Part shown: positions 1 to 64,000 of the stretch, one piece after another
How positions within the stretch are numbered: position 1 is the first letter of the stretch
How the letters are laid out: the number at the start of each line of letters is the position of its first letter
Assembly: GCA_010093605.1 (NCBI GenBank)
Contig: MU004197.1
Coordinates: 1,488,707-1,552,706 of the forward strand
Source of the DNA: Lophium mytilinum
Taxonomy: Eukaryota; Ascomycota; Dothideomycetes; Mytilinidiales; Mytilinidiaceae
Length of the DNA: 64,000 bases
Reading direction: 5' to 3'
Position numbers and translations under genes: made by a program
Notes under the pieces: model-generated
Databases searched by the model: none
What the model was told of the DNA's origin: nothing
What the model saw: the letters and a program-made list of their open reading frames with translations, nothing else

Positions 1-2600
1 TAACTAAGTTCTTTTTATATTATAGACCGCGACTATAGTCTATAATCTTACTTTTTCCTAAGAACCTCTATTAGAACCTTTACCTTTAAAGTAGCTAGAG
101 CCGCGCTTATTATTAAGGGTTTTATAGTTATTAAAACTATTATTATTATCTAAGAGTTCTTCTACGCGTATAGCGCGATTATTAAGATAAGGTACTAGAG
201 ATGCGTCTAATTAATAAGTAGTAAAGCCTAATTTATTAAGTTAATTTATAGAGTAGTATAGGTTTTAAGTAAAGTACTTAGAAAGATAGTAGTAGAAATA
301 CTTATCTTTCTTTATAAGTACTTCTTTATCGCCTTTATAGAGTTTATTAGAGGGGGCCTAGTTAGAGGGAGGTATAATCTTAATATTCTCTTAGGTTATA
401 GAGGCGGTAGCTATAGTTAAAGGGCGTAGAGTATAGTTATAGTTATAATTATAATTATAGTTACGCTAATTATAGTTATTATAGTTATAATTATTGCAAT
501 TAAAGCCTTAGGGCTAGTTATAGTTAAAGTTACTAAAGCTATAGTTATTACTAGGTTATATACTTTTATTAATACTATTATTATAGAGCTATTTATATAT
601 AGCATTAATATACTATAGACTAGTAGTAAAGCCTTTACCTAAAATAGCGCCGGTAATAATATCTAGATAGAGTTTTTACTTAAGATTATAGATATTATTA
701 TAGCCTCTATAGCCTAGAAGGTAGATTATATATAATTTTATTAGTTTCTATATATAGTTAGGTATTATACTACTTATCTAGATAAGCTTATAAAGCTTAT
801 TCTTAGTAGTACTAATCTTATTAAAGTTATTATATTAGAAGTCTAAGAATATAATAGCTTTCTAGATAGTAAGAAAAAGCTAGTAGCTATCTTACTAGGC
901 GCGGAAGCCTTTAAGAGGTATGCCCGTAAAACGCTTACTAAAATAGGTAAGATATAAGAGTTTACTAGATCTTATAGTATAGCTACTATAGTTAACTTTA
1001 TTTAGAAATCTATAATAGAACTTAGAGTACTTATCTTTATTATCTTTAAACTTATTTAGATAGAGCTAGAACTTATCTTCTATATAAGGAACTCTATTTA
1101 GAGTAATACTAAGATTTTAATAATCTTTAGATATCTTAATATAGGGGTCTTAGTAAGGGTAGTAGTAATAGCTTATATTTTATAACTATAAGTATAAGTA
1201 TAAAAGTAAGTATTAATAAGAGTAATACTTATAAGAGTAGTTATAATAATAAGATAGACTATAGATATAATTATAGTAATAAAAAGAGCTTCTATTATTA
1301 GATAAGGGCGGGCTAGAGTTATAGTAACTGCGTACGTGCTCTATAGTGCGGTAAGCTTAATTTTTATTACTTATATATTCTATAGTATAGTAAGATTAAT
1401 TAGTATTATAGCTATTAGTATTATAATCTACTAAGGGGCTATTATCTACTTATACTTCTTCTAATTTAATTACCCTGTTAAGGGAGGTAAGTAGATCTTT
1501 AGCCGCTGTAGTAATAGAGTTTTAAAGTAGTAGAGGTATAATAAAATAGGTTAGATAAAGTACTATAGATATTATAGAAGCGGCTTATATAGTTAGCGCG
1601 GGTATAATAGTATACTAGAGCGTCTATAGTATCTTAATTTTATTTTCTAATATAGTAAGATAAGTATTATATTTATATTTATTCTTAGCTACTTAAGTAA
1701 GATTAGCTATAAGGCGCTTAATAATCTTTTCTTACTCTATAGATTACTTATTAGCTTAAATATAGTTCTTCTACTAGGCTTTAATATCTATATTAAGAGA
1801 AGTAATTATATTCTTATAGGTATAGAGTTTATTTTTATACTCTTCTAGTTTAGTTTTAATATTAAGTAGGTGTTTAAGTTTCTTATATATAGCTTCTAAC
1901 TTATTATTCTTTTTATTATATTTATTCTTAAGAACTCTAATCTTATCTTAGAGGTTATACTGCGCTTTCTAGTTATTCTTATATATTTACTAGAGAATCT
2001 TAGTTATAGCTTAATAGCTTCTAAGAATATAGAAGAAGTAGATAGAGTTAGCTTAGACTTATATAAGAAAGTCTTAAGAGTCTATAATTTTAATTGCGCC
2101 GTTAAACTACTTATTACTAGAAAGAAGTAAATAGTCTAGAAATTTAGTAATATTATTAATAGTATTAAGAAATATGCCTAGGTTACGGCCCTAGCTAGAA
2201 GTATAGTACTTAATAATAGAGCTATAGATTATTAGGTCTAGGGTATATATAGAATTATTAATATTATTATCTTTAGTAGTGTCTTTATTCTAGATAAGCT
2301 AATTTTCTTTCTCTTAAGTAGGCTACTAAGTATTATCTATATATATTATTTAAGTAGACTATTAGGTATCTTCTTTAGTTAGCTTTTAAAGGGGCGCGCT
2401 CTTTAGAGTCTTATAAAAAGACTTAGAGGGCGCGTAGAACTATAGATAAGATAGTAGAAAGTAGAAGGCTAGTTATAAGCTACTACGCCTAGAATATCTA
2501 GGTTCTATTCTAGCGCCTAGTAGAGGCGGTAGATTACTTATTATAAAGAATATAGTAATAGCGCTTAGTAAGGTAGAGTAGTATAGCTATATACTCTTTA
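1..2600 (-). mobile_element. Fossil LTR retrotransposon, gag-like part, minus strand
   Basis: Read on the minus strand, about 2500-1600 looks like a Lys/Glu/Asn-rich coiled coil. About 1400-700 resembles a fungal retroelement capsid region, and near 250-310 there is the outline of a CCHC zinc-knuckle stretch followed by a Gly/Lys/Arg-rich tail. This order fits a gag gene, with pol expected to the left beyond the window start. The copy is heavily broken and old. No LTR could be delimited, so the right edge (about 2600) is approximate. A gypsy-type origin is more likely than copia but unproven. Confidence 0.45.
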
Positions 2601-3299
2601 GTATTATATATATAGTTTATATAGATACGCCTTACTAAGCTATTAAATAGCTTAGTAAATAAGAATTAAGGTATAAGAGTTAAAGTAGTAATAGTAAAAA
2701 AGAATTAGTACTAGTTAGAGTATTAATATAACCTAATATTATAGTTATAGTATAGAGAAGCTTAGTATATATAAAGTAACTAGATAGATTAATTTTAAAA
2801 GGTTATATAAAAAGTAGAAAGAGAGGCTTCTAGGTAGAAACTATATACATAGAGAAGAGAGGTATATAGGCGCTAGGCGGGCTAGTATATAGGCGGCGCT
2901 AGGTAATATAATAGGTATAGAGGTAGAAGGCCGGTAATAAATAAATATATAACTAAAGGGTAGAGTATAATCTATTATAGAAAGAACTCTATAAGAATAT
3001 TATTAATTAGGCTAAAGATAGAGCTCTAATTACTAGTATTATTAGCTATAGTATTATTAGCTATAGTATTATAAAGATAGTAATTAATAGTATATAGAGT
3101 CTAAAAGAAGAAAAGAGTTAAAAAAAAGATAAGAATATATAGAAAAAATAAATAATAGCTATTAAGCTTTACTATATAACTTTACTCTATACTAATACTT
3201 AAGCTATAGATTATCTACTAGCGCTAATACTTAAGCTTTAGTCTAGAAAGTATATAAAAAATAGTAATACTAAAATAGTAATACTAAAATAGTAATACT
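2601..3299. other. RIP-degraded sequence, nothing recognised
   Basis: AT-rich sequence between the gag-like fossil and the transposase fragment. It may hold the 5' end of the minus-strand LTR element or the terminal repeat of the DNA transposon. I could not match either. Confidence 0.5.
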
Positions 3300-3590
3300 A
3301 TATATAGAGTATATATTAAATAGAAAGGCTATATAAAGTATATACTTAGGCCTTCTTCTCTATCTACTTCTTCTTCTTAACTTACTTCTTTTTAATCTAG
3401 ATATTAGTATTACCTCTCTTATATATATCTAGCTCTATCTAGATTCTATCTATCTTCTCTTTTATATAGTATACTTCTCTAGCTATATAATAGAACTACT
3501 TTTAGATAAAGTAATTATACTAGCTTAGCTTAATAGTAGCTCTTAGAAAGTTACTAAAGTTATAATAGAGTAGATAGAGGTAGTAGTAAT
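3300..3590 (-). mobile_element. Tc1/mariner-type transposase, C-terminal piece
   Basis: Minus-strand translation just left of the gypsy insertion resembles the C-terminal tail of fungal Tc1/mariner (IS630-like) transposases: a segment like SNFLRA-IKLS followed by a Phe/Tyr-rich stretch and YYIKEKID. It continues, across the gypsy element and its target duplication, the transposase reading that stops at 11,871. The gene is therefore split by the later insertion. It carries many RIP-type changes and is dead. The left terminal inverted repeat was not found, so the outer limit is a guess. Confidence 0.55.
3586..3590. repeat. Target-site duplication GTAAT, left copy
   Basis: GTAAT immediately left of the 5' LTR, identical to 11871-11875. 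Five bases is the size expected for Ty3/gypsy insertion. The sequence is simple AT-rich DNA, so chance contributes somewhat to the match. Confidence 0.8.
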
Positions 3591-3811
3591 TATTATAGCC
3601 GTAATGTAACCCTTATCGTAATACATTCCTATTATAGGTAACGGCGTTACGTGGCCTCTATTACGTGCCACCGTTACCTAACCACGCTTAGCGCTAGCCT
3701 CGCCTACCTCTCGGCCGGCGCTCCGCACCCTACTCTCTCTTTTTATAGCTACTTTATTATATACTTAATACTATCTAGTTTTCTATTATAATTTTATATT
3801 ACACTATAATA
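3591..3811 (+). repeat. 5' LTR of the gypsy element
   Basis: 221 bp matching 11650-11870 end to end. It retains GC-rich words such as ctctcggccggcgctccgc that escaped RIP, which makes the pair easy to recognise. Confidence 0.93.
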
Positions 3812-6800
3812 TAAAGTAGCTACCCTTCTAGCTTCTAGAAGATATTAAAAGTACTTTTTTTATCTACCTATCTATATATATATATACTGGCGCCCCTATA
3901 GCTACTAAAATTTAATTCCTATAACCTTTATTAATAAGAAACTAATATAGAAGAAAACCCTATAATCTTAGAAGGCCCTATAACCTTATAGTAAGAACGC
4001 TACACCCTATTATCTATACCTAACGCGCAGGCCCTATAAACCTACTTACTATCGCGCCTCTACCCGCGCACGCGTAAACTAACTAAAACTAGCGTAGTTA
4101 TTATTATTTACTAATTAGCTCTACTGCTAAGAACGGCGCTAGGCGCTTACTACTAAGAAGCGTACTAGCTACGCCTACTTACTAGCTTTTATAAAGGCCC
4201 TATAACCTTTCTACCTATACTAATCTTTTTCTTTATCTATCTACTAGGATACTATCTACTATTACCTAACTAGTAATAGTTAACTAGCGCAACCCTTTAA
4301 TACTAGTTTCTTCTTATTTAAGACCCTATAAGTAGAATTAACTGCCTATAATACTAAGTTATAGTAAATATACTACAGCGCATTTAAAAGCTCCCTCTAG
4401 CGGTGTATACACTAATAAGAGTAGTAATACTAACCTATATCCTGCCCTTAATAGCTAAGCTACCTAGTTAATACTAGCCTCTAACTCTTAGTAAGTATAA
4501 TAAGAGACCTAATACGCTAAAGCCTTATATAAAAAGGCAGGTAAATTATCTTAATATAGTATTAGTTCTACCCTAGAGTAGCTAGCCGCTTATAGTAAAC
4601 TCTATATACTAAAGGCTAGTACTATTAAACTAGGTGCAGCCGTAGCCTATAGCCGCCTCTAGCTAACTACTATTCTCTAGCGCAGTAAGCGCTCTCTTAA
4701 TCTAGAGAATAAAGAGTTCTATATTACCTCTAATAAGAAAGATAATAAATAGCTAGACTAGAAGCTTAATAAACTTAATAAAAAAGATAATACCTAATTC
4801 TAGTTAGCTATAGACCTCTAGAAAGTAGTCTACTTTACTTAAGGCGACCTTCTTAATATATAGAATAATAATGTTCCTGCCAGCCTAGTCCTTTTATTTA
4901 TTTAGGAAGCCTAGCGCACTAAGAACTATAATAATAACCTACCTCCCTTAGTATAGAGCCCCTCCGGGCTAACTATAGTTATATTATTATAACCTAACCC
5001 GGAGTTACCTATACTAGGCGCATTAGAACACCGCAACTTTAACTATTATAAGTTATACTTTACTATAATAGCCGAAGGTATTATATTCCACGTTAATTAT
5101 AATAGAATAGCTAACGCCGTTAATATTAACCTTAACTCCGCTAAAGTATTCTATAACGCAGTTTCTAAGTACTATAAAGATATATACTATAGAGTTACTA
5201 TATTCTAGTAGAACCTAGAATTACTTTAAGAGGACTACTAAGCCCGGGATATAGAGTTAACTACTCTTTATAACTAGGCTTAAGACCTAAATAAGATCTT
5301 ACGCTTGCAAGCTAAAGTCGCCTAGCTAAATAAGAATATTGCGCGTCTTTAATTAGAAAATAAGAAGGCGTATACTAAGTATAATTAATAGTTTATAATA
5401 GAATATAAGGCTTATAAAGCTAAGATTCTTCTACTTAGTAAAGCACGCCTAGAGATTAAAGCTCTCTATTAAAACATTGCTATAGCGTAATAGAATTTAA
5501 ATTAACTATAAACCTAGCGTAACTACTTTAAGAATCTTAGTCTTATATATAAGCGGCAGTATACTAACTTAAAAGTAAATAGAATAGTAATATTAGCGCC
5601 CGTATAAGTACGCCGCGCTGCCGCTGCTACCGCAGGCAATCTTAACTACAACTTAGCGGACGATAATAATAATAACGCTAATTACAACAACTTTGCTATT
5701 ATAGATAATAACGCTATAGCCTAGATTACCTATCTATAGCTTAATAGAGACTATAAGCCTAAATTCTATAACCTCTAGAAATTTACTAGTAAGAGTAATA
5801 AGTACTAATACCTATCTTAGAAGAGCTATACCTACGCTATCTTCTAATATAAAGGGCTGGCCTACCTAGATAAATAGAGTAAAATAGAATACATTAAGTT
5901 ATACTACGTTAATTACGCGGAATTAATTATTCGCGGCTATACCTAGTTTAAGAAGCCCTTACTAAATAAGAACTTTAAGACTCTTAACTAGATATTTACT
6001 TATATAAACCTATATTTTACTATCTTTAATAAACCCGCGTATATAGATAATATTCTCTATAGTAATAGAGTAAAGATAAAGAACTATAAGATATAGAATA
6101 TATATATATTACGCTTTAAAGAAATAACTAACATTAATAATAAAAATAAGATACTCTTTACTTCTAAGAAGGGATAGCTTAAATATCTTCTACATCCTAA
6201 GCTTAGCTGTTAGGTATTCGGCAGCGCTAATAGCTACTAGAATTAGCCCACACTTATAGCTGCGGTATTCCGCGCTAAAGCCTTTCTTTAGAATAGCGCT
6301 TAGTATAATACTATCTAACCTACTTAATTATCTAGTTTCTATAATAGCTATATAAACAACTATAATAGCTATAGTAATAACTACTTAAGTAACTACTAAC
6401 TAAATAACTACTAGAACCGCCGACCTAAATAGAACTATAGATAGAAATTATCTACTTCTAATAACAATAGTAAGAATTAAGGTAACTACGCTATTTACCT
6501 TCCTCTATTAGTTATATTAGTTCTACGCACTAAGAGCTACTACTTCTACTATATTAAGAAAGGTTACTAAGCTAATAACTCTAAGCGCTCTTATGCTAAT
6601 AACCCCCCTCTATCTAAGCGCAAGCTAACTAAGCGCCTATCTAAGGCTAAGAGCAGCCTTAACCTTAAGCTCTCTATAATCTACTATATTAATAAGGATA
6701 GTTTTAATAACCTAATATCTATTAATAGTAATAGAGAGGACCTTACTATTATTACTTACGCTAATAAACTCTTATCTTCCAGCGTCCTTAGCGATAGCAG

Positions 6801-8012
6801 CAGCCCCGATAATAGTAAGGGAGAGGGTTTTATATAGGCTCTAACTATAGTTATAGATAGAGCTATATAGAATTCTTTCTAAGTACTATTATAGCCTGCA
6901 TCTAAGAGTTAGAACGGCCGCCTTCTAAGCCTAATAAAATCCAGCTATTAGCTTACTCTACTAACTTAACTTAAGATATTACTTATAGTAAGCAGTTAAA
7001 TTTTAAGTATAGAATTTATATATCTATTAGTATAACTAATAGCTGCTGCCTTATAGACACGGGCTACTTCTACTTTATATTTATCTTATAATTATACGCT
7101 AAAGTTAATAAGCTAATAATACTACTACTAGCTACTTCTATTTCTCTACGCTTAGCTAATAGTATATCTATAAAGCTTGTAACCTATAAGGCCTAGCTTA
7201 CGCTATTCTTAGAAGCTTACACGGAGAATATATAGTATTATATTACTAACCTTAAGGGCTATAATATTATCTTAGGCATACTATAGTTTAAGAAACATAA
7301 GCCTAATATTATATAGGGCGAGCACGCTCTTAATTTTAATAAGGACTTCTACTATAATTATTATCTATATATAGATAGATACAGACGCATATAGAGTAAT
7401 AGTAAAGACTATAATATTATCTAAGTAGGTAAGTATATATATAATACTATACTTTAAGAAGTCTTTAATAAGTATTAAAAACTTAGCCTAGAACTAGATA
7501 AGGTAAAAGATATAATAGCAGCCTACTAAAAGCTCTAGTGCAACGGTAAGAAAGACTATATTATCTAACTCTAGGATAATAATTAGGTAAAACTATAATA
7601 AATAGAGGATTATAAACGCTATTAGCCTTAGCCTATAACTTATCCTCTATAAATATCTACCCTAGAAATAGATCCAGCTCTATATAGCCTTGCTAAACTT
7701 AATAATATCTTTAATAACGCGTAGATAGCTGCTTTTACCGCTAATATATTTACTATTAACCCTTCTAATTACTAGAAGTTCTTTAAGAAGATAAATTAGC
7801 CTCTAATTACTAATAAAGAGATTAAGGAGTTACTTTCTAATTAGCTACACTATATAGTAGATGCATAGGATCCCTATAAAGCTAATAAGCTTCCACCTTA
7901 TTAACTAATAGACTATGTAATTAACGTCCTCCCTAATTTTAAGCCGCCTGCCCGGAAAGTATACGGCCTTTTAAGAGATTAAGCCGCCATTATTAAAGCC
8001 TTTATTAATAAA

Positions 8013-8348
8013 ATGCGCGCTAAAGGTTTTATTTATCTAAGCTCCTCCTTCTATGCTGCACTAACCCTAGTTATTAAGAAACTAGGTAGAGGACTCCGCG
8101 TTTATATTAATTACTATAGTCTTAATAAGATTAGCATTAAAAGCTGTAATATACTACCGCTTATAAAAGACACTCTTATACTACTAGCTAAAGCTAAGTA
8201 TTATACTAAGCTTAATGTAATTAGTGCATTTAATACACTTAGAATTAAAGAAGGTAATAAGTATAAAATAGCTTTTCTTACGCGCTGGGGACTATTTAAA
8301 TTTATAGTACTTCCGTTTAGACTATATAATGCACCTAGCTCTTTCTAG
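8013..8348 (+). pseudogene. Reverse-transcriptase remnant of the gypsy fossil
   Basis: The longest stretch of the element that still reads open. It resembles the Ty3/gypsy RT core: the segment before palm motif A, then the region of the LPFGL-NAP motif near its end (here LPFRLYNAPSSF). It is one part of the broken element and not a gene. Confidence 0.85.
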
Positions 8349-11300
8349 GCCTATATTAATAATACCTTATAAGAGCACCTTAATAACTTCTATACTATAT
8401 ATATAGATAACGTCTTAATATATAGTAATATACTAGAAGAATATAAGGCGCATGTTCTTATAATTATTACTAAGCTCCGCAACGCTAGCCTATTTCTTAA
8501 CATTTATAAATGCGAATTCGCCGTTAATAAAGTTAAATATCTTAGTATACTTATTAGCGTTAACGGCGTTTAAATAGATCTAGCTAAAGTCTAGACTATA
8601 CTTAACTAGCTAACGCCATGGAATCTTAAGAACATCTAGGCCTTTCTAGAATTCTATAACTTCTACTATTACTTTATTATAGACTACTCCGCGTTTATAG
8701 CTCTACTAATAACGCTAACCTCTACTATATAAAAGAGTTTTAAGTTTCTATAGCTAGATAATAGCGATAAAGCTAAGGCCTTCTATAATATTAAGAAATA
8801 TTTTTGCGTAGCTCTATAGCTTATACTATAGAACCCCAACTATAATACCTAGGTTAAATATAATTCCTCTAACTATATAATAGCCGCCGTGCTATTATAG
8901 GTCTAGCCTAATAGAACGCTTTATCTAGTTACCTTTATATTATAATATATAATACTATAATAGATTAACTACGCCATCTATAATAAAGAGCTTCTTGCTA
9001 TAGTACTCGCCTTTAAAGAATAGAGACTAGAGCTCGCCGAATAAGAATAGAAATATAATAGCCCTATTAATATTATTTTAGATTATAAGAACCTTTAAAT
9101 ATTTATAACCTCTAAGCGCCTTAATTATTAACAAGCTTACTAGGCTAAGTTTCTAGCTAAGTTTAACTTTAAGATTATATATAAACTAGGTAAGTAGAAT
9201 AAAAAGCCTAACCTGCTAACCTAATAACTAGGTAATAAACTAGCCCTAGGAGATAATAGGTATAAGTATTAAGAATAAGTTATACTAAAGCTATCTAACT
9301 ATAAGCTAGAAATGTATTACGCTATTAAGCTTATATATATTCTTACTAATACGCTTAAATATACTCTAGTTAAACTAGCCGAGATAATATATAACTTTAG
9401 CAAATTTAATTACCTAGATAATAATAATAACGTCTAACTAGTAGTAGTTACGCGTATACGCCCTCCGCCCGCAGCTCTAGATAAGCTAAATAACTCTAGA
9501 CCACGCGTTTACATAAGGGGCCGCCCTAAGAAATTAACTACGCCTATAGCTTCTTAAATAGCAGCTACACTAGATAAGATAAATAACTCTAGCTAAGCTC
9601 GCCTATAAGGACGCCCTAAGAAAAATAAGACACCCCTAGTAGATAAGCTATATAATTCTACTATTAAGAAACTGCCTATAGATAATAAGCTAAATAATTT
9701 ATCTTATAAAATAGTTTTTATAGGTAATTAAATTCTTTAAAGGATCTAAAAGTATTCTAAAGGCAACCCTATTATATAAGCTATTAAGTACGCTAAACGC
9801 CGTAACTAATAATAACTGCCTGCGCAGTTCTATTAAGATTATTACTTATAAATAGAACTAGGCGACTGTAAAGTTATTAATAACCTCCTCTATATCTGTA
9901 AGCGGCTCTACGTTCCGGACATTAAATAACTACGCACTTATATTATACGCTTAATGCATAAACCTAAACTAGCTAGACACGCTAGAATAATATTAACTTA
10001 TGCACGACTTTATAAGCACTATTATTAGCCTTAGTTAACGTTCTTTATTAACTAATACGTTGGCGCCTATTTCGCCTGCAAGAGATTAAAGCACTCTTAA
10101 GAGGGTAAATAAGAACTACTTCGCCCTCTACCTATTCTAGATAGATACTAGCACTATATTTTAATTAACTTTATTACTCCTCTACTAATCTATAAATAAT
10201 AGGGTTGCAAGCTTAAATATATTATAGTAGTAGTTAATTAGTTCTCTAAAAAGAGGAAGTTTATAGCTATAGACTCTATAGAAGCTAAAGACGTTACTTA
10301 GGCGTTTATTAAATAGATCTAGCGCGAAGAAGAATATCTATACTCTATTGTTTCTAACCGCGGACTATAATTTATATTGCACTTTTAGAAATAACTATGC
10401 GCCCGAGTTAGAATAAAGCTAAAACTTTCTACTACTTTTTATCTAGAAATGGACGGTTAGACTAAAATTATAAATATAGCGCTTAAATAGTATCTACGCG
10501 CCTACATTAACTATAAATAGGATAACTAGGTAGATCTTTTACCTATCGCTAAATTTAAAGTAAATTTAGATAAGATAACTACTAGCATGTCCCCTTTTAT
10601 TACTATAAAAGGATATAACTCTTACTCTAGTCTTAAACTAGCTAATAACTCCGTAGTTAAAGAACTATAGAAACCCCTAAGAGAAAAAGCTAACGCGCTT
10701 ACTAAGTAACTAAATAATCTTTACCTCTTCCTTTATAACAAGTTAATATAGGTTTAAGCTAGATAAGAAGAATTTACTAATTAAAAATAAAAGCCGGCTA
10801 TAGAGTTTAAAGTTAGTAACTAAGTTATACTTAACGCCTGTAATATTAAGACCTAACGCCTAAATAAGTTACTTAACTATAAATAGCTTAGTCTATTTAA
10901 GGTTACTAGAGTTATTAATAACGCCGCTTATAAGTTGTCCCTGCTATATACTATAAAGGGAGTCTTTAACGCCTTCTACCTATAGCTACTTTATTATATT
11001 ACGCATAAACTATTAGAAGGTTAGATCTAGAAAGAACCTAGACCCGTTAAAATTAATAAAGAAGGCTATAAGTAATAGAATATTAATAAAATTATTAACT
11101 TATATATTAATAAGGCTATACTTAACCTAGCTATAAACTAAAAAGGCCTGCTTTAGTATAAGATTCTCTATACCAGTCACCCTAAATAGAACGCTAATTC
11201 TTAATAGAAGTTCTATACTAGTATTACTAACTACTATAATATTATTATAGACTATTACTATATCTACCTAAAAGTAAAAGGACCTTATAAGTTCTTCTAG

Positions 11301-11649
11301 AAATCTAAACACTAGAAGCTACTACTCGCTCTAATTATAATAACGCTCTATAGATAACGCCTATTCCCTGCCTTACTAACCTAACTAGCACTAGTTAGCT
11401 AAGCTATTATTAACTATATTAAATAACACTGCACCGCGTAGACTGCGCAATAAAGCTTAGTAATGCACGTAAGATTAACTATATTACTAACCTTATATCT
11501 AAGGCTTAGTAAGTACCTACTATAACCTAGAAGAATAATAAGCCCTTTATATAACTATAAAATTAACTAAAGAAGAACTACTCTATAGTAAGTATATATA
11601 CTAGAATAGAAAGGCTGCATATATATAGCTTTCTTTTAGAGGGGGGTAG

Positions 11650-11870
11650 TATTATAGCTATAACGCGACCCTTATTATAATATATTTCTATTATAGGTAA
11701 TAGCGTTATATAGCCTCTATTACGTGCCACCGTTATCTAACTACGCTTAGCGCCAGCCTTACCTACCTCTCGGCCGGCGCTCCGCGCCCTACTCTCTCTT
11801 CTTATAGCTACTTTATTATATACTTAATACTATCTAGTTTTCTATTATAATTCTATATTATACTATAATA
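11650..11870 (+). repeat. 3' LTR of the gypsy element
   Basis: 221 bp matching 3591-3811. The run agaggggggtag just upstream is the expected polypurine tract. Confidence 0.93.
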
Positions 11871-11875
11871 GTAAT
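11871..11875. repeat. Target-site duplication GTAAT, right copy
   Basis: GTAAT immediately right of the 3' LTR, matching 3586-3590. Confidence 0.8.
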
Positions 11876-12760
11876 AGTATTAGATTTATATCTTTAAAGT
11901 TATAAATATTAACTCTATTAGGTTAAAATTAGAGAAGTATAGCAGTAGATAGTATACTATATAGCCTTACGCCTAGATTACTAGTATAAGGGCTTTATTA
12001 GTATATATTTCTATATTATCTAAAATAATAACCTTAAAGCGCCCTTTAAACTTACCTTTAATTACTAGTAGAAAAGTAGTAATAACCTAGCTATAGAATT
12101 TCTTAGTATTAAAGTAGCCCTTTTATATATCTATATATAGTAGCTAACCTTCTATACTTATTACTATATATATACTCTATATCTTTCTATATATTATATT
12201 TATATTATACTATACTAGGCTTCTAATAGGCGCGTATATATAGTAGCACTAGCTAGTCTTTTTATTAAAGATAGACTTATTAAGAAAGATAAGATTCTCT
12301 AGATTATAGTAGCTAGTAGCCTTAAGGTACTTCTTCTATAGCTTCTTACTAGTATAGTTTAACTAGTATTAAGCCTCTTTTTTACTTTATCTATTTCTCT
12401 TAATTATATATAATACTATTAGCTATAAAGCTTTAATACTATACTCTAGATTAAGCTATATTATAATTTTATTTTAGTTATACTAGCCCTTCTTTAAAAG
12501 CTACTAAAGTACTACTATTTTATCTACTATTATAAGCCTTCTTAGCTATTCTATCTAGATAAGATTTAGCCTTATAGGTATACTATACTAAAGTATATAG
12601 TTTTATATATTATAAACTATCTATAAAGTAATATAAATAGTATTAGTAATAAAATTAGTAGGCTAATTAAGCTAGAGAAGTTAGATAATATCTAGGTACT
12701 AAGAAGTAGATAATAAGTACTAATTCTAGTATTTAGTTTAAGCGCTAGCTATAAGAAGAA
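11871..12760 (-). mobile_element. Tc1/mariner-type transposase, N-terminal and catalytic part
   Basis: Minus-strand translation shows, from about 12,600 to 11,880, a helix-turn-helix-like start, a middle part with a DKSIFYKK-like strand, and near 12,020-11,890 the catalytic block of DDE transposases. That block reads DNIEIYTNKAL followed by YFSNFNLIELI, matching the family's DNA-H-sK-L and PYSPDLNPIE motifs. The reading is cut at 11,871 by the gypsy element and resumes at 3590. Many RIP-type nonsense changes make it a dead DNA transposon. The right inverted repeat should lie near 12,800-12,980 but I could not identify it. Confidence 0.65.
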
Positions 12761-13415
12761 TCTAGTAAAAGATTAAGTTATAGTTCTATACTAGAATACT
12801 AGAAAAAGTTAGTATATAGGCTCTAATATATATATAAAAGGCCTTACTAATAATTAATTTAGATATAATAAAATAGTATTAAAAATTATTAATTTCTATA
12901 CTATAATTCTATATATACTTATATAAATCTAGGTAGTATATATAGGGACTAGCGCTAAGCGCTAAACGCTTATTTAAATACAATAAATGCGACACTTATG
13001 CTAGCCTTGTCGCAACTTTAAATACGACCCTAAGAAATTCCTAGCCCTAAGTCTACGTCAGCTCTAAGTCTACGTCTCTTGTGCATGATCAGCTTGTTTA
13101 ACAGAGGTCTTTAGAGGCGCACCTATCTACACCTAAGCTAGAACTTTATTTTGCCTAGAATTTCTACAGTCTAGCAAGTCAGGCGCCATGATAGAACCGA
13201 AGAGCACAGATGAGCGGCAGCGCGCCCATGACGCGCCGGCAAGAGAATGGTCCAAGTATGTCGACGAAGTTATGACTGGCTTCGGGGAATGCGACATCAG
13301 AAAAGACGAAGGTAAGACCGCGGCATCTCGAGAAAGTATGTTACGATCCAATCACTTTTAGTGTGAATGCCTCGACGAGAAAAGGCTATCCTTCGCCGTA
13401 CCCGAAGCTAAATCC
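12761..13415. other. RIP-island boundary and upstream region of the first gene
   Basis: AT-rich sequence to about 12,985, then balanced sequence. The 11-mer taagtctacgt occurs twice near 13,050-13,075. A possible upstream exon starts with ATG near 13,191 (MIEPKSTDERQR...) and has a GTAAG donor at about 13,311. Joining it to the gene at 13,416 needs an acceptor near 13,405, so I did not include it. Confidence 0.5.
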
Positions 13416-14651
13416 ATGGGAGCAGCGACTCTTTCTGGAAAATTCGATATACCAGCTCTGATTGCAAATTATTCTGTAGCCCTCAGAAACGCTCCAAGCA
13501 CCTACTTCGAAAAGGATCGCGGCCCTCTTGCGGAGTTTGATCTGGAACGACTCGAAGACGTTAGTCGCATGATAGATGCCTGCAACGAGAAGCTTCATGG
13601 CGTTATGAAGGATCTCGACAGCAGGCTCACATCTGTACCTTCACGAATCAGAGAACCCAACCCATTCAGCTTTTCGAGTCACCTGTCTTACTTGAATAAG
13701 ATCCGATATGACAAGGAAGAGAAGTTGTCCGACAAGATCCTAGGTAGTGTCAATATGCGGCGTCTAGAGTCGAGGCCTGTCCAATATGAAATGAAGCTAG
13801 CAATACGCCCGTATGGGATGGCTGGTGAGCAAGCTCCGAAATCGTCGACCAATGTTCCCATGCCAGCCAACACATTAGCTGGTGCTAAAAGCAACTCATC
13901 ATCGCAACGACAGGCCTCTTTTGCACGAAAACAAGACGAAAGAGACTCTGTGCATCATGGTCACAAAGATCCCAGCGGACTGACGCCCTTATGGTTATCC
14001 CAACCCCAGCTTCATTTTCAGAAACCCTTGTCAACAACAGTCGTGTTCAGTACCCACGGAAAGAACTATGCTGCAACTACCGAGAAGCCACGTGGTCGTG
14101 AGCTTCCCCAGAGTCCTACCAGAGAGCCCCAGGCCAGCGTTGTGAGCTATACCCAGCCGAAATCTCGGCAACAAATGATGTTCGAGATGGATATGAATCT
14201 AGCTCCAGGTCGACCGCCATACTCTGAACGACGAAACCGGTTTCTTGGAGCCCCTGTTGCGCCTTCCAACCAGAGTACTCTGGAGGCATCTTCCAGCAGG
14301 GCTCATGAGATAGCGCGAAAGCTTAATCTTGGGTCAGAGGCCAAAACGCGTAGCCGGGATTTTGGCCCAAGGAGCTCTATTAGAAGAACTCGCTTACTAG
14401 CGGAAAACCAACACGATCAGTTCTCAAGTGAGATCGGAGAAAAACGAATGGGGCAAGGCTCGGATCATGCGATGCGTCGAACTGTTTTAGTGTCGCCGAC
14501 TCGTGACAGGAGGTCGAAAGAACCAGATCTCTTCTTAATCAGCGGCAAAGATATCTATCGGCCATCTCATATGGAAGATGTTGAAACCGACGACCTCGAG
14601 GAACTATTGATAGATATCATTTCTGAAAAGATCATCGGTCCTATCTTCTAG
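13416..14651 (+). CDS. Unknown protein, 411 aa, first gene after the RIP island
   Basis: An uninterrupted 411-codon frame starting at ATG. The first 120 residues look folded and helical (SGKFDIPALIANYS, then a Leu/Glu-rich stretch). The middle is low-complexity and rich in Ser, Arg, Gln and Pro, and the last 40 residues are acidic (MEDVETDDLEELL). I recognise no domain. The frame is also open for several codons upstream of the ATG, and a possible 5' exon lies near 13,191, so the true start may be further left. It lies about 400 bp from the RIP boundary yet keeps an intact frame, unlike the next three genes. Codon use is ordinary. A nuclear or regulatory role would be pure guesswork. Confidence 0.6.
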   Translation: MGAATLSGKFDIPALIANYSVALRNAPSTYFEKDRGPLAEFDLERLEDVSRMIDACNEKLHGVMKDLDSRLTSVPSRIREPNPFSFSSHLSYLNKIRYDKEEKLSDKILGSVNMRRLESRPVQYEMKLAIRPYGMAGEQAPKSSTNVPMPANTLAGAKSNSSSQRQASFARKQDERDSVHHGHKDPSGLTPLWLSQPQLHFQKPLSTTVVFSTHGKNYAATTEKPRGRELPQSPTREPQASVVSYTQPKSRQQMMFEMDMNLAPGRPPYSERRNRFLGAPVAPSNQSTLEASSSRAHEIARKLNLGSEAKTRSRDFGPRSSIRRTRLLAENQHDQFSSEIGEKRMGQGSDHAMRRTVLVSPTRDRRSKEPDLFLISGKDIYRPSHMEDVETDDLEELLIDIISEKIIGPIF

Positions 14652-14792
14652 GAATTTCTGATTTGCATTCGGTGCTGTCACATCATTTTTCGACATACAT
14701 GTTCCTCGCCAGTCGCTAATGTGCCAAGTTCATCGGGAAACCATGGAACCTATACCACGTCGCCATCTGCGGGCACCTTGCCAGAGTCTTCA

Positions 14793-16138
14793 ATGAGGAA
14801 AAGGGGTTGGTTAAGTGGCAATCAGAACGGTTCTGGGAGTGGCAAAGAGGAATCGGAAAACGACGACGACGATAATGAAAGAAGAGGGAAGAAGAAGGCG
14901 AAGAGTTACAATGCTGGAAGCCAGCCAAAGCGGCGACTAAAGTGCCCGTTCTTGCAGAGGGAATCGGAAAAACATCGACGGGCAGCCTGAAGAGGGGGAG
15001 GTTTCGTGGACATGGCTAAATTGAAGTAAGTCTCCCTATGTTTTCCCAACCCCATACCGTTGATTAGATGGGCGCTCACGATCTTGAACAGAGGTCATCT
15101 CAAATGTGTCCATTGTCAGCCACTACGATGCCACCGATGCTGGGAACAAATGGAATCCAAGGCGGCATTTCGGACACACCAGCAAAAGGACGTAGCCTGT
15201 GAGAAGGTCGCGCAACCAGACGACGAGCGCATCAGTCCTGAAACATAGAAACTCCTTGACTTCAAGAGGGCACCATATGCGCTTTTGAGCGACGTTCAAG
15301 ATAAATGGGCCTACATGTATCAAAAGCTCTTTCCGCAAGATGAAGAGATACCTCCACCTTGTAAGTTGCGGCATTTTGCGTCAACATTTTCGGATGCAGT
15401 GAGAAATACTGACTAGAATTAGTTGACGACCATCACATAAACGGTCGCTGGGAAAGGCTGCTTCCACAATTTCTCTACGAAGAACTGACTGAAGAGCTTG
15501 ACCCCATACTGGCTCCGCTTATGACGAAATTCAAAGAGCGAATCCCCAAGATTATCTTGAAATGCAAAAAGCAAGTTTGTCCACAGTCCGAAGATGCAGA
15601 TACAACATTGTCTTTCGCCGGTATAAATGCAGAGAACCAACTTTTCGTTGATACTAGCGCCACCGGCGTAATTGAGAGAATTAATGATTCCCTCCAATCA
15701 CTTGAGTCGCTCTACAAAAACAGATTACCAAGTCCGACGGAAGAATGCTCTACTGATCCCGTCCGGCCAAACCGCATCCACCCACAGTCCTCCAATAGCA
15801 GTATCAGTAGCTTAAATCGCCAAGCTCACTCCTCAATCCCGACTGCAGCTCGGGATACTCCTCCATTTATTCGTTCTAGCACTCTGGGTACCAGCAGTTC
15901 CCTCGTGAAACCTATGTCAAACGATGCGCCGGGATTTGGTTCCGGTTGCCTTGGTTCTCCGGGGTTCCAGCTTTCGACCGCGGCTTCTGAAAACTATAAC
16001 ATTTTCGTTCCAGGTGATGGGAGCGTTGCCCAAAGCTGTCGCAGATCCCCGTTTTACCTTGAAGACGAAGAAGGATGGGATTCTTATTTCGACGTAGCTC
16101 CCGACTTTGATTTTTCTCAGTATTTACAAGACTTTTGA
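14793..16138 (+). pseudogene. C2H2-type zinc-finger regulator, probably pseudogene
   Basis: Exons 14793-15025, 15092-15360 and 15423-16138, with introns of 66 and 62 bases with good GTAAGT donors, give one frame of 406 codons. It belongs to a large fungal family with a basic-acidic start, RRLKCPFLQRE..KHRRAA, a degenerate finger (GHLKCVHCQPLRCHRCWEQM), LLDFKRAPYALLSDVQDKW, a coiled Lys-rich centre and a Ser-rich acidic tail. Two in-frame stops interrupt it: TGA at 14988-14990, inside the finger, and TAG at 15246-15248, before LLDF. Both can arise by C-to-T change. An HLKR-VH site also reads HLKC-VH. No good ATG lies further upstream than 14,793. Either the gene was silenced by RIP spreading from the island or it was already decaying. 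Confidence 0.72.
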
Positions 16139-16346
16139 TGGATATGCAATCTGTTCCGACAATTTCCCCGAGCGTCCTTTGATTTTTTATTCTGAAGAAC
16201 CTGTCGAGGTGAGCCGATCGGCTAGGCGAGAGAACCCGATTGTATCGACAACGTCGCATGTGGTTCAGCATTGAAAAGGACGTGTTAAGGTCGGTGCAAG
16301 ACTTTGTACTCTTAGCTCTGGCTATTTTATAGAATTTGAACCCTAT

Positions 16347-17292
16347 CTACCCCCTGAACCTTCCCACTGAGACTCTCCCACTTCGCGTCCCCGCCGATAC
16401 CCGGCTCCATCTCCCAGCAGGTAGCTCGTGAATCTCACTCTCCGTTTCCATCTCCCACAATTCACCAAGTCCGGTCTCCACTGGTGTCTTTTCACCTGGG
16501 AGCTCAGGGATTAGGTTCAGAGGCGTTTTTGGTGCATCATCTAGCTCCACTTTATCCCAGGTTCGCGGCCGGAATTGGAGGTATAGGAGAACGAGCGCGA
16601 TGATAATGAGGAGGGCGAGCGCGCCGATGACGCTAGCAAGGGCAATCATCGTGTCCGGATGGGAGGATGTCGGGGACTTGATTGTGTACGGAGTTGAGGA
16701 GGGTGTGGATGGGGTGAAAGAAGGGATTGAAGATGGATTTGAGGCGGCGGACGTTGTGAAAGACGGGACTGATGTGGTTGATTGGCTTGCAGCAGCGGGA
16801 GTAGCAGCAGACTCGAGTTCTGCTAGTGAGACTGCGGCAGAGAGCATGATTGAAGGAAGAAACGAAGGCTCCAGTGCCGCGGCGTTGTCGCATGTACCCA
16901 TTGCATTGCAGCGGTATGCGAGGGGGGCAGCACTTCTGCTCAATGCCACACGATGGTAGTCTGGTCGCCTGGGTGGGATCATTATAGTAATAGTGAATAG
17001 GGTTTGAAGAATAGAGAGTCGAGTTGAGGTGGGTAGCGTCGCACGATATCGGTTGAATCCTTGAGCACACTAAACCTGTGGGGCAGCAGATGACTCCAGA
17101 ATCGATATTATTCGGTTTGATTGTCGTGCAGGTAGCCCCTGATGGGCAGCAACAGGGATCTGTGTAGCCGGAGGCTGCCGTATATAGACCACAGCTGGTG
17201 AGGGAGCTATCGAATAGACCTATTTTGGTAGCCGATGTGTAAGAGTTGAAGAGAAGAAGGATGATGAGAATGACAGAGGAGATTAAGTACAT
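16347..17292 (-). pseudogene. Cys-rich single-pass membrane protein with a one-base frameshift
   Basis: The minus-strand product starts with a signal peptide (MYLISSVILIILLLF), then a Cys-rich outer domain (GYTDPCCCPSGATC, GVICCPTGLVC), a Ser/Thr/Pro-rich stalk, one transmembrane helix near residues 225-250 and a short cytoplasmic tail. This is the layout of fungal wall-sensor-like proteins. The frame is broken by one base at a run of six G (plus strand, 16922-16927). Upstream reads ...IEQKCCP and downstream reads LAYRCNAMGTCDN, which join naturally if the run were five. With five, the product would be about 314 aa. No intron explains a one-base shift. It is either a real lesion or a sequencing error in the homopolymer. 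Confidence 0.75.
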
Positions 17293-17536
17293 TGTGATAT
17301 CGATCGTAGGTAATTAGAAGGTAATATAAGAAAAAAGTCTTTGAGAAGAGAAGTGAGAAAGACAAAGCGAATGCCTGAAAATAGAAAGGGGAAAAGAATC
17401 GCAGCTAGGAGCGAAAGGGAGGTTTATAAGGATATTCCTCCCATGCTCTACGCCTCCAGCTGAAGATATTTTAAGCCCTTAAACGAACGCCTGATTTCAG
17501 CCTTGTGTACAGCATATGAAGAAGACTCCGCGCTGA

Positions 17537-18398
17537 CTAGTTATTCCTAGGAGACGTAAATTTCGCATACTTGATCGTTTTGATAGGTTGGGCTGGGGGC
17601 CGGCGCTTACAAAGAATGCACGTGAGCAGCCGCCTTCGTCGCAACCGCGGTGGTTCGGTATAATCCAGCTCAGCCTTGCTCCAGCTTTGCGGCTGTATTT
17701 TCTCTTTCTCATGTCGAGTCCGTCTAAGAATAAACAGTATGCCACAGATGACTGTGATAACCAAGGTAGTTAGAAGGGAGAATGCACGGATGACACACTG
17801 ATAACTACCGTCCGTTTGCTGGTGCTGGAGGAGGAAGTGCTGGATGAGGCGGGAGACAGCTCGAATGGGAGAGGAGTCGAGGCTAGCGAAAGGGATAGAG
17901 TTGATAGTGCAATGGCGGGTCTCGTAGCATTTGGCTTCGAGACGAAGATTATCCAGGTTTCGATGCTAGGAGTTTTGACTTGCACGATGACCCCGTAGGC
18001 ATGCGCGTAGTCTTCACTAGTTGGCTAGCAACAAGTCCTAAGACCATAATCAGCGTCAAAGTTGACAGGCTTGCAATATGTAGTACCTGAAGAGCAGCAA
18101 AACTGAAGAGAGAATTGAAAGAGTCACTGCGGTAAACGAAGACTGCGATATTACCGCAGAAAGCTACGCAGGAGAGGATAGCATCAATATAATGACCAGA
18201 ATGATGAAACTGATTGAGAACCTTATAGCAAGGATCAAATGAGCGGGCAAATGTTGTCTTGGAAGTGAGATAGCCGTGGGAATTCATAACTTTAAGGTAT
18301 ACAGAGCGGCAAGGACAGGTACCTGCAACTCTCTTACAGTTGAAGCTTACTCCGCGGAAACTCTTCGTGCACATGGAAGCCTCATTTCCCATCGACAA
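17537..18398 (-). pseudogene. Second Cys-rich membrane protein, likely decayed
   Basis: The 3' half is clear: a Ser/Thr stalk (ASSSTSSSSTSK), a 47-base intron (17752-17798, branch CTAAC), a transmembrane helix (VVIIICGILFIL) with RRTRHEKEK after it, and the cytoplasmic signature KAELDYTEPP common in fungal single-pass proteins. The 5' half (MGNEASMCTKSFRG, CGNIAVFVY, TYCKPVNFD, LRTCC) fits the Cys-rich ectodomain of the same type, but the reading changes frame more than once. It also meets a TAG at 18025-18027 that a CAG-to-TAG change would explain. No convincing signal peptide was found. It looks like a neighbour-duplicated relative of the gene at 16347-17292, in the same orientation. Confidence 0.5.
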
Positions 18399-18775
18399 TC
18401 TGCAGCTTCGCCGTGGCTCGATTGAGATGGGGGCCAGCGCTTAGAGAGGCAAAACAGATACAGCTGTGCCACCCCGCGAAGACTATATCGCGAGACCGCC
18501 TTAAATGGCAGATTCTACGATAAATTTGTTAATATTACGAATGGACAATATGTCACGGCAATATAAGCAGTAGCCAATAAGTATGTACAAACGCGCATAT
18601 GAGGAGGTAATGTACCTTTTTGAACCGTTCATGAATGTGTAACTCTATTTGGGAAGTTCAATACTCTGGAACCCATCTACGGCTCGTCTCATTCGTGTTA
18701 CACTGCTCGGGGCTATCTGATACACCATGCAATGCTGCACGACTACGAACTCGATGGATTTGATAGTTTGGCGGG
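18399..18775. other. Intergenic, nothing recognised
   Basis: Between the decayed membrane-protein gene and the stop of the BTB gene. It should hold the 3' UTR of the latter. Confidence 0.5.
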
Positions 18776-19753
18776 TCACCTCTCTGTCTGAAAAGCGCGG
18801 ACATACTCCTGCAACTCTTCTCCTCCCAGTCCAAGCCAGGCTCCAAGGAAAGCCTCGAGCTTGCACTTCTCCAACTTCTTCTCCTTCAAGAGAAGAATCA
18901 CCTTTTCCATCTCAACCGTCCCTGTAACACGGAGATTCTTGTTGGGTAAGTCTTCGACGATGACCTGCTGCACACACTCGATATCCAGCTCCACGGCCAG
19001 GCAGAACACCTGCGCAAGATCGTAGACCGGTGGACTGTAGATCACCCCGTTCGCATTCATTGCCTGGAGCTGACCGGTGTAGAGCGCGTGGATAAGCATC
19101 TCTACAACACGATACTGGGCGTTCGGTAGTTGATATAGGCCTCGTGACGCTACTGCAGCTGCAGCAAAATGAGCCGCATGTTTAGCTAGTCTCTGCTCGA
19201 TTTCCGATGCGATATTGGAAACAACAAGGTCTAGCACTTCTACCCTGTTGTTTGCCTCGAGGCGCCACAGAACAGAGCGGTTGCTGTAAGACTCTGGAGG
19301 TTCAGGTCCCGTCTCTTCGCGGGCAAACACCTCCAGCGTCGCATCTCGCATCACCCGAAGGTCAGCTATTGTACCATCTAGCGGTCCGGTGATGTTGCTA
19401 TGCGGGATTATACTCTTGCTCAAACCACATACGATCTCGCAATTGAAGTGGCCACTGGTGTATGCGAGGTCCCTGAAACATTTTCCGGCCTTGGGTAGGT
19501 CGTTCACCTTGGCGAGAGTGTCTCTGAGTGAGGCTTCGATCCTTACAAACTTAGTAGATTCGAAGTGCTTAGCAATGACGGAAGATTTGCGAGTGAGGAA
19601 CTCTTTGTAAGCAAAGAGCTTCTCATGACGTGGACCAATCTCGAGGACGACGATGGTACGGTAGAGAGATGGGAAGGGGAGATCTCGTGGATCCATGGCA
19701 TCTTTGTCGGATGCGCGTATCTCCTTCGATCCCACGTTCATAGAAGAGTTCAT
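18776..19753 (-). CDS. BTB/POZ-type protein, 325 aa
   Basis: A single-exon minus-strand frame. The ATG at 19753 (MNSSMNVGS) is preferred over one at 19906 because the upstream part contains a TATA-like tatatatta and reads like a leader. Residues 30-75 match the fungal BTB fold start (LYRTIVVLEIGPRHEKLFAYKE, then LTRKSSVIAKHF). Further down, VEMLIHALYTGQLQAMNANG and VFCLAVELDIECVQQ are nearly the same as in the next gene upstream (20418-22451), so the two are tandem paralogues about 0.7 kb apart in the same orientation. BTB proteins of this kind usually mediate dimerisation or Cullin-3 binding; the partner here is unknown. The intron that follows MADEP in the paralogue is absent here. Confidence 0.75.
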   Translation of the reverse strand: MNSSMNVGSKEIRASDKDAMDPRDLPFPSLYRTIVVLEIGPRHEKLFAYKEFLTRKSSVIAKHFESTKFVRIEASLRDTLAKVNDLPKAGKCFRDLAYTSGHFNCEIVCGLSKSIIPHSNITGPLDGTIADLRVMRDATLEVFAREETGPEPPESYSNRSVLWRLEANNRVEVLDLVVSNIASEIEQRLAKHAAHFAAAAVASRGLYQLPNAQYRVVEMLIHALYTGQLQAMNANGVIYSPPVYDLAQVFCLAVELDIECVQQVIVEDLPNKNLRVTGTVEMEKVILLLKEKKLEKCKLEAFLGAWLGLGGEELQEYVRAFQTER

Positions 19754-20417
19754 ATCTTGAATAGGGAGTGTTATGTGGCAGGTTGATGAAGGGTGGTGTG
19801 TGGGGTTTATTGCTGCCGTTGGGTTGAGTGAGGTCGAAGGAGGAAAAGGTTGATGGAGGGGGCCGTAATATATGTACAACAGAGCATTATCCGCTGGTGA
19901 CTTCACGGAGTGAGCGAAATAACAATTGCCAGGATAGGACTTTCATAGTTCAACAGAGAATTGTCGTTGTAGTCGCCTGGTCTAACCGTGTGACCCTCGA
20001 GTTGCCGCCAACTCCTTGCTTTGTGAGAGTGCAAGAGAGGCTTCCCGCTCAGAACCTGTAGCTCGGCGCTCTGGTCATCTAAGCTTTCTATATCGACGCC
20101 GCACAAAGAGTGGATAGGGATGCACATTGATCATCAGCCCGAGCGGCGTCTGAAGGGCTTTCTCAGTCTCACATATGGCCTCCCATCACGTCACTGGAGT
20201 CAGCTTCTTGAACTATTACATTCCCAAATATCACTGGAAGACCAGCCTTGGTATCTATGAATGCATACCGAAAGCCACAGTATAGGAGTTCTAGCTTCTC
20301 AACCTGTGACTGCACGCCGCACAAAACCTGGGAGCAGAAACTACTCCATGGAACTCCTGGCACCACCGGAGTCCTCACCTTTAGCTATTAAGGCTACTAA
20401 GAATCTAGACCAGTAGC
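19754..20417. other. Spacer between the two BTB genes
   Basis: It contains the promoter of the downstream BTB gene (TATA-like gtaatatatg near 19,867). Two short minus-strand frames (20169-20378 and 19903-20127) show no recognisable domain and no shared family sequence. I do not call them genes. Confidence 0.45.
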
Positions 20418-22451
20418 CTAACAGTTCTTAGGCTTCTTGGGCGTCCCCGGCATAACGTCGGTCTTCCTCGGACGTCCAAACCCCCTATAGACCGTCTTAC
20501 CGGGCGGCAGCCCCGCCGTCTCCTCCGCAGCTTCTGTGATATGTCTAGGCACGTCCTTGTTCTTCTTCAGCGGCGATTTAGCTTTGCCCTTCCGCTCGAT
20601 TGCAGCAGCGCTACGAGTTCGGGGCTTCTTGGTTGGTGTGGTGGTTTTGGCCGGCTGGCCCTCGGAACCGCCGTCGTCATTGCCACTGTCAGAGTCTATG
20701 GCTTTCCGCTTCTTGCACGATCGGATTATACTATCCAGTTTCTTGATCTCGTCGGGGCTCAACTCAGAGAATTGTTCGTGGCATCTAGGTAGTGATTAGT
20801 ATGTTGGTTTCTATTCGAGAATGACGGTCAGGCTTACGAGGTATCCGTATGGTTTTTCTTCTGAGATGTGCTAGTAAACTGCGCACTGCACTCATCGCAG
20901 CGGAAGACCCTTCGGGGTGTGGAAGCCGCGACGTCAAGATCTGAGTCCCAGATTGATGAATCATCGTCTAGCGCAGTAGTGTCCGGTACTGGACGGCAGA
21001 ATAGCTCCTTCTCAATAGTTCGGCGACGCTGCTTAGCCACTAGCTTTGCTATGAACTCTTCAAACATGGGTTTGTGCTCCTTAAAGATGAGTAGCTTCGT
21101 CTTCGTAGCACGTTCGGTGATGTTCTCGTGGTCACTAGAAGGTTTGATATAAGCATTTGGGGATTTGGATTTACCACGAGGGGGAATCTTACGTTTCGGC
21201 GACGTGCTTCAGGACATTGGACATGCTAGTCATGTGTGTCCAGCAGTCGTCACAAATCATGCTGAGAGCTTCACTATTGGCGCACTTATCTATATCTGCA
21301 CTGTCGACGGCCTTTAGAGAGAGCTCCTGGCCATCAGGGCAGACGCTAAGTAGCTTGGCCAACAGGTTGCGCAGCAGCCAGTCGAGCAATCTCTTCGCCG
21401 GACTACCGATCTTTGCAGCAGCGAGCGCAAAGAGGACATGGTAGAAGGGCGTGGGCCCGGTCCGTTCCTCCAAGAAGGATTCCACGACCATCTGTTGGAC
21501 AGACATGATACCCAGCTCCACGGCAAGGCAGAAGACCTGGAGGCGGTCGTAGGGCATAGTATCCTTGAACATGTTTCGCGCATCCATAGTTTGGAGGCGA
21601 CCAGTATAGAGAGCGTGGATAAGCATCTCTGCAATTCGAGGTGAAGTACGCGGAAGTCGAAACTGACTCCCTACAACATCTCCGGCTTCTTGTGGATTGC
21701 GGCAGTGTTGATCAAGTCGCTTCTTAACTCCCTTGATGAGAATGGCAACAGCATTGTCGAGGATGTCAAGCTCTTTGTGGTCTAGCAAGTCGTACAAGAT
21801 GTAATCCCCCTGTCGCGTGGGTGGTCTTGCCGTGTCTAGCCCGTCTGCATCCGATTGCTCGGTATCTGATTGCTCTGTATTCGATTCTCGTGTATCCAAT
21901 CCCCACTTCCAGTCGTGCTCATGGAGAGCGTCCACTAATTCTTGTCTCAACGGGCGAAGATCGGCGGAGGTTCCAATGAGTGCCGCCGGGGCTAGACTGT
22001 CATTTTTCCAGATCGCACGTCTGAGGATGCATTGAACGATCTGAGTTGAGTTAGCGAGGGCAGTGTGCATCGACGATACTTTGCGACCCACCATTAAGAG
22101 TCCGCAGCCGCATAGGGCCGATCTGGGTAGCTCCTCCAACTCAGAGAGCGATTTTCGCAGCGACTCTTCGATCTTGGAATGAAGTTGGGTGGATGCAATA
22201 AGCTTCCCAACTAGCGATGACTTGCTTGCAAGTAGCTCCTTGTGGACAGGATACGTGCGCTCATCAGGACCAACCAACAGGGTCAAGACAGTCCGATAGA
22301 GGTACGGGAAGCTGAATATCAAGTCAGCGAGTGGATGGCGCAGAGCAGCGCATCAAGGCTATTTTCCTCATAGTAATGAAAGACGGAGAAGACTTACTTA
22401 CGGTTCGTCAGCCATGATAGGCAAGGCTGTTGAGGGATTTTGGTCGTCCAT
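20418..22451 (-). CDS. BTB-type protein with zinc-finger-like motif and AT-hook, 610 aa
   Basis: Four exons: 22402-22451, 21193-22311, 20838-21134 and 20418-20784. Introns of 90, 58 and 53 bases all have GTAAG donors and CAG/TAG ends, and the sum is 611 codons. The N-terminal half is the BTB-like region (LLVGPDERTYPVHKELLASK) and the rest of the paralogous core (LIHALYTGRLQTMDARN, VFCLAVELGIMSVQQ). Exons 3-4 are extra relative to the neighbour at 18776-19753. They include a Cys pair at FRCDECSAQF followed by H and C/H at NHTDTSCH (a degenerate C2H2/C2HC finger, about residues 466-490), a basic acidic-spaced region, and GFGRPRKT (about 590), an AT-hook core. This suggests a nuclear, DNA-bound BTB protein. 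Isolated single-exon models would miss both ends. Confidence 0.8.
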
Positions 22452-23093
22452 CAGGCTTGGTGGTTGGAGTGTTGACGGTAAAGTTGGTGTTCTGTGTTAG
22501 AAGTACGAAGTGCCGGAGCGCATGAGGAGAGGACTTTATATGCTAGGCTGCCGTAAACGGGCCACGAGATATAGAAGTGAAAGTTGGTGCTGCCTCGGCG
22601 ACATCATCACTTTAACGGGCGCGTGATCAAACGGCGTGAACTCCGGCTTGAAAACGTAGATTTTCTTTCTCAAAGAAATTTGATCCTACATCGCTCCTTT
22701 ACGACAGAGACTCAGGGGGTGAAGGGTCTGGATGATGAAAGATATCTGAACATATAGAACGACGCATCATCTGGCTACATTCTAAGCTACGGATTCTCTG
22801 AAACATGCGTGAACAGTTTCTCACAGTGGGCTCCATGGTTTATGCTTCTCATGCGGCAGCTCCCTACCCTACGTCGGACAGTGTGTGAGCAGTCACCATT
22901 TCATAACTTCGTTTTTATCTTAAAAGATCTATCATAGTCGATAAGAGAATCTATGAAAGACAAAATTTGACATTTTTCCAACCCTATAGTCCGCCCACAA
23001 GCTACTCATGATCTAGTAACCAAGCAGAGCGGCCCTGTTGGCGACGTCGGCTTACCCGAACTTGCCGCATCAACCATCAACGTTAGTAATGCC
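22452..23093. other. Intergenic; promoter of the BTB gene and 3' end of the SDR gene
   Basis: No coding signal. TATA-like tttatatgct lies near 22,534, about 85 bp from the BTB start. Nothing else stands out. Confidence 0.5.
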
Positions 23094-23892
23094 TCACGGG
23101 AGACTGTTGAACTTCTTGTATCCCACACCCTGGACGAATGTCTGCAACCACGGGCCCTGCGTCTCGGCTTGAGCCAACTCCCAGAAGAGATTCGCATGAG
23201 CGTCGCCGTCAACGCGGTATTTGGGCGATCCGTCTGCCTTCCTTTCGTCGGCATAGTAAAACCTTCACGTCGTTAGTCTCCTTTTTCGAACTGGATTGAG
23301 GACTTACTTGTATCCACGGTCCTTGTACGCGGCCGAGGCCGCCCAGATCATGTGAGCGGCGCCTGACTTGCCGATGCCCTGGGAGATAAATCTCGGGAGG
23401 ATGGCGATGTTGAGGACATTGCCGGTGTAGATGAAGGTGCGCGAGGCCGATGCCGGAAGCTGTGCAAAGCCCGAGACAGCCTGTTGCGCGGCGACAAAGG
23501 CACTGTGAATGTTGATGGTCGTGTCACGACTGAAGTCGGCAAAGGAGAGGGCGAAGGGGTCGTCGGCAGGGGTGAAGGTACTCGCGCTAACTGTGACGCA
23601 TCAGCCTCCAGTCGGCTGGCGACGGTACCGTGGGGGACGAGGGATTACCATTGTAGACGACGACACTGGGGATGCCGAACACCTTGTTTACCTTGGCGAA
23701 CGCATTGACCACATCATCGGTCTTAGAGAAGTCGCTCGGGATGTTCAGCTGGTTGTCGGTACTGTCGGCCTCTTTCAAGGAGCGGGAGGCGATGGCGACC
23801 TTGTAGCCCTTGGAGGCAAAGGTGCGGGCGACGGCCTGGCCGATATTGGGGCCTGCGCCAAGGATGAGGACGACAGGGGATTTGGCGGCCAT
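23094..23892 (-). CDS. Short-chain dehydrogenase/reductase, atypical, 231 aa
   Basis: Three exons: 23649-23892, 23308-23590 and 23094-23262. Introns of 58 and 45 bases, the second with branch CTAAC, give 232 codons. The ATG at 23892 (MAAKSPVVLILGAG) places the nucleotide-binding motif GAGPNIGQAVA at residues 10-20. A Rossmann-fold pattern follows (KVAIASRS, IPSVVVYN, SRTFIYTGN). At the usual catalytic site the Lys of GIGKSG is present but the Tyr four residues before it is not (FISQGIGK), so classical YxxxK chemistry is doubtful. Such atypical SDRs are common in fungi, and the substrate is unknown. It is transcribed away from the GST gene at 24491, sharing a 600-bp region with a repeated motif. 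Confidence 0.85.
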
Positions 23893-24490
23893 GATCTGAT
23901 GCTGGGTCGACAAAGGATGAATTACTTGGCAGTATTTCTTATTTTGAAACTGCGTCGAAGTGGGGGGAAGTTAGGGGCAAGTTCCGCCGAGCACGAAGCC
24001 TTCTTATATGTTGATCTCCTCAGGCCATGGCACGTCATGGCTGTCTGTAATGCAACGGCAGACTCCTGAAGTGCGCAGGATGATAAATGGGAAATAGGAG
24101 AATTCAAATTGAAATGCCCGATCGTTAGTCTCTCGCTTAATCTCTCACGTGATCCGCCGTCATGCTCACCAACCACAACTTCCGCCGAGCTCGGGTTCAT
24201 GACTCCGCCGAGCTGGGGTGTATGATTCCACCGAAGAAGACAGCGTATCCTGTTGCCGCGTACGGTACGGTACGTGCCCCTGTAAATAACCGTACGAGCG
24301 CGTATTGCGTACGAGCCAGCAAAATCCGCTCTTACTCTTCGATGACAAACACATTCGGCTGATAAATGGCTTCGGCGGACAAATAGTTTGGCACCTTTCT
24401 ATATTCTATTTATTATCTCGGGCATTTCAATTTTAGTCTTACATCTCCCATTCAATACTCCTGCATACACTCCCACCCCAGTCCAGCAAC
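23893..24490. promoter_or_regulatory. Divergent SDR/GST promoter with repeated TCCGCCGA
   Basis: TCCGCCGA occurs at 23983-23990, 24181-24188 and 24204-24211, and inverted (TCGGCGGA) at 24372-24379. Near matches are TCCGCCGT at 24153-24160 and TTCCACCGA near 24,225. The outermost copies lie about 90 bp from the SDR start and 110 bp from the GST start. CGG/CCG words are typical targets of fungal Zn2Cys6 regulators, so a shared operator is likely. Which factor binds is not deducible. Confidence 0.6.
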
Positions 24491-25165
24491 ATGTCTCTCA
24501 AGCCAATCACTCTCTGGGGCCACGACAGCGGTCCCAACGCCTGGAAGGTGGCCATGATCCTCGAGGAGCTCAACATCCCTTATACCGTCAAGATGATCGA
24601 GTTCCCGGACATGAAGAAGGAACCATACGTATCGATCAACCCCAACGGCCGTGTGCCTTCAATTGAAGACCCGAATACGGGCATCACGCTGTGGGAGTCA
24701 GGCGCCATTATCGAATACCTGGTCGAAACCTACGACAAGCAACACAACATCAGCTTCGCCCCAAGCTCGAAAGGTTACTTCGAAGCGAAGCAGTGGCTGT
24801 ACTACCAGGTATCTGGCCAGGGCCCATACTTCGGACAGGCCATTTGGTTCACCCTCTACCACCCCGAGAAGCTCGCCAGCGTTGTCGACCGCTACGTCAA
24901 TGAGATTCGTCGTGTCTCTGGCGTCCTCGATCGCGCCCTGCAGGATAAGGAATTCCTCGTCGGCGGCAAGTTTAGCTATGCCGATGCGGCGTTCGTGACG
25001 TGGTTTGCGATTGTGCCCCTCTTCGCTGACAGGGTCAACCTCGATAGGGACTTCCCCGTCCTTAACGCCTGGTTGGAGCGCCTCAAGGCCCGTCTGGGCA
25101 TTAGAAAGATCCTGCAAGATCGAGATGCGGCTATAGAGGCCACGAAAAAGCGTGCTGGGAGTTAA
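24491..25165 (+). CDS. Glutathione S-transferase, Ure2/GTT-like, 224 aa
   Basis: A single exon starting ATGTCTCTC. The N-terminal thioredoxin-like domain (residues about 5-85) shows SGPNAWKVAMILEEL, the NGRVPSIEDP cis-proline turn and ESGAIIEYL, the glutathione-binding strand-helix. The all-helical C-terminal domain follows (YVNEIRRVSGVLDRAL, FLVGGKFSYADAAFVTW). Length and motifs fit cytosolic fungal GSTs related to Ure2p. It conjugates glutathione to electrophiles or reduces peroxides, and the exact substrate is unknown. It is paired head to head with an SDR, which suggests a small detoxification or stress module. Confidence 0.95.
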   Translation: MSLKPITLWGHDSGPNAWKVAMILEELNIPYTVKMIEFPDMKKEPYVSINPNGRVPSIEDPNTGITLWESGAIIEYLVETYDKQHNISFAPSSKGYFEAKQWLYYQVSGQGPYFGQAIWFTLYHPEKLASVVDRYVNEIRRVSGVLDRALQDKEFLVGGKFSYADAAFVTWFAIVPLFADRVNLDRDFPVLNAWLERLKARLGIRKILQDRDAAIEATKKRAGS

Positions 25166-25685
25166 AGGGAGTTTGTGCCACGAAATGCAGATGTGAGTTG
25201 AATGGTGGTGCCGCGCCTCGGCGGCGACATGATCGTTTTGATGGGGTTGTAAAATATTCAAAGGTGGCGACTTCTAGTTGGGAGTGTAGATGTCTTTTCT
25301 CATGTGAATTCATATCCTAAATTACTTTCTTGCGATACGTTTTCCGCGGATAGATAGTCTTGATAAATGAAACAGACATTTGATGGATAAAAGCAAAGGC
25401 ATCATCTAGCTGCAATCTTTTCTAGACCACAGAGGCATTGAATTTCATATGAATAGTCTCTTTAGCAGCTTTCTAGTGGAGAAAAATTTATACCGTGCTT
25501 GGTTTGATGGACTGGATGCTCTATGATGACGTGGGGAGTAGGAAGGAGGTTGAGAGAAAGTTGAGAGCGCCCAATTCCGGCGAGTCAGGTAGCGGGGCAT
25601 AGCGGGGGCGCTTTTTTCTGGCGGCGACGTCAATTTCAACCTCACCTCGTCCCTCCACAACACCACGAGACGGAACACCATCAAC
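25166..25685. other. Intergenic between GST and the DUF89 gene
   Basis: It holds the GST 3' UTR and the promoter of the following gene. No further signal was recognised. Confidence 0.5.
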
Positions 25686-27396
25686 ATGGAGTACGATACA
25701 AAGACGCGTATGTGGTAGTATTCTAGATACTATGTAGAGTCTAATTAGCTTCCAGCGCCATATCACACCTCCAACAAGACCTCTTTCGCCTACTTCTCCG
25801 CCCGCGACCGATGGCCCGTCATAATTGTGAGGCGCCTCAAATGTCATCAAAGTCGCGTCAGAGCGCTAATATTAAGCAGACGCAAGCCATTGACGATGTG
25901 TATCGCGCAACGACTGCTGCCACGGACCCCGATACCGTGACTGAAGGCAAAGGGCTGATAAATGCGCTGGCGAAGCTCAAGCATGAGCTGCAGCATGACC
26001 GTCTTTTGACGTACGTCGCGCTTTACAATCTTCTATGAGTACTCTAACTAGGATATAGTCCTCTTCCGGATGATGGGTACTCGGATATTGTAAGCTATAA
26101 CAAAGAGCTCGCCGCTCTCGAGAATCCCACCTGGTTCAACGTCCCCTGGCTATTCTCCGAATGCTACCTATACAGGCATGTCTCTTGGAGCTCTCCTGAC
26201 AGCATTGAATATAGCTAAATAGCACAAGACAGGCGCATGAGTACCCTCTTTGCCCTTTCTAGGAAATGGAAGTCTTACGACATCTTCGCGCGACAGAAAC
26301 TCTCCACCTTCAAATCTTCCCGCCCTGCCGTCGTTGAGTTGGCAACGCACTACAGAGATATCGTCGCGAAGCTGGGGACAGGAAACAATCTCGCAGGGGA
26401 AGAATTGGAAGCGGCGGAGAAGGTGCTGTTCATGGAGATGTGCGAGATCTGCTTGTGGGGTAATGCAACGGACCTATCCCTCCTGACGAATCTCTCGTAC
26501 GAAGACATCCAGAAGCTTCAGGGATCTTCCGCGCGGAAAGATGCCCAGGCGAACATCGTTGCCAACGATCTGAATGCCGCATTTGCCATTCTTCGAGACG
26601 CGCAGAAGAAGGACAAAAACGCTGAACGACGCGTTGACATTGTTCTGGACAACGCTGGCTTCGAGCTCTATGTTGACCTTATCCTAGCCGGCTACCTTCT
26701 CTCTTCCGGACTTGCAACCACTGTTATCTTGCATCCAAAATCGATTCCCTGGTTCGTATCGGATGTGTTGCCCAAGGACTTCCAAGACATCATCCAGGCG
26801 GTGCAAGATCCGCAGCGACTGTACGCGCCCACGGCCGATGACGACGACAACTACCGCAACACCTACAAGCCGCTACCGGCGAAGGAGAAGGAGGACATCG
26901 AGTTCTTATTCCAGAACTGGACTAGCCATGTTGCCGAGGGCCGTCTCCTCATTCGCCCAAATCGCTTCTGGACTGAGGGCGGGAGCTTCTGGCGACTTCC
27001 GACGTCTGACCCTAGCTTGTTTGAGGACTTGAAGGAGAGCGAACTCGTTATCTTTAAAGGTGATCTCAATTACAGGAAGTTGACAGGTGATGTAAGCGCC
27101 CACCATATACTACCCTACCGCTTTCTCATTGTAAAAATACTGACACTGACCCAAACAACTAGGCTGCGTGGGACCCCACAACCCCGTTCCCTACTGCCAT
27201 CGGCCCTCTAGGCCCTGGCTCTGGAATGCGCACTCTAGCTTTGCGCACTTGTAAGGCCGATGTCGTGGTCGGGCTACCAGAGGGCGAAGATGAGCGCTTG
27301 CGGAACATGGAAGGCGGTGGCGGCGACAGTGGAGCGCGAAAGTGGGCGTGGAGCGGTAAGTGGGCTGTTGTGCAGCTTTGCGATGGCAAGGCTTAG
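25686..27396 (+). CDS. DUF89/ARMT1-type metal-dependent phosphatase, 477 aa
   Basis: Six exons: 25686-25707, 25756-25826, 25880-26010, 26059-26175, 26233-27091 and 27163-27396, summing to 478 codons. The protein matches the ARMT1/YMR027W damage-control phosphatase family: ARDRWPVII near the start, TWFNVPWLFSECYLYRR, the DNAGFELYVDLILAGYL metal-site motif near residue 253, HPKSIPWFVSD, and [22 protein letters not shown] across the last junction. These enzymes hydrolyse sugar phosphates such as fructose 1-phosphate using a metal ion. Intron 4 (26176-26232) begins GCATGT, a GC-AG intron. With a GT rule the conserved YRR-MSTLFA junction cannot be made. The acceptor of intron 2 could be 25876 or 25879, a one-residue difference. 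Confidence 0.92.
26176..26232 (+). other. GC-AG intron in the DUF89 gene
   Basis: The donor is CAG|GCATGT and the acceptor is GACAG|G. Reading is phase 2 on both sides and joins YLYR to RMST, as family conservation requires. GC-AG introns are a minor class, about 1 percent in fungi. Confidence 0.75.
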
Positions 27397-28179
27397 TGCA
27401 GGCAAAATGAGGTCAAAGTGAACCCCCCGGGGCGCCTTGATCATGAGAAAAGGTGTAGAAAATAGATAGACATAGACGGTCAGAATGTAGGTTCGTGTCT
27501 TCATATTTATAATTCCGTGTTCAAATCTCAACGTCAAAATCCCCAAGTCTGGATCAAAACCGTTTGGAAAAGAGATAGGTTGAATATGCCCAGGGTTGCT
27601 CCAAGAGCTTTTCAGGGCATGCAATTTCCGTCTCTTTCGCACTCAATCTCTAGGCTTCGTTCCGTGACATTTTTAGACTTTTACCTCCCATACTCTGGAG
27701 TGGCTTCAAAGCATTTTTAAACCCTTCGAAAGTCACATCAGTCGCATCTAATATCTGAGTCACGTCAATTATATCACGCACATGAAGAATAACATATCAT
27801 ACTGTTTTGATTTCATTCTATCGACAGTCGCTCGCCCGCGACGTCTAGGGTATTGCATGCCCGAAGAAGCCACACAAACCCGTCCATGAACCGATCGCTC
27901 GCCCGCGATACCCAGGGTATTGCATCCCTCTATGGAGACACAAACCCTTTCCCCATCCGTTCATAGACCCACAACGCCAGGGTCCCTATCGCTCATAATC
28001 ATTATATCAAGAAACAAGAACAAAAGGAAAAAAAACATAGGCCGTTAATACCTCCCTCGCAACCAATCTGTGGGAGTAAGTACAAGAACGGAAATAAAAC
28101 TTATCAGCTCGGGCCTCGGCCTCAGCATACGTTCGAAAGAAAAGAAAAGAAGTTCTCGCAACCACACCATATCATACGC
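27397..28179. other. Intergenic with a short direct repeat
   Basis: 3' regions of two converging genes (DUF89 plus strand, gene A minus strand). A direct repeat is described separately. No coding frame was seen. Confidence 0.6.
27827..27962. repeat. Two-copy tandem repeat, about 68-bp period
   Basis: Both copies start tcgctcgcccgcga, contain agggtattgcat and end near cacaaaccc; starts are about 27,827 and 27,895. A diverged third version lies near 30,972-31,040 (gtcgctcttcggcgac, then aaggtatcggta), downstream of gene B, at the equivalent place relative to the neighbouring paralogue. Confidence 0.7.
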
Positions 28180-30519
28180 CTACCACCACTGCCTCACACG
28201 GCGTTGGAGGTTGGAAACCCCCGAGGGCGCCTTGTAGTCCTGCGGTGGCACATACCCCCACGGCACAGCAGCAATCGGCACGACCGGCTCCTCCATCTGC
28301 GGCACGAGACCATATGGCCCCTCTACTGCCTGAACAGGGACGAAGCGTGGCTCCTCCATCGCCTGAATAGGAACGAAGCGTTGTTGCTGCATCTGCGGCA
28401 TAACACCATGGGGCCGCTCCGCCGCCTGATTAGCGACATACTGCCGCTGTCGCTGCACCATCTGCATCCGCTCTACGTACTCGTCCTGCTCAACACCCCA
28501 ATAGAAAGGGTTGGGAGGCGTCGCGGGCGCGGTGACGAAGGGGTCAGGAGGAGTGGGATTGTACGGGTCTGAAAACGGGTGCGCGGTCATCGAGACGGCA
28601 GGGCGCATGGAGCCCCAGCCCGGAGCCTTTACGGCACGTCGGGGAGGTAGTGGAATGCCCGGGATAGTGACGTGAGGGGGGGAGTAGCGGGTAGAGGGAG
28701 TGGGTGGGTTGAGGCGCGAGGGGCGCACGAAGCGTGGCGCGCGGTTTGCGCGGACCTTGGTGGAGGGGCATGGTGTGGGTGGCAGAGAGTCGTAATCCTT
28801 CACCCATCCGACTGGCCCATTGTTCTTCATATTGAGAACAAGTCCGCGCGCTGGTGGGATAGTAAGGCTGTAGGAAGGTGGGTTGGCTGCTCCGCCGACC
28901 GTGGGCTCGTGCGTGATGAAGGGGTCGTCGAGGCCTTCAAGCCCGTGGCTCGCCAAGCTGGGGTCAAAGTACTGGGCTGGAACGGCCTTGGTGGCCTTGA
29001 TTGGAATGGGCTCGCCGGTCTCAGCGTTGGCTGTGGCCTTGGCGGCCTCCTTTGCGACGCGAGCCTTGAACCAGCCCTGGTTATCTAGACGATCGCTGGA
29101 AGACGGCGGGTGGGCCTCGTCATGCGACGCCACGGCCTCGATCCTAGGAAGAACTAGAGCGGGTTCGGCCTCGTCCAGCTCAGCCGGAGCATGAGCCTCC
29201 TCGGCGTTGGAGGAACCATAGAATATGGCAGCGATTTTGGGATCGATATCCCCAATTTCTTTGAGATCGGTTTCCTCAGGCTCGGAGATCGCAATCGCGC
29301 TTAGCCCAAGGATTGAAGACACGTCAGAACAGGCGTCGTCGTCATCATGTGTGTCGTCTTCCGCCTCCTCGTTTCCGGTCATCCACGCTTCGACAACCTC
29401 ATCACAATTCGACGACCTCTTGGGAAGCGCGCCCAGGAACCAGCGCTTCAACGGACGGACGTAGACCTTCTCAGTTCGGTCATCATGCGCAAGAAGCAAC
29501 TCGTTTTGCTCCTCCCAGAGCTCATTGTACCGAGTTTCCCAGCACAAGGCGAGACGTTCGTTTTCTTCATAGTTGTCGGCGAGCATCTGGTCTCGGTCTT
29601 CCTTGAGATCATTCACCTCCTTTTTGAGGCAGGCGATTTCTTCGCGAGCGTCCTTCATCTGGGCACCTCGGATACTATACAACTCCTCTTGGAAACCCAA
29701 TTCGTCTTCGTGATGTTCCTTCCAGAACTTGGTGAGGCGTTGAATCAATTCGTCTCGAGGTTCCTCTTCCTTGAGATCATTCACCTCTTTTTCGAGGCAG
29801 GCCACCTCATCCTGGGCATCGTCCAGCGCTTCAGCCAGAGCGTTCGCGCGGCCCGCATTCATGGCAGCTTCTTCCTGCGCAGTCTTCGCGTTTTGTTGGA
29901 CTTCTGCGAGAAGACGTTGCAGCGCGGTGATTTTGGCATCCTTGGTGGCCGATTCTTCTCGCATCGCGTTGTTGTGTCCGGCGTGAATGATAGCCTCTTC
30001 TTTCTTCTCTTTGGCATTCTGCTCGGCGGCCTTGACAAGGTCGCGCAGGATCTGGACTTCACCTTCGAGCTCGTAGGCGTACGTGGCGTTGTATGCGAAA
30101 GGACGAGACAGCAGCATAGCTACAGCAGATACGGAAGAGGCGGATGAAGGAAGGCGGTGATGGGGAGGGGACCAGAGGCTAGATCGCACCGCGTTCTTCG
30201 ACGAATTGGTGGAGTCCTGGCGGGGGGACGCACCCATGGCTTGAAGCGCCAGCCGAACATCTACAGGATTCTTGGTTAGCCAATGCGGGTTTGTGCTGTC
30301 TATGCAGTTAGAAGGCCACTTACTTCGCTCGGCAATCTTCTCTACTGCCCTGGAATAGATAAGTCCAGTCTGGTCGACGGCGGCTTTGGCAGAAGTCGCA
30401 GTCGTGCCGCTCATATTTGGACTTTTCTTCGGCGATGGGCGAGGACCAGTTTCATACAAGCCGACAGAAGCGAGGTACGCGACTACCTCATCGGGTGGTT
30501 GACGGTTGGCGCTCGACAT
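28180..30519 (-). CDS. Cluster gene A: coiled-coil, Pro-rich protein, 758 aa
   Basis: Exons 30324-30519 and 28180-30260, with a 63-base intron (30261-30323) that is also open in frame, so a retained form would have 779 residues. Start is MSSANRQPPDEVV. The family segment YSRAVEKIAER ends exactly at the intron. Residues about 127-324 form a coiled coil with two internal duplications: DAQDEVACLEKEVNDLKE against DAREEIACLKKEVNDLKE, and NAKEKKEEAIIHAG against NAKTAQEEAAMNAG. An acidic stretch, a PPSY motif and a long Pro-rich tail with repeats of the RFVPIQAMEEP type follow. No enzyme domain is visible. It is closest to gene B. It probably acts as a scaffold, which is inference from structure only. 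Confidence 0.75.
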   Translation of the reverse strand: MSSANRQPPDEVVAYLASVGLYETGPRPSPKKSPNMSGTTATSAKAAVDQTGLIYSRAVEKIAERSKWPSNCIDSTNPHWLTKNPVDVRLALQAMGASPRQDSTNSSKNAVRSSLWSPPHHRLPSSASSVSAVAMLLSRPFAYNATYAYELEGEVQILRDLVKAAEQNAKEKKEEAIIHAGHNNAMREESATKDAKITALQRLLAEVQQNAKTAQEEAAMNAGRANALAEALDDAQDEVACLEKEVNDLKEEEPRDELIQRLTKFWKEHHEDELGFQEELYSIRGAQMKDAREEIACLKKEVNDLKEDRDQMLADNYEENERLALCWETRYNELWEEQNELLLAHDDRTEKVYVRPLKRWFLGALPKRSSNCDEVVEAWMTGNEEAEDDTHDDDDACSDVSSILGLSAIAISEPEETDLKEIGDIDPKIAAIFYGSSNAEEAHAPAELDEAEPALVLPRIEAVASHDEAHPPSSSDRLDNQGWFKARVAKEAAKATANAETGEPIPIKATKAVPAQYFDPSLASHGLEGLDDPFITHEPTVGGAANPPSYSLTIPPARGLVLNMKNNGPVGWVKDYDSLPPTPCPSTKVRANRAPRFVRPSRLNPPTPSTRYSPPHVTIPGIPLPPRRAVKAPGWGSMRPAVSMTAHPFSDPYNPTPPDPFVTAPATPPNPFYWGVEQDEYVERMQMVQRQRQYVANQAAERPHGVMPQMQQQRFVPIQAMEEPRFVPVQAVEGPYGLVPQMEEPVVPIAAVPWGYVPPQDYKAPSGVSNLQRRVRQWW
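30261..30323 (-). other. Phase-1 intron of gene A, 63 bases, open in frame
   Basis: Donor A|GTAAGT, branch TCTAAC, acceptor TGTAG. The length is a multiple of three without in-frame stop. It sits at the column where genes B to H also carry a phase-1 intron. Confidence 0.7.
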
Positions 30520-31369
30520 TGCGTAAGAACGCTGCTCCAAGGTTTGATGAGAGTAGCGGAATGTAATAATGTCGGAAGATAAGAGGGCGGTGGAAGGTTG
30601 TGGTGCAATATCTAAACAACTGTGTGGACGGTGGTGTGTGGGGTGGGCATCCAAGTAGTTGTGTGATGTAGTTGAAAGGTTCAGGGTTTCCCGCAGAAGA
30701 GCTAACTTTATATACACCTGCCAGGTCGAGAGAATTCACTCTCCGGGAGTGGCACGTTTTGTCCGTGATGAAAGTCGCAGTCGCGCCAGGGCGGGTTTAC
30801 TGTTTACTACGTCGTTTTCTTACAAAGCTCTAGGCGCCATTTTGCGGAGGTGAATTCAAGGCGTATAGTACTCGTAGAAAGCACGTTGCTTTATCAATTC
30901 TCCCCTATCACTCTCAATTAGATCACGTACGGGAAGATATGTTGTTCATATACGCATTCATTCAATCTAGTCCATAAGCGAGTCGCTCTTCGGCGACATC
31001 CAAGGTATCGGTACTCGACTTCAGGGGACGAAACCCAAACCCATAGTTCATGCCATACGCCAAAACTCCTGTAATGATTCCCTCGCAGCCATTCTATAGG
31101 ATCTGAAAAAATAAGAAGCAAACGAAATCAAACAAACATCTGCCCATACTACTCCTCTCGTGACAGGAGTAAAAGACGCAAGTTAAGGAGCAAACTGCAA
31201 ATGTTGTCTGCGTGCCAGTGACAAGATGAAGTCTCATGGTTATATCACGCCGCGTCGATACCCCAATACCGCCCGAAGACTAACGGCGCTGAGGCTTACT
31301 TACCAACAAACATTGGTATAACATAGTCATGCTTTTGCGGACTGATACCCCACACCAAGGGTGCTGCAG
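30520..31369. other. Gene A promoter and gene B 3' region
   Basis: Upstream of A, a stretch at about 30,717-30,739 (cctgccaggtcgagagaatt) closely matches one upstream of B near 33,642-33,665. Together with the similar 3' ends, this supports duplication of a whole gene unit. A TATA-like tttatataca lies near 30,708. Confidence 0.6.
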
Positions 31370-33469
31370 TCACAGGTGCCGCTGCGAAGAAGGTACTGCG
31401 ACGGGTGCAGCAATTGGCGCTGTGATGATGGTGCTCCTTTCGAACCCGATGGGGACACGGTATGGGCTACCAAAGGCGCTGACTTGAACCCGTCCATTTG
31501 CTCGTTGCTTGATCCGCTCTGCTTTTGAGGTCTGGCTACCACGAGAGCTGGTAAATGTGGACACGATGGGTTGACGGTTGCGTGCCCGGCCAAGATTGAT
31601 AGCATAGCTGCTCATTTGATAGGCAGTCTCGAGCCTCTCTACCGACCATGCCTCATCGGTGCGGGATGGTAGTTTTGGAACCATAGGAAGCTCCGAGCGG
31701 TCCGGAGGGTAGGTATCATACCGAGGGGGAAAGGCAGGTGGAGCTGAAGACGGAGATAGAGGAGGAGATGGAGGAGGAGCGGGAACAGGAGAGCAAGGAG
31801 CAGATGGCATGGACATGGCGTCGATATACGCGTTCGCGTCATAGAGCTGATCATGCCCAGGCAGCCTGGGGCGGACATGTTCTGCCTCAGCTTGCGCTGC
31901 CTCGCGACGCTCCTTTTCGGAGGCCTCTTCGTCCAGCTTCTCAAAGTGTTCCCTGATAATGTCGGGGACGTCCAGACCTTCAACAATCGGGTTGCGCCAC
32001 TGCCAGAATTGCAAGAGCAACTCGTTTTGCTCCATGATGCCGTTGCGTTCTTTCTGGGTCAATGGAGTCGCTGGACGCATGGGGCCAGTGTATGGGGCGT
32101 CACCTGTCGTCAAGACTTGCACACGGCCGTACTTGGCGACCGGCAGGCAATTTTCGACGGTGTAGCCGATTGGGAGATTGTCATAATTCTCGGTCTCCAA
32201 AAGCTGAACCACCTTCGGTTTCGGAATGACTGGCTCTTGATCTCGGCGCAAGCATTGAACTAAATCCCAATGTGCTCCGGTCGTACGCATGACCTCTGCA
32301 TGGTTGGAGACAACAAGGTTCTCGTTCTCGACCTGAAGGGTAGAGATTTGTTGTCGAAGCTGAGAAATCTCAAGATCTTTCTCGTCGATTTCTTGCTGCA
32401 TAACCGATGTCGCCTTATCATCGCTGATGGGTACACCAGCCAATGCCAGATCTGCACGATCCTTCTGCAACTTGTGTAGGCCCATGAACATCTGATTAGA
32501 CTTCCGAAGGCGTGCGTTCTCCTCGTCCTTCTCCTTCCGGAGCTTCGTCAAATCCTCTTCGAGGCCGCAGATCTCGTTTTGAACGTCTTCAAGTTCATCA
32601 CACTTGGCATTGAAGTGCCCCGCGCTCATGGTGAGTTGATCTTGCAGGTCGGAAATTTGCAGTGAGAATTCCTGGACCTGCCCTCGAAGTATAGCGAGTT
32701 CATTATCTTCCTCGTGCATCTTCTCTTGCATATGACCAATATGCGTGGTGCTGATGACCGCGTGCTCCTCATGCTCGCCCAATGTCTTCTTCAGTACCTC
32801 GAGTTGCTCATGAAGGAGCTGGACCGCTCCGTCCAGCTCGAAGATGTACCACATTGGCACGTCCGCAGGTGCTGAATGGTGGACGTTGCGAGCATGTTGA
32901 TGGTGGCTTTGTTGGTTGTCTGGTGGTGAATGTCCAGATCCGACGCCAGGGTCATGAGGTCGGCCCTGGTGGTTCGTGGGTACGTAGCCACGAACACGAG
33001 GATATGGCGGAGGGATGGCGACGGCCTCGTACTGGGGCTCGAGGAATAGAGATACAGACGAGGCCGACGACGGAGCGCACTGAACCGAGGACGAATTGGA
33101 ATCGGTCGCCACCGGGGAGGATCCGGTAGAGGATTGGATATAGATCGTATAGTTCGCCCCGTTCAAGATTGGCTCTAGGTCTGGATGATTGTCAGCGGAA
33201 GCGCGATCTGCACGATTATGAGGCGACCTACACTTCCTAGCTTCTTCGGCCACGGACTCTTTGTACATCTTTGCAGTGGCTTGGACGGCCGCGGCGGAGA
33301 GACCGCTATCACCTCCTATCGTTGGGTGATGCTGGCGCTGGCGCTGACGACCTCCTACAAGCTGTGAGACAAAGCGGCAATCAATGTTTCGTCCACGAGT
33401 TGACTTACTGAAGGCATCTGCAACGGGCTGGGAAGCCGCACGGCGATCAGCAGCATGGGAACGCGACAT
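31370..33469 (-). CDS. Cluster gene B: coiled-coil protein with PPPY motif, 682 aa
   Basis: Exons 33232-33469 and 31370-33180, with a 51-base phase-1 intron (33181-33231, branch GCTGAC) open in frame. Start is MSRSHAADRR. The family segment YKESVAEEARK precedes the intron. Then comes a Ser-rich part with SSASSVS (shared with A), PPPYPRV, and a coiled coil at about residues 189-373. Its MSAGHFNAKCDELEDVQNEI matches A's MNAGRANALAEALDDAQDEV. A Pro-rich C-terminal third ends the protein. A second possible intron (33355-33408, 54 bases, donor A|GTAAGT) is also in frame and stop-free; if spliced the protein loses 18 residues. It is transcribed like A, about 0.9 kb upstream of it. Confidence 0.75.
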   Translation of the reverse strand: MSRSHAADRRAASQPVADAFSKSTRGRNIDCRFVSQLVGGRQRQRQHHPTIGGDSGLSAAAVQATAKMYKESVAEEARKCRSPHNRADRASADNHPDLEPILNGANYTIYIQSSTGSSPVATDSNSSSVQCAPSSASSVSLFLEPQYEAVAIPPPYPRVRGYVPTNHQGRPHDPGVGSGHSPPDNQQSHHQHARNVHHSAPADVPMWYIFELDGAVQLLHEQLEVLKKTLGEHEEHAVISTTHIGHMQEKMHEEDNELAILRGQVQEFSLQISDLQDQLTMSAGHFNAKCDELEDVQNEICGLEEDLTKLRKEKDEENARLRKSNQMFMGLHKLQKDRADLALAGVPISDDKATSVMQQEIDEKDLEISQLRQQISTLQVENENLVVSNHAEVMRTTGAHWDLVQCLRRDQEPVIPKPKVVQLLETENYDNLPIGYTVENCLPVAKYGRVQVLTTGDAPYTGPMRPATPLTQKERNGIMEQNELLLQFWQWRNPIVEGLDVPDIIREHFEKLDEEASEKERREAAQAEAEHVRPRLPGHDQLYDANAYIDAMSMPSAPCSPVPAPPPSPPLSPSSAPPAFPPRYDTYPPDRSELPMVPKLPSRTDEAWSVERLETAYQMSSYAINLGRARNRQPIVSTFTSSRGSQTSKAERIKQRANGRVQVSAFGSPYRVPIGFERSTIITAPIAAPVAVPSSQRHL
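33181..33231 (-). other. Phase-1 intron of gene B, 51 bases, open in frame
   Basis: Same column and phase as in the other cluster genes; splicing gives ...EEARK-Y-LEPILNG. An alternative acceptor four bases further on would create a stop, so this one is preferred. Confidence 0.55.
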
Positions 33470-33690
33470 CTTGACGTGAGCTATTCTGCGGGTTGGTAGT
33501 GCTGCGATCTAAAATGCTGGAAGGATGAGGTGTTGGGGTTGGTGATGACTGTGTTGGGATACACAAACAACAGTGGGTGGTTGAAGTGGTTGTGAGTGTG
33601 ATGGAGCCTCGAAGTCCTGCCTCGGGCGTGCGAAATATATTTCCTGCCAGCCCGAGTGAATCCACCTTTGCTGATGATTGTCAAGCGTTT

Positions 33691-33696
33691 CACGTG
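33691..33696. promoter_or_regulatory. CACGTG box, 222 bp upstream of gene B
   Basis: Palindromic E-box, CACGTGAT. Equivalent boxes lie upstream of C, D and E at similar distances. bHLH-type factors bind this core, but the factor here is unknown. Confidence 0.45.
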
Positions 33697-34555
33697 ATGG
33701 AATACCGGCCCTCTGTCCTCACATACGCAACATTGTTCAAGGATATGATGGGAATTGTTTAGATATATCCCCAAAGTGGCTCGAATATACAGCCATAATT
33801 GTTCAGGCATGATGGACGATCTGTCCAGCGTCCGTATTATGTTACCTTAGCGGGCAGATTCTTTGGACGACTCCCTCTGATACTATACTGTTAAACTTCT
33901 TACTCTCAGTCTAAGACATCTTCTGGGCTCCATAATCCACGCTCAGCGTGACGGTAGGTACTTTTACATGCTTTTGCGACTGTCCAAGCCCCAATTGATA
34001 CATCTAATGTATAGATTAAGATGATTGAGTTCAAGTAAGATTAAGTAGTGATGTTGCCTTCGTGTGAACAGGTGTCATGCACTACCATGACTGAACAATG
34101 AAAGTCCTACTGCGCCTGCATCTCTCAAAACTGTTTATCTACGTATCTTTCCATATCACAAACTTATGATACATTGTGTGAATTATTGGCAACCCAAGTG
34201 TCGTGATGTGGAGTATAAACGTATCACTTTGAGACTCAATCTGTAGTGGAGCAGGCCAGCGCCCACAAAGGACTGCAAGCGTACTTGACGAGATCAGAAA
34301 AGGATAGACAGGCTGCAGCGATTGTTCTGTGTGAATTGCATCAAGCTGTCTACTAAGTAGATTAAAAAGAGCAAAGGTAAAAGAAGAGCGAAGGCAAAAT
34401 AAGGACGAAGACGGACAGGACATCCATCAATCTGCGTAACAGAGCGTAAATCAAGGCATACTTGCTTCTAACCATGTGCTAAGCCCGCGCATTCATACGA
34501 GTTTGGGCATCAAATAGGTAACTGTTTTAATGATTGTCTTTCCTAATGCTACCAG

Positions 34556-34756
34556 CTACTGTATGTATGTAGTATAAACGCCCTGAGAATCGCCGGCCTC
34601 TATGTTGCAAGAGTAACGTTCGCCATACGTGCCGGAAATCTTAGCGTCAACCATGTTACTAACAGCGTCAAAAGTTACTATAGCTACTGCCCCTGGATAC
34701 TTTGCAGGGATCGTGCACGTGATGTATACATTTGCTGTAAGAACCCGTTCCAGCAA
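34556..34756 (-). CDS. Small unknown frame, 66 aa, possible last exon
   Basis: The sequence NVYITCTIPAKYPGAVAIVTF, then GERYSCNIEAGDSQGVY, has an amphipathic, beta-like pattern with two Cys, as in small secreted fungal proteins. A cttacag acceptor lies just inside it, so it may be a 3' exon. No signal peptide exon was found upstream. This is a low-confidence call. Confidence 0.2.
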   Translation of the reverse strand: MLERVLTANVYITCTIPAKYPGAVAIVTFDAVSNMVDAKISGTYGERYSCNIEAGDSQGVYTTYIQ

Positions 34757-35216
34757 TAGATCAAGCGAATGGTAGGCCTGCCTGGGGTTTCTCCTTAGTG
34801 TATGTAGGTCGGCCAGATTCTTTTAAAGGGTCGTCAGATCTTATCGTCGTAGTTCATGCATCACGTGACTATTAATATCACACCTGTTTGATTATGATTA
34901 TCAACCTGTCCTTAGGTTTTGGGGCTATAGCATAGAGCCTCTCTTAAGTTTAAAAATAACTCAACGTTTGAAACTGTAAAGCACGAGGAAACCAGCGTGC
35001 CGAAGTTATCCGGTAGATGAACAATGAGTCATTGTCAAAATAATTTAGGTCTAGTGGTTCCCGCGGTTGGGATAGGTTCGCTCAACACTTTATTAATGGG
35101 GGCCAAGTCAGCTTAGTCAGATGCTAATCTGGACGTACTTATAGCCAGCCAGTTACTCACTTCTCAAAGTCTCATTCATGAAACGCTTCTAACACTACCG
35201 AAACTACTCTATAAAA

Positions 35217-35752
35217 ATGGCTGTCGGCGGCTGTTTCTGCGGGCACGTTCGAGTCGAATATAATGGTCAACCTCTGACATCGGCTAGTAAACCCCGGGAT
35301 TCAGTGCTTCGGTGAACTTACCTAATTTGATTTTCCTTCAGGTACTCTGCCACTGTCACGATTGTCGTAAGCTTACCGGGTCACCCTACACGTACAACTT
35401 CGTCGTCAAAACCGCAGATCTAAAGATCTCCGGAAGTCCGAAAGAAGTGCCAAAAACAGCGGACAGTGGAAATCCTATCAAGAACTATTTCTGTCCTGAC
35501 TGTGGTTAGTATTACCAGATTGAACTTGAGAAGGAAGTTTTGACGAAATTGCTAGGCACGCCGCTTTTTGGACACAAGATCAAATCTGACGGAGAACCTG
35601 ACGATACTACGGTCGTCCGAGCAGGAATATTTGATGACGACGGGATTTTGAATGAACGGAAACCTGAGGCAGAGATTTACACTGATAGACGACTGGAGTG
35701 GTTAAGTCCCGTCGAGGGGGCTGCGCAAATTATCGGTTATCCGCAAACTTGA
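35217..35752 (+). CDS. GFA/CENP-V domain protein, about 141 aa
   Basis: The product starts MAVGGCFCGHVRVEYNGQPLTS. It continues VLCHCHDCRKLTGSPYTYNF and NYFCPDCG, and ends TPLFGHK...VVRAGIFDDDG. This is the zinc-binding glutathione-dependent formaldehyde-activating (GFA) fold, with CxC, CxxC and CxxCG cysteines. Exon 2 (35342-35504) and exon 3 (35556-35752) join cleanly over a 51-base intron with donor GTTAGT. The first junction is odd: the obvious GTAAAC donor at 35,286 is out of phase. An in-phase join needs a GC donor at 35,283 or a 38-base intron. The gene is either a second GC-AG case or slightly damaged. It is the only plus-strand gene inside the A-H cluster. Confidence 0.75.
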
Positions 35753-36501
35753 CTTAGTGATTGAGTTTGGCACTTGGCGGCATGTCGTTTGGGCTACTGT
35801 TGCATAACATTGAAGACGCGAAGGTGTGATATATCAGGAAGCATGATTGCTCCTGTGATCTGTGAGTTGGAAGGGGCCGAATGGGAGCATGGGAGAAGCG
35901 TGTGTGCATTAGTTTGGTGTTGTTAGTGCACAGAGTCATAGGTTACCGTTTGCCAGCGTTTACTCAGCGGTCTCGAGGCAACATCCCCCGGTGTTTGCTC
36001 TATGTCGAAGAAGTTCAACCTACACTAGATCGATTGTTGATTTCATTCATTCAATTAATTAGCTCTTTTAATCCATTGACCGAGAGAGATATCTCCCTTC
36101 GACTCCAGGATCCAGGACCTGATTGGCAAAAAATCCTAGCGGACGGCAATATATGACCGTAGTTACCTGGAGGTTGTTGCATGAGTTCTGGTTCCTAGAT
36201 CTGTATCGTGTTTCCTAGAAGTCACGTTAGACACTCGTTTCTCAATCACGTTATAAAAGGACGAAGTTAAACGTCTCATGTCATATGACAAATTTGATTA
36301 TCTAGCTACTCGCAAGAGAAAAGAAGGGTATCATAAAGCGATGAAGCCGCCAATCCGCAATCGAGGCCTCTATCGCGCTGGAACAATTCGCCTGAACAAT
36401 GCCGCTCGCACACATTCTACTCGTAGTATAGTAGAACAACAGGAAAAGAAAGAAAAGGGATCGTTCGCTAATCGTGAAAAAACATCATTCGCGCATTAAA
36501 C
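35753..36501. other. Intergenic between the GFA gene and gene C
   Basis: 3' regions of two converging genes. Open frames here (for example 35881-36156 plus) have no domain or family signal. Confidence 0.5.
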
Positions 36502-38867
36502 TCAGAAGAAACGAGATTTCGGCGGTAGGGGGCCCGGAGGACTCGCCATGCCCGGTGCAGTAGGTGGGGCCATAGGTGCTTGTGCAAATAGCGAGCTGAT
36601 TGGAAGTCCCGAGAATCCCAATCCGTTCACCCGTCCGCATCCAGGGGTAGCACCTTGTCCACCGACAGTAGGTGCCGGACGGCTAGTGCCAGTGACGCCG
36701 TTGTCCAAGGACCCTGGGTGTCCGCCGGAGATAGAGACTGGGCGCATTGTTCCAGTTGCCGGACCAAGAGAATCGAAAGAAAAGGTGTTGTATTGCGCAG
36801 GGCGGTGGGTGGCCCCGAAGTCCCCGGAGCAGTCCCCGTCTGGGAGAGTATCTGCAAGAAGGTCATTAGCCACAGGGCGTCCAGCCCCGAATCCAATGGC
36901 CGCTGCGCGAGGGGCACCAAATGGGTTGAAAGCGGCCTGGGAGCGATAGTTGTGTGTAATCGCGGTGCGGACGTTTCCAAAAGCAGTGGGAGGCTCAACA
37001 TCCGGCACTGCGTCTGCGTTGAGATTGGCAAGTGCAAATTGTTGTTGGTGAAGGTTGCCCGAGGGGAAGGCGAGGGCTGGTGCGGGCATTTGGATCGCGG
37101 CGTGATGTGTGGCATGATCGGTGGTAAGGGTGTTAGGGATACTGCCGGGAGCGATGATGTCGGCGACAACTTCGCTATACTGTGACTGGGACTCAGCCCC
37201 ATACGGGAGGCGGTCCTGATGCTCCTGCTGGGTGATGTTGTGCTGGATAGCGTCGGGAGACGTGATAGGAACGGGCAGGTCGGAGACTTTCATGGTGTCC
37301 TGAATAGCATCACGAACCTCATTCGTGGTATCTTCTTCTGGATCAGCACCTGCAACAGCGTCCTGTTTCGGCTTAGCATCCTCTCCTGGCTCAGCTTTTG
37401 CAGCCGCAGCCTCCTCTTGCGTGACGATGATAGAGTCGGTGATAGAGCTAACTGCGCTCTCGGTCAGTTCATGCTCCGATTCCTGACGTTCGCCGTCCCT
37501 CAGTCGCTTAGCAAGGGTAGGGGTATTATGGTAGGTGAAGTCGTCCCCAGGGGCGGGACGGGGTGCGACGTTCCAGATCACCACAGGATCCTCTTTTCCG
37601 GCATGATCTCGCTGACGAAGCTGCTCCCACAGCTCCACGATCTGCTCTTGTTGCTTCGCTTTCTCCTGATTCAGCTCCGCGAGTTGTTCATTCTGTTCAT
37701 TGACTTGCTGCCGAAGCTCGCGCATTTCCACGCGGCCCTCCACCAGCTGTTGACGATACCTCGTCACCACCTTCACGACGCCTTCCTTCTTCTCCGAGAG
37801 TGTCAGCTCACCCACGGATAGCTCGGTGTCGTCGTCCTGATTGTAGCAGCAGTCTTTGATCTGGTCCTCCAATTCGTCGACCAAGTCCTGCAGGTCGTTA
37901 ACGTTTTGGATGTTGGCGTTAGCCAGCTTCAGGTTTTTGTCTGCTTTCTTCTTCAGCTTGCCACACTTGGCCTCCAGCGCCGGGCAACGTGGGCACATGG
38001 GCGGCACCGGCTCTTCCTCATTCTTTGAGACGGATTGATGGCCGTCTCGGATAGGGGTCTGAGACTCGTAGCTGCGTTCCTTGTCGGGTGATGGTGGTGC
38101 AATAACAATGGTCTTGGTCTCGGGTTTGTCCTTGGTTCCAGGGCAGACTTCGTTGACGACATGAATAGTGTCCGTAGTATTGACTACGGACGAGCGCGGG
38201 TTCTCGTTGCCTATACCATCATCGATTAGAGAGACCAGGGTGAGCTCATGTTGATTGTATTGCGTACCCTGTGGTAGACCAGACTGAGGGGTGTCCGGAT
38301 CCAAGACGCGTATGCGCTCTCCCTCCTCTGGTGAATGATCGTAAGAAGGAGGTGCAGTCGCTGACGACGGGGGCTTTGGGGAGCTTGTGCCAGAGCTAGG
38401 CTGAGGAGTGGACTCCGTGGTGACTGTAGCGGATGCGCCGAGAATGGAAAGGTATTCGGACACGTCTATGTTTCCTGTTAGATCAAGTTGAACTGTAGTA
38501 GGGGATGGGGCTTACGTTTGGAGACTTCTTTCTTCACGCATTCTTCTACCAGGGAGCTCTGCTTCAATACTTCCTCCCTCACGAACTTATCTACCAAGAA
38601 ACCAATGCCCTGGCGCGCGGCAGGAGTGAAAATATCGGCAGAGCTCTGTTGATTTTCTGCTCGTTGGGCCGCTGCGATACGCGCCTCCATGACTTCCGAC
38701 ATAATGCTCACTACCTCTTGCGTATGGTATGGATGGGACGTAAGCAATTCCCGGCCCAACATCTTGGCTTTGCGTTGTCGAGGAGGGGGGACGTTCATAT
38801 TCTGCGACTTTGCGATGTCGTGCGGGAAATCTAGTGGGATAGAAGAAGAGAAGCTAGAAGAAGACAT
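36502..38867 (-). CDS. Cluster gene C: coiled-coil protein with PPSY motif, 771 aa
   Basis: Exons 38516-38867 and 36502-38465 with a 50-base phase-1 intron (38466-38515), 772 codons. Start is MSSSSFSSSIPLDFPH. The N-terminal part is basic and helical and ends VEECVKKEVSK at the intron, the column used by the other cluster genes. Then come a Ser/Pro-rich part with PPSYDHSP, a CPRC motif, and a coiled coil at about residues 276-404 (LQDLVDELEDQIKDC; LRQQVNEQNEQLAELNQEK). The rest is long, low-complexity and Ala/Pro/Gly-rich. No enzyme domain. The intron is not a multiple of three, so retention would stop translation here. Confidence 0.75.
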
Positions 38868-39698
38868 GCTAACAAAGTGGGAGGTGATGAGGGTGGATAG
38901 GTACACCAGAGATGGTGGTGGTGTTGCCAGGTGTGGTGTCTAGGTGTGATGAATCCTCGAGGTTCTGCGTTCGGGGCGAGCTTTTTACGCCCGTCAAATT
39001 GGCTGGATTCACTGTCTTGACAGCCTCCACGCGTATCACGTGTGGTGTGCCTGTGTGCCTGGTCCTTTGGCGGCGCCTGCTGCCGGGCGTCGGGCGCCGG
39101 GCGAGTTATAATCGATACAGTGTGTATTCACTTATTCAATGTGCATACCTTTGGGCATCAAACTCTCGATGTCACTCTACGCGTTAGTTATGGCTTTGGT
39201 GGTATATTGGGGACTAAGGAGGTTAGACGACGTGGAATGTGCATAGAACTTGAAACGACGGGTCTATAATGAGAGAATCAAATATACAATCTCTACCAAA
39301 CGGAACACATTCATATTTGATGTTGTCGTAAGTTCTGGACTATCGGGGCACATTCTCCTGCTCTCCAAGTTTGCAACACGCCTACAAGCTTCCACACAAT
39401 GTCAACATCGCTAATGGCTCGGTTCGATACAGCTAATCCTGAGTTCTGACCTTCAGATCATATTCCATATATTCCGGTGGATCAGGGCCCCTCAAACATC
39501 ACTGGCCAGATGGCAAGAGAGCAAACACTTCTATCACAATTCAAAGGGTATAGAATTGGGACCTGAATACGTATATACGTCGGCCTGAGCCCTCATACTA
39601 CCGATGCAGCTGAACCGTTTTGAATATGGACTAATGATGAAGAAGCGCTACAATTGATCAACGAACTGATCAAAACGTATGAAGAGAGCGCATAATAT
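38868..39698. other. Gene C promoter and gene D 3' region
   Basis: The promoter is rich in GGTGGT/GGTGTGG words like those upstream of A, B and D, followed by a CACGTG box. The part nearest gene D has no visible feature. Confidence 0.5.
39037..39042. promoter_or_regulatory. CACGTG box, 170 bp upstream of gene C
   Basis: TATCACGTGTGG. Same core and similar distance as in front of B, D and E. Confidence 0.45.
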
Positions 39699-41969
39699 CT
39701 AGAGTTCATCCTCATCGCTCTTATCTTCTGTCTCTTCGTCAGACTCTTCGCCATGGCTCTCATACTCCGTCTCTCCGGCAGACTCTTCATCATCGCTCTC
39801 AAATTCTGTCTCTTGGGCAGACTCTTTACCATCGCCCTCTTCTTCCACTTGTTCCTCCTCCAGCTCTTCATTGTTCGCCTCCATGTGCTCCTCCGACGGC
39901 GTCTCAGTACTTCCCTTCACTTCGGGCCCGTCGTAGGCTTTGTAGCCCGTCGGTTTATATCCCTTGTAGATGGCTGGATTGACAATCTTGTGCCTCGCTT
40001 TATCCATTCCCGAAAGGATTATGTCGAGCAATTTAGAGATCTCTTCTGCCGAATACTCTTCATTCGATCCGTAGCCCCCAGAGACTATTTCACGCGCAAT
40101 GTTCTCTTTGTTGCTGAGCAAGAGTCGCAGGCGTTCCTGCAGACGTTCTTGCTCTCTCGGCGTTGAGTCCTTCACGTCCTCAGCATCCCTGAACCAGCCG
40201 ATTCCACCACGGAGGGCCAATGGGTCATCGAAAGGAGCAGGATCAGCATCTGGATCCGGGTCGTTGTCCGGATCATGCGATGGAGGGGAGGGGAATTCGC
40301 GGCCGAATTGGATGAACGAAGACACCTCCTGAGCAACCTCCTCATCAAGCCCCTTCAGGTAATCGACTGTGTCCCGCTCATCGATTTCCTCCTCTAACTT
40401 GTCTTGCATGTAGTTAGATTCCGGACCGAGCTCAACCTTAGCAACGTCGAGGAAGCCTTGGAAGTCTTCCAAGTACCCCTTCCAGCGCTCGGCCTCCTTC
40501 GTCTTTTCTTCAAGTTGCTCATTCCTATCCGCCAACATTGCCCGGAATAAGCGAACCTCGGAACGGATGCGCCTCAACGCGGTCTTCGCCTCCGCCCGCT
40601 CTTCTAGGAACAGCGCGGTTTGGGCGTTTGCCTCATGGATAATGTGATGTTTCTCGTGATCCATCTTCTGGTGGTCTTTAGCGAGGAAGTCGCACGCCTT
40701 GTCGCATTCGCGAAGCTCTTTCTTGAGCTCATCGTTCTCCTTCTTCAGCTGATCTTTCTCCTTCCTCAGTCGAGTGTAGTGACCTCTCAGCTCGCGTAGC
40801 TCGACGGGCGCTCCCGGCCTTGGCAACTTTGCGAAGCTTGCGCGGAGTGCGTCTTCCTGCTCTTCCTCAATCGCCTTCGCTTGCAGTATCTCGTCCACTT
40901 TGGCTTTAGCTGCCAGCGCATCAGCCGTCTCTTTCCTGGCCGTGATGAGTTCCTCTTGAAGAGCGTCATATTTGGCTTTTGTGACTAGCGCCTCGCGAAG
41001 GACATCGGAGTTGTCGCAGGCGAGAGGAGTACTAGCGGTGATGGAAGATGGAGGGGTATCGATACTAGGTCGAGGGCGAACATTGCCAGTATCTAGACGT
41101 CCAGCAGTATTAGTAATGAAAAACGAGACTTGCGGTCTGCTATGGGCTAATGCTTACCGATTATAGCGGAGTCCACAGCCTTACCAAGAGTGAACGGAGA
41201 CGCTGACATCGAGGCGCCCTGCTTTTGTGAAACCGAGCTGCATGGGCCCAGGCTCGACGTGTTTGAGGACGTATCGCTTCCATTTCCCGGTGAAGTCGGG
41301 CGAGACTGTACAGAAGACTGACTAGCCGCAGAAAATGGGGGAAGCCACTGATGGTCGCGATAGTCGGAGGGTATATTAGGGGGTGTATTCGAGGGAGTGG
41401 CTACGCTTCCACGCAACTGGCGAAGCAGTCGGACTTCAAGTGCCTCGGGGGGTGAGGGGGTGTTCTTCCTGAGTTCGCGACGAAGCCGCGCCTCCAGAGA
41501 CTCTCCTAGCTCTGTTCAGTCCCATAGATGTTGACAATGATTGCGTGGAACACTTACCAATGTGCAGCATTGCCTTCAGCTGCTCAGCAGGATGATCTGA
41601 TACAGCTGATGGCGGCTGAGCTTTAGTCCGGTAAGCTGGCGGCTCATCCATGGGGCGGCGCATGGCCTGGGTCCCTTGGAAAGGAGGCATCGATACGTTT
41701 GGGGCTGAGGATGTTGCTGGCGCGTCCCCAAATTGAAGACGAGTTCCAGAGGTAGTGGTAGACGGATGAATAGCCTCGATGGCGTCGTGGAGGTTGAGAC
41801 CGCTTGGAAAGTGACGCATCAAGAAGTTGTCGTCTACGATAGCTGCTGACCGGAAGGTAGGCTGGAGCATGGATGCTGGAGGAGGACGAGCAGCCTGAGC
41901 GGCGCGATGCTCCGCCGCCATCGCAGCCGCTGCGTTGAACCGGGGGTACGCGGGAGCAATAAATGACAT
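39699..41969 (-). CDS. Cluster gene D: coiled-coil protein with PPAY motif, acidic tail, 717 aa
   Basis: Exons 41558-41969, 41158-41505 and 39699-41092, with introns of 52 and 65 bases, both phase 1, total 718 codons. Start is MSFIAPAYPRFNAAAAM. PPAYRTK lies near residue 110, and PAEQLKAMLHI ends at intron 1, the family column. Residues about 280-460 form a strong coiled coil (LRKEKDQLKKENDELKKEL). The C-terminus is an acidic tail of about four repeats of the type ESDDEESAGETEYES. The protein has no recognised enzymatic domain. The long coil plus acidic repeats suggest a filament-like or tethering protein. Confidence 0.78.
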
Positions 41970-43605
41970 CGAGACACTAATATGGATATGTACTAACAAG
42001 TGAGCAACACGATTACTCAGGATGTGAGTGGTGGTTGTATGTTGAGGTTCTCAGGTGGGGGGTGTCGATGAAGATGAAAGTTCTGGCTCTTCCGGTCGGC
42101 GCGGGGAGTTTATGTCTGGTTTCCCGAATCTGTTCACCACGTGACTTTACGGGCACGCTAAGCTAGAGAGCTGGCGTAAATGCCCAGGCGGACCCCGGTT
42201 GCCAAGCGACTCCACGTGACGTCACGACATCGGGAACAATATCGCTCCGAACACCCTATACTACTCCCTTTCCTCCTCCCAGTTGTGGTTTCTCAAGTGG
42301 CCCGATATTTTAAAAAAAGTGGTGTGAGGGACTCAGCTGTGCAAGATCGAGGCTAGTTCCAAGATGTCTTTACTTTCGTCTGCTTCGTCTTCGGATCTCC
42401 ACGTGGAACGTTGTATACTGGATCTTATCGGAATTTCTTTTGTCGTATATAAGTTTTGATCAAAGATAACATTCTAGTTAGCACAAGTCCTCCATGTGGC
42501 TCATCGTGCGTTGTTTGTGAATGCTACTGCTGAAATGGCCCAGACATGACGATAATTGAATCCGAGTCATGATGGGAATCTCTGTGTTGTTTGAGCGTTA
42601 GCTCTCATATTGGCGGAATATATTCAGCATCATCGCCACGGATTGTGCCCCCAGTATCATTTTCCATAACGGCAGATCGCAAGACTTACGCGCCAGTCGC
42701 CAGATTCCCATCCTGGTACGGGTTCCTGGCCGTTGCTGATATATAATAGACACCTCACCACTGTACATATTTCGTCTTGTCGAGCTAGAGGTAAAAGCTT
42801 TCAATCTCCGTGATTGATTGACGGGACATATCGGACCGGTGTTAGCTATAGCGTCGTAAGAGACAAGGGTTTCTGGGTTAGGACTGGGATCTGAGCCCTG
42901 GGGTGTTTGACGGCTTGGTAGAAGTTGGTTCGCAAGCTAAAAGCTTTCTTTGATTAGACAGGGCTGGCATTCGGTTCAAGCTAATAGGTGGCTGTAGAAC
43001 CCTCGCACTGTCAGGTTTGCTACCTTGGGTGTAGAAAATGAAAACTACTGCACGTTTTCAGTGAATGGGTAAGCTACTTGTAGGTAAAGAGCTTAATCTG
43101 GGCCTCACTCGCGACATAGAAAGGGGCTGACACGTGATCAGATGCTTGTTCGGGCAAGTCTTCGCAGGGTGCAAAAGGTGTGGAAGACGGAGAGGGTTGC
43201 GCCTAAGTTGTAGCCAGTTTAACTGAAACCTTACTTCCCATGGTTAAACCGCCATGGCAATTTTGGCCGCAACCTCTCTGCCTTCCACATCTTTTGCGCA
43301 CAGCCAAGACTTTCCCGAACAAGTAATTGGTTCCAATTCCACCACTGGTAGTATGCCTCAATGCCTCTACTCTAAGCAATCATATCTTGTTCTCGGGCAT
43401 ATCTATGAATATTGCCATGCACCTTTCATGCGCGCCGCAAGGTACCAGCAAACCGCACCCATGGTCCTTCCCTACACCACATTGGTACGCGGCTAGGATT
43501 GCTAGATTGATATGATGGTTTTGTGTATGCTCTTCACAGGCACTTGTTCAGCAGGTCATAGCCGATGTTATCATCCTCCTCATAGTTTTCAGAGTCTTCA
43601 TCAGG
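41970..43605. other. Gene D promoter and long intergenic stretch
   Basis: Two CACGTG boxes (42138, 42213) lie near gene D and another at 43131. From 42.3 to 43.6 kb I see no supportable gene; short open frames there lack any family signal. Confidence 0.5.
42138..42218. promoter_or_regulatory. Two CACGTGAC boxes upstream of gene D
   Basis: CACCACGTGACTT at 42138-42143 (about 170 bp from the start) and TCCACGTGACGTCACG at 42213-42218. The second also forms a TGACGTCA palindrome, the consensus for CREB/ATF-type bZIP factors. Confidence 0.5.
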
Positions 43606-44789
43606 CTATGAGTCGGACGAATCATACTCTTTGTCCTCATCGTAGTACCTGTCCACGCTCCATCTCCGGCATAGCGTCGATCTGTGATAAACCTCCCTCT
43701 CGGGTTTGCCATCGAATCCGATCGTCAGGCGATCAGCCATGCTTTGTCCTTCGGAAGGTAGAGGCGCTTGCTCTTTGTTGACCGGACTATCCACAGAAAG
43801 GCTTCGCATATCAGACTGTGAACTCTTGTTTTCGTCGAGCTTGGTGTGTTCAGATAGGAGAGTATGGGAAGTATCCTTGACCGCGTCAATCTCCTGGGGC
43901 TCGGTTCCGAAGAGTGTTTCGGAATGGGGTTGCTGTTGAGGAAGATGTGCCGCAGAATGAGCCCTGGATGATTGTTTGATTGCAGCGGTCACAATATCGT
44001 TAAGAGTTTCCTCGGCATCCATCTCCTTATTCAAGGCGTCCGCGAGATCTCGCTCAGCTCCATCGTGCTGGCGCATAGTCTCTTGGACACCATCAGCTGA
44101 TGTGGAGGGCAGTGGTTGGAACTTCAAGTTAACAGCATGGAGGTCAATTACTGCATGAGCAGGCGCGCGATCGAGCGAGTTCGCCTGCGCCTTCATTGGA
44201 GCGAAAGAGCAAGCTCTTGGGTTGAGAAGTGAAGTCGAAGCTTTGGGTCGTACACTCTCAGCGTGGATATCGTCGTTGGTCGAATGATTCATGCCAGGCA
44301 TGAAGGGACCGTCGAGATGGACTATACATAAGTGAATCAGTATATGATAATAGCGTGATATTTAGTATGCTACTTACGGTCTTTCGGCGGAAGCTTCAAG
44401 TCCTTGTCCGTCTTCGCCAAGAATTCAGCTATGGATAGCTGTCTGAGGCTTGAAGACGACGGAGTAGCTTCAGCGGCGCTGTCCTGAGAGGCTGATTCCG
44501 CTAGTGCTGATGTCGACGTGGACGAAGGACGCGTGGAAGGGGTTGACTCAGCGCATCGGCCGCGAGCGCGATAGTCAGTCTGGTGAATGGAAGAAGCAGA
44601 TGTAGCATCTTCGTCTTCTTCAGCAACTTGAATCAACGCTACATCAAGAATGATCAGCTTGGGGGGAGGAAACGTCAGCCTAGAGGCGAAGTTACCTTGG
44701 TAGGCTAGACTTTCGATCGCCTTCTGGAATCGACCACTCGTGTATCGAACGAGTGCCGGAGGGAGCTTCTCGCACGTGGTGGGCGGCAT
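43606..44789 (-). CDS. Cluster gene E: short member, Ser-rich, 356 aa
   Basis: Exons 44696-44789, 44378-44638 and 43606-44321. Intron 1 (44639-44695, 57 bases, phase 1) is open in frame; intron 2 (56 bases) is not. Start is MPPTTCEKLPPALVRY. The family segment FQKAIESLAYQ ends at intron 1 and continues ALIQVAEED, almost the same as H's second copy (YDEAIDKIAMQ then ALLQLAEAS). The remaining protein is polar, Ser/Thr/Gln-rich and apparently disordered, with an acidic end (YDEDKEYDSSDS). No other domain. It is the smallest member and the clearest link between the N-terminal segments of the cluster. Confidence 0.75.
44639..44695 (-). other. Phase-1 intron of gene E, 57 bases, open in frame
   Basis: The read-through sequence ends LIILDV just before the acceptor GATGTAG. 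H's equivalent intron ends LTILDV before the same GATGTAG, so the intron ends themselves are conserved. Confidence 0.65.
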
Positions 44790-46299
44790 GGTGAGTGGAA
44801 ACAGATTATCAGTGGAAGGTATACCTACTTGACAGGACAGAGGTGGGGTAGTGTGCAGGGGTCAAATTGGGTAGGTGTGGAGGGCGCCAAATGTTGGGCG
44901 CGGAGGCGGAAAAGTCTTGTGGAGGTAACGGCAAAGTTTGACGAAATGATGGAGAGAGAAGACGTTATATATGCGAGGAAGATTTGGTAAAAGTAGCTCC
45001 CACGTGCCCTTTCCAGTTAGTAAAAGAAAATTACTCTCCAAAGTTTGTTTCGATACAGCGAGAAACAGCAGGTCGTTCCGTGGAAGGTACCACTTATCAC
45101 AGTGGTTACTATTTTAGCCGTTGTGGTGAAACCTAACAGGCCACTTGCACGGCCGGCTTCTTCAGACTCTCTGTGCGCCAATGATATTCATTTCATCTCT
45201 CTTTGATGATTTCACTCATTGCGGAGATTTGGTGGGGAGTTCCAGAACCGTGTTTTGCAAATTACCGTTGATACCTTCTAGAAACTCTTTTCGCCCCCAG
45301 CGAACATAATAGCACATCTTGACCTGTGTCAATGAGCCCAGCCGCGCCCCTCCTCGTGTCCAACCTTTGAGGCCAGGCCATTCACTCACGTGGCGAGACT
45401 CATGTAACTAGAGTCCCGTTCTTCGCCATAAAGATTGTTATACCTTCCTCTACCAAACACCTACTCTATAAACCGATATGACATTGCAAACAATGTAGCC
45501 ATACCCTCAAAAGCTCCTTCAAGTATCCCCAGAATACGTGTAATGTCAAGAAAAGAGGGACCTGGAGGTTGGAAGATTACCTAGCTATAGCTCTGGGTGG
45601 AATGCAAACTGTTCATCACGCCAGATCTTCTTGTTTCTAGTGTATCTGGCGTGGTGATACCAGCATAGACATCCCTCAAAATCCGTGCTAGTATGGAATA
45701 AACGAAGGAAATCGCCAGCTTCGGGCATAACAAAGAAACCAAAATAGTGAAAGCAGACGTAGAAATCCTTCCGAAAGAAGGAATGGAGACAAGGAACTTG
45801 CAGTATTGTAGTATAGCCACAGCAAATCATGTAAACCATTCATTTGCGCATCTAGAGCAAGAAGAAAATGTCCTCTTCCATACGCAAAGCAATCGTTGCA
45901 AAGTGCTACGGGCGTAGGCGACTCGTCACACCACGCTCTCTTGTACATGTACATACCTTTGTGGCACCTATATATACACTTAGATATCTCAATACACACC
46001 TCATAGTTGCACCGCGATGCAATAGAAAGCTACCACAGCAGAATGATCAGAGCAAGGGACGGGTGACGTTTATACGCAATTAACATCTGTCAACACTAAT
46101 ATGTATATCAAAACCTAACGCGCTACGCAGGTACACCTAAACCACAGAAGCATCGCAAGAAATGTTCAATCAAAACAGAATGAGCAAAACAGAATTAGCA
46201 AAATAGAATAAGGTAGGACAAAACAGCAAAACAAAAAGAAATCTTCCAGCTAGAAACACCATTTTTTATTCTTCTCCCTTGACCCATCAACAGCGCCAT
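44790..46299. other. Gene E promoter and long intergenic stretch
   Basis: CACGTG at 45,001 lies 212 bp from the gene E start; TATA-like cgttatatatgc near 44,963. Between 45.1 and 46.3 kb no gene is supported. Overlapping minus-strand frames at 45,580-46,000 lack recognisable sequence. Confidence 0.5.
45001..45006. promoter_or_regulatory. CACGTG box, 212 bp upstream of gene E
   Basis: CTCCCACGTGCCC. Same core as upstream of B, C and D. Confidence 0.45.
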
Positions 46300-49200
46300 T
46301 TAATTTGCCTTCGCTCTCCTAGCAGCATTGTGCGAGCTCTGATTATCACACAGCACCACCGTGTGCTTTGCAGCTTCCTTTCTACGCTGCTGCACCGCTG
46401 CAATATGGGCAGTGTCTGACTTCGCCATGTCGACTCCCCAGTTGCTCCAAGTACTGTTCGGAGCAAGTCGCTCGGTGAGGGGTTTGCGGACAGTGGTGCG
46501 TCCGAGTGCTTCTGTCTTCGAGTAGTCGGAAGTTGTGAGGCAGGCTGGCGCGGCTCCACGCTGGGGTTTCGTGGTGGGTCGATTCATAGATGTGTTTGTG
46601 GTGTTTGCGCTCTTGCCCGAGCCTGGGGATTTCCGAAGTGGTGGTAGGCCTTGAGTGCCCTTGAAACCTGGAATAGAGGTTGAAACAGGGCGGGGTTTCC
46701 GGAAAGGGAGGGAGGAAGCCACCAAGCTCTGCTTTTTAGGTAGATCAGAGGTCGAAATAGACGCCTTAGCTTTGTGATTCGCAGGCGGAATATAGGTCTG
46801 AACAGTGGGACGAGCAGCCCTAGAACCAGTCTCAGCAGCCTTAGGCTGGGAGGTAAGAACTTTGGACTGGACAACCAGCTTCGGGGTAGACCTATCAGCA
46901 GTAGAAGAGGCAAGCTTGATGCCATACTTGGCACACTGATTATCGTAACGGCCTTTCTTGGGGCGTGCGGACTTCTTCTGTGTGAACTTCTTAGGCTGCG
47001 ACTTCACAACGGTAGCAGGTGCGGCAACGGGGATTGGCTTCTCTGAAGCCTTGGTGGAAGCGGGCGCTGATTTTGGCTCGCGAAGGTGAGGCGGGATGAG
47101 CCTGCGGGAAACTTGCTCAGAGGGAGTGAGAATCGGCTCACGCGACTTCTCTCCAGCTACGGAAGAGACGACTGGAGTAGAAGAAGAACTGCTGACGGAA
47201 TGGTTCCAGTCAGTGCTCTTCCCACTCTCCGAAGTGCTGTCATCAATGACGCTGTCGTGTTCTGAAGCCTCCTCGCACTTTTCAACAAGACGATGAGAGA
47301 ACTTCAGATTTTCGGGGACTTCGTTTGGCTGGAGTTTGGTATTCGACCCTTCCGGTACGGGCCTCAGAGAGCGTTGAAGCCATTGAAGATACCCCTCCGA
47401 GGAGACGGTGGCGGAGAGCCTCGCGAGGGGTAGAGAGGGTACCTCGTCATTAGGAGGATGAGATTCGCAAACAGGAGATATTGCCGCTGCAGGCAAGTCG
47501 ATGATTTCTTCTGGATCCTCTTCAAACGTCGGCTTATCGTCCCACAAAGTCATCGCACCTGGAGGGATGGCGTCCTCCACATCCTCCCACCAGTCAAAAC
47601 TGATGTATTTACGTAGTTCAAGCCTCTCAACATCCTCGGAGGCCACCACCATTTCGCGTGCTTGAACGGGTGCCACCAATTCTTCGTCGTCTTGCGCATC
47701 GCTAATGATGGATCCGCGGCCTGCTGGCTTTGAAAATCCACGTTTGTAAAAGTCTTCAACAGCTTTCCGGACTCCCCGACAGAGATCCTCTGGGATATCA
47801 TCAAGCAGGTCGCCGAGGAAATTATCGACTTTGGCGGTGAGAGAATAAACGACGGGGACTTTGGCTGAAGAGGAGACCTTGACGATTCCTTCTCCGTGGT
47901 CGAAGAACTCGGGAGTCGAGGCGGGGTGTAGAGTCTCGATGACTGAGACCGTGTCGATTCCGCACGCGGTGGGTTTAGAGCTGACTGGGTCATTTTTGGC
48001 TAACATATGACCAACGGAAGCCTCAAAGGCGGCCCCGTAGACATTCTCGAACGGCAAGGTCGTGGTGTCCTCTTGGCGAAGCGGTTCGTTTTTGGCTAAC
48101 ATTCGACCAATGGAAGCCTCGAAGGCGACCCCGTAGACATTCTCGAGAGGTAAGGTCGTAATCTGCTCTTGGCGAACCGGTCCATTTCTGGACAACATGT
48201 GGATCACGGAGTCCTTAAAGGCTGATCCGGAGAGGTTCTCAAACGGTAGGGATGTCAATGTATTGACCCGAACAGTGTTCAGGTTGGGCAGAGGATCTGT
48301 TATGCATGAGCATTACCATCAGAGAATTTGTGTCTATGTGACTTACCGAGCTGCACGATATACTCTTGAGTATTCTCTTCGACGGTGAGGTCAGTCTTGT
48401 TAGGCTGATGTGTGACAGCCTTTTTTTCCTCTTCGAGAGGGCCAAGTGGCTGGGAGCTCTCCTCGTGTTCCGTCTTCTCCTCAATCTTCGTCTCATGGAG
48501 ACCGAGATCGCAGACAACTTGTTTAAGGACGAGGTCGTCCTGGAGAGTCCCTATATGACCAGCCTCCCCATGAAGGTCCTCCTCGGTGTCGCCTCGAGAA
48601 AGCACGCAGACGGCAACATTTTGAGCCTCAGAGAGGCTGTCCTGGGATGCTTCGGTGGATACCACCATGGTGGGCTCGAGATCGTCATCATTCTCGACCG
48701 GGACGGCAGCTTTGGATTCTGCATAGTGTGTCAGTGCGATAGAGGAGAATACATAGTTTGCTAGCTTACCTTCACGAGCGTTGATCACATCCAGGGTCTC
48801 CACGGTTGTAATAGAGTCTTCATCTGATTCGTCCATTGTTAATGCACTGTACTGGACACCCAGTCCGAGGCTAAGCACTTACCTTCAGTGGGCGTAGAGG
48901 AGCGCTCTGTAGTATCCTCGGAGGATATTTCCCGGGCCAAGACGACGACTCGTTCTACGCACGAAGAACGGGAATCTTTAGAGCGAGTGATCTCCACTGG
49001 CACAAACTGTACCACTCCATGGAGAATTTCGGTCTCAGCTTTGGTTGCAGAAAGCTGCGCACGAGCAGTCTGGCTGCCAGTTTGCTCGACCTTGACCATG
49101 TCCGTCTGGATAGAAGTCTGCTTTGAGCGATCTCGAACATTGAGAGGCGTCGACTTCTCACGACACTTGGCCTTGGTCATGGAACGAAGAACATGCGCAA

Positions 49201-49528
49201 AAGATGCTAAGAGGAGGTTAGTTTTAGTGAATAGAAGTGAGTGAGAGGGATTCTTACAACTCTGAGAGAGCTTCTCAACAGCCTTATCATATTCTCTCAT
49301 GGTGTATGCCATCAATTCGGATGGCAAATGACCTGGGACTAGTAAGCTTCTACATCATGAAGACTGGTATGATTGGTGAAAGGCATTACCCTTCTTCATG
49401 GTCGAATCCTTGTGTTTCTTGCCAGGCTTGGGGTTGGAACGGTCTTTGGAGGAGGTAGGATTTGAAGAAGCCTCCACAATCATCTTGACAGGGGGAGTGA
49501 TAGGTGAGCGAGTGGAAGAAGTGGACAT
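46300..49528 (-). CDS. Cluster gene F: PPHLR-motif protein with 32-residue repeats, 986 aa
   Basis: Six exons: 49390-49528, 49258-49332, 48883-49206, 48770-48823, 48347-48718 and 46300-48296, total 987 codons. Start is MSTSSTRSPITPPVKM. The family segment YDKAVEKLSQS ends at intron 2. Residues about 335-430 are three tandem 32-residue repeats with core TLPFENVYG-AFEASVGHML. Around residue 720 is RRLIPPHLREP, and further on TYIPPANHK. The C-terminal part is basic and Ser/Pro/Thr-rich. Introns 2 (51 bases) and 4 (48719-48769, 51 bases) are stop-free multiples of three; the other three are not. No enzymatic domain. It is easily mistaken for three separate genes because the frame changes at each intron. 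Confidence 0.75.
47968..48255 (-). repeat. Three tandem 96-bp coding repeats in gene F
   Basis: Units 48160-48255, 48064-48159 and 47968-48063 encode 32 residues each: T-(T/S)-L-P-(F/L)-E-N-(V/L)-(Y/S)-G, then AFEAS, then ML-(A/S)-(K/R)-N. Units 2 and 3 are most alike, so unit 1 is the older copy. Confidence 0.85.
49207..49257 (-). other. Phase-1 intron of gene F, 51 bases, open in frame
   Basis: Donor T|GTAAGA, branch ACTAAC, acceptor CTTAG. Same column as in the other cluster genes. Confidence 0.65.
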
Positions 49529-51039
49529 GGTGGTTCAAGAGAAATTTGATATGAGACAGTCGACAATTCGGTTAGGAATTCCTGGCAGGAGACAGATATC
49601 AGTTTGCAGGAGGATCAAAATCTCCACGTCGGATGTTGAAAAGAAGCTGAGCTCGAGGAGAGGGAAGGGGTTTTGTATGCAAAGAGAGATCGGTGCACGG
49701 GCAAGTACCGTAGATGGTACCGCTCACGACCGTAGTAGGTACCGCCAGCGACCGCCAGCGACCGTAGATTGGACCGCAGAGTATGGAACGGCGAGCTCTC
49801 ATTGGTGGGGTACGAACAAGGAGGAGTGAAAGGTGGATTTGATAGTTGTTGCGGTACTTTACACGGTGAGATTCTTCAAAGTCGTGTGATAATGTTGATT
49901 ATTACCACTAACTTACAACAGGGAAACTAACTATGATGATTGTAGAAATCATGACTTTGCGTGGACATTGTCATCAACGCTGTCCGTCAGCTTATAAATG
50001 TATCATTCACTCGGTTCACCCTTGGTTGGAAAATATGTTTGACATCAAGGGGCTAGCAAATGTGAGCTTTGGTAGCGTCACGAGTTTGTCGGTTTGGGAC
50101 GTGTAATGAAAATTACAAGAAGTCGCAAGAAGAGGATACGCTGTGTGGAAATGATGTTTCGTAGCAAAGTCGGTAGCTTGTAACTCCTGGTTTTACAGCC
50201 GCTACATACATGATAGCGAGCGTCTTGATTTTAGACTTGCTGTACAGCAAGCTGAAATCTCTGACTAGCCATGTATCTAATAATTATCTCGTATCGTATG
50301 AGTGATTCTATACAGAGCCCGGGGAAAGATATTTTTCAACAAGATAGAATTGCACCAGCACAGCTATTTATAAAACAAACTATTGTTAACATAAGGCAAG
50401 GGAGGCAGTCATCAGGAGTAACTATATGTAGTGCAAAACCATAGGACGCATGAAGAAGCAAGAGTAGGGGCAGGCATCTATCAACCACTCTACTCTATAT
50501 ATACACGACGGGACAAACAGGCTCCCTAAAAGCAAACAATTTAGGTTTGCAAATGGAAAAGGTTTATGAGGAAGACTTATTGCCATATGAAAGCTAGCAC
50601 AGTGGTAAAATTCTAATGCATCCTCGTCTGTGTCTACGAAATCAAAACTTCACTCGTCTTCTCTTCCGCTTGTATCACTCAACTATGTTTCCATTCTACA
50701 GATATCGAAGTACTAACTTGCTGTCGCTTAATCCACATACGTAGAGAATAGACCGCGTGTCCCATTTGCTCTCTCTTTACCACCCCGATCTTCCTTGATA
50801 TACGTCAATCTGCTCGATCATACGCCACGAAGTATCATGAACATCCAAAGAATTGATTTGGAGTCATAGTTCTGCATATTGAAGACAAAGTTTGGTGAGA
50901 TTTGAGTACACCGATAATCATACGTTAATAATGCTACCTAAGGGCGTGAACAGCTACTAGAAAACAGGGACGCAGAACATTCCGTATTAAAGAGCCCCAT
51001 GAACAGGCAAAAGGAGCAGGCGAAGAAAGGCCAGTCGAT
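49529..51039. other. Gene F promoter and long intergenic stretch
   Basis: A cluster of ACCGTAG words lies near the start (separate entry). From 49.9 to 51.0 kb I see AT-leaning sequence without a gene. Confidence 0.5.
49707..49767. promoter_or_regulatory. Repeated ACCGTAG / CGCCAGCGAC words upstream of gene F
   Basis: ACCGTAG at 49707, 49729 and 49761, with two adjacent copies of the decamer accgccagcg starting 49741. They lie about 180-240 bp upstream of the start codon. This is a possible factor-binding cluster; the motif is not one I recognise. Confidence 0.35.
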
Positions 51040-53415
51040 TCAGTCAGTCCACTCTGCGTCCTTGGTGTACCGAGTGTTGATGTCGTACTCAACCTTCTGC
51101 GGAATATACGAGGCCATCTTGGCTCTCACTTCTGCATCCTCACTCTGGAAGGCGCTCAACCAAGCAGCCCCGCGTTCTGTCTGCTGTCGCGGCCTGGCCT
51201 TTTTCGAGGCCGCCATCCTGTCTGCTTGGACCTTCGTCTGCTGAGCAGCCTTCTTGGTCATAGGGGCGGACTTCGTAGCAGCGACTGTCTTAGTCGCAGT
51301 AACTGTCTTCATAGTAGCGACGGGGCTCTTGTGGTGCGAAGCGGCACCAATGCGAGGACCCTTTGAATACTGGTGAGTGATGGGCTTGGTTGGGCAGTCT
51401 CGGGTCATATGACCCTTCTCCTCACACTGGAAGCATTTGCCCTCCTTCATCAGGCGAGCACGGCGCTCTTGGGACTGCTTAGGGTTCATTCGAGGACAGT
51501 TAACGTGACCTAGAGTGATCTTCGACGCCGAACCTGCGGGACGCGTCGTCAGGCTCGTTGACGGGGCGAGGGCTTCGTAGTCACGTACTGGTGGTGGAGC
51601 CGAGTCTGCCTCTGGGGTGGGCTTTGATGCGGGAGGAGAGATGGGATTGCCTTTCGTGACAACTGCCTCGGAAGCGGGCTCTAGAGGCAATACTGCAACC
51701 GGAGTCTTGACTTCGAGCGTCCTTGGTCGTACCCTCAAATTCGGAGGGATGTACATGGAGGAGGTCGGGCGCTTCTTGATGGGCTTCGAAGTGTACAAAG
51801 TAGCCAAGCTCTTCGTGTTCGTACCTTCGTCGACCGGGCTTAGATCTTTGGCCTCTACCGTTCCTTCATTGCTGGCATCTTCATGGAGAAGTGCTTCTTT
51901 ACCTTCAATGGAATTTTCCTCCACGACTGTCATATTGTAGTCAGAGATCTCCTGCTTAATCTTGGCAGAGACCGTCTCGATGGACTCTTGAGGAGCGTCT
52001 AGAGTTGAGGTCAAGATATCATGTACAGGAGTAGTTCGAACTCCTTTCTCGCCTTTGAGTTTAGCCTCTAAGTGGAGAGTAAGCAGTGGATCTACTGGAG
52101 GGGTAGAAGAAATGGCCTTTGTGGCTTTGGTGTCAAGAGACTGCTCGACTAGGGGGGACGACGGAATGATAGGCAAAATAGCTGCAGTGGTAGCCTCGCC
52201 TTCATTGGTAATCCTCTGTTCGGATTCGACCTCGAGAAGAGTGGCAAGAGAGCCGATCGGTGTTTTGACGCGAACAGGTTGAGAGACCGTCAAGATTAAT
52301 GCGGGAGTAGACGAGAGAGTAGAGATGACAATATTGTCCTCATGTAGGGAAACTTCCTCCGACGCAGAATCAGACTCTGGGGTGGATGTGTCCGCAAATT
52401 TCGGAGAATGAGTGGCGTCATTCGTAGCCTCATGGTCGCGGACCTGCGCAGTGTCATCTTGGCTGCTGAGCATTGAGTCAGCTAGCCGTGTTGTAGTAGC
52501 AGCGCATTGCTCAATTGGGGACAAGAGAAGTGGCTCGTCCTGCAGAACCACATCCTCGCCACATGAGACATCAATCCGCTCGTCTCGTCCGCTTTCAGAG
52601 CTTTTGATCAAGTTGCGTAAAACCATAATTGCGCGGTCCATTTCGTCCAGAGCATCGATTTGCCTGCGGACGACCAAGGCTGTGTCGTTAGAAGCGCTTT
52701 CCAGCCCTCTCCCACTCCCGGCATTGTCGTTGTCTAGTACATTTTGGTAGTATTTGATCTCTGCCATCTGCTCGCAGAACTTGGCGAAGCTGTGTTCGAG
52801 GCTGGCGGCCTTCGTCGTTTCGGATGATCCCAAATCGACTTTCTCAGTTTCCGGTGCTGCGATTTGGACCTCGACTGGTTGTCTATTGTGGCAATCCTTC
52901 GACATAGGAGGGTTTGCCGGAGATTGAGACATAGGTGCGGAAGTAGGCGAAGTCTCCTCCAGTACTGCAAATTGGCGAATTAGTACACTTCTCTGAAAAT
53001 GATCTCAGTTAAAAAGCTTACCAACTGCTACATCTTTATTCTCAACTATAGGCCGATTGGGTCTACCCATGCTGAGTAGAAGCGACAATGGAGACATTGA
53101 ACGAGGCAAGCGGGTCGCCTCCGGAGAGCTGGGCTCGGAAGACTTCGAAGACGTCTTCGAATTAGAGCTGAGACGGGACTTCGAAGAACCACGCGAAGAG
53201 TTCGGCTGAGAATCTTGCTTCTCAGCAGCTTCAGCAGCCTTAGATAGTAGATCTAGACACGCATTAGCAACAATGTCGAGTGAATCGAAAAGATAACAAG
53301 CGGTACCTTTCTTGGCTTTCTTGTCTTGCGCGCGCTGTAGACTGTTCCTAGTGATTAAAATAAGGGAAGTTGGGAGTCGAGAAATAGACGTTGGTGGACG
53401 GTGCGGAGAAGGCAT
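51040..53415 (-). CDS. Cluster gene G: CCHC zinc-knuckle protein, 754 aa
   Basis: Exons 53307-53415, 53022-53252 and 51040-52964, total 755 codons. Start is MPSPHRPPTSISRLP. The family segment LQRAQDKKAKK ends at intron 1 (53253-53306, 54 bases, open in frame). A Ser-rich stretch follows, then a long acidic Ser/Thr/Glu-rich middle, SSMYIPPNLRVRP near residue 518, and one zinc knuckle KCFQCEEKGHMTRDCP near 615-635 (C-x2-C-x4-H-x4-C). The C-terminus is basic. The knuckle points to binding single-stranded RNA or DNA. I considered a domesticated gag, but no capsid region is visible and the rest matches its cluster neighbours. Confidence 0.78.
53253..53306 (-). other. Phase-1 intron of gene G, 54 bases, open in frame
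   Basis: Donor G|GTACCG is weak, branch GCTAAT, acceptor TCTAG. Same column and phase as in the rest of the cluster. Confidence 0.6.
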
Positions 53416-54152
53416 TGTGGCGAACAATGCAGAGCAAAAGGGTGTTGACAGATGGAAAGATACACTGGGCAGTTATAGGACACGCCAAAGACTTTTGGAA
53501 GCTCAGGGTGGTGGGGTGGGGTAAAAACTGTAGTGCAGTGTGTGTGTGAGGAAGGAATGTCGGTCGACGGTTCGATGAGGCATTTTGTAAATAGTAGCTC
53601 TGAGATCTTAGGGTCATGTGACCTAATTGGGCAGGTAGTGAATCGGTTGCCTTGCAGTTGTAGAAGGTCAACACGGTGGGAAGTAAACCACCATGTGACC
53701 ATTCATGGAGCTGATACCTAGGGTACTCCGCACAGTGCTATCTAGCCAGCAAGAAATGGGTCTAAGTACATCAATTCTTCGCTATCAGGTCTTATGCATT
53801 CTAAATACAGTGGAAAGGCTGATGAGCTGCGAATTAGACTCCCTCTTATCTATCCATGTACCGGCTAGCCAGTGCACTCCTTACAGTGGTATGAAGCGCA
53901 TAAGAGCAGAGCACAAGTAGTGAGTTATCCGCACGCCCAAATCTATGACCTAGTAATGTTTACAGAACCACCTCTTTGCAGATGGGAACACAGTGTATCG
54001 TGAGATTTTGTACATACATTGACGCTAAAGAAGCTAATATTAGTCTCTAAGCTGTTAGACAGAGTGTGAAGTAGAAAACACGAGGTTACCCTGGGGCCCT
54101 GTTGAACCGATCCCTTAAAACAACCACAACACAAAAGATGAAGAAAAAAGCC
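53416..54152. other. Gene G promoter and gene H 3' region
   Basis: CATGTGACC occurs at 53615-53623 and 53692-53700, about 200 and 280 bp from the start, a one-base variant of the CACGTGAC boxes upstream of other members. The remainder is gene H 3' flank. Confidence 0.5.
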
Positions 54153-56266
54153 TTACTCAACCTTTCCACGGACCCAACCCATAAGGGTAGCACCATCAGT
54201 TCCGCCAGAAGAATACGGCGACTCGTCGTCCGAATCATCATCCACATAATCCTCGCCACATCGCTGAGCGTACCGTCTATCCTCAGCCTTCGCCTGGGCA
54301 GTCTTCTCCCTGACTACACCCAAACCAGCACCCTTAGGGCGAGTGTTGACCTCAATAGGGCCGAGAATACCTTCGCCTTCTTTGCCGAGGCCTTCGCCCT
54401 CTTTGTAGCCCATTTTCGCCATCAACTTCATTGTAAAAGCGCTCATTGCAGGTTTTTCCTCGATAGGTTTAGCTTTGGGTGGGAGGCGTTCGGACGAAGC
54501 GTGCATGCTCCGCGACAGGCCTTTGAAACCGGGCTGTGAACCTTCATTGGATACAACAGATTTGGAGACGCCCTTCAGAGTAAGCGGCGGAGATGGTGAT
54601 ATCCGCTTTTCGTTGCCGTACCTCAGATGAGGCGGAACACTAGCCTTCACAGCCTCAGAAGCTTCGTAAATCTTGGAAGGTGCTGGGGCAAACGCCGGCT
54701 TCCACGTCTGCGCTGGGCGTTGGAAGCTAGAAGAGGTGATCGTATCGTTTTGGCTGGTAGGAATTGGAGGCGAAGTAGGTTCAGAGGTGGTGTCCTGCGA
54801 GCAAAGCTCGGGCAGAGACAGCTGTTTTGGCGTTGTGGAAGCAATCTTCTTGGCCCAAGGCCTCAGATGCGGGGGTAAATACCGCGTGTCATCAAGCACC
54901 GCATTGAGCCGGGCGGTAGAGCGCTTGATCTCAGTCTTATAATCCACGCTATTGTCCGTGGTCTCAACGTCGAATCCACGTTCCGCCGTCACTGATCGGT
55001 TGGTAAAGCTATCGCTAGGCTGCGAGAGGTTTGTACCGTCGTGCAAGGTCGTAGAGAAGTCATCGGAGGAAACACTAGGAGTGGTGGTGTCCTCTGCCTG
55101 GCTATCCATGATTTCAGATGCTTGAGCAGAGATCTTGCCGATATGTTCCAGGTGCTCGACGTCAATAGAGATGGTGTCTTCCTGTTCAGCGCATTCGTGA
55201 TCAATGGCTAATTTGGATATCTCGATGTCGACACGGATATGTTCCGGCTGAAACCCCTCGCCTTCGACAGGCGTGGTCATTTCAGCCAGATTAGGGAGAG
55301 GATTTGACGGAAGTTCGGAGACTGCCGAAGAGTCATCAGTCGCTGTAAGAGTGTGAATTAGTACTAATGTACAAACCTGAAATCGGGGATACTGCTTACC
55401 CAATGCTGCAAGACGTTCGGAATCGGTCTTATTGTCGCTTTCAATATCCTCAGTAGAGGCCTGTTGGAGTGGCTCCTCGACCTTCGGTCTGTTTTCATCA
55501 TTGCCCTGCTGCGAACCAGAGTTCCTAGGGTAGATTGACCGCCCCGAGGAGAAAGATTGCTCCGAGGATGGCGTTGGAGAAGTTTCAGTTGGAGAAGTTT
55601 CAGTTGGAGAAGCTTCCGGCTCTTCTTCGTTAGTTGAGGATGATTCTCCTGCTTCCTCGTCATCGTCATCGGAAGCTTCAGCAAGCTGAAGAAGTGCTAC
55701 ATCGAGGATAGTTAGCACTGAAAATTTGGACGCAGGGTAGTCTGTTCCACCTTGCATGGCGATCTTATCGATGGCCTCGTCATAAGACTTCTGCACAAGC
55801 TTGACAAACTCTATCGGAAGGCCAACATCGCGACACAATATACCGAGGAGTGCCGAGGACGCGTCCTGCTCGCTTCCCTTTTCGAAAGCGGCAACAAGGA
55901 GAAGTACTGCGATCACAATGGTTAGAATAAATGATACAAAGGGGAGGCGACTGTACCTTTGATAAGAAGCCTCTCCACGGCTTTTTCGTAGGCCTTAGCC
56001 TGTGAACCAGCGGCAACGGGAGGGGCTCCGGCAGTCTGACGCATCATGCAGCGCTGAAACGTTGGATCTGCAATCTGTGAGCCCATGCGTAAGAGAAGCG
56101 CTTGTATTGACTAACTTTGAGAAAGATTCCACTTCGCAGAGAAGAAGCTAGTAGGGGAGTCCGGTAGGACGACGGACTCGCTTCGAGCAGCTGGCTCGAG
56201 CATATTGCCGAAGCGAATGGAGGCCAATCTGGCATCAACAACGCGCGAACTAGCAGAAAAGGGCAT
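54153..56266 (-). CDS. Cluster gene H: G-patch protein, 634 aa
   Basis: Five exons: 56116-56266, 55957-56067, 55751-55906, 55400-55696 and 54153-55342, total 635 codons. Start is MPFSASSRVVDARL. The family segment occurs twice, YEKAVERLLIK (ends at intron 2) and YDEAIDKIAMQ (ends at intron 3). An acidic, Ser-rich middle follows, then RYLPPHLRPW near residue 397, SVPPHLRYG near 477, and a G-patch at about 539-585 (MAKMGYKEGEGLGKEGEGI, then RPKGAGLG). G-patch domains activate DEAH-box RNA helicases or bind RNA, mostly in splicing or ribosome assembly. Introns 3 (54) and 4 (57) are stop-free multiples of three. The C-terminal acidic tail is short. This is the only member with a domain of well-known type. 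Confidence 0.82.
55343..55399 (-). other. Intron 4 of gene H, 57 bases, open in frame
   Basis: Donor G|GTAAGC, branch ACTAAT, acceptor TTACAG. Retention would add 19 residues after ERLAAL. It lies at a different position from the family intron. Confidence 0.6.
55697..55750 (-). other. Family intron of gene H (second module), 54 bases, open in frame
   Basis: Donor G|GTGGAA, branch GCTAAC, acceptor GATGTAG. The equivalent intron after H's first module (55907-55956, 50 bases) is not a multiple of three. Confidence 0.6.
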
Positions 56267-57875
56267 TGTGGCGAAAACGGATGTTGTTGGAAGCCAACCT
56301 GGAGTGTGTTGAGGCAAGTATTCTCGGGGTGGGGCGTGGGAGGTCGAATACTTTTCGGAATCGGGGCCGTCCAAAAGACGTCATTCACTAACTTATGTGG
56401 AGGCGGCAGGCAGCGAGAGCGTGCAGTGTCGGTTTCATAAACACTTGTAACCGATAATTACGTTCACCAGGAAGGTACGACATAAGTTTGGGCGCCCTCT
56501 TAGCACTGCTTGGGGTGCACCTATGGGCATCTGTTCCTCTAAATCCGATGCGAAGGTCGATGCAGTGGAAATTAGGCGGCTTTCTGACTAGCTGAACATC
56601 TCATAGCTGGGTTACCCTACACGGTCGCATCGAGCGATCAAGATTGGAAGACGGGAGTCCTATATCCGGGTGCCCAGACTTGCGTCCTAGTACGGTACAT
56701 AGCTTAGCAGTCTTATCACTGACAGCTGTATTGCATGGCAATCCGCCTTCGAGTAGCACGTAGTGACACCTCAAAGCGCTATTTCCGAAACAAGCCAACG
56801 CGGCGACGCCCTCCATGGCCCAATCCACACCTATATCACGCTATATCTTCCACCCCACATGCCAACCACCAGTCTTCTTGGCATTACGCCTCGGGAAGCG
56901 GTTGAACCATTCGTTAAGCCAATATGGCTGTGTTCAACCTCTTAGTTTGCTTTGCAGCTGTCGTGTAGGTGCGGATGGAATGATACCAGCTCTGCGTAAA
57001 TCGCAACATCATTGATAAATGAAAACTTAGACGGGACATTGAAAGCACCAGGAAGATGAGGGACGAGGGTACCACATCCTAGAGATATGGTGTAGAAAGC
57101 ATGAGAGTATCAAAAAGACATTAGATTTCATTGATAGACAGTCCTCGGAAAGAGGCATCGAGAAGAAAGCATCATAGAGACGAGAAGAGACTTAGAAGAG
57201 GGACGGGTGCTAGCTATTCCCGAGCAGAACTTCCTGAGGAGTATGAGAAGAATTTGAAGAGCTGTGAGATGGATCGAAGCACGGCGGTAGAATCGGATAG
57301 CTTAATGGGTCTCAGGATATAGTGGCGCGGAAAAGAGGGGTTAGCTTCATACGTTGGTTTTTGAGGGAAGAATAGGGACATGCTCAAGGTCGTACCAGTT
57401 TGCTGCAGCAGTTTGAGCCATCTTATCGACAGCTGTCTGCCGTGTAGCTGAGAAAGAAGGGGAGAGATGGGATGAGATGAGGTTGGAAATGCTTGGCAGC
57501 GCACGGGCCCACAACCCTGGATTATCAGATGCAAGATTCACAACTCCCTTCATATAGCATGTGACCTGCACATATACCATTCGACTGTATTGGGAAATGG
57601 TAAATAATGCACAGTTCTCTGTCTTCATAAGATATTAGAGGAAAAGCAATCTCACCCGACGCCTCCAATCCCTGAAATAAATAATCCCAATCTCTCAAAA
57701 GGGAGTAAAGCAAACGCCTACAAACCCCTTCCGACCCGGTAGCACCCGATGGGCAAATGGGCATGTGATGATTCTCCGTAAAACTTGTCTTTGGAAGGTG
57801 CAAGGAAATGGAATAATGGAACGGCGACGTTGCAGGGAAGGTTGGCGGACCGGAACGAACCCCGCAATCGTCCAC
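56267..57875. other. Intergenic between gene H and UBC1, right edge of the cluster
   Basis: No gene is supported. Short frames on both strands lack domain signals. The 3' region of UBC1 should occupy the last few hundred bases. Confidence 0.5.
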
Positions 57876-58718
57876 CTACGCCTCGTTGAATAGCCGCGCC
57901 GTGATGTCGCCCATGTATGCCTCCTCCAGCTCGTAGTCCTCGCCGCCCATCTTGTCGATGCCGACGTACTCGAAGGCGCCGACAACGCCTTCGACGTCGA
58001 AGCCCATGGCGACGAAGCGGTCGATGAGATCTTTGTTGTAGCCGTGATAGCTATTCCAATTAGTATAGCTCTGCGAATGGGGTTCTGATAAGTGACGTAC
58101 GCAGCTAGCTTCGCCTTCTCCTCGTTCTGCTTCTGCATGGCCGCCTTCTGCTTGATGGTCTCCGCTGTTGCCCCTCCACTCCCCTCGCCCCGCTCCCTCT
58201 TGGGTGCTCCGGCGTATTTTACGGACCAGTCGCGGGCAACGTGCTCGAACTCGGCCGGGTTCTTCAGCAGCATACCGGCAACCTCGGCGTCTTGTGGGTC
58301 TTTAGGTTCAGGCGTGCTTAGTAGGGATTGTAGGGATATGAGGGCGGATTTTATTGTAAGGACGGGCGACCATTGGGACGATAACGTGTCGAGGCAGATG
58401 GCTCCCTGCGATAACCGTTTAGTTCTTGTTTCCCCCACCAGATTGAGGGATACGTACTGTCTGACTGCTCACGTTGGGATGCCATATCTTGGTGTCGAAC
58501 TTCATAATTGGCGGACGGAAAGGGTACTCTGCTGGCATCCGGATGTCAACGTAGAAGACACCGCCCTCGTACGGGGTGTCTGGCGGCCCCTTGAATTGGC
58601 CCCGCAGATGCGAGAAGTCATCGCCAGCGCCTGCAATGTCGACAATGATCTGCGAGAGGTTGTCCTGCTTGATGTCGGCAATCTCCTTCTGGATCCGACG
58701 AGCACGATTGGAGCTCAT
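57876..58718 (-). CDS. UBC1: Ubiquitin-conjugating enzyme E2 with UBA domain (UBC1/E2-25K type), 246 aa
   Basis: Exons 58458-58718, 58101-58405 and 57876-58050, with introns of 52 and 50 bases, 247 codons. The UBC fold runs from [17 protein letters not shown] to about residue 150, with [21 protein letters not shown] and the active-site Cys near residue 91 in [10 protein letters not shown]-terminal UBA domain follows (about 195-240: [23 protein letters not shown]), which identifies the Ubc1/UBE2K class. That class extends Lys48-linked ubiquitin chains for proteasomal degradation and cell-cycle turnover. It is transcribed divergently from RPT2, so two ubiquitin-proteasome genes share a 0.74-kb promoter region. 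Confidence 0.96.
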
Positions 58719-59456
58719 TGTGGCGACGAGAGTGGGTGTTTGGAGTTGTCGCAGTGAAAGTGAAGAAGGAAGGAGGGGTCGCTCGGAGGTTTAAAGTTGA
58801 AGAAGGCGGAGTTGTAGGCAGCAGGTTGCACTTGGCTGCTACGGGTCAGCCTGCTGAGGACGAAGGCGGCAGCGAGGCTATTGGTGAGTCAAGCGGCCGG
58901 GTGCTACCTCTCAGCGGCACGGGTGGGGTGTTGTCGGGGCTGTGAGCCTGAGGAAGGGGAGCGAGGCCGAAGAAGTCGTCAACGTTTGGTGCCGGCTTGC
59001 AGGTGAATGTCGTGGTTATTGGAGCTGGGAGCTTCAGCGTGTTCACCGGCGGCGTGGTGGGGCTGTGCCGGTGAGCTATTGGCAGCGAGATGTATATACG
59101 GTAGTCTGAATGGCACTGTTCAAGGTGAGTAGAGACGGAAATATGAAGATACAGGGAGGAGCAGAGCAGTCGGAGGCTCTTCTAGCTGTCTCGCGCGATC
59201 TCCGACGTGGCCGGCTGTCGACCATCGCTTTGGGCAAAGTGAGGCGGGCGTTTAAGGTTCGGGTCACGTGCTGCTTCTCCGAGAGCTTCGATGACATTCG
59301 CGTCCCAGCGAGGCGACTGAGCTTCCTACCGCATCTCCATTACCAACACCGCCCGCATCCCTCAACCCCCGAATCCTCCATCAACCGCGACGTTCAGTAG
59401 AGCTGTATCTGTCGCCTTGAAGTCGCTTTCATCGCTGTCGCACCCACGCAGCCATC
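58719..59456. promoter_or_regulatory. Divergent UBC1/RPT2 promoter
   Basis: 738 bp between the two start codons. GGTCACGTG lies at 59262-59270, 187 bp from RPT2. No yeast-type PACE box (GGTGGCAAA) was found. A plus-strand open frame at 59110-59400 looks like chance. Confidence 0.5.
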
Positions 59457-61057
59457 ATGGTGAGATGGCCTTTCGCCGCAAACCCCCGAGTTCTCGTCAC
59501 TAACCTCATATCAGGGTGCTAATCAGTCCACCGGCGGTGGGCCCCCAGGAGCAGGAGACGGAAAAGACAAGAAGGACGCAAAGGTATGACCCATCTGCGA
59601 ATTCCAGCGCTCATGCTTCAGCTGCCTCTATCGGAGTCTCTAGCGCTACTTAAGGCCACAATACTGATTAGGATATGATTATAGAAGGACAAGCCAAAGT
59701 ACGAGCCTCCCCCACAACCTACGACCCGCATCGGCCGCAAGAAGCGCAAGCAGGCTGGCCCAAATGCCGCCGCGAAGCTTCCGACCGTCTACCCTACCGC
59801 CCGCTGCAAGCTGCGGTACCTGCGGATGCAACGTATCCACGATCATCTGCTTCTCGAGGAAGAGTATGTCGAAAACCAGGAGCGTCTCCGAAAAGCAAAG
59901 GTCGTCCTTACCGCCCCAGCGACGGCGGGCGGAGACTCAGATGCGATGGATCGGAACGCCGACGAAAGGTCGCGCGTAGACGACATGAGAGGCAGCCCGA
60001 TGGGTGTCGGAAATCTGGAGGAACTCATCGACGACGATCATGCAATCGTTTCCAGCGCCACCGGACCCGAATACTATGTTTCTATCATGTCTTTCGTTGA
60101 CAAGGACCTCTTAGAGCCGGGCGCCAGCATTCTCCTCCACCACAAAACGGTATCCGTTGTCGGTGTCCTCACGGACGATGCCGATCCCCTCGTTTCGGTC
60201 ATGAAGCTGGATAAGGCGCCAACAGAGTCTTACGCGGATATCGGTGGTCTGGAGCAGCAAATTCAAGAGGTCAGAGAGGCTGTCGAGCTTCCTCTACTCC
60301 ACCCTGAGTTGTATGAGGAGATGGGAATCATGCCTCCAAAGGGTGTCATTCTGTACGGTGCGCCGGGTACTGGAAAGACGCTGCTAGCCAAGGCCGTAGC
60401 AAATCAGACGAGTGCCACTTTCCTGAGAATCGTGGGAAGCGAGTTGATTCAGAAATATTTGGGAGACGGTCCTCGACTGGTGCGGCAGCTGTTCCAGGTT
60501 GCTGCCGAGCACGCCCCTGCCATCGTCTTCATCGACGAGATCGACGCCATTGGAACGAAGCGATACGAGTCTACATCCGGTGGTGAGCGTGAAATCCAGC
60601 GGACCATGCTGGAACTTCTCAACCAGCTCGACGGTTTCGACGACCGAGGGGATGTCAAGGTTATCATGGCCACCAACAAGATCGAGACTCTGGATCCCGC
60701 TCTTATCCGTCCTGGTCGTATCGATCGAAAGATCTTCTTCGAGAACCCTGATCGTAAGATTACCACGCCTTCATATTGTAGATACAAACACTAACTTATC
60801 CCACAGAATCCACTAAGAAGAAGATCTTTACTCTCCACACCTCGAAAATGTCCCTCAACGTCGACGTCGACCTTGATGAGTTCATCAACCAGAAGGACGA
60901 CCTCTCCGGCGCCGATATTAAGGCCATCTGCTCCGAAGCCGGTCTAATGGCGCTGCGAGAACGCAGAATGCGCGTCAACATGGAGGACTTCCGCTCCGCC
61001 AGGGAGCGCGTCTTGAAGACGAAGACGGAGGGCGAGCCCGAGGGTCTGTACTTGTAG
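59457..61057 (+). CDS. RPT2: 26S proteasome regulatory ATPase subunit 4 (Rpt2), 463 aa
   Basis: Exons 59457-59459 (ATG alone), 59515-59583, 59685-60753 and 60807-61057, total 464 codons. The N-terminus [12 protein letters not shown] carries the Gly2 myristoylation context of Rpt2. Then come the basic [20 protein letters not shown] and the coiled segment [15 protein letters not shown]. The AAA core has Walker A GAPGTGKT near residue 249 and Walker B IVFIDEID near 303. The C-terminus EGLYL carries the tail that docks into the 20S alpha ring. A first exon that holds only the start codon keeps the Gly2 right at the splice junction. The segment after KVVLT contains about 15 extra polar residues compared with yeast and human. 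Confidence 0.97.
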
Positions 61058-61531
61058 ACGGAGAGAGGGAAGAACGGCGGAGAGATGCTTTTCTACAGTT
61101 CTTGGCGAGCTTAGGCTGTCTGTATCAGTAGAGGACATCTTATCGAAGCACAAAGGCGCTGTGCCGTAATTTAGATCGGCGGTGACGAAGTCTGCCTGCT
61201 CTCCTTCGGTGGTTGCATCCGTGATGATATAAACTATGCTTTTTCTCCACCTTCCATACTAGATCATCCGCCCTCTGACCACCCCACGAGCTCATCGTTT
61301 ATAGTGCGTACAGTATCCATCCCGCTCCTCACACGCATCTAGTTCTCCACCCCACGCATCGACTGCTCCAATCACCCTTCCTCGACCAAATCCCGAAACG
61401 GCGGGAATACCCGACGCTAGCGGACTCTCGTTGTTTGACGCAGCCTGACATCACTCACGATCAACCCTACATTTTACTATCAACCTCAAATCGGGGGGTA
61501 TGTTCCATCGACTGCGGACGCACATAATAAC
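61058..61531. other. Intergenic after RPT2
   Basis: 3' UTR of RPT2 and promoter of the next gene, with pyrimidine-rich runs near 61,330-61,390. Nothing else. Confidence 0.5.
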
Positions 61532-62302
61532 ATGACAAGCCGCACACACAAGAGCCTTGACGACGCGGACGCGAAGGAGGCCGGGTGGGAGGCGGCGAGA
61601 GGCGCGGGGGTGGGTGCGATGAAGGTGCGTGCAGTTCTTTAGCATCTATGAGACCTGTTCGAGTCCGAATTCTCGAGGGTGTTTCGTATTATTTCATGTC
61701 TCTCTACCAGCTTCTTTTCTCCTACTGTAGCCTCCTTTTCCATCTCCATGAAAAACACAGAAATTCATAAAGCTCTCCGAGGAGATGTCACGCGACCCGC
61801 TTGGGCCCTTTCCTACAAATCTTCTTTGCACCACATCCCATAAGCAAAGCCCGAGAATACGTTTTCTAATGACGGGATGGATTAGTGGGGCGCTTTCGCT
61901 GGTCTCTGCGGCGTCACGGCGTATACGTTCTCGCCGGTGTATCGGGGGTTGACGGTGCAGTTTAAAGTGTACGTTCGGCTTCATATCAAAACCCCCCTCC
62001 CTCATTGATATCCGACTTTTCTTTACTCTATCCATTCATTTCTCTACCACCATCCTCCCTCCCTAGCATGACCGCCAGACGTTGACCAACTATCCAGCTA
62101 CATCCAAATGGCCTTCATGATCGTCGGCTCCGCCGTCGAAGGCGACAAGCGCATGCTCGCCTACGAACACCGGCTGCGGCACCAACGCCGGCAAGCACGG
62201 GATCTGGAGCTTTGGAGGCGGTATGAGGCAGGGTTCGAGGAAAGGGGGACGCCGGGGGTGGGTGGGGAGGGAGGCGTGCATCGAGTTGAGGAGGAAAAGT
62301 GA
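61532..62302 (+). CDS. Small conserved fungal membrane protein, 126 aa
   Basis: Exons 61532-61624, 61886-61968 and 62098-62302, with introns of 261 and 129 bases, 127 codons. The product MTSRTHKSLDDADAKEAGW, then WGAFAGLCGVTAYTFSPVYR, then LTVQFKVYIQMAFM, then VEGDKRMLAYEHRLRHQ, matches a widespread fungal family of small two-helix proteins. From memory these are often carried in databases under the misleading name imidazoleglycerol-phosphate dehydratase; the sequence shows no such enzyme. A mitochondrial inner-membrane place is plausible for that pattern. The Gly-rich C-terminal end is variable. Confidence 0.8.
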
Positions 62303-63290
62303 GGGCTGGGAGGGTGGGGGTGGGGGTGGGGCGGGGAAAGCAAGGAGGTCAATTCGAGTATAAGAACTTGGATTCGGAGATTTCTACAGCTCTCGTGATG
62401 AAATGAGGGTCTGGGGCGAGGATAGAAGGGTGGCTATGTGTGTTAAGAACGGCGTGTGTTTGTACTGCTTAAGTAACGCTTCATAATTCATACTTTGTTA
62501 AGACCTCTCAGATCTTCGCAGTCGAGTCTAACTGCTCGGAGCTCCTGAATTCCTTTCTTCGATCTATGTTACCTTTCAAAGTCTCACGAAATCGTCTTGT
62601 ACGGTCAAACTGAAACCTCACCTCACCTCCCACAATCCCTACATAGCCCTTTGACATCTGATGCCAATTCATTCCAAAACCCTAGATTTATATCCAGCCT
62701 CTGTCAATCTTAACATTGCCTCGTGAAACCTCGCTACCTGAAGACCGCACATACACCCTCTAAAATCCTACCTCGACATCGCCTGCTATCCCACACGCAC
62801 ACTCGCCCCTGGATCCCCCTAGCGCCGAAACCCCGCGTCAAGTCAAGTTATTAGACAAGAACCAGTCCCTCTGCCCTCCCACCCATCCCGGAACGCCTCC
62901 CCCCCCCCTATTGGTTCAGACATCGTTTGGGATCGAAATCGTTGCTTGCTATAAGTACATTCATCATCCTCTCTTAACACTTTCCATCCGTCTAAATCAC
63001 TATACAGCGCACAAGTATTCGTTTCAAAACACAACAGTAAACATATTTCCATCTATGATATCCCCACTTCCTCAGGCTTGCTCGTGAAATGTACAAAAGC
63101 CTTGTGTGTATACAAAAAAAGCAAAACCAAGGTATCTCATCTCACACGTACCACCCTTGCATGTAAATACCCAAGAAGCCCTAATCCGGTCCGTTTCCAT
63201 CCCATCATGGTATCCAAAACGCCGTAACCCGCAGATCTAAGAATCCCCCGGCTTTTTCATATTCCAAGCGGCTCCCTTTTCGTTTTTTAG
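62303..63290. other. Intergenic, 1 kb, nothing recognised
   Basis: Sequence with C-rich and T-rich runs (for example ccccccccc near 62,899). No gene supported. It contains 3' UTRs of two converging genes. Confidence 0.5.
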
Positions 63291-64000
63291 TTAGGAGAAG
63301 CGCTTGTGATCCCACCCGCTATGCCCACTCGTCGCCTGCCCACCCGCACCCGGATCCCACCCACCATCCCGATTCCACCCCAGCCCATTCTCGCCAAAAC
63401 TCATCTCCAGCTCCTTCTCAAACGCGCTCGCCTCGCGCACCTGCGCAGGGGACGCTTCAACGACGGACTCCAGATGTTTCCCCGCCCGGTCGCCCATCCC
63501 GCCCCACTCCTCCCCCCTTCCGACCCTTTCATCTTCGTCACCACCAACCAACCACTCCCCCAACTCGAGCTCTTTCTCCGCCGTCGGCGTCCGCTCACTC
63601 CTCACCCTCTCCACTACCCGATTAAGATCCGTCGCTGTATCCGGCCTCTCAAACTCCTCCTCATCAACCTCCAACTCCGTGCTCAGTCCCATCTTAATAT
63701 TATAATTCCGCCCGAGATACTGCTGCAGCCGATACATCTGCCGTCCCCAGCTCTCGTCCACCAACCGTAACGCGGCGTTAATATCCTGGTCGCTGAGCAG
63801 CATACTCGGCGGGGCTTTCGCGCCGTGATGGGAATGCGGATGCGTTTTCGACCCTGACGTTAGTAGTTTCGATTTCGTGTATTTCGACAGCGAGGAGATG
63901 GTGGTGGAGGAGCGACGGGGTGGTTCGATGCCCCCGTCATCGCGCATCTGCTTGACTTGGTCTTCGGTTTGCTTGAGCGCCATTAGGCGGCTTTCTTCCA
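63291..64000 (-). CDS. Unknown protein, C-terminal part, cut by the window end
   Basis: The minus-strand frame ends at 63291 and is still open at 64000 (EESRLMALKQTEDQVKQ at the edge), so the gene continues beyond the window. The internal Met at 63983 need not be the start. The visible 230-odd residues include MLLSDQDINAALRLVDESW, RQMYRLQQYLGRNYNIKMG, an acidic stretch and a Gly/Trp-rich end. I do not recognise the family. Confidence 0.7.
   Translation of the reverse strand, partial: EESRLMALKQTEDQVKQMRDDGGIEPPRRSSTTISSLSKYTKSKLLTSGSKTHPHSHHGAKAPPSMLLSDQDINAALRLVDESWGRQMYRLQQYLGRNYNIKMGLSTELEVDEEEFERPDTATDLNRVVERVRSERTPTAEKELELGEWLVGGDEDERVGRGEEWGGMGDRAGKHLESVVEASPAQVREASAFEKELEMSFGENGLGWNRDGGWDPGAGGQATSGHSGWDHKRFS

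Follow-up and report, generated by a model that had tools for sequence, protein, structure and literature searches.

Eight genes lie in one direction between positions 28180 and 56266 of a 64,000-nt stretch of the Lophium mytilinum genome (43.2 Mb, 24 contigs), and they raise the question of whether proteins with such different remainders can descend from one ancestor. The whole stretch, here called the window, sits on contig C17. A sequence-only reading of it had proposed one diverged tandem family with a common segment at the N-termini. Sequence comparison lends good support to the kinship of six of the eight genes, A, B, E, F, G and H, together with a ninth gene, I, found elsewhere in the genome. 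The membership of C is doubtful, and that of D, which shares position, strand and intron phase only, is unproven.

Gene models of the block

The eight genes, A to H (Table 1), have long open frames on the minus strand and their spliced models are free of internal stops, in agreement with the sequence-only reading. The first exon of H had to be redrawn: as first bounded it holds an in-frame stop, so that a further 48-nt phase-1 intron is needed. This intron is numbered H1 and the intron of the first module copy H2. The small gene reported to interrupt the block is indeed a GFA gene by Pfam, and it is encoded on the opposite strand. The block is flanked by one gene on the left and two on the right, whose domains were assigned with Pfam and which we take to be ARMT1-like, UBC1-like (ubiquitin-conjugating) and RPT2-like (proteasomal ATPase), respectively. 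An apparent GC-AG intron of 57 nt was noted by hand at 26176-26232 in the ARMT1-like gene. In gene F, about 2.2 copies of a 96-bp repeat (47991-48198) appear in the protein as repeated LPFENVYGAAFEAS-like units.

Table 1. Features of the block and its ninth relative; positions are those of the window unless stated, and the caret marks the module intron.
Feature	Position	Strand	Description
ARMT1-like gene	26219-27208	plus	left flank
Gene A	28180-30519	minus	758 aa, 2 exons (30519-30324, 30260-28180); module KAAVDQTGLIYSRAVEKIAER^NVRLALQAMG
Gene B	31370-33469	minus	664 aa, 3 exons; module AAAVQATAKMYKESVAEEARK^YLEPILNGAN
GFA gene	about 35217-35800	plus	PF04828, E 1.3e-34
Gene C	36502-38867	minus	771 aa, 2 exons; weak module REEVLKQSSLVEECVKKEVSK^HVSEYLSILG
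Gene D	39699-41969	minus	719 aa, 3 exons, both introns phase 1; no supported module
Gene E	43606-44789	minus	356 aa, 3 exons; module PALVRYTSGRFQKAIESLAYQ^ALIQVAEEDE
Gene F	46300-49528	minus	986 aa, 6 exons; module SELMAYTMREYDKAVEKLSQS^SSFAHVLRSM; PPHLR at residue 723
Gene G	51040-53415	minus	754 aa, 3 exons; module TSLILITRNSLQRAQDKKAKK^DLLSKAAEAA; CCHC knuckle; PPNLR at residue 520
Gene H	54153-56266	minus	634 aa, 5 exons; two modules, two PPHLR motifs, C-terminal G-patch
Modules of H			first copy ...YEKAVERLLIK^VLLLVAAFEK; second copy IEFVKLVQKSYDEAIDKIAMQ^ALLQLAEASD (contains YDEAIDKIAMQ)
Module intron, second copy of H	55697-55750	minus	54 nt, phase 1, stopless, branch-like CTAAC
Gene I	589534-589797 of contig C22 (match to E)		module AAICDWTGKTYEQLLEKIAIK^ALLAKAAQHE; CCHC knuckle

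The shared N-terminal module and a ninth member

In A, B, E, F, G and H the N-terminus contains a common segment of about 31 residues, which a phase-1 intron interrupts at the same residue each time; H carries two tandem copies of it. The comparison used ten segments anchored at the intron, with null windows taken from the nine proteins themselves, coiled coils of A-D among them. With 14 residues before the junction and 12 after it, the null windows as good as the segment (of 5602) numbered 0 for A, E, G, I and both copies of H, 1 each for F and C, 3 for B and 1129 for D. When the same window was scored against the five core modules only (E, G, I and the two of H), the counts became 0 for A and F, 16 for B, 114 for C and 1765 for D. 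The window was lengthened to 21 residues before and 10 after once the read-through peptides hinted at upstream likeness; none of 5551 null windows was then as good as A, B, E, F, G, I or either copy of H, whereas 15 were as good as C and 1008 as good as D. Against the E-I group alone, the lengthened window gave 0 for A and B, 237 for C and 1767 for D. The common segment claimed for the whole block is thus upheld in six of its genes and doubled in H, weak in C and at background in D. The claim that the segment ends exactly at a phase-1 intron is right about the intron and wrong about the end: likeness runs on across it in the second copy of H, in I and in E, where the junction is followed by ALLQLAEASD, ALLAKAAQHE and ALIQVAEEDE, respectively.

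Among up to 31 shifts, nine of the ten segments, all but D, scored best in the register of the intron, and the 12 other intron junctions gave low scores with the core modules (best -4.8). Open phase-1 donor-acceptor pairs were scanned in leave-one-out fashion over 123161 bases in 17 records. Among 12713 non-module pairs, those as good numbered 1 for A, B and G, 0 for E, F, I and both copies of H, 14 for C and 1679 for D. With any GT donor admitted in the 17 records, a stronger non-module pair appeared (the L042 junction, 13.2); it is antisense to a gene with several knuckles and was put down to chance. By eye, six of the nine segments other than D (A, B, E, F, G and I) have a threonine four residues before the tyrosine position; C and both copies of H lack it. 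MAFFT applied to the spliced segments shifted A and C by 4 columns, and the intron-anchored alignment, which the register scan prefers, was used in its place. A profile search of the PDB with the module, built from the MAFFT alignment in which A and C are shifted, gave nothing convincing (best E 0.009, the designed protein TRI-05), and the read-through peptide of the second H copy returned only itself as a query.

A genome search with E led to gene I on contig C22 (E 2.8e-6), which has the module, three modelled phase-1 introns, a CCHC knuckle and a tail motif in common with E. Its public protein is L. mytilinum BU16DRAFT_601034, a 701-residue model in which the module intron is spliced, the second intron (I2) is left unspliced and the third ends six bases later than in the present model. 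The match between I and E runs about 24 bases beyond the stop codon of E (43582-43606 of the window), where the sequence is acidic and contains one TAG. The tandem block stands as described, and "one tandem family" is too narrow a description because gene I is on a different contig. No further member came from searching the whole genome with each of the nine proteins; since an intron within the segment blunts a search of this kind, the count is a lower bound. Those searches added I, an NTR1-like gene discussed below and, likewise as lower bounds, matches weaker than E 0.001. With B as the query, A was recovered at E 6.9e-9; D found only itself; and a match to C on contig C1 (E 0.22) was dropped as antisense to a long unrelated frame. 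A zinc-knuckle search of the genome gave 47 matches, and matches below the cut-off occurred also in 5 of 14 control genomes. Thirty of these matches were taken as loci with flanks of about 1.5 kb, together with four longer stretches; a scan of 321583 bases in all, overlapping loci included and donors restricted, revealed no further module.

Protein databases were searched with three of the nine members, A, H and I, the 8000 candidates sharing most words being scored for each. A and I found only themselves, H found nothing and missed itself as well, and no relative outside the L. mytilinum genome was seen for the three among the candidates scored. No description of the A-I family was found in the open-access literature searched, in line with the sequence-only reading, which knew of no family with this layout.

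Divergent tails and a possible scaffold

The tails were compared with the modules removed, by local alignment against block shuffles. Three pairs stand out, A-B (z 15.4), E-I (z 11.5) and G-I (z 5.2); the other 33 of 36 lie at or near background (z 3.0 or less), and no tail of A or B aligns with any tail of E-I above it. The sequence-only reading had named background scores between members as the result that would count against it. Scores of that kind characterise these 33 pairs and D, but in the N-terminal segment the seven core genes score above them. Its division of the tails into coiled-coil and RNA-linked types was broadly right: A and B have a coiled coil in common (E 3e-16), and segments are shared by E with I, among them RLTIG.DGKPEREV, and by G with I.

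A CX2CX4HX4C knuckle is present in G and I; zf-CCHC exceeds the cut-off in I (21.4 bits), and in G it scores 19.4 bits against a cut-off of 20.8 with the last exon and passes in the genome search. Four PP[HN]LR motifs were counted (shuffle mean 0.0032), one each in F and G and two in H: LIPPHLR, YIPPNLR, YLPPHLR and SVPPHLR. The class was widened to N after G had been seen; with strict PPHLR, one copy remains in F and two in H. One extra PPNLR was found in six frames, outside the gene models. BLASTP finds nothing common to F and H beyond PPHLR. The last exon of H contains a G-patch (PF01585, E 7.4e-15), which with the stretch that follows it is 67% identical over 73 aa to a gene on contig C12; two other G-patch-like matches to H in the genome are weaker (28 and 33% identity). 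The C12 gene carries GCFC and G-patch domains by computation, and we take it on that account to be NTR1/Spp382/TFIP11-like. The likeness to NTR1/TFIP11 is confined to these 73 residues near the C-terminus of H: the last exon of H has no match to GCFC, the module is present instead, and BLASTP finds no other common segment. The simplest reading of this similarity is that the G-patch of H was captured or duplicated from the NTR1-like gene. In Pfam scans, the last exons of A-H gave otherwise only matches below the cut-off (best ATG16 in B, E 3.9e-5), that of F gave none, and no Pfam family was found for the common part of the genes with these eight last exons as queries.

The background-level comparison of the A and B tails with those of E-I would suit two adjacent lineage-specific families, one of coiled-coil proteins (A and B, with C and D) and one RNA-linked (E-I), whose N-termini converged on a short helix rich in Lys, Glu and Ala. 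The segment is just 31 residues long, B was reached by 16 of 5602 windows when the shorter window was set against the core modules, and C shows little likeness to the E-I group taken by itself (237 of 5551). Against convergence, A and B match the E-I group on their own with none of 5551 windows from the same proteins, coiled coils included, doing as well; the phase-1 intron falls in the same register; and the threonine before the tyrosine position recurs on both sides. We regard two families as unlikely, though as an account to be taken seriously. The idea that unrelated orphan genes lie together by chance and resemble one another superficially at their starts fares far worse. It would accommodate D, which fails the sequence tests, the mostly unrelated tails, and the fact that the last-exon queries and the PDB search gave neither a Pfam family nor a convincing structure for the common part, but the module statistics, the common intron register and the ninth copy on another contig disfavour it strongly, and we find it hard to credit.

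The reading we prefer, which in our judgement is about evenly balanced between right and wrong, is that A, B, E, F, G, H and I are one undescribed family that arose by duplication, with the module as a docking tag and the tails as cargo of a lineage-specific RNA-protein scaffold. The ancestral unit would have been the N-terminal segment of about 31 residues with its phase-1 intron. Growth would have proceeded by gene duplication and, in H, also by tandem duplication of the module, which a symmetric 1-1 exon would ease. The segment may form a helix through which all of these proteins dock or oligomerise, and it would bring the fast-changing tails as cargo to a common assembly: coiled coils from A and B, the CCHC knuckle from G and I, a G-patch from H whose expected partner would be a DEAH helicase such as Prp43, and from F, G and H the PP[HN]LR motifs, which resemble the eIF4E-binding motif of DDX3X. 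The result would be a lineage-specific RNA-protein scaffold. Structure prediction of the N-terminal part, which the sequence-only reading had proposed, was made for I only; single-sequence AlphaFold places one helix there, which runs through the module from residue 32 to residue 70 and is predicted with low confidence (mean pLDDT 39.6). In the 18-residue core, the amphipathic moment lies at the 100th percentile for A and the 95th for B, but at the 7th for G and the 20th for I, and a uniform amphipathic docking helix is therefore unsupported. G-patch factors are described as recruiting and regulating the DEAH helicase Prp43 (PMC9860317), and YIPPHLR of DDX3X as binding eIF4E (PMC9642913); with these precedents an RNA-protein assembly is the most economical guess, and both it and the docking role are proposals. 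F, G and H resemble DDX3X in this motif; their last exons are without a helicase domain, and their eIF4E binding is putative.

Introns, their phase and their possible retention

All 22 modelled introns in A-I are of phase 1, 19 of them in the block. In the UBC1-, RPT2- and ARMT1-like neighbours, counted by hand, 2 of 10 introns are (Fisher p 4e-6), a value that overstates the case because the family introns, many of them probably inherited copies, are not independent; no more than a few ancestral introns of phase 1 would be needed for the uniformity. For comparison, 172 of 534 introns are given as phase 1 for core genes of Fusarium verticillioides in PMC5677156.

The reading frame forces 10 of the 19 block introns: C1, D1, D2, E2, F3, F5 and H2 have lengths not divisible by three, and F1, G2 and H1 contain an in-frame stop. 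The other nine (A1, B1, B2, E1, F2, F4, G1, H3 and H4), like I2, are unforced and rest on splice signals, with additional support from the alignment for the module introns among the nine. Multiples of three make up 12 of the 19 (binomial p 0.007) against 3 of the 10 neighbouring introns, and 9 of these 12 are stopless where 5.5 are expected. Introner-like elements, a class expected to show near-identical intron copies, were rejected as a source, as pairs of introns score close to shuffled ones; the highest score was 9.0, for E2-H4, where 600 shuffles reached at most 7.5.

Six of the nine module-position introns in the window are both multiples of three and stopless, and these could be coding, the module then being two short conserved pieces joined by a variable linker of 17-21 residues that was misread as an intron. 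The sole protein-database match for A, of 779 aa, does read through the stopless 63-nt module intron, from which it also follows that automatic models of such genes may be wrong. Yet the ends are GT-AG throughout, a branch-like CTRAY lies 15-21 bases before the 3' end in eight of the nine (all but D1), the public model of I splices at this place, and in C, the first copy of H and I the module introns are 50 nt long, so that splicing is needed to keep the frame. Coding introns are accordingly very unlikely in our estimation. A related thought, to which we attach very little weight, is that the intron which splits the module works as a switch, leaving the helix intact or interrupted and so attaching rapidly evolving coiled-coil and RNA-remodelling tails to a common scaffold, or detaching them from it, across the array; it draws on the six module introns of the block that could be retained in frame and on the excess of stopless introns divisible by three. 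The same excess would suit a conflict locus, such as a spore killer, a heterokaryon incompatibility locus or another selfish system, with spliced and intron-retaining N-termini as its isoforms. Stop-free introns of such lengths are reported as under-represented in Yarrowia (PMC2911113), and the divergence, the tandem layout and the lack of outside relatives of A, H and I in the database search are in keeping with a locus of that kind. On the other side, Pfam scans of the last exons contain no recognised toxin or NLR family and paralogy inflates the intron-length statistics, and we consider a conflict locus highly improbable.

Families known by gene structure and not by sequence exist, and the preferred A-I family differs from them in phase, size and tail content. 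The bicycle genes of aphids, as described by Stern and Han (2022, PMC9168663), are likewise highly diverged, recognised by gene structure, nearly uniform in the phase of their internal exons and subject to fast protein change. Their internal exons are many, small and of phase 2, and they are putative gall effectors, whereas the introns of the Lophium family are few, of phase 1 and fungal, and no secretion signal is apparent by eye. For the RNase-like effectors of powdery mildews, a common origin is argued in PMC6759760 from a conserved intron position despite eroded sequence; these proteins are described there as secreted and of RNase-like fold, in contrast to the Lophium proteins of 356-986 residues with coiled-coil or apparently disordered tails. 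The A-I family is largely missed by ordinary sequence search and can be recovered from the exon-junction segment and the intron phase, an approach that offers a route to the same family in other Dothideomycetes. It makes a testable case of one N-terminal module with changing tails, one of which matches the G-patch of a core splicing factor, in a host whose genome bears a strong signature of RIP-like mutation close to the array.

That signature occupies bases 1-13000 of the window (TA/AT 1.83, substrate index 0.18), which are AT-rich (GC 0.29), have a RIP-like dinucleotide bias and adjoin a region of normal GC. In the block A-H the values are 0.75 and 1.18, and RIP was rejected as its present state on the ratio of 0.75 against 1.83. 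A reverse-transcriptase-like fragment was noted by eye near 7983-8345. Two minus-strand genes at 18779-19942 and 21192-22352, 32% identical over 277 residues, form a second diverged tandem pair near the block, and one of them has a BTB match below the cut-off (E 0.0061).
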